Shown: positions 1-64,000 of the stretch, piece by piece
Numbering within the stretch: position 1 is the first letter of the stretch
How the letters are laid out: every line of letters starts with the position of its first letter
The notes under the pieces: model-generated
Told to the model about the DNA's origin: nothing
Seen by the model: the letters and a program-made list of their open reading frames with translations, nothing else
Database searches by the model: none
Position numbers and translations under genes: made by a program
Assembly: GCF_017876675.1 (NCBI RefSeq)
Contig: NZ_JAGIOI010000001.1
Span: 2,852,001 to 2,916,000, forward strand
Direction of reading: 5' to 3'
From: Arthrobacter stackebrandtii
GTDB taxonomy: Bacteria > Actinomycetota > Actinomycetes > Actinomycetales > Micrococcaceae
DNA length: 64,000 nucleotides

Positions 1-1229
1 GCCCGGACGGCCACGGCGGCCGAGGCGGTGTCGGCTGCTGCCAGCTTTTCATCGGCATTCGCGGCAGCAGTCTGCACAAAGTCAAGGCGTTCACGCGCCT
101 GGGTGATGTTGTCGCGGACCGGTTCCACGGCGGAGTCGGCATACTTTTGGGCGAGGGTCGCCAGCTTGGATTCGGCCGCGGCCAGCGCACCGCCCATCTG
201 GGCATGCTCTGTGCGGATGCCGGCCAGGACCTGCCCCGCCGTGCGCTCGAGCTCGCGCAAACCGTCAAAGGAGGCCTTCTCGGCGTCGAGCGCGGCGTTG
301 GCCTCTTCGCTGCGGGCGATGATCTCGCCCAGCCACGACCGCTGCTCCTCAATGGTGTCCGGAATTTCATCGTCGAGCTGCTGCTGGAGCTTGAACGACT
401 CGCTCAGGTGCGCCTTGGCGCTGTCGAGCGCAGCCTGGAACGGCTTGACGGCCTCCTCGCCGTAGGACGCCTGGGCAAATCCAACCTCGTGCTCGCTGAC
501 CTTGATGGCGTCGTCCGCGGCGATGAGCAGCGAGCCGGCCTTCGTGCGCAGTTCCTCAATGGTCATCCCGGCGTTCGGATCCAGTGCCTGCCCGTCGCTG
601 CCGTAGCCCTTCGCCGTGGCCTCGGCCGCGGACTTTTTCCGCCGGCTGCGCATGTACAGGGCCGTTCCCGCACCGCCAACCACGACGGCGCCGCCGACTC
701 CCAGCGCCACGTAGCCGCCGGTGGTGTTCGGCACGTTCCCCTTGCCGCCGCCGGCGGCATCGCCCAGGGCCCCGGCCGTGTCAATGGCGGCCTGTGCCCA
801 TTCCTTGGAGGACAGGCGCGGCTTGAGCACATTGGTCTGGATGTACTGGTTCTTTGACTCAGGCACCATGCCGGTGTCGGCAAACAGGGCGTACTTGCCG
901 TCGTTGACGGCCACCACCATCAGCGCATCGCCTGTGCCCAGCTGCTTCTTCTCGGCGACCTGGGTGCCCCACTCCTCACCGGTCTGTCCGTCAAAGGAAT
1001 CCACGTAAACCACGAAGAAGGTCATGCCGTGGTCCTGCGCCAGCTTCGCGATGGCGGCCTGGACTGCTGTCTTGTCAGACCCGAGCACATTGGCGTTGTC
1101 AACGATGTAGCTGCCGTTGGGAATGTCAACAGGGGGTTCGGCAGTGGCGGCGCCGGCCGGGCCCAGCATCAGAAATGCCAGGGCAAGCGCCGCCAGCAAG
1201 TGGGAAAACCTCTTCAACCGTGCAAACAT
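1..1229 (-). CDS. TPM-domain membrane protein, C-terminus cut by window edge
   Basis: Exported protein of the TPM (YgcG/Psb32-like) family. The start gives a signal peptide (about residues 1-30, ending A-T-A-E), then a TPM domain (about 35-155) with the family's Y-I-V-D-N-A-N-V-L opening and a D-A-L-M-V-V-A-V-N-D segment. A membrane helix follows (about 172-193, then R-S-R-R-K-K) and a long Ala/Glu/Gln-rich part predicted to be cytoplasmic coiled coil. TPM domains face outside the cell; the domain is linked to acid phosphatase-like folds and protein turnover, but its role here is unknown. AGGTGA lies just upstream of ATG. It diverges from the HtrA-type protease, which suggests an envelope quality-control pair (inference). 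The reading frame is still open at the left edge. Confidence 0.85.
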   Translation of the reverse strand, partial: MFARLKRFSHLLAALALAFLMLGPAGAATAEPPVDIPNGSYIVDNANVLGSDKTAVQAAIAKLAQDHGMTFFVVYVDSFDGQTGEEWGTQVAEKKQLGTGDALMVVAVNDGKYALFADTGMVPESKNQYIQTNVLKPRLSSKEWAQAAIDTAGALGDAAGGGKGNVPNTTGGYVALGVGGAVVVGGAGTALYMRSRRKKSAAEATAKGYGSDGQALDPNAGMTIEELRTKAGSLLIAADDAIKVSEHEVGFAQASYGEEAVKPFQAALDSAKAHLSESFKLQQQLDDEIPDTIEEQRSWLGEIIARSEEANAALDAEKASFDGLRELERTAGQVLAGIRTEHAQMGGALAAAESKLATLAQKYADSAVEPVRDNITQARERLDFVQTAAANADEKLAAADTASAAVAVR

Positions 1230-1499
1230 TGCTCACCTTAGACATGGAACCGTTGTGGATATCGGCCTGCGTGCTTAATACGAATACACCACACGATACT
1301 ATGGCCCTGTTAGCCACGGTGGCCTTGTGAAACTGTGCCGTGAAATTGCCTGCCAGGCCCCGGTATTGCGCCATACTGAAGGGGTGCGAACCTTCACAGC
1401 TGACTTCCAGCGAACGTTCGTCAAGGCTCCAGCTGCAGCCGACAAGATGAATATCAATCAAGCAATTCATCACCGAGGTTTTCAATGAAGGGGAAACTG

Positions 1500-3482
1500 A
1501 TGAACCAGAACAACGGAGACCAGAACATCAACAATGGCGAGCAGCCCGAGGCCACCACACCCGCGACCCCGGCTCAGGATGCCGATGCCGTGAACGCTGC
1601 GGCACAAGATATCTCCGGCGAAAATACAGCAGCTGCGGACACGTCGGCCACCTCGGTTCTGCCGCACCCGGCACCTGAGTCTGCGGACACGTCGGCCACC
1701 TCCGTGCTGCCGCACCCCGCTGCCGAAGCCTGGCAGCCCGCAGCGCCCGCCCAGCCTGCCGCCACGAACCAGCCCTTCGAAAGCCCGGCAGCCCAGGACG
1801 CCCCCGCTGGATACCCGGCCCCGGCCACACAGCCCTTTGAGGCACCCGCAGCCCACGCCGCCCCGGCAGCCTACCCGTCGGCCCCGGCACACTCGCCGGC
1901 CCACTCATCCCCGGGCACAAACACGGCCGGGGCCGTCCCAGCCCCCGCCGCACCTGCAGGAACCCCGGCCGCAGCCTACGCGGCACATGCAGCCGCACAG
2001 AATGCAGCACAACAGGCAGCGGCCGCACAGCATGCCGCCGCACAGCAGGCAGCAGCCGCACACGCCGCCCCGGCCCCGGAGGCCACAGCTGCAACGCAGG
2101 CCATCCCGGCCCCGGAGGCAACCCAGGCGCTGCCCAACCCCTGGGCGCAGCCCGCACCGTCACCCCACCTCGGCGCACATGCGGCGCCGGGACAGGCGGG
2201 ACCCGGCTATCCGGCGTCGAACGCGTACCCCCAAACACTGGCACCCGCGGTGACCGCCAAGTCAAAGGACCGCAAGAAGGTGGGCATGGGCATGTTCACC
2301 GGCGGAATCCTCGCCGCGGCACTGGTTGGCGGACTCGTGGGCGGCGGCTCGCTGTACCTGCTCGACCAGCAGGGCGGCAGCCAGGTTGCCAGCTCCAACA
2401 GCCAGTCGGCACCGCTGATTGTCAACAACCCCAACTCCGTCAACGAGGTGTCGGCGGCCGCGGCCAAGGCCATGCCGTCCGTGGTGACCATCTCTGCCAC
2501 CAGCGGCAACTCCGGCGGCACGGGCTCGGGCATCATCCTGGACAAGGAAGGGCACATCCTCACCAACACGCACGTGGTGACGCTGGACGGTGCCGCTGCA
2601 CACGCCACGATCGAGGTCCAGACCAGCGACGGCAAGGTGTACCCGGGCACGATCGTGGGCACCGACCCCCTCTCCGACCTCGCCGTGGTCAAGATTGACG
2701 CACCGAACCTGGTGCCCGCCGAGCTGGGCGAGTCCAGCAAGATCAACGTGGGCGACACCGTCATCGCGATCGGTTCGCCGCTGGGCCTGAACGGAACCGT
2801 CACCGACGGGATCGTCTCCACGCTCAACCGCACCATCCAGGTGGCGTCCTCGGCCGTGCCGGAGAGCCCCAGCGACAGTTCGCAGACCCCGAACGACGGC
2901 GGCAACGGCTTCCAGTTCTCCCCTCCCGGCGGCGGGCAGAACCAGAACGCGGCCACGGGCACCGTGAACCTGAACGTGATCCAGACCGACGCGGCCATCA
3001 ACCCCGGCAACTCCGGCGGCGCCCTGGTCAACACCGACGGCAAGATCATCGGCGTCAACGTGGCCATCGCCTCCACCGGCGGCTCCTCCGACTCCGGCAG
3101 CCAGAGCGGCAACATCGGCGTGGGCTTCTCCATTCCGATCGACCATGCAAAGCGCGTTGCCCAGGACATCATCAAGGACGGCTCGGCCTCGCACGGCCAG
3201 CTGGGCGTCTCGGTCAAGGGCACCTCGGCCACCGGTTCCGACAGCGCCTTCTCGGCCGGCGCAACGGTTGCCAGCGTCACCTCCGGCAGCGCCGCCGACA
3301 ACGCCGGACTGAAGGAAGGCGACGTCATCACCAAGCTGGGCGACCGGACCATCTCCGACCCCTCCGACCTCACGGCAGCCGTCCGCGAGCAGCCGGGCGG
3401 CGCCACAGTGAAGCTCGACTTCACCCGCGACGGCAAGGCACAGTCGGTGGACGTCACGCTGGACACCATGCCGGCCAACTGA
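1500..3482 (+). CDS. htrA: HtrA/DegP-type trypsin-like serine protease with PDZ domain
   Basis: Membrane-anchored envelope serine protease. A cytoplasmic Ala/Pro/Gln-rich N-terminus of about 255 residues precedes one membrane helix (about 262-288), then an S1C protease domain with His in G-H-I-L-T-N-T-H-V-V (about 358), Asp in S-D-L-A-V-V-K-I (about 394) and Ser in N-P-G-N-S-G-G-A-L (about 505), and a C-terminal PDZ domain. I chose the ATG preceded by AAGGGG at 7 nt; an ATG five codons upstream has no good ribosome site. The N-terminus carries a near-exact 16-residue tandem duplication containing T-S-A-T-S-V-L-P-H-P (about residues 46-77). Such proteases degrade or refold misfolded exported proteins. 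The disordered N-terminal region is much longer than in DegP. Confidence 0.93.
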   Translation: MNQNNGDQNINNGEQPEATTPATPAQDADAVNAAAQDISGENTAAADTSATSVLPHPAPESADTSATSVLPHPAAEAWQPAAPAQPAATNQPFESPAAQDAPAGYPAPATQPFEAPAAHAAPAAYPSAPAHSPAHSSPGTNTAGAVPAPAAPAGTPAAAYAAHAAAQNAAQQAAAAQHAAAQQAAAAHAAPAPEATAATQAIPAPEATQALPNPWAQPAPSPHLGAHAAPGQAGPGYPASNAYPQTLAPAVTAKSKDRKKVGMGMFTGGILAAALVGGLVGGGSLYLLDQQGGSQVASSNSQSAPLIVNNPNSVNEVSAAAAKAMPSVVTISATSGNSGGTGSGIILDKEGHILTNTHVVTLDGAAAHATIEVQTSDGKVYPGTIVGTDPLSDLAVVKIDAPNLVPAELGESSKINVGDTVIAIGSPLGLNGTVTDGIVSTLNRTIQVASSAVPESPSDSSQTPNDGGNGFQFSPPGGGQNQNAATGTVNLNVIQTDAAINPGNSGGALVNTDGKIIGVNVAIASTGGSSDSGSQSGNIGVGFSIPIDHAKRVAQDIIKDGSASHGQLGVSVKGTSATGSDSAFSAGATVASVTSGSAADNAGLKEGDVITKLGDRTISDPSDLTAAVREQPGGATVKLDFTRDGKAQSVDVTLDTMPAN

Positions 3483-3507
3483 TCCGGCATCCCTCACGCA
3501 CTGAGCC

Positions 3508-3576
3508 TGCGTACGGTTGGGAACGAATGGTGCGCCACTTCTGGAGTGGCGCACCATTCGCGCTTAACCGTGCGCA
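3508..3576. terminator. bidirectional terminator, long nested hairpin
   Basis: A 16-bp perfect stem (3524-3539 with 3545-3560, 5-nt loop) sits inside a second stem (3508-3518 with 3566-3576, 10 of 11 paired), separated by a 5x5 internal loop. A further 6-bp hairpin follows at 3574-3590. It lies between the convergent ends of the protease gene and the ABC permease gene, so it probably stops transcription from both sides. Confidence 0.75.
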
Positions 3577-3662
3577 TTCCCATCGAATGCCCGACGCCGG
3601 ACCGGCCCGCCCCGGGCGTTTGGCCCGCGCGGGCGGGAAAACCCGGCGCGGGCCCGCGCGGG

Positions 3663-5015
3663 CTAACCGTGCGCGGGGGCGAGGGCGGCATCCAGCACGG
3701 GCTTTGATGCGGCCAGGCCCAGCCACACGAGCCCGATCCCGCCGGCCAGCACCCCCGCAATGACCACCAGTGACAGCGGGGCAAAGATGAGTGCCGAACC
3801 TGTCACCGGAAAAATGAGCAGCGCGGACAGGGCGGCAGAGCCAACCGTCACCGTACGGACGGGCCACATGAGCGACCGCCGGCGGGCCGCCTCCATGACG
3901 GATCGCGGCATGCCCAGCCGGTCAAGGCTCACATACAAGTCGCGCCGGTCCAGCACGGCCGCGGCCTGGTTCACGCCGGCACTGGCAGCCACCAGCAGGA
4001 ACGATGCCACCACCGTGATCAGCACCCCGGTGCGCATGTCGTTGAGCAGGTTGGCTTCCGAGGCGCTGCCGGCCCCCGCCCCGGACACCAGCGCCAGGCC
4101 GGTCCCCGCCACAACCGCCACGAAGCTGGTCATGGACAGGGAGCTGACCTGCCGCCATGCAGCCTTGGGCGATTCCAGGATGGTCCGGGCAGACAGCAGT
4201 TTTTCCGGCGTCTGGGCCCGGCGCAGCCCGCGTCCGGCCAGCCACTTGAGCACAAACGGACCCATCAGGTTCAGCAGTGCCAGCCCGCCGGCCAGGGTGC
4301 CGCACACGATGACCACGACGATGGCCAGGGAGGCCGCACCGCTCGTTGCGGTCATTGCCAGATACAGCAGGACGGCGGCTCCAGCCCCGAGCGCCAGCCG
4401 CAGCCAGTGCACGGTGGGCGCCTTTTGGCGGGTCCGCACACCCAGCGGGGACAGCACCACCTGGCGCAGACCCACCGCTGCACTGACTGCGGCCAGCAAC
4501 ACGAGCGCACCAGCGGCCAGCAGCAGGACGCCCGGCGGCAGCCATAGATTGGACAGGCCCAGCGGCCCTCCCTGGAAGGGGATGAGCGCAACGGCCGGCA
4601 GGGCGGCCGCGTACACGGCGATGCCGGCCAGGATGCCCAGCAGCGCCACGAGCGTGGATTCAACAACGGTCAGCACCCCGACGAGGGCAGGCGTGGCGCC
4701 CATCAGCCGCAGGGTGGACAGCCGTTCGTCGCGTCGCCGGGCCGACAGCCGGGCCGCCGAACCGCCCAGTGTGAGCATGGGCAGCACCATGAGGGACACT
4801 GCCACCAGGGCCAGCATCTGGTAGGCGCCGGCGGTGCCGTAAATGTCTTCCTCCACGGGGTGTAGGAAGAAGCTCAGGGCCCCGGCCAGCACGATCAGCA
4901 GCAGGGCCGTGACCATGGCGAAGGCCGTGGCCGGCAGCGCCACCACCGCCTTGTTGCCCGGTGCTGGCCGGGACATCATCCAGAAAATGGAAAGGGTTGC
5001 GCGCAACTTGTTCAC
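3663..5015 (-). CDS. FtsX-like ABC transporter permease
   Basis: Integral membrane permease of the FtsX/MacB/LolC type, 450 aa. The first membrane segment begins about residue 25 and hydrophobic segments are spread to the C-terminus. The four-helix block (about 75-330) holds the conserved R-L-S-A-R-R-R-D-E-R-L-S-T-L-R-L-M-G stretch that couples to the ATPase, and a second FtsX-like half follows. Its start overlaps the end of the ATPase gene by 4 bp (ATGA), so the two are translationally coupled. Members of this class move lipoproteins or peptides or act as mechanotransmitters; the substrate cannot be read from sequence. Confidence 0.88.
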   Translation of the reverse strand: MNKLRATLSIFWMMSRPAPGNKAVVALPATAFAMVTALLLIVLAGALSFFLHPVEEDIYGTAGAYQMLALVAVSLMVLPMLTLGGSAARLSARRRDERLSTLRLMGATPALVGVLTVVESTLVALLGILAGIAVYAAALPAVALIPFQGGPLGLSNLWLPPGVLLLAAGALVLLAAVSAAVGLRQVVLSPLGVRTRQKAPTVHWLRLALGAGAAVLLYLAMTATSGAASLAIVVVIVCGTLAGGLALLNLMGPFVLKWLAGRGLRRAQTPEKLLSARTILESPKAAWRQVSSLSMTSFVAVVAGTGLALVSGAGAGSASEANLLNDMRTGVLITVVASFLLVAASAGVNQAAAVLDRRDLYVSLDRLGMPRSVMEAARRRSLMWPVRTVTVGSAALSALLIFPVTGSALIFAPLSLVVIAGVLAGGIGLVWLGLAASKPVLDAALAPAHG

Positions 5016-5869
5016 GGCTGCCCCACCCGGTCCGGCCCGGTTGCGGACGGCAGCGGCTCCGGCGCCTGCCCGGCCGGAGACAGTGGTGCCGGTGCCAGGG
5101 ATGCGGGCGCCTGGCCCGCCGAGGGATGCACCGACATGCCGGCGGGCCGGCCCGGCAGCTCAGGTCCCGGTATGTCCAGTGCCGGCGCAAGGGGAGCCGA
5201 CGGCGCAAGGGAGAGGACGCCGTCGTGCATGTACAAGGTGCGGGAGCAGCGGGCGGCGACGGTGGGGTCGTGCGTGACGAGGACAAGCGTGTGGCCTCGG
5301 CCGGCGGTGGCGCCCAGAAGCGCTGACATGACCTCCGCGGAGGTGTGGGAGTCGAGGGCGCCGGTGGGTTCGTCCGCGAAGACGATCCGGGCGCCGGTGA
5401 CCTGGGCGCGGGCGATGGCGACCCGCTGCGCCTGGCCGCCGGAGAGTTCGCCGATGCGGCGGTTCTCCATGCCGGCCAGGCCGAGGTGTGCCAGCCAGGT
5501 GGCGGCCTGGGGTTCGGCATCGCGCCGGGGTATCCCGTTGAGCATGAGGGCCAGGGCGACATTTTCAATGGCGGTCAGCTCCGGGATGAGCAGTCCCGAC
5601 TGGAAGACAAAGCCGAACTGCTCGCGGCGCAGCTTCGAGCGCTGGGTCTCGTTAAGCCCGGTCACGTCGGTGCCGGCGTAGTTGACGCTGCCGGAATCGG
5701 GGGCGGTGATGCCGGCCAGGGTGTGCAGCAACGTGGTCTTGCCGGAGCCGGAGGCGCCCATGATGGCCACGGATTCGCCGGCGAGGATGTCCACGCCAAC
5801 GTTGTCCAGGGCGGTGCCTGCGCCGTAGCGCTTGGTGAGTGAGCGTGCGCTCAACAGTGGGGAGTTCAT
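5012..5869 (-). CDS. ABC transporter ATP-binding protein (MacB/LolD type)
   Basis: ATPase partner of the FtsX-like permease. Walker A is G-A-S-G-S-G-K-T-T (about 39-47), the Q-loop is F-V-F-Q-S, the signature is L-S-G-G-Q-A-Q-R-V-A-I-A-R-A and Walker B is I-V-F-A-D-E-P-T-G-A-L-D. The core of about 225 residues is standard for the family. It is followed by about 60 residues of Pro/Ala/Ser-rich tail with no similarity I recognise, an odd addition. Upstream GGAAG lies 9 nt from ATG. Confidence 0.93.
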   Translation of the reverse strand: MNSPLLSARSLTKRYGAGTALDNVGVDILAGESVAIMGASGSGKTTLLHTLAGITAPDSGSVNYAGTDVTGLNETQRSKLRREQFGFVFQSGLLIPELTAIENVALALMLNGIPRRDAEPQAATWLAHLGLAGMENRRIGELSGGQAQRVAIARAQVTGARIVFADEPTGALDSHTSAEVMSALLGATAGRGHTLVLVTHDPTVAARCSRTLYMHDGVLSLAPSAPLAPALDIPGPELPGRPAGMSVHPSAGQAPASLAPAPLSPAGQAPEPLPSATGPDRVGQP

Positions 5870-6025
5870 GCTTCAATTCTTCCGGGCTGGTGCCGCGGCG
5901 GCATCGGGCCGCAGTGGGAACCTCAGGCTGTGGCCTCCACCCGGGGTAGGAGTCCGAACAGGACCCGGGGCGTGCAACCCGCAGGGAGCAGCCGAACTAA
6001 AAACCGCCGGCTCCTTGCTGGATGC

Positions 6026-7093
6026 TCACGGCGCCCTGGGCAACCGCCGCCGCTGCGGCTCGGGGACGGCCACCGCAACCAGGATGCCTGAGGCGGCACC
6101 GATGACGGTCTCAACGACCCGGTCCGCGGCAAGCCCGAGTGGGTCGCCGGGAACAGCCAGCAGGGTCATGATGAGGATCAGCGGGGTAAAGAACGCCAAG
6201 GCCAGGCCGTAGTGGTGCTGCATGAACAGCTCCGTGGGATGCATGAGCAGCACCACTGCCACGGACAGGGCAGCGGTGCCCGGTCCCGGCCAGAGGACCA
6301 GGGCCGTGACGCCGACGCCGGCGAAGGTCCCCGCCGCGCGGTGGATTCCGCGCCGGATCCGGCCGTTGAGTGTCTCAGCCGCCAGCGGGACGGCCGCCGC
6401 CGCCATGGCCCAGTAGGGATGCCCAATCCCCAGCATGTGCCCCGTGGCACCGGCCGCAGCCACGGCCAGAAAGTAGCGGAGCGCGTGGACCAGCGCGGCC
6501 GCTGCCCCTGGACGGCTGACGGCGCGCACCGCACCGGGCTGCCATGACCGTGAACCAAGCCACCCGGAAAAGCCGACAAGCACCGAAAACGCCGCGGAAC
6601 CGGTGCAGACGGCGGCAGCCGCCCACCACGGCACCGCTGACGGCACCGCCGCGAGCGCACCGAAGGCAAAAATGCAGAAGAACGGCCCCGTCGGTTTGAG
6701 CCCAAACCGGTCCGCCACCAGCGAGGCTGCGGCGGCCAGCAGCGCCTCAAGGCCAATCAGCGGCCAGGGGCCCGCCGCGGCTTCGGCGCAGAGAATGCCC
6801 AGCAGGGAACCGCCCAAAAGCAGGACGGCCGCCTGGCCCTGGTGGACCAGGCGCAGCTGGTGGGGTTCATCCCGGCCATACATCCCCACGAACGAGCCGA
6901 AGGCGGCGTAGATGATCAGCTCCGGCCGGCCGGCGGCCAGCAGGATCAGGGCGGGCACCGCAAACCCGGCTGTCACGCGCCGGGCAGCCCGCCGGTCGCC
7001 GGCTCCGGGCACGAGCGTGACGGGTCGGAGGACGGACGCCCGCCGGGCAATGAGCACGGCTGGGTGGATCGCGGTCAGGTGCGGGGCAGGCAT
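6026..7093 (-). CDS. FUSC-family integral membrane protein
   Basis: Protein of 355 aa with two blocks of hydrophobic helices, the layout of the FUSC / aromatic acid exporter-like family. Block one (about 45-165) contains A-A-F-G-S-F-V-G-M-Y-G; block two (about 205-340) contains H-P-Y-W-A-M-A and an R-R-G-I-H-R-A-A-G-T segment typical of FUSC repeats. It probably exports small organic acids or aromatic compounds (family inference). GAAGG precedes ATG by 6 nt. A T-N11-A palindrome upstream suggests control by the LysR regulator encoded just behind it. Confidence 0.82.
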   Translation of the reverse strand: MPAPHLTAIHPAVLIARRASVLRPVTLVPGAGDRRAARRVTAGFAVPALILLAAGRPELIIYAAFGSFVGMYGRDEPHQLRLVHQGQAAVLLLGGSLLGILCAEAAAGPWPLIGLEALLAAAASLVADRFGLKPTGPFFCIFAFGALAAVPSAVPWWAAAAVCTGSAAFSVLVGFSGWLGSRSWQPGAVRAVSRPGAAAALVHALRYFLAVAAAGATGHMLGIGHPYWAMAAAAVPLAAETLNGRIRRGIHRAAGTFAGVGVTALVLWPGPGTAALSVAVVLLMHPTELFMQHHYGLALAFFTPLILIMTLLAVPGDPLGLAADRVVETVIGAASGILVAVAVPEPQRRRLPRAP

Positions 7094-7106
7094 GGGCGGC
7101 CTTCAC

Positions 7107-7130
7107 GGTGGCAGGAGCAGTTCTGCCACC
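7107..7130 (-). promoter_or_regulatory. hairpin in the FUSC gene leader
   Basis: An 8-bp perfect stem (ggtggcag / ctgccacc) with an 8-nt loop sits 14 bp before the start codon. It has no U tract. It could be the end signal of lysR or an mRNA leader structure. Confidence 0.4.
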
Positions 7131-7146
7131 ACTTTGGCGAACGAGC

Positions 7147-7196
7147 ATCATAGACGTCAAAGAAGAGGTGGCTCTCGTTTGATAGGCACTGCCTAT
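7147..7196 (-). promoter_or_regulatory. promoter and LysR-type operator of the FUSC gene
   Basis: A perfect 7-bp inverted repeat with one central base (ATAGGCA-c-TGCCTAT, 7182-7196) contains T-N11-A, the core of LysR-family sites. A -10-like TATGAT lies at 7147-7152 on the minus strand, which puts the palindrome centre near -50, a usual activator position. It lies between lysR and the FUSC gene, which suggests direct control. Confidence 0.55.
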
Positions 7197-7236
7197 ATTG
7201 GGGTGCTGTCGGAATGCGACTGCCCGCCCGCTGCCC

Positions 7237-8190
7237 CTAGTCCCGTGCCGGAGCGGGCCGGTGCTCCCCGGGACGCGGCACCAGTGGGAGCCGGGAGAAG
7301 AACTCCAGGTCCGCGTCCTCGGCGGCAGACACGAGGGCACTGGCCATCACGGTGGAAGGCTCCCGGTCCAGGGTGACAAGGCCCACCGGGACAGAGCCCT
7401 CCGGCCGGACCAGGGGAAGGGCCCGCACCGATGGCGGCAGCACAAACGCGAGGAGCCACGCGGCAGGCACGATGGTGGCCCAGCCGCCGGCCGCCACATG
7501 GGAAAAGAGGGAGGCCACGGAGTCGGTCTCCAAAGTGGGGGACGGCTGCACCCCGGCTTCGGCAAACATGCCGTCGATGCGCCGCCGGCCCTGCATGTGC
7601 GGGGCCAGCAGGCACAGCGGCAAGGCGGATGCCTCCGCCCAGGTGGCCTGCGGGCCGGGCAGCCAGCCCGCTGAGGCCGGGCAGAGCAGCACGTACCGTT
7701 CCGAATAGAGCGGGACCGCGTGGAACCCGTCCGGGAGCGGGTCCTTGATGTAGCTGATCCCGCCGTCCAACTCATTCTCAAGCAGCAGGCGGAGGATGTC
7801 GGAAGAGGCAAGGTCTGAAATGACATCAACGCGCGCGCCCGGGTTGGCGGCGCAGAACGGGCCGGTCAGCAGCGGTGCTGCGTTGGCCGCCGTCGGAATG
7901 CAGCCAAGGCGGAGCGTGCCGGTGACGTGTCCGCGCAGTGCGGCAACGTCGGCAACGAGTCCGTCCCGGCCCGCCAGTATCTGCCGGGCCCAGAGCACCA
8001 CGGCCTCGCCCTCGGCGGTCAGGCCCCCAAACTTGTTCCCGCGGCGGACCAACGGCGCATCAAGCTCGGCCTCGAGCCGGCGGATGCCCTCGGACAAGGC
8101 CGGCTGCGACACGCCACAGGACGCGGCGGCACGCACAAAGTGCCGCTCGCGGGCCAGGGCCACCATGTACTCAAGTTGACGGAAGAACAC
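7237..8190 (-). CDS. LysR-family transcriptional regulator
   Basis: Regulator of 317 aa. The N-terminal winged HTH (about 1-60) reads R-Q-L-E-Y-M-V-A-L-A-R-E-R-H-F with the recognition helix V-S-Q-P-A-L-S-E-G-I-R-R-L-E. A LysR substrate-binding domain follows (about 88-290). The GTG start fits the usual family start about 4 residues before R-Q-L-E-Y and is preceded by a -10-like TAGACC 6 nt upstream, so the mRNA is probably leaderless. It lies in tandem with the FUSC exporter gene. The effector is unknown. Confidence 0.92.
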   Translation of the reverse strand: MFFRQLEYMVALARERHFVRAAASCGVSQPALSEGIRRLEAELDAPLVRRGNKFGGLTAEGEAVVLWARQILAGRDGLVADVAALRGHVTGTLRLGCIPTAANAAPLLTGPFCAANPGARVDVISDLASSDILRLLLENELDGGISYIKDPLPDGFHAVPLYSERYVLLCPASAGWLPGPQATWAEASALPLCLLAPHMQGRRRIDGMFAEAGVQPSPTLETDSVASLFSHVAAGGWATIVPAAWLLAFVLPPSVRALPLVRPEGSVPVGLVTLDREPSTVMASALVSAAEDADLEFFSRLPLVPRPGEHRPAPARD

Positions 8191-8196
8191 ACCACC

Positions 8197-8226
8197 GGTC
8201 TACAGCATGTCCGCTTCGGACGCCAA
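8197..8226 (-). promoter_or_regulatory. predicted leaderless promoter of lysR
   Basis: TTGGCG (-35-like) and TAGACC (-10-like) are 18 bp apart. The -10 ends exactly 6 nt before the GTG start, so the expected transcription start is the G of GTG. Confidence 0.45.
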
Positions 8227-8391
8227 CGAGCGCGCCCGCTGTTCGCCCGGAGTAAAGATTCGTCGCAGAAAATTCCGGCCCGCGCCGCCACGAACTAAGC
8301 TGTTGGGATAGGCCAAGGGCGAACCCGCCGCACCCTCCCGCAACGGGAGCGGCTGCAGCGCAACCAACCGTCCATGACACAAAGGACAGCA

Positions 8392-9198
8392 GTGGAAAAC
8401 TCAGCACTGAATATTGTCGTACTGGTCAAGTATGTGCCAGACGCGCAATTTGACCGGCACCTGACAGGTGATGCTCACACGATCGACCGCAATGAGAGCA
8501 TCCTGTCCGAACTCGATGAATACGCACTGGAAGCAGCGCTGGCCCTGACCGACGCCCGCGGCGGCGCCAAGGGCGGGAACACCGTCACGGCACTGACACT
8601 GGGACCGGCCGCCGCCGCAGCAGCAGTGAAAAAGTCGCTGCAGATCGGCGCAACGCAGGGCCTGCACGTCAGCGACGAGGCGCTCGCAGGCTCCGACGCC
8701 TCCGCCACCTCGCTGGTCCTGGCGGCAGCCATCAGGTCCCTCGGCAACGTTGACCTTGTCATCACCGGCATGGCCTCCACCGACGGCGAAACCTCCATTG
8801 TGCCGGCACAGCTCGCCGCCCGCCTGGGCCTGCCCCAGATCACCTTCGCCTCATCGGTGGAGCTGGACGGCGCCACGGTCACGGCCCGCCGCGACGGCGA
8901 CGACTTCTCCGAGGAAATCCAGGCAACGCTGCCGGCCCTCATCTCCGTGACGGACCAGGCCAATGAGCCGCGCTACCCGAACTTCAAGGGCATCATCGCC
9001 GCGAAGAAGAAGAAGGTGACCACCGTGTCCCTGGCCGACCTCGGCGTGGCGCCGGACGCCGTCGGACTGGCCGGTTCCCTGACCCGGGTGGCCGCGGCAG
9101 CCGAGCGCCCCGCCCGCACCGCCGGCACCATCATCACCGATTCGGGCGACGCCGGCATCCAGCTGGTTGACTTCCTGGCCGCGCAGAAACTGATCTAA
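8392..9198 (+). CDS. etfB: electron transfer flavoprotein beta subunit
   Basis: Beta subunit of ETF, which binds AMP and passes electrons from acyl-CoA and other flavin dehydrogenases to the quinone pool with EtfA. The start of the fold ([10 protein letters not shown]) and the ETF beta region ([13 protein letters not shown], about 122-134) are clear. I chose GTG because AAAGGA lies 5 nt upstream; an ATG six codons earlier lacks a ribosome site. A 6-bp hairpin (8335-8349) sits in the leader. etfA follows after 10 bp, so the two form an operon. Confidence 0.93.
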
Positions 9199-9208
9199 GG
9201 AACCATTC

Positions 9209-10177
9209 ATGAGTGCAATTGTTGTTTACATCGATCAGCTCGACGCCCCCGGCAAGCTGTCCACCACGGCGCACCAGCTGCTGACCCTGGCCCGGGCTGC
9301 CGGCGAGCCCGTGGCCGTTGTGGCCGGCCCCGCCAGCCCGGAACTTCTCAGCGAGCTGGGCGCCTACGGGGTTGCCCGCGTGCTCCACTCCGAGCAGCCC
9401 GAGCTGGGCCAGTTCCTCGTGGCCCCCAAGGCGGACCTGGTGGCGCAGGCCGCCGCGGCCGTGTCCGCCTCCGCCGTGCTTCTGGACAACAGCGCCGCCG
9501 GCAAGGAAATTGCGGCCCGCGTGGGCGTTGCGCTGAACGCCGGCGTCATCACCGATGCTGTTTCGGTGGCGGTCGACGGCGGGACCCTCCTTGCGCACAA
9601 GTCTGTCCTTGCAGGGTCCTGGACGGTGGAGGCCCGGGCTGCTTCGGCTGTTTCGGTCATCAGCGTCAAGGCGCACGCCGTGGAGGCGGCCCCCGCACCC
9701 GAGGCGGCCGTGCCCGCCATCGAAAGTGTGGACGTGGCCTTTGCCCCGGCCAGCCTTGGCGCCCGTGTTGTCTCCCGGACTCCGCGTGCCGCCTCCGGCC
9801 GGCCCGAGCTGGAGGACGCCCGCATTGTGGTGGCCGGCGGCCGCGGCGTCGACGGCGACTTCACGCCCATTGAGGAACTGGCGGACGTGCTTGGTGCCGC
9901 GGTGGGTGCCTCGCGTGCCGCTACCGATGCCGGCTGGATCTCGCACGCCTCGCAGGTGGGCCAGACCGGCAAGAAGGTGTCCCCGCAGCTGTACATTTCC
10001 GTGGGCATCTCCGGCGCCATCCAGCAGAAGGCCGGGATGCAGACGTCCAAGCTGATTGTGGCCGTGAACAAGGATGCGGAATCGCCCATCTTTGAGATTG
10101 CCGACTTCGGCATTGTGGGCGACCTCTTCAAGGTCCTGCCGCAGGCCGTGGAGGAGATCAAGCGCCGCAAGGCGTAG
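9209..10177 (+). CDS. etfA: electron transfer flavoprotein alpha subunit
   Basis: FAD-binding partner of EtfB, 322 aa, normal length. The C-terminal FAD domain (about 195-322) shows the family pattern: a G-R-G-V-D segment, then [30 protein letters not shown] and [14 protein letters not shown] lies upstream of ATG. There is no ETF dehydrogenase gene in the window. Confidence 0.95.
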
Positions 10178-10205
10178 CCCCGGCGGCGTCTCCCCCGTAC
10201 TGGGG

Positions 10206-10273
10206 AAAATGACACCGATCCCGCCAAATGATCCCGGAATTCGGGCTTCATTTGGCGGGATCGGTGTCATTTT
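10206..10273. terminator. bidirectional terminator with a perfect 26-bp stem
   Basis: Arms 10206-10231 and 10248-10273 are fully complementary over 26 bp, with a 16-nt loop that itself contains CCCG/CGGG. The run aaaat at one side and attttt at the other gives a U tract in both directions. It lies between convergent etfA and the methyltransferase gene. Confidence 0.88.
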
Positions 10274-10319
10274 TGCTGGAGGGCGGCGTGGGTCCTGCGC
10301 CGAAAGCCAGCCGGCCCTG

Positions 10320-11132
10320 TCAGCTGTCGCGGCGAGGGACCGAGGCCGTGGCGATCATGGCGTCGGAGTTCATTTCGCTGATGGGGCCCACGGAGGCCAT
10401 GAAGTCGCGGCGGACCCGGGCGATGGCCTCGGGGTCGCGCGGCAGCAGGGTGCGCCAGCCACTTCCCATGACCAGGCTCCAGGCCATTTCGTCGTCCACG
10501 GTGAGGGTCAGCGGATGCGTTGACACGCTCACGTCCTCCAGCCCGCGTTCCTCCAGCCACGCGGACAGCTTTGCCACGGAGGCAACGCGCGCCATGTTCT
10601 GGTTGGGCAGCGGCACCACGCCGGCCAGCCGGGGGCGTTCCTTGACGGCGGCGTCCAGGATCAGCCCGGCGAAGGGCTCCAGGGCACCCTCCACCCAGGT
10701 GCTGGACACGAGCCGGCCGCCGGGCCGCAGCATGGAGGCGAGGTGTTCAATGCCGGCCTCCATGTCGGAGAAAAAGAACATGCTGTAGGAACACAGCACG
10801 GCGTCAAAGGTGCGGTGTCCGCGCCATTGCGTGACGTCGGCTTCCGTCAGGGTGGTGTTGAGGATGCCGCGCTCGGCCAGGTTGGCCGCCGCGATGCGCA
10901 GCAGCCCGGTGGACAGGTCGACGCCGTCGACCGTGCCGCCGGGGCCCACCGCAAGGGCCGCCGGAAGCGTCGCCGCACCGGTGCCGCAGCAGGCATCCAG
11001 GACCTTTTCGCCGGGTTGCAGCACGGCCGCCTCGGCAACGTCGCGGCCCATGGGGTCCCAGAGCTTGTCGGCCCAGGACTCAAATTGCAGGGCGCCGTCG
11101 GTGAACGCCAGGCCGGGATCGCGAGCGGACAT
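10320..11132 (-). CDS. class I SAM-dependent methyltransferase
   Basis: Methyltransferase of 270 aa, UbiE/COQ5-like. Motif I is V-L-D-A-C-C-G-T-G-A-A (about 46-56), motif II is V-D-G-V-D-L-S, and the post-I acidic segment E-A-D-V-T-Q-W and A-V-L-C-S-Y-S-M-F-F-F follow. The substrate is unknown. GGAGG lies 5 nt before ATG. It lies downstream of the tRNA methyltransferase gene on the same strand, 46 bp apart, so the two may be co-transcribed. Confidence 0.88.
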   Translation of the reverse strand: MSARDPGLAFTDGALQFESWADKLWDPMGRDVAEAAVLQPGEKVLDACCGTGAATLPAALAVGPGGTVDGVDLSTGLLRIAAANLAERGILNTTLTEADVTQWRGHRTFDAVLCSYSMFFFSDMEAGIEHLASMLRPGGRLVSSTWVEGALEPFAGLILDAAVKERPRLAGVVPLPNQNMARVASVAKLSAWLEERGLEDVSVSTHPLTLTVDDEMAWSLVMGSGWRTLLPRDPEAIARVRRDFMASVGPISEMNSDAMIATASVPRRDS

Positions 11133-11178
11133 GCATGCCTCCAGTTGGTGGTTGGGAATGGGCCGTGGCCCGGGAAAA

Positions 11179-11661
11179 TCAGGCGTTCAGCTGGGCCCCG
11201 GCGAAGCCGTTCTGGCGCCATGCCTCGAACACGGCGATGGATGCGGCGTTGGCGAGGTTCAGTGACCGCAGCGCCGGGAGCATGGGCAGGCGGACGCGGG
11301 CGGTGATGTGGGGGTCGGCCTTGACGTCCGCTGGCAGGCCCGTGGATTCGCGGCCAAACATGAGCACGTCCCCGGGCTGGTAGGCGATGTCCGTGTAAGC
11401 GGCCTCACCGTCGGAGGTGAAGGCGTAGACGCGCTCCGGGGCCAGTGCCTCCCACGCCGCCTCGAGGCTCTTGTGCACCGTCACGACGGCGAGGTCGTGG
11501 TAGTCCAGCCCGGCCCGGCGCAGCTTGGCATCGGAAAAGTCAAAGCCGAGCGGCTCCACCAGGTGCAGTTCGGCGCCGGTGATGGCGGCCAGGCGGATGG
11601 CGTTGCCCGTGTTGCCGGGAATCTCGGGCGTCAGGAAGAGGATGCGAAACACGATTTTCAT
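11179..11661 (-). CDS. trmL: tRNA (cytidine(34)-2'-O)-methyltransferase
   Basis: SPOUT-class RNA methyltransferase that 2'-O-methylates the wobble base of leucine tRNAs (family knowledge). Characteristic parts: P-E-I-P-G-N-T-G-N-A-I-R-L near the N-terminus, G-F-D-F-S-D-A-K-L-R-R-A-G-L-D-Y, F-G-R-E-S-T-G-L-P, and the C-terminal knot R-S-L-N-L-A-N-A-A-S-I-A-V-F-E-A-W-R-Q. About 157-160 aa, the usual size. A GTG three codons after the chosen ATG (first base at 11652) has AGGA at 8 nt and may be the true start. Confidence 0.93.
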   Translation of the reverse strand: MKIVFRILFLTPEIPGNTGNAIRLAAITGAELHLVEPLGFDFSDAKLRRAGLDYHDLAVVTVHKSLEAAWEALAPERVYAFTSDGEAAYTDIAYQPGDVLMFGRESTGLPADVKADPHITARVRLPMLPALRSLNLANAASIAVFEAWRQNGFAGAQLNA

Positions 11662-11687
11662 CCTACCGCCTGACGTCCGGGCCGGTT

Positions 11688-11726
11688 GACGGCGCCCGGC
11701 CCACCCAGGGCGGGACGGGCGCCGTC
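11688..11726 (-). terminator. terminator after the SRPBCC gene
   Basis: An 11-bp perfect stem (gacggcgcccg / cgggcgccgtc). The left half is identical over 19 nt to the terminator-like hairpin at 12771-12824, so this is one copy of a duplicated end signal. Confidence 0.6.
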
Positions 11727-11740
11727 GGGCATGGCGGGGA

Positions 11741-12352
11741 TCAGGACGGCAGGACCGTGTATTGCGCGAGGGCGGCCTGGTGGGCACCGGCAATCTCCTC
11801 GGCGCTGGCCGTGCCCGAGGACTCGATGGCTTCCTTCCAGCCGGCGATGGAACCGCGGTTGAACTCCACCACCTCAGGGGAGTTGGCGGCTTGTTGTGGA
11901 TCGCCAATGAGTTCACCGCGCAGGTGGATGGACAGCCCGAGCAATGCGCCGTCCCAGCCCGGGCCGACAAACAGGGCGCCGGCCCCGCTGCCCGCCATCG
12001 CCACGGGGACGCTGTGGGTCAGCTCGAGCGTTGTCCTGCCGCCGTCCTCGGCCAGGCGCAGGTCCACGATGCTCTCGGGGCCGCCAAAAGTCACCTGAAG
12101 GTGTACGGGGCGGGCGCATTCGAGGATGTCGCCGCCGGCGTTGCCCTCGAGCTGGAACGTGCCGCCAGCCTTGAGGTCGCCGCTGATGGGGTAGAACCAC
12201 CGGGGGATGCGCTCCGGATTGGTCAGGGCGTCCCACACGTCGTCCGCCTCGGCCGTGTAGCTGCGGCTGACGGTGACGGAAACGGTGCCGCTGGAACCAT
12301 TGACGGCCACGTTGCGGTGGATGGCTGCGAGCTCTTCGAGCATGTCAAACAT
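11741..12352 (-). CDS. SRPBCC (AHSA1-type) domain protein
   Basis: Protein of about 203 aa with a START/AHSA1-like fold: V-S-R-S-Y-T-A-E-A-D-D-V-W-D-A-L-T-N-P-E-R-I-P-R-W-F-Y-P at about 29-56, then G-G-T-F-Q-L-E-G-N. Such proteins bind hydrophobic ligands; the ligand is unknown. Together with the overlapping upstream arsR gene it forms the common ArsR-SRPBCC pair. I chose the ATG with GAAGGA at 9 nt. Another ATG at 12361 overlaps the arsR stop as ATGA, so the two genes are coupled either way. Confidence 0.85.
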   Translation of the reverse strand: MFDMLEELAAIHRNVAVNGSSGTVSVTVSRSYTAEADDVWDALTNPERIPRWFYPISGDLKAGGTFQLEGNAGGDILECARPVHLQVTFGGPESIVDLRLAEDGGRTTLELTHSVPVAMAGSGAGALFVGPGWDGALLGLSIHLRGELIGDPQQAANSPEVVEFNRGSIAGWKEAIESSGTASAEEIAGAHQAALAQYTVLPS

Positions 12353-12357
12353 GGTGA

Positions 12358-12723
12358 TCATTCCTTCGTGGTGGAGGGGTTTGCGGGGGAGCGTGTGGTC
12401 CGCCGTGCGCGGCGGCCCCTGGCCAGTTCGGTGCCCAGTGCATCCAGGCGTCCCGTCCAGAAGGCCCGGAACGGCTGCAGCCATTCGTCCATGTCCTGCA
12501 GGGGTGCGGTGTCCACGGAGTACAGGCGCCGCGTCCCTTCAGCCCGGACGGTGGCAAAGCCGTTCTCGCGCAGGACGCGCAGGTGTTGGGAGACGGCCGG
12601 CTGGCTGATGTTGAACTCCTTGCCGATGGCGGCGGCAACGGCACCGGCGGACTGCTCCTCGAGAAGGAGGAGTTCCAGAATCCGCTGGCGGACGGGGTCG
12701 CCGATCACATCGAATGCGTGCAT
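12358..12723 (-). CDS. ArsR-family HTH regulator
   Basis: Winged-HTH repressor of 121 aa: G-D-P-V-R-Q-R-I-L-E-L-L-L-L-E-E at the N-terminus, recognition helix I-S-Q-P-A-V-S-Q-H-L-R-V-L-R-E-N-G-F, and wing G-T-R-R-L-Y-S-V. There is no cysteine metal site, so it is of the non-metal class usually paired with SRPBCC proteins. The start codon lies exactly where transcription should begin, so the mRNA is probably leaderless. Likely autoregulated through the dyad in its promoter. Confidence 0.93.
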   Translation of the reverse strand: MHAFDVIGDPVRQRILELLLLEEQSAGAVAAAIGKEFNISQPAVSQHLRVLRENGFATVRAEGTRRLYSVDTAPLQDMDEWLQPFRAFWTGRLDALGTELARGRRARRTTRSPANPSTTKE

Positions 12724-12729
12724 GCCCCA

Positions 12730-12761
12730 TTAATATCAGCCATTGTTTATATAAGTCAATG
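12730..12761 (-). promoter_or_regulatory. leaderless promoter of arsR with overlapping dyad
   Basis: On the minus strand TTGACT (12754-12759), an 18-bp spacer and TATTAA (12730-12735) are followed by exactly 6 nt and then ATG. An inverted repeat CATTG-N11-CAATG (12741-12761) covers the -35 region and spacer, a good place for ArsR autorepression. This island is AT-rich against its surroundings. Confidence 0.7.
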
Positions 12762-12770
12762 CTTATTTAG

Positions 12771-12823
12771 AATGCCCGACGGCGCCCGGCCCACCCGAGG
12801 CAGGCCGGGCGCCGTCGGACATT
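12771..12823 (-). terminator. terminator after the dnaJ-like gene
   Basis: A 21-bp stem with one mismatch (12771-12791 with 12803-12823, 11-nt loop). It shares 19 identical nt with the hairpin at 11688, so the same end signal brackets the arsR-SRPBCC operon. Confidence 0.72.
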
Positions 12824-12839
12824 CCAGGCGGGAAGGGCG

Positions 12840-13832
12840 TCAGTACATGCCGCCGAGCAGCCGGTCCAGGATGGACAGGTCAACCGCATTGGGGGAGGGG
12901 CCGGCGGCCAGAAAGTGCTTGACCTCGCGGGTGAAGCGGGCGGCGTTGGCGACGTTGACCGTGCTGGAGCCGTCGGGCGCGGTGCCGCGGGCGTAGTCGA
13001 TCACTGGCTCGAACAGGTTGCCCGTGTTGCTGTGCACGCAGACCCAGGCGGTGACGTTGCATTCGGGGAACAGTTCCTGGAAGGCGCGGGTGGCCGGGAT
13101 GAGCTGCGGCGGGGCCACCACCTTGCTGCCGTGGACCAGGGTGGAGCCGTCCCAGCGGAACGCGCCGTTGGGGACCAGCATGGAGCCGATGACAGCCATC
13201 CGGTAGCCGGACACCAGGACGTGGTCCACGTAGCCGGCGCCGTGGGGTGCCGTGAGGCCGTTGATGAGGCGGGCCGCGGGGATGCCGGGCAGCACCTGCT
13301 GCATGACCAGCTGCGCCGTGCGGGCCTCGCGGGCCAGTCGCGAGGAGGCGCCGAAGAGGCCGCGCTTGCGGGGCGCCCCGTGGACGGGCTGGGCGGCGGC
13401 GGGCCGGGGCATCAGCGGTGTTTCGCCGGGCGCGAGCGACTCGTAGGCGGGGAGGTATATGGCCGGATCGCCCGCCGTGGGGCGCGGGCCGGAGGTGCGG
13501 CGGGTGCTGAAGCCGGGGCCTTGTGCGAAGCCGGCGCGGCCGGGGGAGCCGTAGCTGCCCCGGTATCCTTCGCGGGCCTGGGCGTGGGCGCTGCCGGCGG
13601 CGGGTGCTGCGGCCGGGCGGCCCGATGCGTACGACTTGTCGTAGGCGTGGCGCTTGGCCGGATCGACCAGGGTCTCGTACGCCTCCGTGATTTGGCGGAA
13701 CACGGCCGGGTCGCCGCCGCGGTCCGGGTGCGCAATCTTGGCCGCCTTGCGGTACGCGATTTTCACGTCCCGTTCCGTGGCGGTGCGCGCCAGTCCCAGC
13801 ACCTGGTAATGCGTGAGGAACTTTTCGCCCAC
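12840..13832 (-). CDS. DnaJ-domain protein with unassigned C-terminal domain
   Basis: Protein of 330 aa. The N-terminal J domain (about 5-68) has helix II, the H-P-D motif at residues 35-37 and F-R-Q-I-T-E-A-Y-E-T-L, so it should stimulate an Hsp70. There is no Gly/Phe region, zinc finger or DnaJ C-domain. A Gly/Ala-rich linker leads to a domain (about 185-320) with D-H-V-L-V-S-G-Y-R-M-A-V-I-G-S and F-R-W-D-G that recalls NERD-type nuclease-related folds (weak inference). It is therefore a specialised J protein. GTG start with AAAGG at 6 nt. Confidence 0.8.
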   Translation of the reverse strand: MGEKFLTHYQVLGLARTATERDVKIAYRKAAKIAHPDRGGDPAVFRQITEAYETLVDPAKRHAYDKSYASGRPAAAPAAGSAHAQAREGYRGSYGSPGRAGFAQGPGFSTRRTSGPRPTAGDPAIYLPAYESLAPGETPLMPRPAAAQPVHGAPRKRGLFGASSRLAREARTAQLVMQQVLPGIPAARLINGLTAPHGAGYVDHVLVSGYRMAVIGSMLVPNGAFRWDGSTLVHGSKVVAPPQLIPATRAFQELFPECNVTAWVCVHSNTGNLFEPVIDYARGTAPDGSSTVNVANAARFTREVKHFLAAGPSPNAVDLSILDRLLGGMY

Positions 13833-13902
13833 GGGAGACCTTTCAATCGTTGCTGCCCATCAGCGCACAGTCTATCCGTCCCTCCTGCGCCCTTCCCGAC
13901 AT

Positions 13903-13969
13903 CTGTGGCGCAGCAGATGCAGTGGAATGGGCTTTCCGGAGCCGATCTTGTGCATCATCTGCGTCACAG
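13903..13969 (-). terminator. hairpin after the RibD-like reductase gene
   Basis: Imperfect 19-bp inverted repeat (16 paired) with a 29-nt loop in the gap between the reductase gene and the dnaJ-like gene. Likely the end of the pterin cluster transcript. Confidence 0.45.
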
Positions 13970-13983
13970 TCGGAAAAAAGAGG

Positions 13984-14742
13984 TTATTGGGCGGGGCGGA
14001 CGTAGCGCAGGAACAACATGGAATCGGCCTTCAGGACGCGCGCCAGCTCCATGCCGCGCACTGCCTCTTCGGTGTGTGCCCCGTGCGCGATCCTGCCCGC
14101 GGCCCCGCCCACCAGCACCGGCGACACCGTCAGGTTCAGCTCGTCCACCCGGCCGGCCGCGGCGAAGCTTCCCAGCAGTGTTGGCCCGCCCTCGGAGTGG
14201 ATGTTCTTGAACCCGCGCCCGGCCAGTTCGGCCACGAGCCGGTCCACATCCAGGGACTCGTCGCCCACATTGACGACGTCGGACACCTCCGACAGTGCCT
14301 CCCGCCGCTCCTGCGGCGCGCTGGCCAGGGTCAGGACCAGGGGCCTGACGGGTGCCTGGGTGAACACCTCCAGCCCGGGGTCAAGGTTGAGCGAGCCGGA
14401 GACGATGGCCAGCGGAGGATGGGGGTCGAGCCAGTTGTCGGTGCGCCATGCCTGGGCTTCCGGGCCCAGGAGGTCCCCGCCGTAGCCTTCGGAGCGTATG
14501 GTTTGGGCGCCCACCAGGATGACGTCGGCGGTTTGGCGCAGCAGGGAGAAGACGCGCAGGTCCCAGGGGTTGCCAAGTTGCCCGGACCGGCCGTCCACGG
14601 TGGCGGCGCCGTCGATGCTGGCGATGAAGTTGAAGCTGACCCACGGCCGGCTGCTGCGCCGGTTCTCCGGCGGGGCGGCGAGGAGGTCATGCTCCAGGAC
14701 GGCGCTGGAGAGCACTTCGGGATCGGGGAAGATTCGTTCCAT
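13984..14742 (-). CDS. RibD C-terminal / DHFR-like reductase (Rv2671 type)
   Basis: NADPH-dependent reductase of 252 aa with the RibD_C (dihydrofolate reductase-like) fold and no deaminase domain. Key parts: V-S-F-N-F-I-A-S-I-D-G-A-A-T-V-D-G, L-L-R-Q-T-A-D-V-I-L-V-G-A-Q-T-I-R-S-E-G-Y-G-G, and the nucleotide site I-H-S-E-G-G-P-T-L-L-G. The pattern resembles M. tuberculosis Rv2671, a RibD-like protein known to substitute for DHFR. It closes a leftward cluster with folE and a folP2-like gene, so a pterin substrate is more likely than a flavin precursor (inference). GAGGAG lies 7 nt before ATG. Confidence 0.85.
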   Translation of the reverse strand: MERIFPDPEVLSSAVLEHDLLAAPPENRRSSRPWVSFNFIASIDGAATVDGRSGQLGNPWDLRVFSLLRQTADVILVGAQTIRSEGYGGDLLGPEAQAWRTDNWLDPHPPLAIVSGSLNLDPGLEVFTQAPVRPLVLTLASAPQERREALSEVSDVVNVGDESLDVDRLVAELAGRGFKNIHSEGGPTLLGSFAAAGRVDELNLTVSPVLVGGAAGRIAHGAHTEEAVRGMELARVLKADSMLFLRYVRPAQ

Positions 14743-14774
14743 GGGCGGGCTCCTCAAATGTTCCCCCAACGCTA

Positions 14775-14960
14775 TCGCAGCAATGGCCGGAAAATCCTGG
14801 ACCCCGTCGCAGCAATGGCCGGAAAATCCTGGACCCCGTCGCAGCAATGGCCGGAAAAACCGGATCGCTGTCGCAGTGTTCCACCGTCGCGTCGGTGGAA
14901 AAGCTGTCGCAACTGCCTGTGTGTGCGATTGGGTCGGTGGAAAAGCCGCCATTGCTGCGA
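14775..14960. repeat. 32-bp-period intergenic repeat array, copy 1
   Basis: Cores TCGCAGCAATGGC start at 14775, 14807 and 14839, with a partial core (TCGCAG) at 14871, all exactly 32 bp apart. The first two 32-bp units are identical. The array ends with an inverted core (GCCATTGCTGCGA, 14948-14960) and contains a TTCCACC/GGTGGAA hairpin (14879-14900). It fills the gap between folP2-like and the RibD-like gene and would be part of their shared mRNA. Confidence 0.88.
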
Positions 14961-14982
14961 CAGCGTCGGGTGGGGGGGTGGG

Positions 14983-15924
14983 TTAGCGCTTGGCCGGGTG
15001 GGCGGGTTCGTTGATGTCACCCATGTTGTGCTTGAGGTAGGCGGGCTCCCGCCACCCCAGCACGGCCTCGGTCATGCGGATGGCGGAGTTGGCGGCGGCT
15101 ACATTGTGCATGCGCAGCACCCGGGCTCCGCCCAGGATGCACGTGACGGCGGTCGCGAGGGAACCGGCCAGCCGCTCCTCCTTGGGCTGGGCCAGCGTCT
15201 CGCCGATGAAGTCCTTGTTGGAGACTGCAGCCAGTGCGGGAAAGCCGAGGGCGGCAATCTCGTTGAAGCGGCGCGTGATCTCCAAGGTGTGCAGCGTGTT
15301 CTTGTTGAGGTCGTGCCCGGGGTCGATGATGATCTTCTCTGCAGGCACGCCCAGGGACAGTGCCAGCTCAATCCGGGAGGACAGGAACGCAGCCACCTCC
15401 GTGACGACGTCGTCGTAGTAGGGGCGCGGATACACGGTGCGGGGGGTGGCGAGGGAGTGCGTGATGACGATGTGCGCCCCGGTTTCAGCCACCACGGAGG
15501 CCATGTCCGGGTTCGACAGGCCCGTGGTGTCGTTGATGACGTTGGCGCCGGCGGCGATGCTGCGCGCAGCCACCTCCGGCAGGAACGTGTCCACGGAGAT
15601 GATGACGTCGCTGGCCGCAGCCACTGCCGCAATCACCGGCACCACGCGGTCGCCCTCCTCCTCGGCGCTCAGCGCCGGGCCCGGCGCAAAGGGGACGCCG
15701 CCGATGTCCACCCAGTCGGCGCCGTCGTCCACGGCCGCAAGCGAAGCGGCAACCGCCGCATCCAGCGCAAAGGTGGCTCCGCCGTCGTAAAAGGAGTCAG
15801 GGGTGCGGTTGATGATGGCCATGAGCGCCACCTGGCGGCTGAAGTCCAGCGTGCGCGGGCCGAAGTGGTGGACGGGGTGGTGCAGCGGCGGGGTGTAAAA
15901 GGGGGCGGCGTTCATACCCTCCAT
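14983..15924 (-). CDS. folP: dihydropteroate synthase-like protein, FolP2 type
   Basis: TIM-barrel protein of 313 aa from the DHPS family. Pterin-site residues are present: N and D in I-I-N-R-T-P-D-S-F-Y-D-G-G, D in I-S-V-D-T, N-D in V-I-N-D-T-T-G-L, D-P-G in I-I-I-D-P-G-H-D, K in S-N-K-D-F-I-G-E and R/H in L-R-M-H-N-V. The second substrate loop, E-S-T-R-P-G in true DHPS, is replaced by V-P-F-A-P-G. The N-R-T-P-D-S-F-Y-D and S-N-K-D motifs match mycobacterial FolP2, a paralogue reported to lack DHPS activity. It may therefore act on a different pterin reaction. The ATG shares one base with the stop of the FAD reductase gene and has GAGGAG at 5 nt. Confidence 0.85.
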   Translation of the reverse strand: MEGMNAAPFYTPPLHHPVHHFGPRTLDFSRQVALMAIINRTPDSFYDGGATFALDAAVAASLAAVDDGADWVDIGGVPFAPGPALSAEEEGDRVVPVIAAVAAASDVIISVDTFLPEVAARSIAAGANVINDTTGLSNPDMASVVAETGAHIVITHSLATPRTVYPRPYYDDVVTEVAAFLSSRIELALSLGVPAEKIIIDPGHDLNKNTLHTLEITRRFNEIAALGFPALAAVSNKDFIGETLAQPKEERLAGSLATAVTCILGGARVLRMHNVAAANSAIRMTEAVLGWREPAYLKHNMGDINEPAHPAKR

Positions 15925-17192
15925 CAAATCTCCTCGAGCGGGGTTTTGGGGTCAGCCAGCTTTGCCGTGTCGACCTGCCGCCGCGAGGAGATGAGCGACT
16001 TGATGGCGTCCTGCACGTCCCAGATGTTCACGTTCATGCCCGCCACGACGCGTCCGTCCAGCACCCAGAAGGCGATGAATTCGCCGGTGGCGGTGTCGCC
16101 GCGGACCACCACTTGGGCGTCCTTGGTGAGTGCGCCGAAGCCGGAGTACTCCATGCCGAGGTCGAATTGGTCGGTGTAGAAGTAGGGGATGTCGTCGAGT
16201 ACGGCGTCCTGGCCCAGCATGGACTTGGCCGCGACCTTGCCGCTGGCGATCGCATTGGCCCAGTGCTCCGAGCGGGCGTAGGCGCCGGTCACGGGGTGCA
16301 TGGCGTTGGCGACGTCGCCGGCCGCGAACACGTCCTCCGCCGAGGTGCGCAGCGACGCGTCCACCTCGATCCCGTTGTTGATGGCCAGCCCGGCGTCCTG
16401 GGCCAGGCCAATGTTCGGCACCACGCCCACGGCCACAATGACAATGTCGGCGGGCAGGGTGGCTCCGGTGGTGGTCAGCACGGAAGTGACGTGCCCGTCC
16501 GTGCCCTGGATTTCGGCGGCACTGGCGGGCAGCTCAAAACGGACGCCGGCCTCCTTGTGCCGGTTTGCGAACACAGTGCCCAGCTCGGCGCCGATCGCCA
16601 CCGACAGCGGCACCTCCTCGAGTCCCATGAGCGCCACGGTGTTGCCCAGCTCGGTGGCCGTGGCGGCAATTTCCATGCCGATCCAGCCTGAGCCGATCAT
16701 CACCACGTTCTTGCCGCCACCTTCGAGCAGGGCATGCAGGCCCACGCTGTCGGCCTTGGTGCGGAACGTGTAGACACCTTCAAGGTCGACGCCGGGAAAG
16801 GGGATCCGGCGCGGGGCGGCACCTGTGGCGATTAGCGCCTTGGCATACGGCAGCGTGGTCCCGTCGGAGAGTGTGACGGTGTGGGCGGCGGGGTCAAGGG
16901 CCTTGGCGGCGGTGCCCGTCAGGACGGTCACGTTGTTTTCCGTGTACCAGCTTGCGGGCAGGGGCAGGAGTGCGTCCTCGCCCTCCTTGCCGGCCAGGAA
17001 ACCCTTGGACAGCGGCGGGCGCTGGTAGGGGATTTCCGGTTCGTCGGCCACGATGGTGACGGCGCCTTCGTATCCTTCCTTGCGCAGGGTTTCGGCAGCG
17101 GTGGCTGCGCTCAGCCCGCCGCCGATGATCACCATTCCGGGCGCCTTGGAAGATGCTTCAGGTGTGGTTGCTGTGCTGGGTGACTGGTTCAT
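15924..17192 (-). CDS. FAD-dependent NAD(P)H:ferredoxin-type reductase
   Basis: Pyridine nucleotide-disulfide-class oxidoreductase of about 422 aa, of the putidaredoxin/rhodocoxin reductase type. The FAD motif is V-I-I-G-G-G-L-S-A-A-T-A-A (about 21-33), followed by P-Y-Q-R-P-P-L-S-K. The NAD(P) motif is V-M-I-G-S-G-W-I-G-M-E (about 150-160), the second FAD segment is V-F-A-A-G-D-V-A-N, and a reductase C-terminal domain ends the protein. It should pass electrons from NAD(P)H to a ferredoxin or similar carrier; none is encoded nearby. The start is set by the length of family members, with GGAAAG about 10 nt upstream. It lies between folE and the folP2-like gene, and its stop touches the latter's start. 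Confidence 0.9.
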   Translation of the reverse strand: MNQSPSTATTPEASSKAPGMVIIGGGLSAATAAETLRKEGYEGAVTIVADEPEIPYQRPPLSKGFLAGKEGEDALLPLPASWYTENNVTVLTGTAAKALDPAAHTVTLSDGTTLPYAKALIATGAAPRRIPFPGVDLEGVYTFRTKADSVGLHALLEGGGKNVVMIGSGWIGMEIAATATELGNTVALMGLEEVPLSVAIGAELGTVFANRHKEAGVRFELPASAAEIQGTDGHVTSVLTTTGATLPADIVIVAVGVVPNIGLAQDAGLAINNGIEVDASLRTSAEDVFAAGDVANAMHPVTGAYARSEHWANAIASGKVAAKSMLGQDAVLDDIPYFYTDQFDLGMEYSGFGALTKDAQVVVRGDTATGEFIAFWVLDGRVVAGMNVNIWDVQDAIKSLISSRRQVDTAKLADPKTPLEEI

Positions 17193-17306
17193 GTCAAGAA
17201 ACTCTTTCCGCTGGAAATCTGGTGTCTCAGGTATGAAGTCTTGTCCGCCTCTGAAGGCGCCGGCAAGGCTCGGGTGCCCCGGGTTCATCCGCCCGGAATG
17301 GGGGTG

Positions 17307-17918
17307 TCAGTGGGGAAACTGCCCCCGCAATGGGCCGTCGTCGGACAACAGGCCGGTGAAGACTGAGGTGCGGGTCATGGTGCCGGCGGTCTGGACTCCG
17401 CGCAGGGACATGCACATGTGCTCGGCCTCCATCACCACCCCGACGCCGCGCGGGGCCAGGGTGTCCTCGAGCCAGTCGGCCACCTGCTGGGTCAGCCGTT
17501 CCTGGACCTGGAGGTCCCGGGCGAACAGTTCAACGCCGCGGGCCAGCTTGGACAGGCCGAACAGGCGCTCGCCGGGGAGGTAGCCCACGTGGGCCACGCC
17601 GCGGAACGGCAGCAGGTGGTGCTGGCAGAGGGAATGGAAGGGGATGTCCTTCACCAGCACCAGGCCCTGGTAGCCGTCGTCGTTGGGGAACGTGGTCCAC
17701 GAGGTCTCGCGCGGGGTCAGCATTTCGGCATAGGCGGCGGCAACCCGGCGGGGCGTGTCCAGCAGGTGCGGGTCGGTCTCGTCCCGGCCAAGGGCGCGCA
17801 GGAATTCAGCAATGGCCGCCTGGGCGCGGGGAAGGTCGATCCCCGGCGCCAGGGCGGGCAGGGTCTCGGGATCGTCAAATGCAAGGAGGTCCGGCAGGGA
17901 CGCGCTGGTGATGGACAT
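17307..17918 (-). CDS. folE: GTP cyclohydrolase I
   Basis: Converts GTP to 7,8-dihydroneopterin triphosphate, the entry to pterins and folate. Zinc and active-site segments are intact: S-L-C-Q-H-H-L-L-P-F-R-G (Cys and His ligands) and E-A-E-H-M-C-M-S-L-R-G-V-Q (second Cys). A P-R-R-V-A-A-A-Y segment and Y-L-P-G-E-R-L-F-G-L-S-K-L-A-R are typical. 203 aa, normal. ATG has AAGGG at 6 nt; a TTG two codons earlier is less likely. First gene of the leftward pterin cluster; 114 bp separate it from the reductase gene. The inverted repeat upstream suggests regulation. Confidence 0.95.
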   Translation of the reverse strand: MSITSASLPDLLAFDDPETLPALAPGIDLPRAQAAIAEFLRALGRDETDPHLLDTPRRVAAAYAEMLTPRETSWTTFPNDDGYQGLVLVKDIPFHSLCQHHLLPFRGVAHVGYLPGERLFGLSKLARGVELFARDLQVQERLTQQVADWLEDTLAPRGVGVVMEAEHMCMSLRGVQTAGTMTRTSVFTGLLSDDGPLRGQFPH

Positions 17919-17928
17919 ATCCAACCCT

Positions 17929-17957
17929 TTCTAAAGCTTGTATTATTGACTTTAGAA
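17929..17957. promoter_or_regulatory. candidate operator between folE and the HTH regulator gene
   Basis: Perfect inverted repeat TTCTAAAG-N13-CTTTAGAA, AT-rich in GC-rich surroundings. On the minus strand TTGACG, a 17-bp spacer and TAAAGT form a promoter whose -10 overlaps the right arm, and the left arm touches the folE ribosome site. The position suits a repressor acting on both divergent genes; the regulator beside it is the natural candidate. Confidence 0.7.
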
Positions 17958-18047
17958 GTGCAGACTCAAAGCGTCAAGCCAAGCGTCACAATCCGACCAA
18001 CTGCCCGCACCGGGCGGCATGAGAACGAAAGCAACAGGCCACCGGCC

Positions 18048-18821
18048 ATGAATGAGCTCAAGCAGGACCAGCCAACACAACCCGCAGGCGCGGGCGACAC
18101 CACAGCGCCAGCCGCGCCGACGGCGGCAGGGGGCGGCGCCGTCGTGCCTCACCGGGACACGCAGCTTGACGAGGGCCAGCGCCTGCGCGCCATGGCCTCG
18201 CTGGGCGATCCGGTGCGCAAGGAGCTCTTTGACCTGGTCCGGGGTGCCGGGCATGCACTGAGCCGCGATGAATGCGCGCAGTCGCTGGGGCTGCCCAAGA
18301 GCACCGTCCGCGTGCACCTTGACCGGCTGGTGGAGGAGGCGCTGCTGAAGGTGGAGTACCGCAAGCTGGGCGAGAAGACGGGCCCCGGGTCGGGCCGGCC
18401 GAGCAAGCTGTACGCCGTGGCGGTCGGGGAGATCAGCGCCTCGGTGCCGCCGCGCCAGTATGACCTTGCGGCCGCCCTGCTCGCCGCCGCCGTGCAGCGC
18501 TCCATCGACACCGGCGAGGGCGTGGAGTCCGCCATGGCCACCGTGGCGTTCGACGAGGGCCGCCGCCTGGGCGCGGAAGCCGGGAACATCCACGACCTGC
18601 TGCACGCCAACGGCTACAGCCCCGAGCCCGACGCCCAGGGCGGGACCATCATGGCCAACTGCCCGTTCCACCGGCTCTCGCAGGACCACACCGGCGTGGT
18701 GTGTTCGCTCAACGGCTCGCTGCTGGCCGGCGCGCTCGAGGGCTGCGGGGACTGCCGCCACGACCTCGCGCCCGACGAGGAGATCTCCCACTGCTGCGCC
18801 CGGCTGGTGCCGCGGGAGTAG
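18048..18821 (+). CDS. HTH regulator with Cys-rich, possibly Fe-S binding, C-terminus
   Basis: Protein of about 257 aa. A low-complexity Ala/Pro N-terminus leads to a winged HTH (about 45-120: G-D-P-V-R-K-E-L-F-D-L-V, S-K-S/P-K-S-T-V-R-V-H-L-D-R-L). The C-terminal domain ends in a cysteine array: N-C-P-F-H, 13 residues, C, 13 residues, C-x2-C, then C-C. This resembles the SufR type of Fe-S regulators with its similar Cys spacing (inference). It diverges from folE over a perfect inverted repeat, so it probably senses iron-sulfur or redox state and controls the pterin cluster. The start is uncertain because the ribosome site is weak. Confidence 0.78.
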   Translation: MNELKQDQPTQPAGAGDTTAPAAPTAAGGGAVVPHRDTQLDEGQRLRAMASLGDPVRKELFDLVRGAGHALSRDECAQSLGLPKSTVRVHLDRLVEEALLKVEYRKLGEKTGPGSGRPSKLYAVAVGEISASVPPRQYDLAAALLAAAVQRSIDTGEGVESAMATVAFDEGRRLGAEAGNIHDLLHANGYSPEPDAQGGTIMANCPFHRLSQDHTGVVCSLNGSLLAGALEGCGDCRHDLAPDEEISHCCARLVPRE

Positions 18822-18858
18822 GGAGGGAAGCGCGACGGCGCGTCCCCGGCGGCCGCTG

Positions 18859-18887
18859 TTGGGTGCGGCACCGCCGTGCGCTAGGCT
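18859..18887 (+). promoter_or_regulatory. leaderless promoter of the 257-aa gene
   Basis: TTGGGT, a 17-bp spacer and TAGGCT, which ends exactly 6 nt before ATG. No ribosome site is present, so the mRNA should start at the ATG. Confidence 0.6.
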
Positions 18888-18893
18888 CCGAGC

Positions 18894-19667
18894 ATGGAAA
18901 CTGCAAGCGGTGCCGAGGGCCAGTGGATTGCCGATGCGCTGGAGCGCTATATGGCCAAGGAGCTGCATGACCAGTGGATTGGCACGGTTGCCACCACCGT
19001 TCCCGACGGTTTCGAGGCCTACGTCCGCATCTTCCACCGGGTGGGCAGCGGCGGCGCGTCGGAATGGCGGTGGGCCGACATCGCCCGCGCCAAGGGCACA
19101 CAGCTGCACCCGGCGGCCCAGTTCCACCGGCTGGCAAAAACGGAGCTCTACCGGGACGCGCCCATTGACGGGCCGAACGGGGTGGAACATTGGCGCCCCA
19201 ACACGGGGGAGCTGGACCAGGGCCAGCTGGCTGCGCTCGCAGGCGTGCTGGCCGCACACACAGCAGAACAACAGGACATCTTCCAGGCGGTCTGGAATGG
19301 CTGGGGCGGCTTTGAGCCCGGAGCCGGTGCCATCCCTGCAGGACCTGGCGGACCACTCACCGTGGCCAAGGGATTCCGGAAGTACTGGGCCTTCCGCGGC
19401 ACCATGGCCGAACTGGCCCGCCCGCCGTGGTTCGACAACGACCTTGGCCTGAACACCCAAAGCCCCAACCTGGCCTGGCCCGCAGACCGCAGCTGGTGCC
19501 TGGCCACCGAGGTCGACTTCGACTCCACCCTGCTGGGCGGAACAGCGGAACTGATTGCCGCCGTCGTGCAATCGCCGGCACTGGAGGCGCTTGAAGTCAC
19601 CCTGGCCACGGACCTCAGCTCCGAGGGTGACCGGACCAACACCCCGCAAGGGCCGCCGGTGCCGTAG
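18894..19667 (+). CDS. conserved-looking protein of unknown function
   Basis: I do not recognise a domain in this 257-aa soluble protein. It has no signal peptide or membrane segment. It is rich in Trp (W-I, W-R-W-A, H-W-R-P-N, W-N-G-W-G-G, W-C-L-A-T-E-V-D-F-D-S-T). The C-terminal part D-R-S-W-C-L-A-T-E-V-D-F-D-S-T-L-L-G-G resembles small actinobacterial proteins near iscS genes. Codon use matches its neighbours, so it is a real gene. It stops 9 bp before the cysteine desulfurase gene. Confidence 0.75.
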   Translation: METASGAEGQWIADALERYMAKELHDQWIGTVATTVPDGFEAYVRIFHRVGSGGASEWRWADIARAKGTQLHPAAQFHRLAKTELYRDAPIDGPNGVEHWRPNTGELDQGQLAALAGVLAAHTAEQQDIFQAVWNGWGGFEPGAGAIPAGPGGPLTVAKGFRKYWAFRGTMAELARPPWFDNDLGLNTQSPNLAWPADRSWCLATEVDFDSTLLGGTAELIAAVVQSPALEALEVTLATDLSSEGDRTNTPQGPPVP

Positions 19668-19670
19668 AAT
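19665..19670 (+). promoter_or_regulatory. -10 element of the cysteine desulfurase gene
   Basis: TAGAAT lies exactly 6 nt before the GTG start, implying a leaderless transcript. Its TAG is also the stop codon of the upstream gene. No good -35 is visible. Confidence 0.5.
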
Positions 19671-19676
19671 TGTCCG

Positions 19677-20906
19677 GTGCCCGTGTATCTAGATCACGCG
19701 GCGACCACGCCAATTTCGGCCCCGGCCCTCGCCGCACTCACCACCGTTATTTCCCGTAGCGGCAATCCGTCCTCCCTTCACGGGGCCGGCCGCCGCGCCC
19801 GCGCCACGGTCGAGGCCGCCCGGGAAACCATTGCCGCGGCCGCCGGCGCCCACCCCACCGAGGTCATTTTCACCTCCGGCGGCACGGAGGCGGACAACCT
19901 CGCCGTGAAGGGCCTGTTCTGGTCCCGCCGCGCCGCCGACCCCGCCCGCAACCGCATCCTCGTCTCCAGCATCGAGCACGCCGCCGTGGCGGACACCGTC
20001 GAATGGCTCGTGAAGCACGAGGGCGCCGAAGCCGTCTGGCTGCCCGTCAATGCCGAGGGCGTCCTGGACCTCGCCGCCCTGGACAAGGAATTGTCCGACG
20101 GCGGAGCCTCCGCGGTCGCGCTCGTCACCTGCATGTGGGCCAACAATGAGGTCGGCAGCATCCAGCCGATCGCCGAGGTTGTGGCGCTGGCCGGCAAGCA
20201 CGGCATCCCCGTCCACTCCGACGCCGTCCAGGCCTTCGGCTCCGTCCCCGTGAACTTCCGCGAATCCGGGCTTGCCGCCATGTCCGTCAGTGCCCACAAG
20301 ATCGGCGGCACCGTGGGCGTCGGTGCCCTGCTGCTGGGCCGCGCCGTCACGCTGACACCCGTGCTTCACGGCGGCGGGCAGGAACGCACTGTCCGCTCCG
20401 GCACGCTCGACACCGCCGGCATCGCCGCATTCGCCGCAGCCGCCGCCGATGTCACGGACAACCTGGCAGCGGAGAGCGCGCGGATCGCGGGCCTGCGCGA
20501 CGACATCATCGCCGCCGTCCGCGCCGCGGTCCCGGAAGCCGTGCTGCGCGGCGTGGATCCGGCGGACAACCCGGGGGGAAGGCTCCCCGGCAACGCCCAC
20601 TTCACCTTCCCCGGCTGCGAAGGCGACTCCCTGCTGTTCCTGCTGGACATGGCCGGCGTCGAATCCTCCACCGGATCCGCCTGCACAGCCGGCGTGCCCC
20701 GACCCTCCCACGTCCTGCTGGCCATGGGCCTGGACGAAGACACCGCACGTGGCGCACAACGCTTCAGCCTCGGGCATACTTCTGGCCCGGCAGACGTTGA
20801 CGCATTTGTTGCGGCATTGCCGGACGCCCATGCGCGTGCAAAAAAAGCGGGCATGTCCGGGCATAAGTCAAGCATTGAAACCGCCAGCACCAGGGCCGCC
20901 GGCTGA
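19677..20906 (+). CDS. cysteine desulfurase (IscS/NifS class)
   Basis: PLP enzyme that releases sulfur from cysteine as an enzyme persulfide. Landmarks: Y-L-D-H-A-A-T-T-P at the start, [14 protein letters not shown] lysine K208 in S-V-S-A-H-K-I-G-G, catalytic C336 in [12 protein letters not shown]. 409 aa, typical. The next gene, mnmA, uses this sulfur for tRNA 2-thiolation, and the pair is a known actinobacterial arrangement. GTG start, apparently leaderless. It could also feed Fe-S assembly, but no suf or isc scaffold gene is nearby. Confidence 0.95.
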
Positions 20907-20956
20907 CCGGCCGCAACCCGAAACTGCACCACACGAAAAGAATTGAAAGGCACGTA

Positions 20957-22096
20957 ATGCGAGTATTGGCAGCCATGAGTGGCGGGGTTGACTCCGCCGT
21001 AGCTGCGGCGCGCGCGGTCGAAGCCGGGCACGACGTCGTCGGCGTACACCTGGCGCTGTCCCGCATGCCCGGCACCCTGCGCACCGGCAGCCGCGGCTGC
21101 TGCACCGTGGAAGATTCCAACGACGCCTGGCGGGCCTGTGACAAGCTCGGCATTCCCTATTACGTGTGGGACTTCTCCGAGCGTTTCCAGGAGGACGTGG
21201 TCCAGGACTTCATCAACGAATATGCCGCCGGGCGCACCCCCAACCCCTGCATGCGCTGCAACGAGCGCATCAAGTTTGCCGCGCTGCTGGAAAAGGCCAT
21301 CGCCCTGGGCTTCGACGCCGTTTGCACCGGACACTACGCCAAGGTCATCACAGACGCCGACGGCAACCCCGAGCTGCACCGCGCCGCGGACTGGGCCAAG
21401 GACCAGAGCTACGTGCTCGGCGTGCTCACCCATGAGCAGCTCAAGCACTGCATGTTCCCGCTCGCCGACACCCCGTCCAAGGCCGAGGTCCGCGCCGAAG
21501 CTGAGGCCCGCGGCCTGTCTGTGGCCCAGAAGCCGGACAGCCACGACATCTGCTTCATCCCCGACGGCGACACCGCCGGCTGGCTCGCCGAAAAAATTGA
21601 GATGACCGACGGCGAGATCCTCGACGAAACCGGCGCGAAAGTGGGCGGGCACACCGGCGCCAACCAGTTCACCGTGGGCCAGCGCCGCGGACTGAAGCTC
21701 GGCACCCCGGCCGCCGACGGCAAGCCCCGCTTCGTGCTTGAAATCCGGCCCAAGGAAAACAAGGTCATTGTCGGCCCGCACGCGCTGCTGGCCATCGACT
21801 CCATCCAGGGCATCAAGGTTTCCTGGGCCGGGCTGCCCATCGCCGACGTCGCCGCGGGCACCGAGTTTGACTGCTACGCCCAGGTGCGCGCGCACGGCGA
21901 CCCCGTCCCGGCCCGTGCCTTCATTACCGAGGAGACGGACGACGCCGGCACCCGCCAGCAGCTGCACGTCACCCTGGTCGAGCCCCTCCTGGGCGTCGCA
22001 CCCGGTCAGACCATCGTGCTGTACCAGGGCTCCCGCGTACTGGGGCAGGCCACGATCGACACGGCCAGGTCCCTGGCCCGCCCCGACCTCCCCTAG
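20957..22096 (+). CDS. mnmA: tRNA-specific 2-thiouridylase
   Basis: Thiolates U34 of Lys, Glu and Gln tRNAs. The PP-loop [11 protein letters not shown] (about 7-17), catalytic C98 in T-P-N-P-C-M-R-C-N, the G-H-Y-A segment, C199 in [11 protein letters not shown], and the C-terminal barrel (G-Q-R-R-G-L-K-L-G) are all present. 379 aa, normal. AAAGG lies 6 nt before ATG. It probably receives sulfur from the desulfurase encoded upstream. Confidence 0.96.
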
Positions 22097-22119
22097 CCGT
22101 TCACCCCGCATCGACCCTG

Positions 22120-22298
22120 TCGCAGCAATGGCGGCTTTTTGACCAACGCCAGTGCAGCAATGGTCCCTCTTTGTCCAACCCTGTCGCGACGATGCCAGCC
22201 GGCCCCGGCGTCCCTCGAAGCAACTGCGATGGCGATTGCCGAATGGCGGCAATTGCTGCGAGAGCGTCGGGGATAGAAACGCCATTGCTGCGACAGCG
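22120..22298. repeat. 32-bp-period intergenic repeat array, copy 2
   Basis: Left units begin at 22120, 22152 and 22184 (32 bp apart, decaying). Inverted cores containing ATTGCTGCGA start at 22252 and 22284, again 32 bp apart. The first unit (TCGCAGCAATGGCGGCTTTT) matches array 3 almost exactly. It lies between mnmA and the DinB-type gene and could fold into a long branched hairpin. Confidence 0.86.
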
Positions 22299-22377
22299 TC
22301 CGTGCGGGGGGAGGCGGGGTTGCGGTGCTGGCGTAAACTTCAACCATAGGTGACCTAGCTCACGGAAGGTTGTTTCC

Positions 22378-22995
22378 ATGCCCCCGCACACGATCCCCAA
22401 TCCACTGCAGTGCCTCGACAATGCCCTCAACCAATGCGCCGAAGTCATCGGTGCCATCTCCGCCAACCAGGCCGACTGGCCCACGCCCTGCGAGGACTGG
22501 AGTGTTCAGGACCTGCTGCACCACCTGGTGGTCCAGGACCTGCACAACTACACCGTCATGGCCCGCGGCAGCAACGTCGACCCGCTGGCCGCCACGGCAA
22601 CCGTGGGGGCGGACTGGTTCACGAGGTTCACCGACGGTGCCGCCATGCTGACGCGGGCGTGGGCGTCGGCCGACCTCAACGCCCAGGTGGCGCTGCCCGG
22701 CGGCGGAGAGGCTCCGCTGCGCAGCCGGATCGGCCTGCAGATCACGGAATTCACGGTGCACGCCTGGGATCTGGCCAAGGCCACCGGTGTGCCGATTGTT
22801 CTGGATCCGGCACTTGCGGACCAGTCCCTCGCCTGGGCGCAGCGCATGCTCAAGCCCGAATATCGCGGGCCGGAGCGAGGCATTGGCCCGGAAGTTCGGG
22901 TCCCCATCACCGCGGATTCGTATACGAGGCTGGCGGGCTGGTTTGGCCGCAGCCCGTACTTTCGCTCAGGCCCGAGAGTCCAGTCCTTGAGATAA
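22378..22995 (+). CDS. DinB/mycothiol-type TIGR03086 family protein
   Basis: Protein of 205 aa from the actinobacterial maleylpyruvate isomerase-N / TIGR03086 family. Typical segments: N-P-L-Q-C-L-D-N-A-L, W-P-T-P-C-E-D-W-S-V-Q-D-L-L-H-H-L-V and F-T-V-H-A-W-D-L-A-K-A-T-G. The His residues of D-L-L-H-H-L and H-A-W-D fit the metal site of DinB-like four-helix bundles. Family members are mycothiol-dependent S-transferases in some cases; the substrate here is unknown. GAAGG lies 8 nt before ATG. Confidence 0.87.
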   Translation: MPPHTIPNPLQCLDNALNQCAEVIGAISANQADWPTPCEDWSVQDLLHHLVVQDLHNYTVMARGSNVDPLAATATVGADWFTRFTDGAAMLTRAWASADLNAQVALPGGGEAPLRSRIGLQITEFTVHAWDLAKATGVPIVLDPALADQSLAWAQRMLKPEYRGPERGIGPEVRVPITADSYTRLAGWFGRSPYFRSGPRVQSLR

Positions 22996-23072
22996 CCTTC
23001 TGGTTGCAAGTTTGCTGATGATGCCGTGGCCACCTGAAAAGGTGATACATATTGATTATCAGTATCGTGGTC

Positions 23073-23098
23073 CAGGTCACACAAGGATGTGTGGCCTG
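23073..23098 (+). promoter_or_regulatory. hairpin in the leader of the peptide-binding lipoprotein gene
   Basis: An 11-bp stem (one G-U pair) with a 4-nt AGGA loop lies 32 bp before the ATG. The AGGA in the loop is not the gene's own ribosome site. It may stabilise the mRNA or regulate it. Confidence 0.4.
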
Positions 23099-23129
23099 TT
23101 CCATGCAAACCACTAAAGAAAGTTTGCAC

Positions 23130-24770
23130 ATGGCTACCAACAGACTTGGGCTGAAGTCCCTGATTGCCGTTGCCGGCATCTCCGCAATGGCACTGACCGC
23201 ATGCACCGGCCCTTCCGGTGGCGGCGGCGAATCATCGGGGGAAACCGGTTCCACCGGCGGGCCCATCATCGTCGGAACCACAGACAAGACCACATTCTTG
23301 GACCCGGCAGGATCCTACGACAACGGCTCGTTCATGGTCATGAACCAGATCTACCCGTTTGTGCTTAACTCCGAACCCGGCAGTGCCGACCCCAAGCCGG
23401 ACATTGCCGAATCGGCCGACTTCACCTCGCCCACCGAGTACACCGTCAAGCTCAAGGCAGGGCTCAAGTGGGCCAACGGCACGGAACTTGATTCCAAGGA
23501 CGTGAAGTTCTCCTTTGACCGCCAGCTGAAGATCAACGACGTCAACGGCCCGGCAACGCTCCTGGGCAACCTCGAGAGCGTTGAAGCCCCCGACGCCACC
23601 ACCGTGGTGTTCAAGCTCAAGCTCGGCAACGACCAGACCTTCCCGCAGGTGCTGACCAGCCCCGCCGGCCCCATCGTGGATGACTCCGTGTTCAGCGCCG
23701 ACTCCATCACCACGGACGATGACATCATCAAGGGCAAGTCGTTCGGCGGCCAGTTCTCCATTGACTCGTACAAGCAGAACGAGCTCATCGCGTTCAAGAA
23801 GAACCCCGAGTACAAGGGCCTGCTGGGCCCGGCCAAGTCGGATTCGGTGACCATGAAGTACTACGCCGATTCCAACAACATGAAGCTGGATGTGCAAAAG
23901 GGCAACATCGACGTCGCCTGGCGCAGCCTCACCGCCACGGACATCGACTCGTTGAAGTCCGACAAGAACGTCAAGGTCGACATCGGCCCCGGCGGCGAAA
24001 TCCGCTACATCGTCTTCAACTTTGACACCATGCCGTTCGGTGCCAAGACGGCCGACGCCGATCCCGCCAAGTCGCTTGCCGTGCGCCAGGCGATGGCCGA
24101 CTCGATCGACCGCGCCAAGATTGCCGACCAGGTTTACAAGGGCACCTACCTGCCGCTGTACTCCTACGTCCCGGCAGGCTTCACCGGCGCCATCGAGCCG
24201 CTCAAGGCAGACTACGGCGACGGCAGCGGCGGCCCGGACGTGGACAAGGCCACGAAGGCGCTGGCGGATGCCGGCGTGCAAACCCCGGTGACCCTGGACC
24301 TGCAGTACAACCCGGACCACTACGGTTCCTCCTCAGGTGACGAGTACGCGGCCATCAAGGCCCAGCTGGAGGACACCAAGCTGTTCAAGGTCAACCTGCA
24401 GTCCACGGAATGGGTGCAGTACTCCAAGCAGCGCACGGCCGACGCCTACCCCATGTACCAGCTCGGCTGGTTCCCGGACTACTCGGATGCCGACAACTAC
24501 CTGACGCCGTTCTTCAGCACCGACAACTTCCTGAAGAACCACTACAGCAATGAAGCGGTCCAGAACATGATCACCGAGCAGCTGACCATGAACGACCCCG
24601 CCAAGCGCACCCAGCTGATTGAGGACATCCAGACGGCGGAAGCCAAGGACCTCTCCACGCTGCCGCTGCTGCAGGGCGCCCAGGTCGCCGTGTCCAACGT
24701 GGCCGTCAAGGGCACCGCAGACACACTGGATGCATCGTTCAAGTTCCGACTGGGCGTGCTGTCCAAGTAG
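23130..24770 (+). CDS. peptide/dipeptide ABC transporter substrate-binding lipoprotein
   Basis: Extracytoplasmic solute receptor (SBP_bac_5 family), 546 aa. The lipobox M-A-L-T-A-C at about residue 25 supports the ATG chosen, which has AGAAAG 8 nt upstream. The family segments P-D-I-A-E-S-A-D, W-A-N-G-T-E-L-D-S-K-D-V-K-F-S-F and V-R-Q-A-M-A-D-S-I-D-R are clear. It delivers oligopeptides or similar ligands to the permeases encoded next. A terminator-like hairpin after it probably lets it be made in excess over the membrane parts. Confidence 0.93.
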   Translation: MATNRLGLKSLIAVAGISAMALTACTGPSGGGGESSGETGSTGGPIIVGTTDKTTFLDPAGSYDNGSFMVMNQIYPFVLNSEPGSADPKPDIAESADFTSPTEYTVKLKAGLKWANGTELDSKDVKFSFDRQLKINDVNGPATLLGNLESVEAPDATTVVFKLKLGNDQTFPQVLTSPAGPIVDDSVFSADSITTDDDIIKGKSFGGQFSIDSYKQNELIAFKKNPEYKGLLGPAKSDSVTMKYYADSNNMKLDVQKGNIDVAWRSLTATDIDSLKSDKNVKVDIGPGGEIRYIVFNFDTMPFGAKTADADPAKSLAVRQAMADSIDRAKIADQVYKGTYLPLYSYVPAGFTGAIEPLKADYGDGSGGPDVDKATKALADAGVQTPVTLDLQYNPDHYGSSSGDEYAAIKAQLEDTKLFKVNLQSTEWVQYSKQRTADAYPMYQLGWFPDYSDADNYLTPFFSTDNFLKNHYSNEAVQNMITEQLTMNDPAKRTQLIEDIQTAEAKDLSTLPLLQGAQVAVSNVAVKGTADTLDASFKFRLGVLSK

Positions 24771-24809
24771 GCCCCGCGGCCTGCTGACACACCACCACCC
24801 ACCGCAGGA

Positions 24810-24836
24810 GGCGGGGCTCAGGCAGCCCCGCCTTTT
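24810..24836 (+). terminator. intra-operon terminator/attenuator
   Basis: A 9-bp perfect stem (ggcggggct / agccccgcc) with a 5-nt loop and a TTTT tail sits between the lipoprotein gene and the first permease gene. Leaky termination here would lower downstream expression relative to the receptor. Confidence 0.78.
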
Positions 24837-24891
24837 GCATCCATACGCCCGCCACGCACTGCGCGGGCAGCAGAAGGAACCTCACGAACCC

Positions 24892-25983
24892 ATGACCGCA
24901 ACCATTCCCGTGCCGGTGGAAGACCCCGCCGTGCAGGAACCCAAAAGGAAAACGAAATCAGGCGGCAGCCTCGGCAAATACCTCGCCGTGCGCTTCGTCC
25001 TGATTTTCCCCACGATCTTCATCCTCGTCACCATGGTATTTTTCCTCATGCGGCTGACGGGCGACCCCATCACGGCGGCCCTCGGCGGCCGGCTCCCACC
25101 GGATCAGTTGGCCGAACGAATCCATGAGGCCGGCTACGACAGGCCCATCTTCGTCCAATACTTCGAATACCTGGGGCAGATCGCCACCGGCAACTTTGGC
25201 CGCACCATCTCTGACAACATGCTGATTTCCGACATGCTGGCCACCTACGGCACGGCCACCCTGGAACTGGCATTCAACTCCCTCATCGTCGCCCTGGCCA
25301 TCGGCATCCCGCTCGGCATGCTGTCCGCGTACAAGCGCGACAAGTGGCAGGACGCCACGCTGCGCGTACTGGCCATCACCTTCTACGCCACCCCGGTGTT
25401 CTTCGCCGGCCTGCTGCTGAAGTTGCTCTTCTCCGTGTGGCTGGGCTGGTTCCCGGTAGCTGGGCGGGCCAGCATAAGCACAGAAATTGCCATGACCCAG
25501 CTGGAGGCGCCGTCGGGCATCTACTGGCTGGACGCGCTCCGCAGCGGCAACACGGAAGCTTTCTGGGACGTCGCCCAGCACTCGGTGCTGCCGGCCATCG
25601 CCCTGGGCCTGCTGACCGCAGGCATCTTCCTGCGACTGGTCCGGACCAACGTGATCGGCACCCTCAGCAAGGACTACGTCGAGGCGGGCCGTTCCCGCGG
25701 CGTGAGCGAGTACCGGCTGCTGACCAAGCACGCTTACAAACCGGCGCTGATCCCCATCATCACCGTCATGGGCCTGCAGATCGCACTGCTGCTCGGCGGT
25801 GCGGTCCTGACTGAGACCACTTTTGAATGGAAGGGGCTGGGCTTCCAGCTGGCCCACTACCTCACCGCCCGCGACTTCGTGGCTGTCCAGGGCATCGTCG
25901 CCCTGCTCGCCGTCATCGTTGCCATCACCAACTTCATCGTTGACGTCATTGCCGCGCTGATCGACCCGAGGGTGAGGTACTAG
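24892..25983 (+). CDS. peptide ABC transporter permease (DppB type)
   Basis: Inner membrane permease, 363 aa, six predicted helices. After a short cytoplasmic N-terminus the first helix starts about residue 33; the E-A-G-R-S-R-G-V-S-E coupling loop (E-A-x-x-x-G pattern, about 264-273) contacts the ATPase. V-F-F-L-M-R-L-T-G-D-P and A-A-L-G-G-R-L-P-P-D-Q are typical of DppB/OppB. AAGGA lies 13 nt before ATG. It forms an operon with the next two genes. Confidence 0.92.
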   Translation: MTATIPVPVEDPAVQEPKRKTKSGGSLGKYLAVRFVLIFPTIFILVTMVFFLMRLTGDPITAALGGRLPPDQLAERIHEAGYDRPIFVQYFEYLGQIATGNFGRTISDNMLISDMLATYGTATLELAFNSLIVALAIGIPLGMLSAYKRDKWQDATLRVLAITFYATPVFFAGLLLKLLFSVWLGWFPVAGRASISTEIAMTQLEAPSGIYWLDALRSGNTEAFWDVAQHSVLPAIALGLLTAGIFLRLVRTNVIGTLSKDYVEAGRSRGVSEYRLLTKHAYKPALIPIITVMGLQIALLLGGAVLTETTFEWKGLGFQLAHYLTARDFVAVQGIVALLAVIVAITNFIVDVIAALIDPRVRY

Positions 25984-25986
25984 GCC

Positions 25987-26922
25987 ATGGAGACCAAACG
26001 CTCCCTCCTGGGCCGGCTGCCCATCATTTCCCAGCTGCGCAAAAGCGTGGGGCTGCAGCGCGGCATGCTCGTCGCCGGCATTGTCCTGACACTGTTGTTC
26101 CTGCTCACCGCGGCCCTGGCGCCGTTGATCGCCCCCTACGGCGCAACCCAGCGATTCGACGCAACCCAGGCGCCGCCGTCGTCCGTCCATATGTGGGGCA
26201 CGACGGCGGGAGGCTACGATGTCTTTTCCCGCACCATTTGGGGGGCCCAGACCGCGTTCCTGGTGATTGTGGTGGCCGTTGCGCTGTCCATCTTCCTGGG
26301 CGTGATCCTGGGCCTGGTGTCCGGCTACATCGGCGGCTGGCTGGACCGGGTGCTGGTGGTGGTGGCAGACGCAATCTACGCGTTTCCCACGCTGCTGCTG
26401 GCCATGGTCATGTCGATCGCCATCAGCCAGGGCCGCTCCGACATGTGGTCCGGCATCTTCTCCGCGGCCATCTCGATCACCGTGGTGTTCATCCCGCAGT
26501 ACTACCGGGTGATCCGGGCCGAGACCATCCGCCTGAAGGCCGAGCCGTTTGTGGAGTCCGCCATTGTGGTGGGCGCCTCCAGCATGCGCATCATGGCCCG
26601 GCACATCTACAAAAATGCCACCCGCACCCTGCCGCTGATCTTCACCCTGAATGCCTCCGAGGCCATCCTGACGCTGGCCGGGCTGGGCTTTCTGGGCTTT
26701 GGCATTGAGCCGTCAGCTGCGGCTGAGTGGGGCTACGACCTCAACCATGCGCAGTCGGACGCCACGGCAGGCATCTGGTGGACGGGCGTGTTCCCGGGTG
26801 CAGCCATCGTGCTGACCGTGTTGGGGCTGACGCTGCTGGGCGAGTCCATGAACGACCTGAACGATCCGCGCCTGCGAGGCCGGAAACGCGCCAAAAAGAA
26901 GAAGGAGCTGGTGGACGCATGA
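25987..26922 (+). CDS. peptide ABC transporter permease (DppC type)
   Basis: Second permease, 311 aa. The N-terminal OppC-like helix (about 27-45) leads to L-A-P-L-I-A-P-Y-G, then W-G-T-T-A-G-G-Y-D-V-F-S-R, the DppC/OppC segment, and the coupling loop E-S-A-I-V-V-G-A-S-S (about 183-192). The end is lysine-rich (R-K-R-A-K-K-K-K-E). Its TGA overlaps the ATG of the ATPase gene (ATGA). Confidence 0.92.
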   Translation: METKRSLLGRLPIISQLRKSVGLQRGMLVAGIVLTLLFLLTAALAPLIAPYGATQRFDATQAPPSSVHMWGTTAGGYDVFSRTIWGAQTAFLVIVVAVALSIFLGVILGLVSGYIGGWLDRVLVVVADAIYAFPTLLLAMVMSIAISQGRSDMWSGIFSAAISITVVFIPQYYRVIRAETIRLKAEPFVESAIVVGASSMRIMARHIYKNATRTLPLIFTLNASEAILTLAGLGFLGFGIEPSAAAEWGYDLNHAQSDATAGIWWTGVFPGAAIVLTVLGLTLLGESMNDLNDPRLRGRKRAKKKKELVDA

Positions 26923-28640
26923 GCGCGCACACAAGCAGTCCCGCCAGTGGCGGCCCCACAGGGGAAGCCGCGCCGCGGCCGGTCCTGGACATCGCGGAGC
27001 TGAGGGTCGGATTCGACACTGACCAAGGCGAGGTCAAGGCCGTCAAGGACGTCTCCTTCAGCGTGGCGCCGGGCGAGATCGTGGCCATTGTGGGGGAGTC
27101 CGGATCCGGCAAGACCGTCACGGCCAAGACCATCCTGGGCCTGCTGCCGGAGACGGCGCACAGCAGCGGTGCCGTGATTGTCAGCGGCAACGACATCATC
27201 ACCGCCAGCCCCCGCCAGCTGCGGGCCATCCGCGGGCGGGACGTGGCCATGGTGTTCCAGGAACCGTCCACCGCGCTGAACCCCGTCCGCACCGTGGGCT
27301 GGCAGATTGCCGAGGGCCTGCGCGCCCACCGCCCCCAGGGCAAGAGGGTGGGCCGGAAGGAGGCCCGGGCGCTTGCCATCGAGGCGCTGGGAAAGGTCGG
27401 CATCCCCGAACCGCACAAACGCGTGGACTACTACCCCCACCAGTTCTCCGGCGGGCAGAAGCAGCGCGTGGTCATTGCCGCTGCCCTGGCCCTGAACCCG
27501 GGCCTGATCGTGGCCGACGAGCCCACCACGGCCCTGGACGTCACGGTCCAGGCTGAAATCCTGGAACTGCTGCGCGACCTGCGCGACCGCTACGGAACTT
27601 CCATCGTCCTCATCACCCACAACATGGGCGTCGTAGCCGATTTGGCCGACCGCGTCGTGGTCATGTTCGAGGGCGATGTGGTGGAAGAGGCCGGTGCCGA
27701 GGAGCTCTTTGCCGCGCCCCGCGAGGCATACACGCAGAAGCTCCTGGCCGCGGTTCCCCACCTGGGACGGAATTCGGCGTCGGCCGGGTTCACGGAGCGG
27801 GCCTTCCAGGACAAGGAAGTGCTGGTGCGGGCCACCGACCTGGAGATTGAGTACCCGGGCCGGCTGGGCAGCCCCGCCTTCCGGGCCGTGGACAAGGTCT
27901 CCTTCACCATCAGCGCCGGGGAGGTGTTTGGCCTGGTGGGGGAGTCCGGTTCCGGCAAGACCACCATTGGCCGGGCCATTGCCGGGCTGAACCGCACCAC
28001 GGGCGGCTCGCTCAATGTGCTGGGCTACGAGATGCGCAACTACAGGGAACGCAGCTTCAGGCCGCTGCGCAGTGACATCGGCTTTGTGTTCCAGGACCCT
28101 GCCGCATCCTTCAACCCGCATCTGACCATCGGCGAGTGCGTGGCCGAGCCGCTGTACATACACACGGACCTGTCCGGTTCAGCCGTGACCAGCAAGGTGG
28201 AGGCGCTGCTGGAATCGGTGCAGCTGCCCGCCGCCTACGCCAAGCGGTTCCCGCACGAGCTCTCCGGCGGCCAGCGCCAGCGCGCGTCGCTGGCCCGCGG
28301 CCTGGCCCTGAAGCCGAAGCTGCTCATCGCCGATGAGCCCACCTCCGCCCTGGACGTTTCCGTCCAGGCCAAGGTGCTGGAGCTGTTCCGCGACATCCAG
28401 TCCGAGATGGGCTTCGCGGCGCTGTTTATCAGCCACGACCTCGCCGTGGTGGACATCCTGGCCGAGTGGGTGGGTGTGCTCTACAAGGGCCGCCTCGTTG
28501 AGCAGGGGATCGGCACGCAGGTCATGACGGATCCGCAGGACGACTACACGCAGCGGCTTATCGCCTCCCTGCCCGTGCCCAACCCGGCAGAGCAGGCCAA
28601 GCGCCGCGCCGCCCACCAGGCGCTGCTCGCGGCCAAATAG
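26919..28640 (+). CDS. fused peptide ABC transporter ATPase (DppD-DppF)
   Basis: Single 573-aa protein holding two ATPase domains that are usually separate. Domain one (about 16-280): Walker A G-E-S-G-S-G-K-T, signature F-S-G-G-Q-K-Q-R and Walker [13 protein letters not shown]. Domain two (about 300-560): [17 protein letters not shown] and [12 protein letters not shown], then the oligopeptide C-terminal element. Both sites look intact. Such fusions are common in Actinobacteria. It ends the importer operon. Confidence 0.94.
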
Positions 28641-28657
28641 CACGTCTTGGCCGGATC

Positions 28658-28704
28658 GGCGGTGCACCGGGTGGACAGAAGTTTTGTCCGCCCGGTGCAC
28701 CGCC
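28658..28704 (+). terminator. terminator of the peptide importer operon
   Basis: A 20-bp stem with one mismatch (28658-28677 with 28685-28704) and a 7-nt loop. It ends directly at the -10 of the chorismate mutase gene, so terminator and promoter are packed together. Confidence 0.75.
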
Positions 28705-28710
28705 TAAACT
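28705..28710 (+). promoter_or_regulatory. -10 element of the chorismate mutase gene
   Basis: TAAACT lies exactly 6 nt before ATG, so a leaderless transcript is expected. The -35 region falls inside the terminator hairpin and is poor (TTTTGT). Confidence 0.5.
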
Positions 28711-28716
28711 GTCCCT

Positions 28717-29193
28717 ATGACCGAATCGAGCCACCCGCAGCACCTGTCCGTTGAAGACTTCGACCCGGCCGCCAGCTCCCTCACGGGCGCCATTGACCCG
28801 GCCGTCATGGCCGAGCTGCTCTCCATCCGCTCGAGCATCGACAACTTCGACGCCACGCTCGTCTACCTGCTGGCTGAGCGTTTCAAGGCCACCCAGCGCG
28901 TGGGCATCCTCAAGGCCGCGCACCAGCTGCCGCCGGCGGACCCCAACCGTGAAAAGGCCCAAATCCAGCGCCTGCGCGCCCTCGCCGAGTCCGCCAACCT
29001 GGACCCCGCCTTCGCCGAGAAGTTCCTGAATTTCATCATCAGCGAGGTCATTCACCACCACCAGGCCATTTCCCAGAGCCACTCCGCCGCAGCCGCCACC
29101 GGCACCGTCCCGGTCGTCAGCCTGGACGGGCAGGGCTTCGTCGCCCCCGGTGCGGACACGGCCGCGGACGACGGCGGCACGCGGCTTCCGTGA
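28717..29193 (+). CDS. chorismate mutase (AroQ class)
   Basis: Converts chorismate to prephenate. The AroQ helical domain (about 27-120) shows L-L-S-I-R-S-S-I-D-N-F-D-A-T-L-V-Y-L-L-A-E-R-F, Arg and Lys at the expected active-site positions (R-F-K-A-T-Q-R-V-G-I-L-K-A) and a C-terminal F-L-N-F-I-I-S-E-V-I-H-H-H helix, like the 90-residue cytosolic mycobacterial enzyme. No signal peptide, so cytoplasmic. About 35 extra residues are at each end. Its stop overlaps the next start (GTGA). Confidence 0.9.
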   Translation: MTESSHPQHLSVEDFDPAASSLTGAIDPAVMAELLSIRSSIDNFDATLVYLLAERFKATQRVGILKAAHQLPPADPNREKAQIQRLRALAESANLDPAFAEKFLNFIISEVIHHHQAISQSHSAAAATGTVPVVSLDGQGFVAPGADTAADDGGTRLP

Positions 29194-30362
29194 CCCCCTC
29201 ACCACACGCCGGCCTGCCCAAGGCTCCGGGTTCCGGACCAGCACCTGCCGGCTCCGCGGCGCCGCCTGTATCCGCCGTTCCTGAATCCGTGACCGCCACG
29301 GTGCTGGGCCCCTGGCCGGGAACGGATCCCGTCGAAGCCGCCAAGGTGGGCCTGGGCCTGCTGCCCGAACCGCATCTGCCGGCACTGGCGGCCCTGCCTT
29401 CCCGCGGCGTGGGATCGGACGCCGTCGGGCGCACGGCCGCGCTGCTGGTGGAAATGCCCGTTGACGTACAGCCCTATGGCTGGCGCATCGTGGACCGGCC
29501 CGGCCTTGACCACCGCCGTGCCGCGTCGGCCCTGCGCACGGACCTCAACGTGCTGGCCGACGTCGTGGGTGCCGGGCAACTGGCACCGGTACAGGTCAAG
29601 GTTCACCTCCTGGGGCCGGTCTCCCTGGCCGCGGCCCTGCACCTGCACCACGGCGAACGCGCCCTGTCAGACCACGGCGCGCGGCGGGACATCGCCGATT
29701 CCCTGGCCGACGGGATGGCTGCCCATGCCGCCTCGCTTCGGGAGGCAGTGCCTGGTGCCGCACTGACCCTGCAAGTGGACGAGCCCGCCGTGGCACGCGT
29801 ACTGGCCGGCACCATCCCCACGTCATCCGGATACCGCACGCTGCGCTCCATCCCGACGGCCGAACTGCGCCGCGTGTGGATGCAGTTCCTGGCTGCCGCC
29901 CGAGCGGCCGGCTTCAGCCGGACAGCCCTGAACCTGGGGCAGGATGGCGCCCTCCTGGCAACCGGCACGCCGGCCGGGGACGGCACCGCGGCGGCCGAAC
30001 GCAAGGCGTGGCAAACCGCCGTCGGACTGGCCCTGGAAAGCGGTCCCGACGCCCTCGCAGTGCCCCTGGACCTCCTGGACACCGGCCATTGGGAGCAGCT
30101 GGCCGAGGCACTGGAGTCCGGCACCGGCGTGTGGGCCGGGCTGGTGCCCGCCCGCCCGGGCCAGGCGCCGCCGTCATACGCGTCCCTCGTGGACCGCGTC
30201 ATGGTGCCGTGGCGCGGGCTGGGCCTGGATCCGGCCCTGCTGAACCAGCTGCGGATCACCCCCGCCACGGGCCTGGCGGAGGTCTCACCGCAGGAGGCGC
30301 GGCGCGTGGTGGAGCGCACGCTCGAGGTGGCCGAGGAATTGACGGCGATTCGTTACCGGTAG
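29190..30362 (+). CDS. MetE-like TIM-barrel protein lacking the zinc ligands
   Basis: Protein of 390 aa usually named methionine synthase in actinobacteria. It has the MetE-type core V-T-A-T-V-L-G-P-W-P-G-T-D, K-V-H-L-L-G-P-V-S-L and L-Q-V-D-E-P-A-V-A-R-V-L, and a C-terminal segment R-I-T-P-A-T-G-L-A-E-V-S. The protein contains no cysteine at all, so the H-x-C and second Cys zinc ligands of MetE cannot be present. It is also half the length of MetE. It therefore is unlikely to methylate homocysteine, and its reaction is unknown. GTG start, overlapping the chorismate mutase stop by 4 bp, so the two are co-translated. Confidence 0.8.
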   Translation: MTPSPHAGLPKAPGSGPAPAGSAAPPVSAVPESVTATVLGPWPGTDPVEAAKVGLGLLPEPHLPALAALPSRGVGSDAVGRTAALLVEMPVDVQPYGWRIVDRPGLDHRRAASALRTDLNVLADVVGAGQLAPVQVKVHLLGPVSLAAALHLHHGERALSDHGARRDIADSLADGMAAHAASLREAVPGAALTLQVDEPAVARVLAGTIPTSSGYRTLRSIPTAELRRVWMQFLAAARAAGFSRTALNLGQDGALLATGTPAGDGTAAAERKAWQTAVGLALESGPDALAVPLDLLDTGHWEQLAEALESGTGVWAGLVPARPGQAPPSYASLVDRVMVPWRGLGLDPALLNQLRITPATGLAEVSPQEARRVVERTLEVAEELTAIRYR

Positions 30363-30386
30363 TTCCCGCGCCAGACACCTGCGGTG

Positions 30387-30413
30387 AATATGATGGATTT
30401 TCACCACCATATT
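30387..30413 (+). promoter_or_regulatory. inverted repeat before the SGNH hydrolase gene
   Basis: AT-rich 10-bp stem with one mismatch (AATATGATGG / CCACCATATT, 7-nt loop). It ends just before the ribosome site. It could be an operator or a weak end signal for the upstream operon. Confidence 0.4.
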
Positions 30414-30426
30414 TACAAGGGGCGCC

Positions 30427-31320
30427 ATGGAATTCAGGAAGCTTGCCGGGCGGGCCGCCGCCGTGCTCGCCCTGAGCGTTTCCGCGTCCCTGGCGGCCCC
30501 TGTCATGGTGGTCTCGCACCCCGCGCCGCGGCTTGAGGCGGGGCAGGCCAGCCAGCACCTGCCGGACCCGGCCATCCCGGAGCGCACCCCGCCCGTGCTC
30601 AATCCCGTGCCCGACGGCGGCCGGGCGGCACTGCCTGCAGCACGCGACGAACTCACCACGGTCTGGGACAAGCCGGATGGCACGTATGTGCTAAATCCTG
30701 CCTCTGGCCGGCACGAGGCGGTGGACCACGGCATAGCCCAAACAGCCGTGCTGATGGGCGATTCCCAGGCCGGCGGCGCCGCGGGCATCGACACCGCAGA
30801 CACCTGGCTGTCCCGGGGGCTGGAGGCGCGCGGCTACACGGTGCGGTTTGTGGGCGCCGGCGGCACCGGATTTGTTGCCGGCTCGGCAGCCCACCCCAAT
30901 TTTGTCGACGCCGTGGAAAGCGGTGCCGTCATTCTGCCGTACGGAAATCCGGCGCTTGTGGTGCTTGAGGGAGGCGGCAACGACGCCGCGCAGGGCGCTG
31001 CCGACGCCGCCATCCTTGCGAACGCCGAACGGCTGCTGCGGGACATGAAGGCCAGCTACCCCACCTCACAGTTCCTCGTTGTCGGCACCCTCGGCGCCGG
31101 GGCCGGCAGTCCGCAGCGGGCCCATGTCGACGCGGTCCTGGCCGGATTTGCCCGCAGCAACGGGCTGCCGTTCATCAGCGCCGGCGACTGGATCATGCGC
31201 CACCGGCTGGGCGGCAAGATGGCCGACGGCGTGCACCTCACGGCCGCAGGGCACCAGGTTCTCACCGGCGTGTTTGCCGGCAAGCTGGCGGACCTTGGCC
31301 TGGCGGCACCCGGGCACTGA
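30427..31320 (+). CDS. secreted SGNH/GDSL hydrolase
   Basis: Exported lipase/esterase-type hydrolase, 297 aa. A signal peptide covers about residues 1-28 (R-K-L then a hydrophobic stretch). Block I is V-L-M-G-D-S-Q-A-G-G, the G-G-G-N-D block III is L-E-G-G-G-N-D-A and block V is D-G-V-H-L-T-A-A-G-H with the catalytic Asp and His. The substrate is unknown. AAGGGG lies 4 nt before ATG. The natural target may be an acetylated sugar or a lipid. Confidence 0.9.
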   Translation: MEFRKLAGRAAAVLALSVSASLAAPVMVVSHPAPRLEAGQASQHLPDPAIPERTPPVLNPVPDGGRAALPAARDELTTVWDKPDGTYVLNPASGRHEAVDHGIAQTAVLMGDSQAGGAAGIDTADTWLSRGLEARGYTVRFVGAGGTGFVAGSAAHPNFVDAVESGAVILPYGNPALVVLEGGGNDAAQGAADAAILANAERLLRDMKASYPTSQFLVVGTLGAGAGSPQRAHVDAVLAGFARSNGLPFISAGDWIMRHRLGGKMADGVHLTAAGHQVLTGVFAGKLADLGLAAPGH

Positions 31321-31354
31321 CGGCCAGGTGGGGCTGTGCCGATCACCGACCCCC

Positions 31355-31672
31355 TCGCAGCAATGGCGGCTTTTCTTCCAACCACCTCGCAGCAATGGCT
31401 GCTTTTCCACCGGCGGCTCCGCATGATCGTTGGCACGTACAGGGCCCGAGCCGGCATGGCCGTCGCCCGGGACGTTCGCAGCGGGACCTTCCTACACTTG
31501 CCGGGATCCCCACCACCGCCCATGGGAACGGCGGGTCGGAGGTCCACCCGGCCCATGCGGCATGTGTCCCGGCGTTCGCCAGAAAGCATCCAGTGCCCTG
31601 CGACAGGGTTGGGTGAGTTGTTGCCATTGCTGCGATGGGGTCGGTGAAAAAGCTGCCATTGGTGCGACAGCG
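31355..31672. repeat. 32-bp-period intergenic repeat array, copy 3
   Basis: This fills most of a 372-bp gap between two convergent genes. Left cores TCGCAGCAATGGC begin at 31355 and 31387. Inverted cores lie at 31623 and 31655, 32 bp apart, and a third, decayed one lies near 31591. About 170 bp between the arms shows no gene-like frame or known element. The inverted arms would pair in RNA. Confidence 0.86.
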
Positions 31673-31692
31673 TCCTGGGGCGGGGCGGGGGT

Positions 31693-32985
31693 TTACAGGC
31701 GGCCGGCAGCCTTGAGCCGGATGTATGTATCGGCCAGGGCAGGCGGCAGTTCCTGCGGGGGAGCGTCCACGACTTCCACTCCGGCCTGCTGCAGCACAGC
31801 GGTGATGGCGGCACGGCGGTTCAGTGCGTGCTCGGCAGCAGCAGCCCGGTAGGCCGCCGTCGTGCTGGTCCGGTCAAGGCGGGCATCATCCATGGCGGGG
31901 TCGCGCACGGAGGCAACCACCACAACATGTTGGCGGGCCAGCGAGGTGGCGAGCGGGATGAGGCCCTCCTCAGCGGCGCCGGCGTCGAGCGAAGTCACCA
32001 GGACCAGCAGCGAGCGGTGTGCCGTGACGGTGCGGACGGCGCCGGCGATGTCGGCTGTGTTCAGCTCGATAAGTTCAGGTTCCAGGGGTGCCAGCGCCTG
32101 CACCATGGCGTTGAGCATGTTGCCCTTGCCGGTGGAGGAGACCTTGGCACGGACCCGGCGGTCGTAGGCGAGAAGGCCGACACGGTCGCCGCCGCGCTCG
32201 GCCAGGACGGCCAGCAGCAGGGACGCCTCGATGCCTGTATCCAGGGCGGTTTCGTCGCCGATCCGGCTGGCGGAGGTGCGGGAGGTGTCCAGGACGATGA
32301 CCACGCGGCGGTCGCGCTCCGGGCGCCAGGTGCGCACCACCACGTCGCGGCGGCGGGCGGTGGCGCGCCAGTCGATGGAGCGAACGTCGTCGCCGCGGAC
32401 GTAGTCGCGCAGGGAATCAAACTCGGTGCCGGCGCCGCGGATCTGCACCGCGGCCCGGCCGTCCAGCTCGCGGAGCTTGCGCAGCTTGGACGGAAGGTGG
32501 CGCTTGGAGTGAAACGGGGGGAGCACGCGCAGCACACCCGGTGCCGGGATGGTGCGCTGCCGGGCCGCCATGCCCAAGGGGCCGTAGGAGCGGACCGTGA
32601 CGTGGTGGGTGAAGAGGTCCCCGCGCCGGGTGGGGGTGAGCGCCACGGCCAGGGCTGCCCGTTCCCGGGGGCGGATGGACACCTTCTGCAGTGCGTTCGC
32701 CGCACCGGCCGAGGGCTGCCAGCCGTCCTTCACCTCTCCGCGGAGCACGCGAGGAGACTCGTTGGCCAGGCGGAGGGTGGCGGTGCAGGGCTCGCCGAGC
32801 CGCACGCCCTGGGGGATGACCCGCTGCAGGGCCACCTTTTGGGGTGAAGCCGCCAGGAGGAGGTCAGCCGTGAGCAGCGCTGCCAGGATGCCCAGGCAGA
32901 GCAGCCACGTCAGTGCCCCGGGCAGGGCAATGATGGGCACGAGCGCTGCAAGTGCCACGTAGAAGAATCTGCCCGATATGGCCAT
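31693..32985 (-). CDS. DUF58 domain protein, membrane-anchored
   Basis: Protein of 430 aa. Two N-terminal membrane helices (about 7-25 and 28-46) precede a beta-rich region, then the DUF58 core L-R-E-L-D-G-R-A, L-R-D-Y-V-R-G-D-D-V-R-S-I-D-W-R-A-T-A and a VWA-like stretch V-V-I-V-L-D-T-S-R-T-S. DUF58 proteins are the usual partners of MoxR ATPases, and the moxR gene lies 69 bp upstream on the same strand. It may recruit substrates for MoxR. The C-terminal portion ends about 420-430. Confidence 0.9.
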   Translation of the reverse strand: MAISGRFFYVALAALVPIIALPGALTWLLCLGILAALLTADLLLAASPQKVALQRVIPQGVRLGEPCTATLRLANESPRVLRGEVKDGWQPSAGAANALQKVSIRPRERAALAVALTPTRRGDLFTHHVTVRSYGPLGMAARQRTIPAPGVLRVLPPFHSKRHLPSKLRKLRELDGRAAVQIRGAGTEFDSLRDYVRGDDVRSIDWRATARRRDVVVRTWRPERDRRVVIVLDTSRTSASRIGDETALDTGIEASLLLAVLAERGGDRVGLLAYDRRVRAKVSSTGKGNMLNAMVQALAPLEPELIELNTADIAGAVRTVTAHRSLLVLVTSLDAGAAEEGLIPLATSLARQHVVVVASVRDPAMDDARLDRTSTTAAYRAAAAEHALNRRAAITAVLQQAGVEVVDAPPQELPPALADTYIRLKAAGRL

Positions 32986-33054
32986 GGTGTTTTGGTTCCG
33001 TCGTCAGGTTGGGTGATGGTTGGCAGGTGCCCGGCCGGGGTCGGCCCGGGACCC

Positions 33055-34166
<1,112 letters not shown>

Positions 34167-34170
<4 letters not shown>

Positions 34171-35411
34171 CGGCGGGCCACATCTTCCTCTAGTGCCGTG
34201 AGTTCCACGGCCATGGACAACATTTGCTTCTCAGTTTCAGGGACGGGCCCCAGCAGCAGGGCATGGAGCTGCTGCGGCGGACGGCCCGTGGCGGTCGCGG
34301 CCGCCTGGACAACGGCGCCGGGTTCCGCGGCCAGCCCCAGCCTCAGCTGGCGGGCCAGGCGGGTCAATGTCGCCTGCCGCAGGGATGCGGCCGCGGTGTC
34401 GAGCGCGCGCCCGTCCTGGTACAGGCGCGCCCGCCCCACCAGCGTCTCCGACGCCTTGACGTGCACCGGCAGCGGTTCGCCAACGAGGGGCCCGTTGCGC
34501 CGGCCTCGCCACACCATGCCCAGCACGGCCACCAGCAGCAGCCACAGCGCCGCAGGGAAAATCCACGACGGCGTCAGTTCGGACAGGCTGGGGGGAACCT
34601 CCGCCACGGGGATGTCGGAGATGGTGGAGGTGTACCAAATCAGGTTCGGCTTGCTGCCGAGCAGCCGCAGCGCCAGTGCGGCGTTGCCGCGGCTGGCCAG
34701 GTTTTGGTTGATGACGACGCCGGGACTCCCCAGTGCGGTGATATCGCCGGCGCTGTTGCTCGCCAGGAAGCCGCCGCTGCCCGCGGGCATTCCCCCGGGG
34801 ATGAAACACGTTTGGGCACCCTTGAACAGGAGCAGCGGGGTGGTGACTGCTGTGGCCCCGGTTCCGGGGGAGGGTGTCCCGCCGTCAATGGTTTCAGCCG
34901 CCGTGGCGTCGGGATTGCTGCAGCCGGCCTGCACCGTTGCCGTTGCGGCGGCGGTCCCTGCACTGGCGATCTCCGGGCTGAGCGCGCTGGCGGCGAGGGG
35001 CCCCGGAGCAACGGCGACCAGCTGCCCGCCGGCTGCGCGGACGCTGTCGGCCAGCTCTTCCACCCGGTCCGGGTCCAGGTATCCGCTGGGGTCATAGAAG
35101 AGCACGGTGCTTGTGCCATGGCCGTGCACTGCCAGCAGGTCCTGCGTTTGTGCAAGCGAACTGCTGTCGGCAACCGACACGCCTTGTTCCGCCAGGATGC
35201 TGGCGGCGGCCTGCGCCCCGGCGGGGGCGGGGTTGCTGGTGGAGAGCATGCCGGGGCTGCGCCCGCCGCTGTTGGAGACGATGTAGCCGATGACGGTGAC
35301 CAGCACAAAGGCTGCGGCACAGATGATCCAGAAGCGGTGCCTCCGCCAGCCCTTGGTCAGGGTTTGGGCGGCGCTGGCGGTCTCCGGGCGGATCGTTGCC
35401 GGTGCGCTCAC
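34167..35411 (-). CDS. DUF4350 domain membrane protein
   Basis: Membrane protein of 414 aa, with one N-terminal helix (about 26-46) and another (about 300-320, L-W-L-L-L-V-A-V-L). The extracytoplasmic part (about 48-290) contains the DUF4350 segment G-A-Q-A-A-A-S-I-L-A-E-Q-G-V-S-V and a Rossmann-like V-A-V-A-P-G. The cytoplasmic end is Arg/Leu-rich. Its role in the MoxR cluster is unknown. Overlaps both neighbours by 4 bp. Confidence 0.87.
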
Positions 35412-36133
35412 GGCTGCACCCCCTTGACGGCGGAATCCTGGTGCGCCGGGGTGGAAACCCGGGGCGCGGCACCCGCAAACGCGTCGGCGTAGACGGGGGT
35501 GGTCGCGGCGAGTGCCGAATCCGTGGCCAGCAGTTCCTGGTACATCGAGGACGGTGGCGGCACCTTGCCGTAGCGCACGGCGTTGAACAGTTCGGCGCTG
35601 CGGTCCAGGGCCGCCCGGTGCGACGGAAATGCACGGTCCAACACCCCGACAATTTCCGTCGCGGTCAAGCCCAGCGCGGGCACACTGACGTCACGTTCCT
35701 CGGCGGCCCGGACCATGGCCCGGAACTGCTCGTTGACCGCGGTCCCGAAGTCGCCCGACGCAGCGGCGGCACGTGCCAGGCTCCGGTGGTGTGCGGCGGA
35801 AAGCGCGGTTTCGCTGTCAAAGACGGCGGATGTGGCGGCCCTTTTCCGGTTCAGCCGCGGCCTGACGACCAGGATGATGACCACCACCGCAACCAGCACC
35901 AGCGCCACGGCGACGGACAGGCCAACGCTGGCGTCGGCCATCCCCATCTTTCCCAGCAATTCCTGGAAGGCCTTTTTGAGCATGGCAAAGAGCTCGTCGG
36001 TCCAGCCGGGCTTGGCGTCCTGGTAAATCTTCCTGGACAGCTCCTCCTGGGCCCAGCGGCGCGCCTCATCGGCACCGGGCACAACAGGGACGTCGGCGGG
36101 GTGCAGCATTGGAAGGATTGCGGCGGTGATCAT
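35408..36133 (-). CDS. DUF4129 domain membrane protein
   Basis: Protein of about 241 aa. One helix (about 85-110, V-G-L-S-V-A-V-A-L-V-L) and a cytoplasmic DUF4129 domain (about 135-215: A-A-A-S-G-D-F-G-T-A-V-N-E-Q-F-R-A-M-V-R-A, A-L-G-L-T-A-T-E, L-F-N-A-V-R-Y-G). The ATG with GAGG at 8 nt is preferred; a GTG 48 nt upstream would overlap the preceding gene. Confidence 0.85.
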   Translation of the reverse strand: MITAAILPMLHPADVPVVPGADEARRWAQEELSRKIYQDAKPGWTDELFAMLKKAFQELLGKMGMADASVGLSVAVALVLVAVVVIILVVRPRLNRKRAATSAVFDSETALSAAHHRSLARAAAASGDFGTAVNEQFRAMVRAAEERDVSVPALGLTATEIVGVLDRAFPSHRAALDRSAELFNAVRYGKVPPPSSMYQELLATDSALAATTPVYADAFAGAAPRVSTPAHQDSAVKGVQP

Positions 36134-36143
36134 GCCGGCGGCC

Positions 36144-37694
36144 TCAGCCGCCGTAGCTTCCGGGCGCGGTGCCCGCTGCACCGGCGCCCGGCAGGAAACC
36201 GGCCGGGACAGGCGAACCGGGGATGCCGCCGTCGTCCTTGGCGCTTTCAGATTCCTTCAGCAAGGTGATGTCGAATCCGTCACGGCGCATGCGCAGGTCA
36301 ACGTAGATCAGGGCCATGACGCCGGTCTGGAATGCGAGGGTGACGGCACCGACCAGGGCTGCGATGGTCATGGAGATGGCCTGGGTGGCCAGCATGACGG
36401 ACACAGCCTGGTTGGCCGTGGGTTCGCCGCCGGCCAGGACCGGGGCAAGGAAGCCCGCCAGGAAGGAGACAGGGGTGGTGATGATGCTGCCGATCACCCC
36501 GGCGATCACGGCGGCCAGCAGGGAGATGCCGAAGGTGCGCCACCAGTTGCTGCGGGTCAGCTGCCAGGAGCGCTTGATGCCCTGGATGGCGCCGATGTTT
36601 TCCACCACGACGGCGGCCGGAGCCACCAGCAGCTTCGTGCTGATCCAGATGGCCACCACGGCGAACGGCAGGGCGAGAAGGAAGGACAGGCCTACGACAC
36701 CGAGGATGGCGGAGTCGGAGGAGTTGGCGCCGAGGGCAAAGATCAGGCCCACCACGATGCCGGTGAACACCAGGATGGCAACCAGGAACGCGGCGGCATA
36801 GAGCAGCGCCAGGATGATGAGCGAACCGATGCGCGGCTTCGCCAGGCGCCACATCAGGCCGAACGTGGTCTTGCGGTTCAAGGTGGCGCGCAGGACCGGG
36901 ACCACAAGGGCGCCCTGCAGCACCATTTGGATCAGCACTGAGACGAAGGCGGTGATGAGCATGGTCAGCGCGTACACAATGATGCTGCCGCCGAGCGCCT
37001 CGGCCGCGGCGGGGTCCGACTCGTCGAAGGTCCCTCCCAGTGAAATCATGTCTGTCATGAACGACCCGAGGGTCAGGAACATGACCAGGATCGACACTGC
37101 GGCCGTTGCCAACTGGAAGATCAGGGCCGAGCCGAACATGGCCTTGCCGTTGCGGCGGGCCGTCTGGAAGGCGCCGTCGAGGATTTCTCCCAGGCCCAGG
37201 GGGCGCAGCGGAATGACGCCGGGCTTGGGCGGGGCAATGTAGCCGCCGTATCCGGGCTGGCCGTACTGGGGCTGCTGTCCGTAGGCGGGCTGGCCATAGG
37301 CCGGCTGCTGCGGCTGGCCGTACTGGCCCCACTGGGGCTGGCCCGGGTACTGGGGTGGCTGCTGTTGTCCGTACTGGGGCTGGCCCCACTGGGGTTGTTG
37401 TCCCGGCTGTCCCGGCTGGCCCCACTGGGGTTGTTGGACAGGCGGCTGGCCCTGCTGCGGTGCGGCAGGGTACTGCGGCTGGCCCTGTTGCGGCAGAACA
37501 ACTTGTTGGGGCTGGCCGTACTGGCCCCACTGGGGCTGCGGGGCGGCGGGCTGGCCGGGTGTGGCAGGCGGGACTGCCGACTGCTGCGGCTGTGCCGGAT
37601 AGTGTGCAGGCTGCTGTGCGCCATCCCGTGGGGCGTCCCCGGAATCATCCGGCTCCTGCGGCTCAAGCGGTGGCTGCTGCGGTCCCTGCGTCAT
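36144..37694 (-). CDS. membrane protein with Gln/Pro-rich tail and GDPD-membrane-type core
   Basis: Protein of 516 aa. Residues 1-150 are low complexity: repeats of Q-P-Q-W-G-Q and Y-G-Q-P with Q, P, G and Y. Residues about 165-470 hold a hydrophobic domain like the glycerophosphoryl diester phosphodiesterase membrane family (DUF7847), with G-E-I-L-D-G-A-F-Q-T-A-R-R-N, and at least six predicted helices. First gene of the leftward MoxR cluster, transcribed away from mtrA. The tail may be a flexible cytoplasmic or phase-separating element (inference). Confidence 0.86.
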   Translation of the reverse strand: MTQGPQQPPLEPQEPDDSGDAPRDGAQQPAHYPAQPQQSAVPPATPGQPAAPQPQWGQYGQPQQVVLPQQGQPQYPAAPQQGQPPVQQPQWGQPGQPGQQPQWGQPQYGQQQPPQYPGQPQWGQYGQPQQPAYGQPAYGQQPQYGQPGYGGYIAPPKPGVIPLRPLGLGEILDGAFQTARRNGKAMFGSALIFQLATAAVSILVMFLTLGSFMTDMISLGGTFDESDPAAAEALGGSIIVYALTMLITAFVSVLIQMVLQGALVVPVLRATLNRKTTFGLMWRLAKPRIGSLIILALLYAAAFLVAILVFTGIVVGLIFALGANSSDSAILGVVGLSFLLALPFAVVAIWISTKLLVAPAAVVVENIGAIQGIKRSWQLTRSNWWRTFGISLLAAVIAGVIGSIITTPVSFLAGFLAPVLAGGEPTANQAVSVMLATQAISMTIAALVGAVTLAFQTGVMALIYVDLRMRRDGFDITLLKESESAKDDGGIPGSPVPAGFLPGAGAAGTAPGSYGG

Positions 37695-37765
37695 TTTGCT
37701 CCCTGTACTGCCGTGTCCTTACCTCAAACCCTATCCGGAACCGCCCACATCGTGGTGGTGTGCGA

Positions 37766-37778
37766 CGCAATCATTGCG
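37766..37778. promoter_or_regulatory. palindrome in the mtrA divergent region
   Basis: CGCAATCATTGCG is a perfect 13-bp palindrome in the 298-bp gap between the Gln-rich membrane protein gene and mtrA. Possible operator, of uncertain role. The rest of the gap holds no gene I can support. Confidence 0.35.
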
Positions 37779-37992
37779 CCGCGTCCGTTAACGCCGCCAT
37801 CCAAGGCCGTGTCCGTTGCGCCTGCGGCCCGGCGCCGGGGGACGGGGAACACAACCACCACCGCCGCCCTGATGGAAGTGCCCGGCTCGGCGGTCTGCGC
37901 TTGTAGCGAATTTTTGTGCATAAACGGCGTGTTCGCGGTGTCCGGAGGTCGCCGATGGGGACTTTGGGCTGGTAATAGGCAAATATAGATGT

Positions 37993-38667
37993 ATGAAGGC
38001 ACGTATTTTGGTGGTTGACGATGATGAGGCACTGTCCGAGATGATCGGCATTGTGCTGCGCAATGACGGCTTTGAGCCGGTCTTTTGCGCGGACGGAGCC
38101 AAGGCACTCGAGGTGTTCCAAGACAACAAGCCGGACCTGGTCCTTCTGGACCTGATGCTGCCCGGCATGGACGGCATTGAAATCTGCCGCCTGATCCGCG
38201 CCGAGTCGGATGTGCCCATCGTGATGCTGACGGCCAAGTCGGACACCTCGGACGTGGTGCGCGGGCTGGAGTCCGGCGCCGACGACTACGTCGCGAAGCC
38301 CTTCAAGCCCGCAGAACTCGTGGCCCGCGTGCGCGCCCGCCTGCGCCCCGGCGACGTCAAGGCCCCCGAGACGCTGGTCATCGGCGAGATCAGCATCGAC
38401 GTGGCCGGCCACTCGGTCCGCCGCGCAGGCGAGAAAATCTCGCTCACCCCGCTGGAATTTGACCTCCTCGTTGCACTGGCCCGCAAGCCCTGGCAGGTGT
38501 TCTCCCGCGAACTGCTCCTCGAGCAGGTGTGGGGCTACCGCCACGCCGCCGACACCCGCCTGGTCAACGTCCACGTCCAGCGGCTGCGCTCCAAGATTGA
38601 ACGCGACCCCGAAGCGCCCGAGGTCGTCCTGACCGTCCGCGGCGTCGGCTACAAGGCCGGGAGCTAA
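37993..38667 (+). CDS. mtrA: response regulator MtrA
   Basis: OmpR-type response regulator, 224 aa. Receiver domain with D10/D11 pocket, phosphoacceptor D53 in L-V-L-L-D-L-M-L-P-G-M-D, and K in Y-V-A-K-P-F. Winged-helix domain (about 130-224) with V-F-S-R-E-L-L-L-E-Q-V-W-G-Y. The first 60 residues are near identical to the actinobacterial MtrA type. It is followed by mtrB and lpqB as in mycobacteria. Regulates cell wall and division genes in this phylum. The sequence upstream has no clear ribosome site. Confidence 0.97.
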   Translation: MKARILVVDDDEALSEMIGIVLRNDGFEPVFCADGAKALEVFQDNKPDLVLLDLMLPGMDGIEICRLIRAESDVPIVMLTAKSDTSDVVRGLESGADDYVAKPFKPAELVARVRARLRPGDVKAPETLVIGEISIDVAGHSVRRAGEKISLTPLEFDLLVALARKPWQVFSRELLLEQVWGYRHAADTRLVNVHVQRLRSKIERDPEAPEVVLTVRGVGYKAGS

Positions 38668-38690
38668 ACCCGTTTGGCAGTGAAGACACC

Positions 38691-40637
38691 ATGAGCACCG
38701 ACCAAGCCAAGCACGACGGCGTTGCGCACCTTCCCGCTGAAGGCCCCGGTTCCGCCGGGGCCGCCCCCGGCGCGCCTGCCGTGCCCCCGGCCGCAGACGC
38801 ATCCGGTGTGCCGGCAGCGCCGCCGTCTGGGGAAGTGCCGGGCGATCCGGCAGCGCAAGGCTCCGCAGCCGCCGTCGTGCTGGCCGGGACGGCCACCGCC
38901 CTGCGCACCGCGGGCAGGCGGGTGCTGCGGGTGTGGATGTGGATGCGCGACTCCATCTCCAGGCGCTGGCGCACCTCGCTGCAGTTCCGCACCGTTGTCA
39001 CCACCTTGCTGATCGCCTCCATCGCAGTGGTGGGGGTGGGCGGCTACCTGGCCGGGCAGATCTCCAACGGCCTGTTCAATGAACGCCTGGTCCAGGCGCA
39101 GCAGGAGTCTGCGCGCGGGGCCACGCAGGTGCAGGACGAGTTTTCCAACGCTAGCCTGAGCGACCAGCCGCGCGTCTCGAAGTACGTGAAGGACACCTTG
39201 CAGCTGCTGCAGGTTGGCGGTGCCGACGACAACCGCAAGTACTTGATGGTCAAGATCCCCGGCCAGAACAGCCGGCTGAACGTCAGCTCCTCCGACTCCG
39301 GCGGCATCACGACCGCCATCATCCCGGATGCGCTGCGTGCCGAGGTCCAGGCCGACCCCGACTCGCAGTACTGGCAGTCGATTGCGCTGCCCACCGGAAT
39401 CTCCGGCATGCACCCCGCGGTGGTGCTGGGCAGCCAGGTTGAGCTGCTGAACACCCGCTACGAGCTTTACATGATCTACGACCTCAACACGGCGCAGGAA
39501 ACCTTGAACTACATCCAGTCGGTGCTGTGGCTGGCGGGCGGCATCCTGCTCCTGCTCATCGGCGCCATCGCCTGGTACGTCACCCGCACCGTGGTCAACC
39601 CCGTCAGCCAGGCCGCCGCAGTGTCCGAAAAACTGGCGGCCGGCGGCCTTGAGGAACGCATGGTGGTCCACGGCGAGGACGAGATGGCCAGGCTTGCCAC
39701 GTCGTTCAACAAGATGGCCACCTCCCTGCAGGACCAGATCAACGCCCTCGCCACCCTGTCAGAGATGCAGCAGCGCTTTGTCTCCGACGTCTCCCACGAG
39801 CTGCGCACGCCGCTGACCACCGTGCGGATGGCCGCCGAGGTCCTCTTTGATGCACGCGAGGACTTCGACCCCATCAACAAGCGCTCCTCAGAGCTGCTCT
39901 TCCACCAGGTTGAGCGGTTCGAGCTGCTGCTGGCAGACCTCCTGGAAATCTCCCGCTTCGACGCCGGCGTGGCCGACCTCGACGCGGAGCAGTTGGACAT
40001 CTTCTCCGTGGTCCATTCGGTGATCGACGGCGCCTCCCCGGTTGCTGAAGCCAACGGCTGCGAGCTTTCGGTCGTCACCCGGCTGCGCAACCACCAGTGC
40101 ATCGTGGAGATGGACTCGCGCCGGATCGACAGGATCCTGCGCAACCTGGTGCTGAACGCGATCGAGCACAGCGAGGGCAAGCCGGTCAAGGTCTTTGTGT
40201 CGGCGGATGAAAACGCGGTGGCGGTCGCCGTGCGCGACTACGGCATCGGCATGTCTCCCTCCGCCCTCCAGCACGTTTTTGACCGGTTCTGGCGAGCCGA
40301 CGCGGCACGGGCACGCACCACCGGCGGCAGCGGCCTGGGCCTGTCCATCGCCATGGAGGACGCCCGGCTGCACGACGGCTGGCTCGATGCCTGGGGCGTT
40401 CCCGGCCAGGGGTCCTGTTTCCGGCTGACCCTGCCCCGCAGAAGGGGCCTGGTGCTGACGCATTCGCCCGTCCCGCTGCCTCCCGACGGCGGGGGGCACG
40501 CAGGGGGATCCGGTTCCCTGTCCACTGCCCCCGTGCTGACAAACACCGGATCGATTGGCGTGGTGGGTGCCCTGGGCCCCTTGAAAGTCCCCGTGGTCCA
40601 TGACAACGGCGGCAGCAATGACAAGGCGGAGAAGTAA
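38691..40637 (+). CDS. mtrB: sensor histidine kinase MtrB
   Basis: Transmembrane kinase, 648 aa, partner of MtrA. The N-terminus (about 80 residues) is Pro/Ala-rich. First helix about 103-125, extracytoplasmic sensor part, second helix (L-A-G-G-I-L-L-L-L-I-G-A-I-A-W-Y-V) about 280-300, HAMP, then the H-box V-S-D-V-S-H-E-L-R-T-P with H369, N-box L-R-N-L-V-L-N-A-I-E-H-S and G-boxes D-Y-G-I-G-M-S and G-S-G-L-G-L-S. Its stop overlaps lpqB's ATG (TAATG). Confidence 0.96.
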   Translation: MSTDQAKHDGVAHLPAEGPGSAGAAPGAPAVPPAADASGVPAAPPSGEVPGDPAAQGSAAAVVLAGTATALRTAGRRVLRVWMWMRDSISRRWRTSLQFRTVVTTLLIASIAVVGVGGYLAGQISNGLFNERLVQAQQESARGATQVQDEFSNASLSDQPRVSKYVKDTLQLLQVGGADDNRKYLMVKIPGQNSRLNVSSSDSGGITTAIIPDALRAEVQADPDSQYWQSIALPTGISGMHPAVVLGSQVELLNTRYELYMIYDLNTAQETLNYIQSVLWLAGGILLLLIGAIAWYVTRTVVNPVSQAAAVSEKLAAGGLEERMVVHGEDEMARLATSFNKMATSLQDQINALATLSEMQQRFVSDVSHELRTPLTTVRMAAEVLFDAREDFDPINKRSSELLFHQVERFELLLADLLEISRFDAGVADLDAEQLDIFSVVHSVIDGASPVAEANGCELSVVTRLRNHQCIVEMDSRRIDRILRNLVLNAIEHSEGKPVKVFVSADENAVAVAVRDYGIGMSPSALQHVFDRFWRADAARARTTGGSGLGLSIAMEDARLHDGWLDAWGVPGQGSCFRLTLPRRRGLVLTHSPVPLPPDGGGHAGGSGSLSTAPVLTNTGSIGVVGALGPLKVPVVHDNGGSNDKAEK

Positions 40638-42382
40638 TGGAGCAGGTGAACGCGAAGCCGGCGCCCAAGGCAGCACGGCGGAACTGGCTGGCGGCAGCGC
40701 TGGCGATGGCCGCCGTCGTGCTGTTTCTGGCGAGCGGCTGTGCTGCCATCCCCACCGGCGGCCCCGTGGGCAAGAGCGATCCGCTGCCGCCCCGGAATAA
40801 CTCCGTCAACGTCAGCTTCCAGCAATTTGCGCCGGTGGAGGGGGCCTCTCCGGAGAGCATCATCCGCGGCTTCATCGAATCCGGCACCGGCGTCAACGAT
40901 GATTTCCAGTACGCACGGCAGTATCTGACACCCGGGCTGGCGCAGTCCTGGGCGCCGGACAAGCGCACGCTGGTGTACACGGACACGCTGTCGGTGGCTC
41001 CGGGGGAGGACAAGGACACGTACGTGGTGACCCTTGAGCTGGTGTCCACGGTGGACGGCACGGGCGTGCTGACCCCGGCAGTGCCGGGCAGCACCGAGAA
41101 GCTGTCCATGAAGCTGGTGCAGGTGGAGGGCCAGTGGCGCATTGCCGAAACCCCCGACGGGCTGGTGCTGGCCGAGGCCAATTTCCAGACCTTGTTCAGC
41201 CCCTTCTCACTCTATTTTTACGACCCCACGTTCACCTACGGGGTCCCCGATGTCAGGTGGCTGGCCGGACGTTCCTCACGCACCCCCACCAGCATTGTCA
41301 AGGCCATGCTGGGCGGCCCGGCGCCGTACCTGAAGGGTGCCGTGGTCAGTGCCTTCCCCAACGGGATCGCCCTCGAGCGTGATTCGGTGCCCGTGGCCGA
41401 CGGCCTGGCCAAGATCGGCCTGACCGCCGAGCAGTTGCTGGACACCAGCGTGAAGCAGCGCCAGCAGATGCGGACACAGATGCTCACCACCCTGCAGAAG
41501 GCCCTCAACACGGTCACCGAGGTGAAGTTCCTCGCTGACGAGCGGGAAATCGACATGGGCGGACCGGGCGACGCGGCGGGGCCGATGATTGCGGAGAACA
41601 CTGTTCCGCCCACCCAGGTGGCACTGGCCAAGAATGAGCTGGTCACGTTTGACGGGGCCAAGATCTCCCCGATAGCCGGTCTGGAGTCCGTGCAGGAACT
41701 GGTCCCGGCCGTGCCCGCCATCTCCTATGCGGGCCACAACTATGCGTTCCGCGCCGGTGTAGGCAACCAGATCTATTCCATCCGGCCCGGGCAGCAGCCT
41801 GTCCTGGCCATTTCAGGGGTGGCACTGACCCCGCCGTCCTTTGCACCCGACGGCTGGCTGTGGTCGGCCGTGGGGGACGGCACCGGCATGATTGTGGCCG
41901 TCAAGCCCAACGAAGCCGGAGGGATGGGTGAGCCCGTTGTCATGACGGTTCCGTGGCTGGTGGGCCAGCAGGTCACCACCTTGCGGATTTCCCGTGACGG
42001 CACCAGGGCGCTGGTCATCTCGCAGTCAAACGGGGTGAGCCGGGTGGCGATCACCGGGATCTTCAAGGCCGGGGACGTGCCCAAGGAACTGACCGAACCG
42101 CTCAGCCTGGTCCACACCGGGGAGCCCACGCTGGGCGTGTGGGCGGGGGAGTCCAGCGTGGCCGTCATGGCGCCGGCCGCAAAGGAAGCCGTGGCGATCG
42201 AGATCCTGGACCTGGCCCACGGGCCTGTGCAGCTGGACGAGCTGCCCGGTATCGAATGGATCAGCGCGGGCTCGGGGGTGCGCAACGTGCACGCCCAGAC
42301 CGCCACGGAGTTTTACTCCAACGTAGGCAATAGCTGGCAGGTGGCGGCCAAGGACCTCAAACAGGCCTCCTTCGCCGGCTGA
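40637..42382 (+). CDS. lpqB: lipoprotein LpqB
   Basis: Exported lipoprotein of 581 aa that interacts with MtrB in actinobacteria. A helix (about 19-34) ends in the lipobox L-A-S-G-C with Cys35. The GerMN domain (about 205-320) and the LpqB propeller-like C-terminal domain follow. The start is fixed by the TAATG overlap with mtrB. Confidence 0.95.
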   Translation: MEQVNAKPAPKAARRNWLAAALAMAAVVLFLASGCAAIPTGGPVGKSDPLPPRNNSVNVSFQQFAPVEGASPESIIRGFIESGTGVNDDFQYARQYLTPGLAQSWAPDKRTLVYTDTLSVAPGEDKDTYVVTLELVSTVDGTGVLTPAVPGSTEKLSMKLVQVEGQWRIAETPDGLVLAEANFQTLFSPFSLYFYDPTFTYGVPDVRWLAGRSSRTPTSIVKAMLGGPAPYLKGAVVSAFPNGIALERDSVPVADGLAKIGLTAEQLLDTSVKQRQQMRTQMLTTLQKALNTVTEVKFLADEREIDMGGPGDAAGPMIAENTVPPTQVALAKNELVTFDGAKISPIAGLESVQELVPAVPAISYAGHNYAFRAGVGNQIYSIRPGQQPVLAISGVALTPPSFAPDGWLWSAVGDGTGMIVAVKPNEAGGMGEPVVMTVPWLVGQQVTTLRISRDGTRALVISQSNGVSRVAITGIFKAGDVPKELTEPLSLVHTGEPTLGVWAGESSVAVMAPAAKEAVAIEILDLAHGPVQLDELPGIEWISAGSGVRNVHAQTATEFYSNVGNSWQVAAKDLKQASFAG

Positions 42383-42520
42383 CGGACCGGCGCGAGCTGC
42401 GCCGGGGGCCTGCGGTGCTGCCTCCGCCCGTTCCTCCACAGGCAGTGCCACGCCGCCGGTTGTCCACAAACAGCCGGTGCGGCCCGGCACCGGCGTGCCG
42501 TGGTGCACCAAGCTTGGACC

Positions 42521-43450
42521 ATGAACACGGATACAGCGGCGCAAGCGCCCAGTGCACCCCGCCCGGCCTCGCACAGGGGCAGCCCCGGGCCTGCGTGGCT
42601 GCGTGCATGGCTAGGCGCCGAAAGCGCCTGGCGCGACTTCCTGTTCCTGGTGATGCCTTCCGAGTGCGTGGTGTGCGGCCGCGAAGACCACGCCCTGTGC
42701 CCGGAGTGTTCCGCCGAGCTCCGCAGGGAAACGGCGCGCCCGCGCAGGGTCGACGGATCGGCCGACGCGCTGGTGGGAGTGGCGGGGGAGACCTACCTGC
42801 CCGTGGTGGCCGCGGGCGTGTACCGGGACGCACTTTCCGCATCCATCCTCGCCTTCAAAAACCACGGGCGCACCGAACTGGCAGCTCCGCTGGGCCGCTG
42901 CCTGGCGCGCGCGCTTGACCATGTGGCCGGCCCGCCGGACCGGTTGCGGCCGCAGTCCCTTCCTCCGCAGGTGTGGCTGGTGCCGATCCCGGGCACGGGC
43001 AGCGGCTGGCGGCGGCGCGGCTACGACCCGGTCGCGATGCTGCTCAAGGCCGTCCGGAAGGAGGGCCGCATGCCGCCGCAGCTCGCCGTGGCACCGGTTC
43101 TGGGCATCCGTGCCAGGGCGCCGTGGAACCGCAGCCACCAGAAGGGGCTGGGCAGGGCAGAGCGCCGGAGCAACGTCCGTAACACAATGAAGATCAGGCA
43201 TCCCGGAGGCCGCAGATTTCGGCTTTTGGCGAACCCGTGTGGCCAAGCCGTGCTGTTGCTCGATGACGTGCTCACAACAGGCTCAACTCTTCGCGAAGGA
43301 GCCAAGACACTGGCCAATGCAGGGTTTGACGTGCGCGGGGCAGTGGTGCTGGCAGCCTCCCGGGCGCCGGAGGGTGAGGCCGAAAACGGGCCCTTGGGAA
43401 GACTCGCCGAAAATAGTTTTCGGCAAAAGATGAATAAAAGCAGGCAGTGA
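42521..43450 (+). CDS. ComF-family phosphoribosyltransferase-like protein
   Basis: About 309 aa. An N-terminal zinc-ribbon-like part (V-M-P-S-E-C-V-V-C-G-R, C-P-E-C) is followed by a type I phosphoribosyltransferase domain with the PRPP loop L-L-L-D-D-V-L-T-T-G-S-T-L. ComF proteins aid DNA uptake; in this genome position its role may be different. The start is uncertain: a GTG 21 nt upstream is possible. A hairpin lies just after the stop (43472-43485). Confidence 0.88.
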   Translation: MNTDTAAQAPSAPRPASHRGSPGPAWLRAWLGAESAWRDFLFLVMPSECVVCGREDHALCPECSAELRRETARPRRVDGSADALVGVAGETYLPVVAAGVYRDALSASILAFKNHGRTELAAPLGRCLARALDHVAGPPDRLRPQSLPPQVWLVPIPGTGSGWRRRGYDPVAMLLKAVRKEGRMPPQLAVAPVLGIRARAPWNRSHQKGLGRAERRSNVRNTMKIRHPGGRRFRLLANPCGQAVLLLDDVLTTGSTLREGAKTLANAGFDVRGAVVLAASRAPEGEAENGPLGRLAENSFRQKMNKSRQ

Positions 43451-43471
43451 ACTAACGTGAGTAAACGGGTA

Positions 43472-43485
43472 CCCCTAGCAAGGGG
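43472..43485 (+). terminator. hairpin after comF
   Basis: A 5-bp stem (CCCCT-AGCA-AGGGG) directly after the stop, followed by a larger GCAACC/GGTTGC stem (43485-43512). The region may act as a terminator or a folded hpf leader. Confidence 0.4.
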
Positions 43486-43565
43486 CAACCGCCCGTCGGC
43501 GGCCTAGGTTGCAACGCCATTTGTGCGTTTGGCCGCCGTGTCACCGAAGATATTTGGAGGGCACC

Positions 43566-44261
43566 ATGGAGTTCATGATCACCGGTCGCAACTTGAGCGT
43601 CTCGGACCGATTCCGCGAATACGCTGGCGAGAAGCTCACGAAGATCGAGCAGTTGGCCAACAAGGTCCAGCGCGTCGATGTCAAGGTTTCCAAGGAGAGC
43701 AAGTCACGCACAGCAGATGCCCCGCTCACTGTCGAGCTGACGGTCCTGGGCAGGGGCCCGGTGATCCGTGCGGAGGCTGCCGCATCGGACAAGTTTGCTG
43801 CTTTTGATCTGGCCTACGGGAAGCTGCTGGAGCGGCTGCGACGGGCCAAGGACAAGAAGAAGGTCCACCACGGACGCCACGCCCCGGTCGCTGTCAACGA
43901 GGCCACCGGATCGCTTCCGCCCGTGAGCAGTTCTGAGCCGATCTACGCCCAGAGCGCACCCGAGGCGGTCGAGGAAAAGATGCCGTACGAGATCGAGAAC
44001 GACATCCCCGCGGGCGACTCTCCCGTGCTCATCCGCCGCAAGGTTTTCCCCGCAACGGCGCTGACCTTGGACGACGCCGTGGACAACATGGAAATGGTTG
44101 GCCACGACTTCTACCTGTTCATCGACTCCTCCACCGGTGTCCCGTCCGTGGTGTACCGCCGCAAGGGCTGGACCTACGGGGTCATCTCCCTCGATGACAA
44201 CCCGGACTCGGCCGAGGAAATCTCCGCCTACCGTTCTCCGGATGAGCCGGCCCGCGTGTAG
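43566..44261 (+). CDS. hpf: ribosome hibernation promoting factor, long form
   Basis: Protein of 231 aa that dimerises and holds ribosomes inactive in stationary phase. N-terminal HPF/RaiA domain (about 1-105, M-E-F-M-I-T-G-R-N-L-S-V-S) and C-terminal dimerisation domain (about 170-225, V-I-R-R-K-V-F-P-A-T-A-L-T, M-V-G-H-D-F-Y-L-F). GGAGG lies 5 nt before ATG. Confidence 0.96.
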   Translation: MEFMITGRNLSVSDRFREYAGEKLTKIEQLANKVQRVDVKVSKESKSRTADAPLTVELTVLGRGPVIRAEAAASDKFAAFDLAYGKLLERLRRAKDKKKVHHGRHAPVAVNEATGSLPPVSSSEPIYAQSAPEAVEEKMPYEIENDIPAGDSPVLIRRKVFPATALTLDDAVDNMEMVGHDFYLFIDSSTGVPSVVYRRKGWTYGVISLDDNPDSAEEISAYRSPDEPARV

Positions 44262-44322
44262 GACCATCAGTCACGAACGCGGAAACAAGCATCAACAGAT
44301 ACAAGAGTCTAGGAGCAACTGA

Positions 44323-45558
44323 ATGGGTGCAGCGCTGAGCCTCCCGCAGGCAAGGCGCATTGCACTCAAGGCCCAGGGACTAGCAGGAATCCGGCCCGCC
44401 CAACCCGTCACAGCACGGGAGGTGGGCCGGATTTTTGCCCAAATCCAGCTGGTTCAGATCGACTCCGTCAACGTACTCTCACGCAGCCACTACCTGCCGT
44501 TCTTCTCCCGACTGGGCAGCTACGACACCACGATCGTGGACACGCTGGCCGGTACTGCGCCGCGGAAAATGATGGAGTACTGGGCCCACGAGGCCAGCAT
44601 GGTCCGGCCCGCCCACTTCAACGACCTGCGCCAATGGCAGAACCGGCGCTGGGTGGGCTCCGACGGCATGGATGCCGGACTGCGGGACCGCCTGGAACAG
44701 GATATCCTCACCGTTCTGTCCCGCAGCAGGCCCCTCACCGCCCGCCAGCTGACGGCCCGGATCGGACACGAGGAGACCGTTGCCAAGGATGAGTGGGGCT
44801 GGAATTGGAGCGCCGTCAAGCGCACGCTGGAAGGGTTGTTTGAGCGCGGCATTGTCGGCGCGGCCTCCCGCAACGAGCAGTTTGAGCGCCGCTACGCGCT
44901 GATTGAAAAGGTTCTCCCGCCCAGGGAGCGCCTGGCCTGCGCCCCGGGTGAAAAAATGGACGACGACGAACGGCGGCTTGCCCTGTCACGGCTCGTCTCA
45001 GCTGCCGCCCAGGCGCACGGGATCGGCACGGCACGCTGCTTCGCCGACTACTTCAGGCTTCCCGCCAAGGAGGTCAGCCAGGCGGTGGCGCAACTGACCG
45101 CCACCGGGGAGCTGGTTCCGGTGGAGGTTGCCGGATGGGGTGCGCCCACTTACCTGCACGCCTCTGCCACCACTCCGCGGACAGTCTCGGGCCGGGCCCT
45201 GCTGAGCCCCTTCGATTCACTGGTGTTTGAACGCCGGCGCCTTGAACAGCTGTTCAATTTCCACTACCGGCTGGAAATCTACACCCCGGAACCCCGGCGA
45301 AAGTTCGGATATTACGTGCTGCCGTTTCTGCTGGGCGAGAACATTGTGGCCCGGGTGGACCTGAAGGCCGACCGGCAGAACGGCGTTCTGCTGGTGCGTG
45401 GCGCCTTCGCCGAGCCTGGCGCGCCGGCAGGGACCGCATTCCACCTGGCAGCCGAGCTGGGACTCATGGCGAACTGGTTGGGGCTGGGAGGCATCGCGGT
45501 GGCGGGGAACGGCGACCTGGCCGCGAAACTGGCGGCGGAAGCTGCGAACTGGCAGTGA
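44323..45558 (+). CDS. YcaQ-type DNA crosslink glycosylase (winged helix)
   Basis: Protein of 411 aa in the HTH_42 family (YcaQ/AlkX), which repairs interstrand crosslinks. The family active-site motif Q-x-D is present as Q45-I-D47 in L-V-Q-I-D-S-V-N-V, followed by S-H-Y-L-P-F-F-S-R-L-G and Y-W-A-H-E-A-S. AGGAG lies 7 nt before ATG. It lies in the usual gene order between hpf and secA. Confidence 0.92.
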   Translation: MGAALSLPQARRIALKAQGLAGIRPAQPVTAREVGRIFAQIQLVQIDSVNVLSRSHYLPFFSRLGSYDTTIVDTLAGTAPRKMMEYWAHEASMVRPAHFNDLRQWQNRRWVGSDGMDAGLRDRLEQDILTVLSRSRPLTARQLTARIGHEETVAKDEWGWNWSAVKRTLEGLFERGIVGAASRNEQFERRYALIEKVLPPRERLACAPGEKMDDDERRLALSRLVSAAAQAHGIGTARCFADYFRLPAKEVSQAVAQLTATGELVPVEVAGWGAPTYLHASATTPRTVSGRALLSPFDSLVFERRRLEQLFNFHYRLEIYTPEPRRKFGYYVLPFLLGENIVARVDLKADRQNGVLLVRGAFAEPGAPAGTAFHLAAELGLMANWLGLGGIAVAGNGDLAAKLAAEAANWQ

Positions 45559-45624
45559 TCTGTGCATCTTCTCACGTAGACTGAACACGCCACTTTTAGG
45601 CAGCAATAGATTGGGAGCAATTTC

Positions 45625-48396
<2,772 letters not shown>

Positions 48397-48421
48397 CACA
48401 GGCACGCCCTTGACGGGCAGC

Positions 48422-48470
48422 CCAAGGGCCCCTCCCCGGTTCGAAATTGAACCCGGGCTGGGGCCCTTGG
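48422..48470. terminator. bidirectional terminator between secA and the Rv3235-type gene
   Basis: Outer 11-bp perfect stem (ccaagggcccc / ggggcccttgg) and an inner stem (cccggttc / gaacccggg, one bulge). Confidence 0.75.
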
Positions 48471-48498
48471 CGCATCCGACCCGGCCGCACGGACAGGC

Positions 48499-49104
48499 TC
48501 AGCCGACATTCAAAGCCGTCACCTTCCACAGCCCCGTGTGCAGTTCCAGGCGCATGGCGAGGGCCCGGAACCGGTTGGCGTCAGCCATGACAACCGAGGC
48601 CTCGTAGATGCCCGGTGCGACGGCGCAGCAGTGGATGGAGTGCACCCGGGGCTGGTGGTGGAGCGTGACAACTGTGCCAGTCTCGGAGCTGCGGTGCCGG
48701 AGCTCGGCCTTGCACGCCTCCGCATAGAGACGGGCCCTGGTGGTCAGGGCGGCAATGCACCTGCCGTCCAGCCAGCGGGCCAACTGCTGCACAGAACGAG
48801 CACCGCTGAGCGCCTCAAGGACAGCCTGGGCAACCTTCGACGCCATCATCTCCACCACTTCCCGGTCGGCGGATGACGGATCAAGTGAGGACACCTTGCC
48901 GGCGGCACGCTTCCGGGCCCGGTTGCGGGGTTGCGCGGCGTTCTCTTCTTCAGCCCGGCCCACCCCGGTCTGGCGCACATGAAGGCCAGGGGGCCGCAGC
49001 CTGACGACGTTGCCGCCGGCAGCCTCCCCGAAATCGGGCGGGGTGACGGGCCTGACCACAAGCAGTGTCGGTGCAGTCCCGTCGGATGTGGCTGGGGTGC
49101 TCAT
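48499..49104 (-). CDS. Rv3235-family protein
   Basis: Protein of 201 aa from a family found beside secA in many actinobacteria. The C-terminal part (about 75-200) is conserved: V-A-Q-A-V-L-E-A-L-S-G-A-R-S-V-Q-Q-L-A-R-W-L-D and H-S-I-H-C-C-A-V-A-P-G. The N-terminus is basic and variable. No known reaction. AGGAG lies 6 nt before ATG. Confidence 0.85.
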   Translation of the reverse strand: MSTPATSDGTAPTLLVVRPVTPPDFGEAAGGNVVRLRPPGLHVRQTGVGRAEEENAAQPRNRARKRAAGKVSSLDPSSADREVVEMMASKVAQAVLEALSGARSVQQLARWLDGRCIAALTTRARLYAEACKAELRHRSSETGTVVTLHHQPRVHSIHCCAVAPGIYEASVVMADANRFRALAMRLELHTGLWKVTALNVG

Positions 49105-49156
49105 GTCGTGCTCCTATGCGCTCGTTGCTGGGATGGAATGGCGGTGCTGCTGAAAG

Positions 49157-49984
49157 TCAGGGGCCGCCCGGTGCCTGCAGGATCTGGCCCGGGTGAATGA
49201 TGTTGGGGTCGGCTCCGATGGTGTCGCGGTTGGCCCGGTACCATCCTGGCCAGGCCAGGGCCACGTCCACATCGCTGGCATAGGGGCCCAGGGCCTCGGC
49301 CACGATGCTCCACAGGCTGTCTCCGCCCTTGACCACCACTTCGAAGGAGCCCGACGGCTGCTGTGCGCCGTCCGACGCCGGAGCCTGGGTTGGGCCGGCA
49401 GCCTCGCCGACGCTTTGGGTGCCACGGTGCCCGGGGCTGATGAGCATGCCGGGCGCGGTTTCGGCCGTGGTGGGCACCCACCGGGGCGACACTGCCTCCG
49501 AGCTGTCCGGGGGCAGGACGCCGGGCGCGGCTGCAGCCCCCGCGCCACCGCCGGATGCGCCGCCGCCCGCTTCGACGGGGGCCGCGGCCACAGTTCCTGG
49601 GTGCCAGAGCGGGTCGACTGCGGGGGATTCGGCCGCGACGGCCATGGGCGCGGCCAACAGGTTCAGGCCCAGCACGGCGGCCACAAGGCGGCGCATGAAG
49701 GCCGGTGCAAATGCGCTGCTGGCCCGGGCCAGCCGGACTGCGCCCAGCTGCTGGGCGACGGCGGACACCAGTGCGCAGGCCAGGGCCAAAAGCCACCAGC
49801 ACAACAGGGCAATTCCGGCGCCTGCCGCCGCCACGGCCAGCAGCTCCTGCAGGCCCAGCGCCGAGCCCGCACCGGGGCTGTTCCAGCGCAGCCTCAGAAT
49901 CGCCCCGCCGCTGAACACCAGCGAACCACCCAAGGCCAGGATGGCTGCCCCCAGGGCCGCATCCGCCAACATCTGCCGTTTCAT
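49157..49984 (-). CDS. multi-helix membrane protein with C-terminal LysM domain
   Basis: Protein of 275 aa. Three hydrophobic helices (about 9-30, 45-75 and 98-120), a Pro/Ala/Gly-rich linker and a LysM domain (about 215-272: V-V-V-K-G-G-D-S-L-W-S-I-V-A-E-A-L, N-I-I-H-P-G-Q-I-L). LysM should bind peptidoglycan outside the cell. GGGAG lies 6 nt before ATG. Its leader carries the 10-bp-spaced TTTGA motifs described separately. Confidence 0.88.
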   Translation of the reverse strand: MKRQMLADAALGAAILALGGSLVFSGGAILRLRWNSPGAGSALGLQELLAVAAAGAGIALLCWWLLALACALVSAVAQQLGAVRLARASSAFAPAFMRRLVAAVLGLNLLAAPMAVAAESPAVDPLWHPGTVAAAPVEAGGGASGGGAGAAAAPGVLPPDSSEAVSPRWVPTTAETAPGMLISPGHRGTQSVGEAAGPTQAPASDGAQQPSGSFEVVVKGGDSLWSIVAEALGPYASDVDVALAWPGWYRANRDTIGADPNIIHPGQILQAPGGP

Positions 49985-50009
49985 CAGGCTCTCCCTTGAG
50001 ACTGTCCCA

Positions 50010-50049
50010 TTTGATGCTGTTTGACATCATTTGATCTTGATTGAATGTC
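50010..50049. promoter_or_regulatory. four tandem 10-bp TTTGA-type motifs
   Basis: TTTGATGCTG, TTTGACATCA, TTTGATCTTG and ATTGAATGTC follow with no gap, each starting exactly 10 bp after the last. They place the same motif on one face of the helix. The block lies in the divergent gap between the LysM gene and the Sm-like gene, next to TATAGA (minus, 50047-50052) and TATAAC (plus, 50050-50055). Likely an operator for a small HTH protein binding head-to-tail. Confidence 0.75.
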
Positions 50050-50139
50050 TATAACACAGTTTGGACCCGTATCATGGCGCCTGTCCATAGCAAGCAATGA
50101 GAATGTGGATAAGTCCGGCGGCGGCCGCGGCAGGCGGTG

Positions 50140-50168
50140 TTGACGGCCGGGCTCCCTGCGCCTAGCGT
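50140..50168 (+). promoter_or_regulatory. leaderless promoter of the Sm-like gene
   Basis: TTGACG, a 17-bp spacer and TAGCGT, ending exactly 6 nt before ATG. No ribosome site is present. Confidence 0.68.
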
Positions 50169-50174
50169 GGCGCC

Positions 50175-50735
50175 ATGCGATGGGAACAGCTGTTTGCCGA
50201 CCTTGAGGCCCAGCTGCACGCCGCCTCACAGCAGGAATTGGAGCAGCGGGTCAACGAGCTGGCGCGCATTGAAGATGCCCGGCAGACCTTGGGCGAGGCG
50301 CTGCGGGGAGCCCTGGGGCAGGCGGTTCAGCTGGTCATGCGCAACGGTGCGGCCTTCCACGGGATCCTGGCCAAGGTGGAATGTGACTGGCTGCTGCTGC
50401 GGGAGGGTGAACGCTCCGTGATACTGCCGATGGGGCACATCCAGCGGGTCCACGGGCTCGGCTCCCGGCGTGCCGGTCCGCCGACGTCCGTCCCCTTCAC
50501 CCTCGCCGCGGCCCTGCGCATCCTGGCGCGGAACCGGGCCATGGTGGCGCTCGAGCTGGATGGCGTCCGGAACCCTGTGCTGCGCGGGGTCCTGGACCAG
50601 GTGGGCGCGGACTTCGTGCAGATCATGCAGCTGTCCGACGGCGTGGGCCGGGACAGTGAAAACCGGCAGGGCACCGCTGTGGTGCCGTTTGCGTCGCTCG
50701 TGGCGGTGACATCCTCGCCGGAAAACGAGTTTTAG
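50175..50735 (+). CDS. unknown protein, possible tandem Sm-like folds
   Basis: Soluble protein of 186 aa without a recognised domain. It has an N-terminal helix (E-Q-L-F-A-D-L-E-A-Q) and two similar strand-rich parts: V-Q-L-V-M-R-N-G-A-A-F-H-G-I-L-A-K-V-E-C-D-W-L-L-L (about 50-74) then I-L-P-M-G-H-I, and M-V-A-L-E-L-D-G-V-R-N-P-V-L-R-G-V-L-D-Q-V-G-A-D-F-V (about 121-146) then V-V-P-F-A-S-L. Each has the strand-Gly-G-strand-D-strand pattern of Sm-like barrels (inference). Its stop overlaps the convergent HTH gene stop by 4 bp. Confidence 0.75.
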   Translation: MRWEQLFADLEAQLHAASQQELEQRVNELARIEDARQTLGEALRGALGQAVQLVMRNGAAFHGILAKVECDWLLLREGERSVILPMGHIQRVHGLGSRRAGPPTSVPFTLAAALRILARNRAMVALELDGVRNPVLRGVLDQVGADFVQIMQLSDGVGRDSENRQGTAVVPFASLVAVTSSPENEF

Positions 50736-50956
50736 TCGGTGGCGGCGGGCGCCTGGTTGTCGGCGGCGAGCATGGCGCGGGCCGCGGCGTGGCGGTCCTC
50801 GATGAACTGCTCAAACTTTGCGGCATCCACGCGCCACTGCCCGCGTCCGCCGATCTGGAAGGCGGGGAGTTCACCGCTGTGGACCAGTGCGTAGCAGGCA
50901 GCTGCGGAGATCTGCAGCTGTTCGGCGACGTCGGCCAGTGTCAGGAATCTAGGCAT
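50732..50956 (-). CDS. 74-aa excisionase/MerR-type HTH protein
   Basis: Small DNA-binding protein: L-T-L-A-D-V-A-E-Q-L-Q-I-S-A-A-A-C-Y-A-L-V-H-S-G-E-L-P-A-F-Q-I-G-G-R-G-Q-W-R-V-D-A, the layout of the BldC/AlpA/excisionase group (helix-turn-helix plus wing). It is too short for a sensor domain. A -10 GATAAT lies 6 nt before the ATG, so the mRNA is leaderless. The TTTGA repeats upstream cover its own -35 region, which suggests autoregulation. Confidence 0.85.
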   Translation of the reverse strand: MPRFLTLADVAEQLQISAAACYALVHSGELPAFQIGGRGQWRVDAAKFEQFIEDRHAAARAMLAADNQAPAATD

Positions 50957-50962
50957 GTATCC

Positions 50963-50993
50963 ATTATCCACCCTTTGACCTTGTTTGACCGGC
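50963..50993 (-). promoter_or_regulatory. leaderless promoter of the HTH gene with two TTTGACC motifs
   Basis: On the minus strand GATAAT (50963-50968) ends 6 nt before ATG. On the plus strand TTTGACC begins at 50974 and at 50984, 10 bp apart and on the -35 region. The gap also serves the divergent SAF-domain gene. Confidence 0.65.
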
Positions 50994-51167
50994 TTGGGTC
51001 TTGATATCCACAGGCAAAGTTGTCCACAGATGTGCAACTGTTTGGCAGGTGGGGGTTACAACGGCGGACGATCGGCGGTACAAATGGTAGACGGCTGCAA
51101 CATCTCCAGCGTGCCGCCGCCACACGCGGATGCCGGATGCGGCGAAAGGTCCCATAGGGGAGGAACC

Positions 51168-51809
51168 ATGTCGATGGACGTTCAGGGCCCGGCACCGCGC
51201 CTGGCCAAGCCCTCGTGGAAGGACCCCCGGCTGCTCATCGGCATCCTGATGGTCCTGGCCTCCGTAGCGGGCGTCGTGGCGCTGGTGGGCAACGCCGGCA
51301 AGACCACCGCCATGTATGCGGCGAAGGATGCCATCGTGGTGGGGCAGCCGATCACGGCCGATTCCTTCAAAGTGGTCCAGGTGCAGCTGGGAGAAGTGGA
51401 CGGGGAATACCTGGACCCCCGGGCGGGCCTGAAGGAGAACTCCGTTGCCGTGCGCATGGTGCCGAAAGGCGAATTGGTGCCGCGGTCCAGCATTGGCAGC
51501 ACCGACGCCCTCGACCGCAAGCCCGTCTCGGTGCAGGTTGATGAACCGCTGCCCAAGGAGGTGGTCCCCGGAACCCATGTCGATGTCTGGGTCGCGCTGC
51601 CGGATGACCGCAACGGCTTCAAGGATCCGGTCCTGATGCTTCCCGGCGCCGAGGTTGCCGCCCTTAACGTGGCCTCCACGTCACTGGGCTCCGGCCGGAA
51701 CACCCAGATCATGGTCTTGGCCACCGACAGGCAGCTGCCGGAATTCCTCGGCGCGGTGGCCAACGAGGCCAAGGTGTCGGTGGTGTGGAACCCGGCGGCC
51801 GCCCGATGA
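51168..51809 (+). CDS. SAF-domain protein (CpaB/RcpC type)
   Basis: Protein of 213 aa with an N-terminal membrane helix (about 23-42) and an exported SAF domain (about 50-115: A-A-K-D-A-I-V-V-G-Q-P-I-T-A-D-S-F-K-V-V-Q-V-Q-L-G-E, P-R-S-S-I-G). In Tad pilus systems CpaB sits in the periplasm. Here no pilin, TadA or secretin is nearby, so another envelope role is likely. GGGGAGG lies 5 nt before ATG. Overlaps the next gene (ATGA). Confidence 0.85.
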   Translation: MSMDVQGPAPRLAKPSWKDPRLLIGILMVLASVAGVVALVGNAGKTTAMYAAKDAIVVGQPITADSFKVVQVQLGEVDGEYLDPRAGLKENSVAVRMVPKGELVPRSSIGSTDALDRKPVSVQVDEPLPKEVVPGTHVDVWVALPDDRNGFKDPVLMLPGAEVAALNVASTSLGSGRNTQIMVLATDRQLPEFLGAVANEAKVSVVWNPAAAR

Positions 51810-53431
51810 ATGCCGTGACCGTGGTGTCTGTCGGCGAAACCCCGACAGGGGTCATTGCCGCACTCGCGGGCCGGCGCGACACCGTCCAGGTGGTGCGCAG
51901 GTGCCCCGCCCTGGACGAGCTCCTTGCCGCCTGCCAGAGCGGTCTTGCCCAGGTCGCCGTGGTGGCCGAGGGCGCCGGGGAGCTGACAGCCACGCTGATC
52001 GACAGGTTGACGGCCGTCGGCGTCAGCGTCGTCGCAGTTGCCGGTTCGGCCGCCGAGGCGGCCCGGTTGAAGGGGCTTGGCGCACACCCGGTGTCCGCCC
52101 AGGCGACCCCGGAGGCACTGGCCGCGGCTGTCCGCGCGGCCGTCGAGGGGCGCCGGCATCCAGGGTCCGCTGGATTCGCCGTCCCGGCCGCCGCCGGTGC
52201 CGGATCCGGGCACGACGGCGGAGCGCCGGTTGCGCAGCCATCGGCGGCCGGGGCAGAGGCCGGCCGGGCAGACGCACCGGCACGAAAGCCCCGGCTGGGA
52301 CGCAGGGACAAGGCTGCGTCCCGGCACATCCGGGGCGGCAGCCCGCAAGGTCCACTCCCGCACCCACCGGGCGGGCAGGCGCCGGCCGCTGCCGGGCAAG
52401 GGGCCAGGGACGCAGGCGGTGACGGCGCCCCCGACAGCCCGAATCCTGGTCCAATCACGGCCACTCCCGGCAGTCCGGCCCCCGGTGGATCTGCGACTCC
52501 CGGCGATGCCGCGGCACCCCCTGCGGCAGCTGCCGAAACCGGCGGCGGCCGCCCCGGGGCAGGGGACCGGGCACCGGGGCGGATCGTGGCCGTGTGGGGG
52601 CCTATCGGCTCGCCCGGGCGCACCACGGTGGCCATGAATTTGGCTGCAGAGGAGGCGGCCGCCGGCCGCAGCGTCATGCTCATCGATGCGGACAGCTACG
52701 GGGCCAGCATCGCGGCGTCGCTGGGCCTGCTGGACGAGTCGGCATCCTTTGCCCAGGCCTGCCGGTCCGCCGATCAGGGCGCCCTCACCACGGCCCGGCT
52801 GGCGAAGACTGCCACACAGCTGGTGTTCAAGGGAGGGGCGTTGTCGTTGCTGACCGGATTGACGAGGGCCGACCGATGGCCCGAACTGCGGGCGGCCGCC
52901 GTCGAACGTGTGCTGAAAACCGCGCGGGAACTGGCGGGGCTGGTGGTGGTCGATTGCGGTTTTGCCCTGGAAGACGACGAGGAGCTCAGCTACGACACTG
53001 TTGCGCCGCGCCGCAACGCAGCCACCCTGGCGGTGCTGGCGCAGGCGGACCAGGTGGTCGCCGTGGGCAGCGGGGATCCCGTCGGCATCCCCCGGCTCAT
53101 CCGCGGGCTGGACGAACTCACGCGCCGGCTGCCCGGCAAGGAGATCGCTGTGGTGGTGAACAAGGTGCGGCGCAGGGCCGTCGGCGGCGCACCGGAGAAG
53201 GCGCTGGCGCAGGCGTGGGAGAGGTTCGGTCCGGCGCAGCCCATCAGCCATTTCCTGCCCTGGGACCAGGAGCTCGTGGACAAGGCGCTGCTGGAGGGCA
53301 GGCTGCTGCTGGAGCTTTCACCCGACGCGCCGCTGCGCCGTGCCATCGCCGGCATTGGTTGTGCAGTTGGCCAACAAAAGCAGTCAAGTGCTGTGTCAAG
53401 CCCCACAGCAGAGCCGCTCCTTCGGGGCTAG
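51806..53431 (+). CDS. CpaE-like ATPase with degenerate Walker A
   Basis: Protein of 541 aa. N-terminal part (about 1-115) resembles a receiver-like domain without phospho-Asp pocket. A Pro/Gly/Ala linker follows (about 115-255), then a ParA/MinD-type ATPase (about 258-515). The P-loop is G-P-I-G-S-P-G-R-T-T at 265-274, so the usual Lys before T-T is Arg (R272). Asp in L-I-D-A-D-S-Y-G and V-V-V-D-C-G-F-A are normal. The signature Lys is also missing. Probably a weak or non-hydrolytic switch. Confidence 0.86.
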   Translation: MNAVTVVSVGETPTGVIAALAGRRDTVQVVRRCPALDELLAACQSGLAQVAVVAEGAGELTATLIDRLTAVGVSVVAVAGSAAEAARLKGLGAHPVSAQATPEALAAAVRAAVEGRRHPGSAGFAVPAAAGAGSGHDGGAPVAQPSAAGAEAGRADAPARKPRLGRRDKAASRHIRGGSPQGPLPHPPGGQAPAAAGQGARDAGGDGAPDSPNPGPITATPGSPAPGGSATPGDAAAPPAAAAETGGGRPGAGDRAPGRIVAVWGPIGSPGRTTVAMNLAAEEAAAGRSVMLIDADSYGASIAASLGLLDESASFAQACRSADQGALTTARLAKTATQLVFKGGALSLLTGLTRADRWPELRAAAVERVLKTARELAGLVVVDCGFALEDDEELSYDTVAPRRNAATLAVLAQADQVVAVGSGDPVGIPRLIRGLDELTRRLPGKEIAVVVNKVRRRAVGGAPEKALAQAWERFGPAQPISHFLPWDQELVDKALLEGRLLLELSPDAPLRRAIAGIGCAVGQQKQSSAVSSPTAEPLLRG

Positions 53432-53440
53432 GCTCAGAAG

Positions 53441-53462
53441 AAGACCGCAAAGAGGCGGTCTT
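53441..53462 (+). promoter_or_regulatory. hairpin before the glutamate dehydrogenase gene
   Basis: An 8-bp perfect stem (AAGACCGC / GCGGTCTT, 6-nt loop) lies 10 bp after the ATPase stop and before the next ribosome site. Terminator or attenuator. Confidence 0.5.
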
Positions 53463-53487
53463 AACTCTTTGACGGAGGCGCTAATTC

Positions 53488-56400
53488 ATGTCATCGCACA
53501 CACCCACCCACGAGCCTGAGCAGGATCAAGCCCGGTTTGGCGGCCAGTCATTTCTGGATGACTACTTTGTGCAATTATCCGAAGAAGACGCAGCGAGCTA
53601 CGATTCCGCTCTGCTGAAGTCCCGGGCGTTTGCGCACCAAAAACTTGCCGAACACCGCACCCCGGGCCAGGCCCGCATGGAAGTGCTGGACGAGCCCGAT
53701 GCCAGCGTCGTGTACATCATCACCGACGACATGCCGTTCCTCGTTGACTCTGTCAGCGCCGAACTGGTGCGGCAGAACCTGGCCATCCACCTCGTCACCC
53801 ACCCCGTCTTTGTGGTGTCCCGCGACAAGTCCACGAACGTGCTGACCTCCGTGACAAAGGTTCCCTCGCATGCCGGTGTGGCCAGCGGCGACACCTCGGC
53901 CATGCCCAACATCGCCCACCTGCTCGGCGACGGCGACAACAAGTCCTGCCTCGAGTCCTGGATCGCCATTGAAATTCCCCGCATCAACGACGCCGCGAAG
54001 GACGAGCTCCTCACAGGGCTGGCACGGGTCCTGGGCAACGTGCGCGCTGCGGTGGAAGACTGGCCGGCAATGCGTGAAAAGGCACTGAGCCGGGCCGAGA
54101 TCCTGGCCACCGTCCTGGCGGGGGAGGACCTCGTTGACCTGCGCGAGGCCGAAGACCTGCTGCACTGGATGGAAGCGGACAACTTCACCTTCCTCGGCTA
54201 CCGCGAGTACGACCTTGACAAGCGCGACGGCGAGGACGTCCTCGTCAACCGTGAAGGCAGCGGGCTCGGCCTGCTCCGCGACGGCTCAAACCACCCCACC
54301 GTCCAGCACCTGACCAGCACGGGCCGCAAGAAGGCCCGGGAAAAACGCGTCTTGGTCATCACCAAGGCCAACTCCCGCTCCACCGTGCACCGTGGAGCCT
54401 ATCTGGACTACATCGGCGTCAAGTCCTTCGATTCCCAGGGCAACGTCAACGGTGAGCAGCGCTTCATCGGCCTGTTCTCCTCCGCGGTGTACACCGGTTC
54501 CGTGCGCAACATCCCCGTGGTGCGCGAGAAAGTTGATGCGGTCCTGCGCCACTTCGGCTTCCCGCCCAACTCGCACTCGGGCAAGGACCTCTTCGCCGTG
54601 CTTGAGACGTACCCGCGCGACGAACTGTTCCAGATCGAGGTTGCCGACCTCATCGAGATCGCCAGCGGCATCCTCAGGCTGGCCGAGCGCCGCCGGACCC
54701 GGCTGTTCCTGCGCCCCGACATCTACGGCCGCTTCATGTCGGCCCTGGTCTACATCCCCCGCGACCGGTACACCACGGCCGTGCGGCACCGCATCGAGGA
54801 GGAGCTGACCCGCACGTTCAGTGCCGTCTCCATCGACTTTGAGGCGCGCATGAGCGAATCTGCGCTGGCCCGCCTGTTCTTCCGCATCCGGCTGCCCAAG
54901 GATTACATCGTTCCCGCCGACCTCCACGCCGCCGAGCTGCAGGACCGGCTGGTCCGGGCCGCACGGTCGTGGCCGGAAGGGATCGAGAAGGTGCTGCGCG
55001 ACTCCATGCCCCGCGAGCAGGCCGAACGGCTGGTGGCCAAATGGGCCGAAGCGTTCCCGGCCGGCTACCGGGTGGACTTCGAGGTTGAGGATGCGCTGGG
55101 CGACATCCGCCGCTTCGAGGACTTCGACGCCGCCTACAAGCAGACGCTGTCCTCGGGGCTCGGCCCCGAACAGTGCGCCCCCGGCATGCAGGTGTACGTG
55201 CCCGAAGGTGTGGGGGACGCCCTGGAAGAGGACGCCCGCGTCAAGCTGTACATGGCCCACCCGGAGAGCCTGAGCAAGATCCTGCCGTTCTTCCACAACC
55301 TCGGCATCGAGGTCCTGGACGAGCGTCCCTTCGAGATCGAAACCGCGGACAAGCGCGACTTCTTCCTGTACGACCTCGGCCTGAAATACCCCGCCGGCGT
55401 GGACCCCCTGGCGACGGCGGAGCTGCTCACCGAGGCGTTTGGCGCCGCCATCACCGGACTCAGCGAGTCCGACAACTTTGACCGCCTGGTGCTCAGCGAG
55501 GGCATGCACGCACGGCAGATCGTGATCCTGCGCGCCTACGCCAAGTACATGCGCCAGATGGGCAACACCAACTCCTTCGGCTTCATTGCCGAGACGCTGC
55601 TGCACAACGTGGCCGTAACCCGCGGGCTGGTGGAACTCTTTGAGGCCCGCTTCAGCCCGGCCGTGGCCGAGGGCGTCCGCGAGGGGATGCAAGCCGAGGT
55701 GCACGAACGCCTCAACGCCGCACTGGAAAACGTGCCCACGCTCGATGCCGACAGGATACTGCGCACCTTCACCAACCTGGTGGATGCCACCCTGCGCACC
55801 AACTACTACCAGGGCCACGACTACCTCAGCTTCAAGCTGGACCCGGCCTCGATCGCCGGCCTGCCGGCACCCAGACCCATGTTTGAAATCTGGGTCTACT
55901 CCCCGCGCGTCGAGGGCACACACCTGCGCTTTGGCAAGGTGGCCCGCGGCGGTCTGCGCTGGTCGGACCGCCGTGAGGATTTCCGCACCGAGGTGCTGGG
56001 CCTGGTCAAGGCCCAGACCGTCAAGAACGCCGTCATCGTGCCCACCGGTGCCAAGGGCGGTTTCTTCGCCAAGCAACTGCCCAACCCGGCCGTTGACCGC
56101 GGCGCCTGGATCGAGGAGGGCCGCGAAAGCTACAAGACCTTCATCCGGGGCCTGCTGGACGTGACCGACAACCTCGTCGCCACCCCCGAAGGGGAGATCG
56201 TGGTGCCGCCGGCCGGCGTCGTCCGCCACGACGGCGACGACAGCTACATGGTGGTGGCAGCAGACAAGGGCACCGCATCCTTCTCCGACACCGCCAACGC
56301 CATCTCCGCGGAGTACGGCTTCTGGCTGGGTGACGCCTTCGCCTCCGGTGGCTCGGTGGGCTATGACCACAAGGCCATGGGCATCACGGCCCGCGGCGCC

Positions 56401-58362
56401 TGGGAGTCCGTCAAGCGCCACTTCAGCGAGTTCGACGTCGACACGCAGACCCAGGAGTTCTCGGCGGTTGGCGTCGGGGACATGTCGGGTGACGTGTTTG
56501 GCAACGGCCTGCTGCGCACCCGCCATGTGCGCCTGGTCGCCGCCTTCGACCACCGGGACATCTTCCTTGACCCAAACCCGGTTCCCGGTGTGGCCTTTGA
56601 CGAGCGCCAGCGACTGTACGACCTCCCGCGGTCCTCATGGGCCGACTACAACAAGGACTTGATCAGCGAAGGCGGCGGCGTGTACTCGCGCTCCCTGAAG
56701 TCGATCCCCATCACCCCCCAGGTGCGGGCCGTCCTCGGCCTGCCGGAGGGGACCGAGAGGCTCAGCCCGCCGGAACTGCTCCGCGCGGTCCTACTGGCCC
56801 CGGCCGACCTGCTCTACAACGGCGGCATCGGCACCTACATCAAGGCCAGCACCGAGACCAACGCCTCGGTGGGCGACAAGGCCAACGACGCCATCAGGGT
56901 GGACGGTGCAGACCTGCGCGTGAAGATCATCGGTGAGGGCGGAAACCTCGGCATGACCCAGCGCGGGCGCGTCGAGGCGGCCCTGCACGGGGTCATCCTG
57001 AACACGGACGCCATCGACAACTCGGCAGGCGTGGACTGCTCCGACCATGAAGTCAATATCAAGATCTTCGTTGACCGGATGGTTGCCGCCGGGAAGCTCA
57101 AAACGACCGAGCGCACCGACTTCCTTATGTCCATGACCGACGAGATCGGGCAGCTGGTCCTGGAAGACAACATTGAGCAGAACATCCTGCTGCTCAACGA
57201 CCGCCAGCGCGCCGTCGAATGGAGCCCCAGCTATGAACGCTTCATGGACTGGCTCGAAGAGCACGCCGACCTGGACCGGGAACTGGAGGCGCTGCCCAAC
57301 AACGAGGAACTGGCCCAGCGCCTGGCCACCGGGCAGGGGCTCACATCACCGGAACTGGCCGTCCTGCTGGCCTACGCCAAGATGGAACTGGCCGCGGCGC
57401 TGAGCGCCAGCGACCTCGCCGACGACCCCTGGTTCAAGGGCACGCTGCGGCGATACTTCCCCACGGAAGTCGCCCAGCGCTTCGATGCCGAGCTGGACAC
57501 CCACCCGCTGCGCAAGGAAATCATTGCCACAGTCGTTGCCAACGACATGGTCAACCTGGGCGGCATCACCTTCGCCTTCCGCGCCATGGAGGAATCCTCG
57601 GCGGGCGAGGTGGTGGTGGCCAAGGCTTTCGTGGCGCTGCATGAGATCTTCGACTTTGGCTCCATGACGGCGGCGCTGCGTGAACTGCCGCCAAGCTTCC
57701 CCACCGAGCAGTGGTGCGCCGTCAACCTGGACATGCGCCGGCTCCTGGACCGGGCCGTCCGCTGGCTCATCAACGAAGGCATGGGCACCCAGGGAATCGA
57801 AGACGTGGTCAACCGCTTCAGGCCGGTGGTCTCCTCGCTGTCCGGTCACATGGGCGACTTCTTCCAGGGCCAGGACGTGCAGCGCGTCGCCGCCTGGTAC
57901 GCCGAGGCCAACTCGTACAACATGCCGCCCGCCCTGGGCCGGCGCTGGGCCGAGCTCTTTGAAACCTTCCCGCTGCTGGACGTGGCGAAAGTCAACGAAA
58001 CCCTGGACGAGCCCCTCGACGACGTGGCAGGGGTGTACTACGCCATCTACAACCGCTACGGCGTTGACACGCTCCTGGAACGGATCACGGGGCTGCCGCG
58101 CAACGACCGGTGGCAGGCCCTGGCCCGTGCCGCGCTGCGCGACGACCTCTACGCCACGGTTGCGGACATGACACGAAACGTCATGGACAGCACCGGGGCA
58201 GGCACGCCCGGCATGGAGCGGATTGAGGCCTGGGAAGGCCAGAACCGCGACCAGCTGGACCGTGCGGTGCGCATGTTTGCCGAGGTCAACGAGCTTGAAC
58301 AAGACGACATGGCATCCTTGTCGGTAGCATTGAGGCTCCTGCGTTCAATCGTGCGGCGCTAA
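53488..58362 (+). CDS. gdh2: NAD-specific glutamate dehydrogenase, large type (L_180)
   Basis: 1624-aa enzyme converting glutamate to 2-oxoglutarate and ammonia. The N-terminal half holds ACT-like regulatory regions; the catalytic domain (about 800-1260) has F-G-K-V-A-R-G-G-L-R-W-S-D-R, V-I-V-P-T-G-A-K-G-G-F-F, and G-D-M-S-G-D-V-F-G-N-G-L-L. The C-terminal helical domain ends near 1620. The length is usual for the class. GGAGG lies 9 nt before ATG. Confidence 0.97.
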   Translation: MSSHTPTHEPEQDQARFGGQSFLDDYFVQLSEEDAASYDSALLKSRAFAHQKLAEHRTPGQARMEVLDEPDASVVYIITDDMPFLVDSVSAELVRQNLAIHLVTHPVFVVSRDKSTNVLTSVTKVPSHAGVASGDTSAMPNIAHLLGDGDNKSCLESWIAIEIPRINDAAKDELLTGLARVLGNVRAAVEDWPAMREKALSRAEILATVLAGEDLVDLREAEDLLHWMEADNFTFLGYREYDLDKRDGEDVLVNREGSGLGLLRDGSNHPTVQHLTSTGRKKAREKRVLVITKANSRSTVHRGAYLDYIGVKSFDSQGNVNGEQRFIGLFSSAVYTGSVRNIPVVREKVDAVLRHFGFPPNSHSGKDLFAVLETYPRDELFQIEVADLIEIASGILRLAERRRTRLFLRPDIYGRFMSALVYIPRDRYTTAVRHRIEEELTRTFSAVSIDFEARMSESALARLFFRIRLPKDYIVPADLHAAELQDRLVRAARSWPEGIEKVLRDSMPREQAERLVAKWAEAFPAGYRVDFEVEDALGDIRRFEDFDAAYKQTLSSGLGPEQCAPGMQVYVPEGVGDALEEDARVKLYMAHPESLSKILPFFHNLGIEVLDERPFEIETADKRDFFLYDLGLKYPAGVDPLATAELLTEAFGAAITGLSESDNFDRLVLSEGMHARQIVILRAYAKYMRQMGNTNSFGFIAETLLHNVAVTRGLVELFEARFSPAVAEGVREGMQAEVHERLNAALENVPTLDADRILRTFTNLVDATLRTNYYQGHDYLSFKLDPASIAGLPAPRPMFEIWVYSPRVEGTHLRFGKVARGGLRWSDRREDFRTEVLGLVKAQTVKNAVIVPTGAKGGFFAKQLPNPAVDRGAWIEEGRESYKTFIRGLLDVTDNLVATPEGEIVVPPAGVVRHDGDDSYMVVAADKGTASFSDTANAISAEYGFWLGDAFASGGSVGYDHKAMGITARGAWESVKRHFSEFDVDTQTQEFSAVGVGDMSGDVFGNGLLRTRHVRLVAAFDHRDIFLDPNPVPGVAFDERQRLYDLPRSSWADYNKDLISEGGGVYSRSLKSIPITPQVRAVLGLPEGTERLSPPELLRAVLLAPADLLYNGGIGTYIKASTETNASVGDKANDAIRVDGADLRVKIIGEGGNLGMTQRGRVEAALHGVILNTDAIDNSAGVDCSDHEVNIKIFVDRMVAAGKLKTTERTDFLMSMTDEIGQLVLEDNIEQNILLLNDRQRAVEWSPSYERFMDWLEEHADLDRELEALPNNEELAQRLATGQGLTSPELAVLLAYAKMELAAALSASDLADDPWFKGTLRRYFPTEVAQRFDAELDTHPLRKEIIATVVANDMVNLGGITFAFRAMEESSAGEVVVAKAFVALHEIFDFGSMTAALRELPPSFPTEQWCAVNLDMRRLLDRAVRWLINEGMGTQGIEDVVNRFRPVVSSLSGHMGDFFQGQDVQRVAAWYAEANSYNMPPALGRRWAELFETFPLLDVAKVNETLDEPLDDVAGVYYAIYNRYGVDTLLERITGLPRNDRWQALARAALRDDLYATVADMTRNVMDSTGAGTPGMERIEAWEGQNRDQLDRAVRMFAEVNELEQDDMASLSVALRLLRSIVRR

Positions 58363-58380
58363 CCCGCCGCACCCTGTGCC

Positions 58381-58435
58381 GTTGCAACCGCGCGGTTGCA
58401 ACTGTTTGAGCGGCACCCGCCCCGGCGGGTGCCGC
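58381..58435. terminator. two adjacent perfect palindromes after gdh
   Basis: A 22-bp fully palindromic stretch (58381-58402) and a 26-nt hairpin (58410-58435, 12-bp arms with a 2-nt loop) lie between gdh and the kinase gene. The likely terminator. Confidence 0.7.
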
Positions 58436-58456
58436 CACCTCTTCTAAGGAGCCTGC

Positions 58457-59935
58457 ATGGCAATTTTTGCCGACATGATCAGGGAAAGCTCGGGCCTTGG
58501 CCCCGGCGACGCCGAATGGCTGCACCTTTTGGTGGGGGACTGGCAGATGATTGCCGATCTCGCCTTTGCAGACCTGGTCCTGTGGTTCCCTGCCGAGGAC
58601 GAGCGGGGGTATGTCGCCCTGGCCCACGTGCGGCCCTCCACCTCACACACCCTGTTCCACGCCGACTTCGTGGGCGACGCCATCTCCCCGGAGCTGGCTC
58701 CGCTGGTGGGCGCCGCCTGGGCCAACCAGAAGATCGAGCGGTCCAACGAGACCAAGATCTGGAACTCGGACGTGGCCATGCGGGTCGAGGCGATCCCCAT
58801 GGTCCGCAACGGCCGCACACTGGCCGTGATCACCACCCACATGGACCTGTCCAGCTCCCGCATGCCGTCCCGGCTGGAGCTGACGTACCGCCAGTGCGCC
58901 TACGACCTGCTGAAAATGGGGACACTGGGCCTCTGGCCCGACTTTGCCTCGCCCACCGGCTCACGCAGGGGCGCCCCCCGCGTCGGTGACGGGCTGCTGC
59001 GCCTTGATGTTGACGGGATTGTGCAGTACGCCAGCCCCAACGGCGTCTCCGCCTTCCGCCGCCTGGGCGACGGCGAATCCCTCGAGGGCCGCTCGCTGGC
59101 CGAGGTCACCACGGGCCTGCTCAAGGACCGGCGCATGGTGGACGAATCCCTGCCGCTGGTGGTCACGGGACGCATGCCGTGGCGCACCGAGATTGAGTCC
59201 CGCGGCGTCAGCCTGTCGCTGCGCGCCATCCCGCTGCGCGACGGCACTGAACGCTTCGGCGCGCTGGTGCTGTGCCGCGACGTGTCCGAGCTGCGCCGCC
59301 GGGAACAGGAACTGGTCACCAAGGATGCCACGATCCGCGAGATCCACCACCGGGTCAAGAACAACCTGCAAACGGTGGCGGCACTGCTGCGCATGCAGTC
59401 GCGGCGCATGCACAGCGAGGAAGGCAAGCAGGGGCTGGAACAGGCCATGCGGCGCGTGGCCACCATTGCCCTGGTCCACGAGACACTGTCCCAGGGCCTG
59501 GCTCAAAATGTTGACTTTGACGAGCTGATCGACCGGCAGTTCCGGCTCTCGGCCGAGGTGGCGTCCCCGTCGCAGCGGGTCAGCACCGAGCGTGAGGGAG
59601 CCTTCGGGGAACTGCCCAGCGACTTCGCAACCCCGCTGGCACTGGTCATCAACGAACTGGTGACCAACGCCGTCGAGCACGGACTGCAGGACCGTGAGGG
59701 GACGGTGGGGCTGACTGCCAAGCGCTACAAGAACAGCTCAGGCGACGATGCCCTGACCGTCTCCATCTCGGACGACGGCGTGGGCCTGCCCCAGGGGCAC
59801 ATCGCGGAGGGGCTGGGCCTGCAGATTGTGCGGACCCTGGTCACGAGCGAGCTGGGCGGCAGCATCGAATGGTCGCCGCGCGAGGGTGGCGGCACCGTGG
59901 TCACGCTCCACATGGCCCTCATTGCCCGGCATTAA
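58457..59935 (+). CDS. pdtaS: PdtaS-type sensor histidine kinase
   Basis: Soluble kinase of 492 aa. N-terminal GAF-like domain (about 1-150), PAS domain (about 175-280), then HisKA_2 with H-H-R-V-K-N-N-L-Q (H297/H298) and HATPase (L-A-L-V-I-N-E-L-V-T-N-A-V-E-H-G and D-D-G-V-G-L-P). It is the type that phosphorylates the antiterminator PdtaR (ANTAR); no pdtaR is in the window. Convergent with whiB1, as in M. tuberculosis. AAGGAG lies 5 nt before ATG. Confidence 0.93.
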   Translation: MAIFADMIRESSGLGPGDAEWLHLLVGDWQMIADLAFADLVLWFPAEDERGYVALAHVRPSTSHTLFHADFVGDAISPELAPLVGAAWANQKIERSNETKIWNSDVAMRVEAIPMVRNGRTLAVITTHMDLSSSRMPSRLELTYRQCAYDLLKMGTLGLWPDFASPTGSRRGAPRVGDGLLRLDVDGIVQYASPNGVSAFRRLGDGESLEGRSLAEVTTGLLKDRRMVDESLPLVVTGRMPWRTEIESRGVSLSLRAIPLRDGTERFGALVLCRDVSELRRREQELVTKDATIREIHHRVKNNLQTVAALLRMQSRRMHSEEGKQGLEQAMRRVATIALVHETLSQGLAQNVDFDELIDRQFRLSAEVASPSQRVSTEREGAFGELPSDFATPLALVINELVTNAVEHGLQDREGTVGLTAKRYKNSSGDDALTVSISDDGVGLPQGHIAEGLGLQIVRTLVTSELGGSIEWSPREGGGTVVTLHMALIARH

Positions 59936-59937
59936 AA

Positions 59938-60003
59938 AACTGACCCGCCGAAACCCCGAAATTCACGGATTGTCCGTGAAGACGGTGTTTCTGCGGGTCA
60001 GTT
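59938..60003. terminator. bidirectional terminator between pdtaS and whiB1
   Basis: Outer 11-bp perfect stem (59938-59948 with 59993-60003), a partly paired middle part and an inner 8-bp stem (ttcacgga / tccgtgaa). Flanked by A-runs. Confidence 0.8.
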
Positions 60004-60017
60004 AAGTATGAAGCAGA

Positions 60018-60266
60018 TCAGCTGGCGCGGCGGGCGCGGGCTGCGCGGCGCTTCATGGCGCGGCGTTCGTCCTCGCTGAGGCCGCCCCAGACGCCTGCGT
60101 CCTGTCCGGATTCAATGGCCCACTTCAAGCAGGTGTCGATCACGGGGCAGCGACGGCAGACGCTTTTTGCTTCCTCGATCTGCAGCAGGGCCGGGCCAGT
60201 GTTTCCGACGGGGAAAAACAATTCCGGGTCCTTGTCGAGGCAGGCTGCGCGACTACGCCAGTCCAT
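60018..60266 (-). CDS. whiB1: Fe-S transcription factor WhiB1
   Basis: WhiB protein of 82 aa with a 4Fe-4S site from Cys9, Cys37, Cys40 and Cys46, a pattern identical to M. tuberculosis WhiB1, then the G-V-W-G-G turn and a basic C-terminus. M-D-W-R is the WhiB1 start; AGGAG lies 11 nt upstream. WhiB1 binds the sigma-A region 4 and responds to NO in mycobacteria. Confidence 0.95.
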   Translation of the reverse strand: MDWRSRAACLDKDPELFFPVGNTGPALLQIEEAKSVCRRCPVIDTCLKWAIESGQDAGVWGGLSEDERRAMKRRAARARRAS

Positions 60267-60301
60267 GCTGATCATCACTCCTTTTAGAACGGGAGGCAAC
60301 T

Positions 60302-60317
60302 TGTGAAATAATTCACG
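60302..60317 (-). promoter_or_regulatory. CRP-like site upstream of whiB1
   Basis: TGTGA-N6-TCACG matches the CRP family consensus (TGTGA-N6-TCACA) with one deviation. It lies 36 bp before the ATG. In M. tuberculosis whiB1 is a CRP target, so conservation is plausible. Confidence 0.55.
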
Positions 60318-60334
60318 TTAGGCCACATAAGAAA

Positions 60335-60353
60335 GGGCCCGTAACGCGGGCCC
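60335..60353 (-). promoter_or_regulatory. hairpin with U-rich tail upstream of whiB1
   Basis: A 7-bp GC stem (GGGCCCG / CGGGCCC) followed in the whiB1 direction by TTTCTT. Looks like an attenuator if transcription starts further upstream. The rest of the 200-bp gap shows no gene. Confidence 0.45.
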
Positions 60354-60487
60354 GGTAGGTCATTGCGTTAAGCGTGTCATGTTAACTCTGTGTAAACAAG
60401 AGGTTGGGGCGGAAAGATTGGTGCAAAGCCGTGAGCGATGCGTCACAATGCCCCAGCGGCACACGGCCCGTTCCCGGCAAAATTGGA

Positions 60488-60493
60488 TATGGT
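60488..60493 (+). promoter_or_regulatory. -10 element of the small membrane protein gene
   Basis: TATGGT ends exactly 6 nt before the GTG start, implying a leaderless transcript. No clear -35. Confidence 0.4.
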
Positions 60494-60499
60494 GCAGTT

Positions 60500-60979
60500 G
60501 TGCAAAAAGAACCCCGCAACCCTTCCGACGTACCCGCCGACGACGCCTCCGCACTGCCCGGGGCTGCGGTTCCGGACGCCGTGCCGGGCCGTCCGGCAGG
60601 TGTCTTTGTGGTCTCGGCAGTGGTGGGCCTGGAGGCCCTGGCGCTGATCGGCCTGGGCATTTATGCGATCTACGCGGCACTGACGCAGCCCATGTTCTCG
60701 CTGGCCAGTGCCGTTTTCCTGATAGTGCTGCTTCTGGGGCTGGGCGCCGGCCTGGCCGCGGTTGCCGTCAACGCATTCAAGGGCATGCGGTGGACACGCT
60801 CGGCCGCATTCGTGTGGCAGCTGCTCATGGTGGCCATGGCCGTGCCGTCCCTGCTTGAAGGAAACGTGCTGCTGGGCCTGGCCCTTCTGCTGCCGCCGCT
60901 GGCGGCAGCGTACTACCTCTTCACACCGAAGGTCGTGGCATTTTCGCAGCGCACCACGGCGGAAGGCTCCGTCCACTAG
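60500..60979 (+). CDS. small integral membrane protein
   Basis: Protein of 159 aa with a polar N-terminus (about 1-35) and four predicted helices (about 37-60, 67-90, 97-115 and 122-140). I recognise no catalytic motif. Position beside whiB1 recalls the integral membrane gene near whiB1 in M. tuberculosis. GTG chosen from the -10 spacing. Its stop overlaps that of the FtsK-like gene (CTAG). Confidence 0.7.
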   Translation: MQKEPRNPSDVPADDASALPGAAVPDAVPGRPAGVFVVSAVVGLEALALIGLGIYAIYAALTQPMFSLASAVFLIVLLLGLGAGLAAVAVNAFKGMRWTRSAAFVWQLLMVAMAVPSLLEGNVLLGLALLLPPLAAAYYLFTPKVVAFSQRTTAEGSVH

Positions 60980-63900
60980 GCATCACCCGCAGCGGCTGAA
61001 CCGCCGTCGTGCGCGAACTGGAACCATCGGCTGCGGCCCCGCTCCAGCAGGACCGCCCGCCCCTGGGGTTCGGTGCCCATGGTCTCGAGCCGCACCCCAA
61101 AGATCTCGGCGTCCCCGGGCCGCTGCGGCATCACAACCACGCCCTGCTGGGCCGTGCGCAGGCCCCATTCCATGGGGAGCCTGGACAGGGCCGGGCCCGG
61201 ATAGCCGAACGCTGCCACGATGATCCCGCCCGCTGCAAGGCTGAGCGTCGCGTCGGCCAACTCCTGCGGCGGAAGCTGGTCGGCGTCGTCAATCCAGCGG
61301 ATGGCGGCTGCCGGTCCGTCTGTGCCGGGGCCTGCGCCGGCACGCTCCCTGTGGGTCTGTTCCATGGCCTGCAGGAAGGTGCTCTTGCCGGACCCTGGGC
61401 CGCCGATGACCGGCAGCACACATCCGGGGGACACCACCGCCGCAACCGGATCCATGCCGTCGCCGCCAAGACCCAGCAATAAGTGCACGGCTGCCGTACC
61501 GGAGGCCGTCTCCGGCACGCGGCCGGCGGCGGCCCGGAGCAGCCCGGCCCCTGACAGCTGTTCCGGGATGTCCCGCACCTGCAAGACAGGGGCGGCAGGG
61601 CTGCCCATGGCAACAACGGCATCAGGGTCGTCCGCGGGACCGCGCGCCCCGCCGCGGGCGTCCTCCGGGAACCGGGGAGTCCCCAGCTGTGCCACATGGA
61701 GCACCTGCCCGCCGCCGTGGCCGGTGCCGTGACAGTCATTGATGGGCCCGGCGAGGGCCGCCCGCCCGGGCAGCGGCGTGAAGTCGGGCAGCCGGGGCCA
61801 CAGGGCCGTGGACTCGGCATGGCTGCCATGCGTCAGGTACATCCGGTTGGGGACGGCGGCGAGAAACGGGGCGGCGAGCAGTTCCCGGCCGCCGCCCACG
61901 GCCACCACCATGTTGCGCGGGCTGAAGCGGACCAGCTCGCCCAGGCCGTCTTCGGCTGCATGCCAGGGGCTGTTCCGAAGCGCGGCAACCCACCTGCCCC
62001 AGTCGCTGACGCACAGCACCAGGGGGGCAGCGGTGCTGCGCGAGTGTTCCAGCAGGCGTTCGATGAGGCGCCCTGCCGTGCGCAGTTGCCCCGGCGTGAC
62101 GTGGGCACCGACCCGCGGGTTGCGGGCCTGCGCGGCCAGGGACCCATCGCCGTCCATCAGGTACACGGCCGGCGGGGGATCGCCGTCCGGCGGCGGGGAT
62201 CCCGCGCCCAGCAACTGGTGGACGAGCATCCCCAGTGCGCTGGAGGTTTCCTGCACCGTGCCGAACAGTGCCAAGTGCGACTGCACGCAAGGCTGCCACA
62301 GCAGTGGTTGCAGCGACTGGTCCTCCGGCACGTCAACCGTTCCCAGCAGGAACTGGCGGCCGGCGGCGCCGTCCGGGCTGCTGCCGGCGGTGTCTGTGCC
62401 GAGGAGGGGGACCTCGGCGGGTAGGTCCGGCGCGACCACCGCGGGCGCGGCGCCAGCTGTTGCCCCCGTGGCCGAGGCGAGGTGCTCCCGCCAGGCACGG
62501 GCAAGCAGGGCTGCCACCCCGGCGGGGTCGCTGCCTTGCCGGCCGCCGGCTGCAGGCTCCCCGGACTTTCCAAGGCTGGCGGCCGCCAAGGTGACGACGG
62601 GCATGCCGTCACCACCTCCACCTTGCAGGCGCAGCGTGGCGCTCTGGAACTCCTGCGGGGTGCCGCCGGCGCGGCTGATGTAGGCGCGCCCGGGCGTGGC
62701 GACGCTGATCTCGGCGGCGGCGCCGTCACCAATGACATCCACAGAATCAAACGCCGACTGCACCCGAAGACAGATCGAGCTCGTAACGTTGGCGCGGATG
62801 TCGGCGTTGAGGGCGCCCTGGGGCCGCTGTGTCGCCATGACCAGGTGGATGCCCAGGGACCTGCCCACGGCGGCGATCCGCATCAGTTCTGCCAAAGTGT
62901 CGGGAAACTGGTCCACCAGCACCCGGAATTCGTCCACCACAATGACCAGGTGCGCCATCCCGGCGGCCCCGCTGCCGGACGGGCCGCTGCGCCGGGTGCG
63001 GTACTCGTCGCTGTCGGCAGCCTCCGCTTCCGCCAGGGCCGATTCCCTCCGGTGCAGCTCGGCCCGCAGCGAGGCAATCGTCCGGGCCATGCCGTGTCCG
63101 CCCAGGTCGGTAATGAGGGAGGACGTGTGCGGCAGTTTCCGCATCACGCCAAGTCCGGCGCCGCCCTTGAAATCGATGAACACAAATTGCAGCTCTGCGG
63201 GGGAGTGGGCCACAGCCAGCGAGCCCACCAGTGTCCTCAGGAACTCGGACTTTCCCGAGCCGGTGGTGCCGCCCAGCAGCAGGTGGGGGCCGTCATGGAG
63301 GAAATCAAAAAGCACCGGCCCGTCCGCCGAACGGCCAATCGGCACAGGCTGGAGAGGCCGTCCCGCGGCCCGATGCCACTGTTCCCACACGTCTGCGATG
63401 TCCAGTCCCGGGGTTGGCAATACATTGGGGGCCAGGGAATCGGCGGCGGCAGCTTGCGGGGATCCGGGCCCGTCTGTTGTCCGGGCGCCGTGGAGGGCGC
63501 GGCGCCGGGCATGCGCAGCAAAGACGGCGGCCGGCACACCGTCGGGTGTGAAGGGCACCCCGGCCACGATGCCGGAGGCACGGCTGCCCGACACCTGCAG
63601 GACCGCCGCGGCGCCGGGACAGGGCGCCTCGGAAAACAGCAGCACCTGCACGCCCGGGACGGCTGCCAGCCGCGGGTCGACGTCGCCGCCCAGCACAACA
63701 AGCACCACGGACGTGCCCGGAACACCGGCGGTTGACGCCCCCTGCGAGGCCCCGGATGGCGGGAAGCCGGCACCTGCGTGCGGCACGGCCGCTGCCAACG
63801 CCGCCAGAGCGGCCCCGGTGGATGTGGCCAGGGTGGTCAGCGGCAGCAGCCTGGCTTCCAGGGGCAGGTCACCGGTGGGACCCAGGACAACAACAGGGAC

Positions 63901-64000
63901 GCCGGCGGCATCGAGCTGAATCAACACATAGTTCAGCAGGGGCGCCGCAACGGATGCCGGCCCGCACACTTGCTGCAAGGCGCCGCCCAGCCGCAGGCAT
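60976..64000 (-). CDS. FtsK/SpoIIIE-type (EccC-like) ATPase, N-terminus cut
   Basis: Over 1000 residues, open at the right edge. The first ATPase domain has Walker A G-G-T-T-G-S-G-K-S-E, F-I-D-F-K-G-G-A-G-L, Walker B L-V-I-V-V-D-E-F-R-V-L and A-T-Q-R-P. The C-terminal domain has another P-loop G-G-P-G-S-G-K-S-T-F-L. An intermediate domain without an obvious P-loop lies between, as in EccC proteins of type VII secretion. No other ESX gene is seen in the window. Confidence 0.9.
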   Translation of the reverse strand, partial: CLRLGGALQQVCGPASVAAPLLNYVLIQLDAAGVPVVVLGPTGDLPLEARLLPLTTLATSTGAALAALAAAVPHAGAGFPPSGASQGASTAGVPGTSVVLVVLGGDVDPRLAAVPGVQVLLFSEAPCPGAAAVLQVSGSRASGIVAGVPFTPDGVPAAVFAAHARRRALHGARTTDGPGSPQAAAADSLAPNVLPTPGLDIADVWEQWHRAAGRPLQPVPIGRSADGPVLFDFLHDGPHLLLGGTTGSGKSEFLRTLVGSLAVAHSPAELQFVFIDFKGGAGLGVMRKLPHTSSLITDLGGHGMARTIASLRAELHRRESALAEAEAADSDEYRTRRSGPSGSGAAGMAHLVIVVDEFRVLVDQFPDTLAELMRIAAVGRSLGIHLVMATQRPQGALNADIRANVTSSICLRVQSAFDSVDVIGDGAAAEISVATPGRAYISRAGGTPQEFQSATLRLQGGGGDGMPVVTLAAASLGKSGEPAAGGRQGSDPAGVAALLARAWREHLASATGATAGAAPAVVAPDLPAEVPLLGTDTAGSSPDGAAGRQFLLGTVDVPEDQSLQPLLWQPCVQSHLALFGTVQETSSALGMLVHQLLGAGSPPPDGDPPPAVYLMDGDGSLAAQARNPRVGAHVTPGQLRTAGRLIERLLEHSRSTAAPLVLCVSDWGRWVAALRNSPWHAAEDGLGELVRFSPRNMVVAVGGGRELLAAPFLAAVPNRMYLTHGSHAESTALWPRLPDFTPLPGRAALAGPINDCHGTGHGGGQVLHVAQLGTPRFPEDARGGARGPADDPDAVVAMGSPAAPVLQVRDIPEQLSGAGLLRAAAGRVPETASGTAAVHLLLGLGGDGMDPVAAVVSPGCVLPVIGGPGSGKSTFLQAMEQTHRERAGAGPGTDGPAAAIRWIDDADQLPPQELADATLSLAAGGIIVAAFGYPGPALSRLPMEWGLRTAQQGVVVMPQRPGDAEIFGVRLETMGTEPQGRAVLLERGRSRWFQFAHDGGSAAAGDA

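What the first reader, a model, noticed from the sequence alone, without database searches (positions are those of the whole stretch)
14775..31672. Dispersed intergenic arrays built on a 32-bp period with inverted arms
Three gaps (14775-14960, 22120-22298, 31355-31672) hold the same element. The core TCGCAGCAATGGC recurs every 32 bp on the left, and its reverse complement recurs every 32 bp on the right. Variable bases fill each unit, but the T-rich part (GCTTTT) and CCAAC are shared between arrays 2 and 3. Each array can fold as a long RNA or DNA cruciform. The strict 32-bp period (about three helical turns) argues against random decay. I know of no named element of this design, so it may be a new repeat family, with a role in termination, nucleoid binding or mobility.
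Basis: seen in the sequence. Interest (0 to 1): 0.78.

Follow-up and report, generated by a model that had tools for sequence, protein, structure and literature searches.

The report
Oriented 32-bp arrays at gene ends
Arthrobacter-type bacteria carry dozens of arrays of a 32-bp DNA word just after their genes; related species keep many of the same places but change the word, as if an unknown DNA-reading protein had switched dialect.

Summary
In detail: arrays at 14768-14967, 22113-22300 and 31348-31674, unit RACGCYRTCGCAGCAATGGCNGGTTTTTCNN. The genome has 84 exact cores (reversed control 0); 63 of 64 same-strand neighbours lie exactly 32 bp apart. Arrays sit outside genes, and no divergent context was seen in 64 + 23 placed clusters. 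Between tandem genes, pure arrays follow the gene just ended in 26 of 28 cases. The inverted arms thus mostly reflect convergent genes, each with its own oriented array. Arm-to-arm length steps by about one DNA helical turn (93, 103, 114, 124, 135), six long spacings excepted. Across the genus the frame persists while the word changes by species group, often at the same address: 38 of 79 relatives' elements examined map to a G000 element. Pairing between outer arms is weak; the central stem covaries. Best reading: a directional, phased recognition array for an unidentified protein at gene 3' ends, probably ending or bounding transcription (inferred). It resembles DUS dialects, REP/BIME and published CGTC-tagged REPs but fails tested features of each.

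The parts
14768..14863 (+). array 1: three + units of 32 bp (14768, 14800, 14832)
14936..14967 (-). array 1: one - unit, at the 3' end of the dihydropteroate synthase gene 14983-15927 (-)
14968..14982 (-). spacer from stop codon to array 1; C-rich, G-poor in the sense of the - gene
   Evidence: sequence; statistics
20957..22096 (+). mnmA (tRNA 2-thiouridine synthase); array 2 follows its stop codon
22113..22176 (+). array 2: two + units (22113, 22145), then a third degenerate head at about 22177
22237..22300 (-). array 2: two - units (22237, 22269); the next gene, 22378-22995 (TIGR03086 family), runs +
30427..31320 (+). GDSL-lipase-like gene that ends just before array 3
31348..31411 (+). array 3: two + units (31348, 31380)
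31412..31610 (.). non-repeat centre of array 3, about 200 bp
31611..31674 (-). array 3: two - units (31611, 31643), at the 3' end of a DUF58 gene (31693-32985, -)

Best explanation
A family of directional double-stranded DNA recognition arrays placed at gene 3' ends. Each 32-bp unit (three helical turns) has a constant frame (RACGC, an A at position 11, A/T at 14-16 and 24-27) and a word of about 13 bases that differs by species group. A sequence-specific protein, not identified, is inferred to bind units in tandem on one face of the helix, pointing the way the gene was transcribed. Between convergent genes two such arrays face each other with their spacing mostly kept in helical register. The most likely role is to block or pause RNA polymerase at the end of the gene and so set the boundary between neighbouring transcription units. 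In this genome it may act together with Rho, because the spacer before the array is C-rich and G-poor. SHOWN: unit, period, orientation, phase of the common spacings, shared addresses, dialects. INFERRED: the protein, and its effect on transcription.
For: Orientation: between tandem genes pure arrays agree with the gene just ended in 18 of 20 (G000) and 8 of 8 (G005/G013); 26 of 28 has a two-sided binomial p of 3e-6. No divergent context in the 64 G000 clusters with both neighbours called and in 23 others. Anchoring: median 27.5 nt from stop codon to array over 80 gene ends in G000; in G005/G013 all 13 arrays printed start 0-10 nt after the stop, and in 5 the stop codon overlaps RACGC. Helical phase: 87 lengths, R=0.79 at 10.5 bp; with six long ones added, 93 lengths, R=0.77 at 10.67, and for the 32 not explained by 32-bp steps R=0.63, p 3e-6; 18 further lengths R=0.84. 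Sequence is kept: word positions 7-19 nearly invariant while 5, 6, 20, 22 and 28-31 of the same unit vary. A/T frame kept over 19 genomes though letters change (positions 14, 15: 0.99). Dialects: TCGCAGCAATGGC 84 in G000, 31 in G012, 3 or fewer in each other genome; GTATCACYTTTGG 89 in G005, 55 in G013; CTCGGTTGCAATCGGGG 42/39/33 in G003/G009/G018; GCTCGCTCACTTWNNG 18/19 in G022/G001. Addresses. C-rich spacer: mean C-G difference 0.365 (70 spacers) against 0.066 at 158 array-less gene ends, p 8e-20.
Against: No binding protein was found; apart from Y1_Tnp none was searched for. The six long spacings are not in phase with 93 at 10.5 bp (R=0.54, p 0.18, other phase); at 10.5 bp they lower the 32 unexplained lengths to R=0.48, p 6e-4; counting each distinct length once gives R=0.42 at 10.5 and 0.55 at 10.67. 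Loci shared between species are not independent. At the mnmA address 12 of 23 species have no array and no obvious replacement. The C-rich spacer is not general: the 6 spacers of 12 nt or more found are 38% C, 31% G. The central stem covaries (positions 28-31 mirror 0.67 against 0.31, 52 elements; inner variable part 0.87 against 0.71), and outer words pair slightly above control (0.87 against 0.80); innermost mirror units agree at positions 5,6 in 0.50 of 24 against 0.25; a pure dsDNA model does not need these. One genome can hold several words. The A/T periodicity of the unit itself is marginal (97 of 2000 permutations).
Confidence: 0.37

Rival explanations
1. REP-like non-autonomous mobile repeats (perhaps an actinobacterial offshoot of the CGTC-tagged REPs) moved by an unknown transposase, tolerated mainly at gene 3' ends; dialects are successive element families.
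For: Extragenic, more than 100 copies, patchy presence at an address between species, hybrid arrays with two words (L058, L096), near-perfect palindromes at some loci (12 of 12 tail positions mirrored in G001 L142, G022 L120, G015 L189). The - unit ends in GCGTC; a published super-family of REPs is tagged CGTC at one end, lies mainly downstream of genes between unidirectional and convergent ORFs, and has no known transposase (PMC3733652, abstract and passages).
Against: Y1_Tnp absent from G000 (relatives not tested). The unit has no stem of its own (fold z -0.11, 169 units), copies run head to tail, which the CGTC paper calls negligible, and that paper names five phyla without Actinobacteria (0 occurrences). 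Same address with a different word in several species and the phasing are unexplained. No paired array of this dialect in IMG/VR.
Confidence: 0.24
2. RNA structure: the transcript's hairpin, above all the central stem, ends or protects the mRNA from both directions.
For: 33 two-direction elements fold far better than shuffles (mean z -7.7); the central stem covaries beyond same-genome controls; in 14 short G000 elements 8 of 31 predicted pairs show changes on both sides.
Against: 22 one-direction arrays do not fold; outer arms pair weakly; the whole-alignment covariation term is not favourable (+0.47); the T-rich tract is on the wrong side of the central stem for an intrinsic terminator; common arm spacings follow DNA turns. 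Centre-proximal pairing can also come from template-switch mutation in quasi-palindromes (recalled, not tested).
Confidence: 0.2
3. DNA-uptake-type watermark. The words are receptor sites for natural transformation; uptake drive makes each species converge on one word, and the words settle between genes, often as inverted pairs, as DUS do.
For: Species dialects, shared addresses, inverted pairs at gene ends. The DUS paper reports dialects and inverted pairs linked to terminators, and stray foreign-dialect copies (PMC3630211, passages).
Against: About 170 units at about 66 places in the 441 kb scanned, against thousands of DUS; outside genes and oriented with the gene just ended (26 of 28), exact 32-bp tandem arrays, phased arms. 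One search for competence work in Arthrobacter listed nothing on it among the 8 papers shown of 72.
Confidence: 0.15

Closest known systems
CGTC-tagged REPs (Di Nocera et al. 2013, PMC3733652; abstract, outline and passages read)
   Same: One end of the unit reads CGTC (here GCGTC/GCGTT); extragenic, mainly downstream of genes, between unidirectional and convergent ORFs; species-specific families; no dedicated transposase known
   Different: Published units are 20-40 bp palindromes with 8-9 bp stems, mostly head-to-head dimers, head-to-tail negligible, in five phyla without Actinobacteria; here a 32-bp unit without a stem of its own, head-to-tail arrays, arm spacing by helical turns
REP/BIME repeats with RAYT transposases (PMC2817692, passages read)
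   Same: Extragenic, high copy number, clustered, regular spacing, reported to aid Rho-dependent termination and to bind proteins
   Different: Unit not palindromic, copies in an arm point the same way, no Y1_Tnp gene in this genome
DNA uptake sequence (DUS) dialects of Neisseriaceae (PMC3630211, passages read)
   Same: Many copies of a short word, species dialects, inverted pairs at gene ends
   Different: Far fewer copies here, outside genes, orientation tied to the gene, exact 32-bp tandem arrays
Tandem protein-bound terminators such as the Sal box/TTF-I arrays behind mammalian rRNA genes (recalled, no call)
   Same: Oriented tandem binding sites just 3' of a gene
   Different: Many unrelated bacterial genes, dialects, factor unknown; comparison from memory only

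Membership tests
REP/BIME | unit contains an imperfect palindrome | tested here: not met
   169 units, first 24 nt: mean fold z -0.11, 15% below -1
REP/BIME | copies in alternating orientation | tested here: not met
   G000: no '-+' neighbours listed and 63 of 64 same-strand neighbours 32 bp apart. Two G009 arrays list '-+' orders; their word GGTTGCAACC is itself palindromic, which may cause this
REP/BIME | cognate RAYT (Y1_Tnp) in the genome | tested here: not met
   0 matches to PF01797 in G000; relatives not tested
REP/BIME | extragenic, more than 100 copies | tested here: met
   170 units in 441 kb of fetched G000 DNA; 65 of 66 clusters outside called genes
CGTC-tagged REP | CGTC at one end | tested here: met
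   reverse of unit positions 0-4 (G 0.75 or A 0.22, then ACGC) gives GCGTC or GCGTT
CGTC-tagged REP | unit with an 8-9 bp stem and 4-5 base loop | tested here: not met
   definition
CGTC-tagged REP | mostly head-to-head dimers, head-to-tail negligible | tested here: not met
   head-to-tail at 32 bp is the rule within an arm; inverted arms also occur
DNA uptake sequence | thousands of copies | tested here: not met
   84 exact cores, about 170 units in the scanned stretches
DNA uptake sequence | species dialects | tested here: met
DNA uptake sequence | promotes DNA uptake | not testable with these tools
   needs experiment
Intrinsic terminator | GC stem followed directly by a T run | tested here: inconclusive
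   two of three window arrays are flagged (3 of the 6 sites), but 6 sites were found against 10.5 expected in shuffles; unit stems no better than shuffles
Known structured RNA (Rfam 15) | match at gathering score | tested here: not met
   0 matches in the window
MITE / transposon ends | target-site duplication and variable insertion site | tested here: inconclusive
   no duplication evident by eye, not tested systematically; many sites shared between species, others present or absent

The most novel reading that the evidence does not exclude
A bacterial gene-end punctuation system: a protein with a conserved contact (RACGC and an A/T frame) and an evolving specificity domain coats phased, directional 32-bp sites after genes, and the factor and its sites change dialect together across the genome while many addresses stay fixed.
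Probability: 0.32. Interest if true: 0.9.

Novelty: new variant of a known kind. Interest (0 to 1): 0.7.

Why it matters
Dispersed bacterial repeats are usually read as transposon by-products or RNA hairpins. This family shows features of a recognised signal: direction, helical phase of its common spacings, gene-end anchoring and concerted dialect change at shared addresses. If a protein reads it, it would be a new way of marking gene ends in high-GC actinobacteria and a natural experiment in co-evolution of a DNA-binding protein with about a hundred sites. It also gives exact, cheap tests (5-bp against 10-bp insertions, dialect swaps).

Tried and rejected
Long-hairpin model for the outer arms: weak, kept only for the centre. 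Mini-terminator per unit: not supported by folding, although the terminator scan flags two units. RAYT: none in G000. Phage origin: no paired array in IMG/VR; 29 contigs with a single match of 16 fixed bases look like chance by my estimate and were not followed. A Rho-utilisation tract as a general part: strong in G000 but not in G005/G013, so kept as an option only. Genes between close array pairs as a possible mobiliser: by my own reading of the translations they look mostly like ordinary metabolic genes (names recalled, no database call).

Papers: searches listed no description of this element (two found no paper); one search failed. Reading on from the RepRanger paper (PMC12306157, passages) led to PMC3733652 on CGTC-tagged REPs, which I had missed. 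RepRanger's table also gives palindrome counts (5,512 and 705; column heads not seen) for Arthrobacter livingstonensis, so a generic palindrome finder may already list such elements without naming them. The library holds open-access papers only. Because of this find and I lowered the best reading from 0.40 to 0.37 and the novel case from 0.35 to 0.32, and raised the REP-like rival from 0.20 to 0.24.

Limits of the counts: G000 units were counted in 52 fetched stretches plus the window (441 kb of 4.43 Mb), chosen around known cores, so other words are under-sampled. One search scored at most 150 candidates a genome and at most 21, and both hit lists were cut, so those numbers are lower bounds. 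Gene calls come from my own codon-usage gene finder, not from an annotation. Of 66 clusters one lies inside a called gene (weak score, L069) and one lacks a left gene. Folding used 55 of 67 elements (64-340 bp long). One search left out four G000 spacings (204, 253, 263, 519 as total length), one of G005 (368) and one of G013 (401), and array pairs more than 1 kb apart; one search left out one G019 length (92); one search puts these seven back. Of the 79 elements, 42 align beside the element to a fetched G000 stretch; those stretches were chosen for holding elements. Presence or absence at single addresses was judged by eye.
Full report
WHAT IS THERE. The window (G000:C1:2852001-2916000 of a one-contig 4.43 Mb genome) holds three arrays at 14768-14967, 22113-22300 and 31348-31674. 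The core TCGCAGCAATGGC occurs 13 times with up to 2 mismatches against 3.6 expected. Genome-wide there are 84 exact copies and 0 of the reversed control. A weight matrix built from the exact cores gives a 32-bp unit, GACGCYRTCGCAGCAATGGCNGGTTTTTCNN; in 441 kb of G000 DNA (window plus 52 stretches chosen around cores) it finds 170 units against 1 in the reversed control. Same-strand neighbours within 600 bp lie 32 bp apart in 63 of 64 cases and no '-+' order was listed for G000.

WHERE IT SITS. With a home-made gene finder 66 clusters were placed: 65 outside called genes, and none between divergent genes among the 64 with both neighbours called. Pure arrays between tandem genes point the way of the gene just ended in 18 of 20; in two species with another word 8 of 8, and again no divergent case in 23 clusters. 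The first unit starts a median 27.5 nt after the stop codon over 80 gene ends in G000, and the spacer is C-rich and G-poor (mean C-G difference 0.365 over 70 spacers against 0.066 at 158 array-less ends). In G005/G013 all 13 arrays printed start 0-10 nt after the stop, and in 5 the stop codon overlaps RACGC, so the C-rich spacer is not general. The inverted arms are thus mostly two oriented arrays of convergent genes. Mixed cases exist: in window array 1 the single - unit belongs to the dihydropteroate synthase gene while its three + units face the 5' side of the left gene; array 2 lies between two + genes.

HAIRPIN OR NOT. Over 46 mirror pairs in G000 the units of the two arms are hardly more alike than units of different loci (positions 5,6: 0.33 against 0.25; position 22: 0.26 against 0.40); adjacent units of one arm are somewhat more alike (0.41), and the innermost mirror pairs of 24 short elements reach 0.50 at positions 5,6 but not at 20 or 22. 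One-direction arrays do not fold better than shuffles (z -0.25, n=22), two-direction elements do (z -7.7, n=33), as any inverted repeat would. The centre shows pairing beyond same-genome controls: in 52 elements of other species positions 28-31 0.67 against 0.31 and the inner variable part 0.87 against 0.71; the outer word is slightly above control (0.87 against 0.80) and the T-rich tail is not (0.43 against 0.47). The centre may be a selected stem or the result of template-switch correction of a quasi-palindrome.

HELICAL PHASE. The length from outer left to outer right edge clusters at 93/94, 103, 113/114, 124/125, 135/136, 145. Over 87 loci of ten genomes the Rayleigh R is 0.79 at 10.5 bp; for the 27 lengths not explained by 32-bp steps R is 0.65, p about 1e-5. 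That set left out six spacings longer than 200 bp. With them (93 loci) R is 0.72 at 10.5 and 0.77 at 10.67; the 32 unexplained lengths give 0.48 (p 6e-4) and 0.63 (p 3e-6); the six alone are not in phase with 93 at 10.5 bp. Eighteen further lengths read from the cut lists give R 0.84. Counting each distinct length once, 39 values give R 0.42 at 10.5 and 0.55 at 10.67. Loci shared between species are not independent, so the p-values are too small. The A/T frame of the unit (positions 1, 11, 14-16, 24-27) is kept over 19 genomes while letters change; its own periodicity is marginal.

DIALECTS AND ADDRESSES. A covariance model of the 93-nt form hits 21 of 23 genomes of the genus. In other species the same architecture carries other words. 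Counts by word over the 23 genomes: TCGCAGCAATGGC 84 in G000, 31 in G012, 3 or fewer in each other; GTATCACYTTTGG 89 in G005, 55 in G013, 3 in G000, 0-1 elsewhere; CTCGGTTGCAATCGGGG with up to one mismatch 42, 39, 33, 6 in G003, G009, G018, G021, 0 elsewhere; GCTCGCTCACTTWNNG 18, 19, 3 in G022, G001, G014, 1 each in G019 and G020, 0 elsewhere. Of 79 elements of relatives examined, 38 map to within 500 bp of a G000 element (16 of 22 in G012, 7 of 13 in G005, 6 of 11 in G013, 9 of 33 in the other fifteen genomes). By my estimate 1-2 would be expected if the 67 G000 elements were placed at random in the genome. Behind mnmA, judged by eye, elements with at least seven different words stand in 11 of 23 species (one of them a short form, G002) and none in 12. 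Behind the DUF58 gene the array of G000 is absent in its nearest relative G012 but arrays are seen in G003, G009, G013 and G019. So positions are partly shared, partly gained or lost, and words change in concert. Inside one unit, word positions 7-19 are nearly fixed while positions 5, 6, 20, 22 and 28-31 vary; plain gene conversion would even out all positions, so selection on the word is the better reading.

RANGE. A pattern of the constant frame hit G000 and three genomes of genus g10 of the same family among 396 genomes of the order; the reversed control hit three genomes once each. A generic model hit 26 of 197 genomes of the family: ten each of genera g1 and g10, one of g40 with 15 matches, and five genomes with a single weak match (at most 21 candidates scored per genome).

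MECHANISM. Direction, gene-end anchoring, phase of the common spacings and a selected word point to a protein that reads double-stranded DNA in tandem and acts at the end of transcription units. This is inference; no factor was found. The rivals (REP-like mobile repeat, RNA stem, uptake watermark) each explain part of the data and are set out in their sections.

NOVELTY. The nearest published kinds are CGTC-tagged REPs (PMC3733652), REP/BIME (PMC2817692) and DUS dialects (PMC3630211). Tested defining features fail for each: no stem within the unit, head-to-tail copies, no Y1_Tnp in G000, copy number far below DUS. The literature searches named in Tried and rejected listed no description of this family. 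I file it as a new variant among dispersed bacterial extragenic repeats; if a cognate factor is found it would be a new kind of system.

Noticed in passing
G000:C1:2125960, 2152221, 2722496, 1180695 (outside the window): The same genome also holds elements with other words (GGCATCACACCGCCC, CGCATCACATAAG, CGCATCAGATAAGACGGC) and one three-unit array in the G005/G013 dialect: old remnants or imports.
   Followed up: no
L242 (G002), L246 (G017), L241 (G021), behind the DUF58 gene: At the orthologous gene end these species carry other long inverted repeats (for example CCCAACTGAGTGACA in G017) without the RACGC frame; they may be further word families.
   Followed up: no
records NZ_JADHDY0100000xx and G012: The record named Sporosarcina beigongshangi REN13 has contig lengths equal to those of G012, a genome that groups with the Arthrobacter-type window genome; the name looks wrong.
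   Followed up: partly
window 31412-31610: The arms of array 3 enclose about 200 bp of non-repeat sequence; no array is seen at this place in G012.
   Followed up: partly
G000:C1:2722496: The word GCATCAGATAAGACGG looks like parts of the E. coli REP listed in PMC2817692 (GATAAGaCG and CGCATCaGG); probably coincidence.
   Followed up: no
window 14948-14960: The core contains ATG (GCAATGG), so mechanical ORF starts fall inside arrays (for example ORF 13984-14952) and may mislead gene callers.
   Followed up: no
G000 336350/337564, 1219848/1220753, 2528650/2529786 and other close pairs: Arrays are clustered: several genes have arrays on both sides within 1-2.5 kb, and the 2528650/2529786 pair recurs in G012, G005 and G013.
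   Followed up: partly
L333, L334 (G009): In G009 some arrays list '-+' orders; the word GGTTGCAACC there is itself palindromic, so strand assignment is ambiguous.
   Followed up: no
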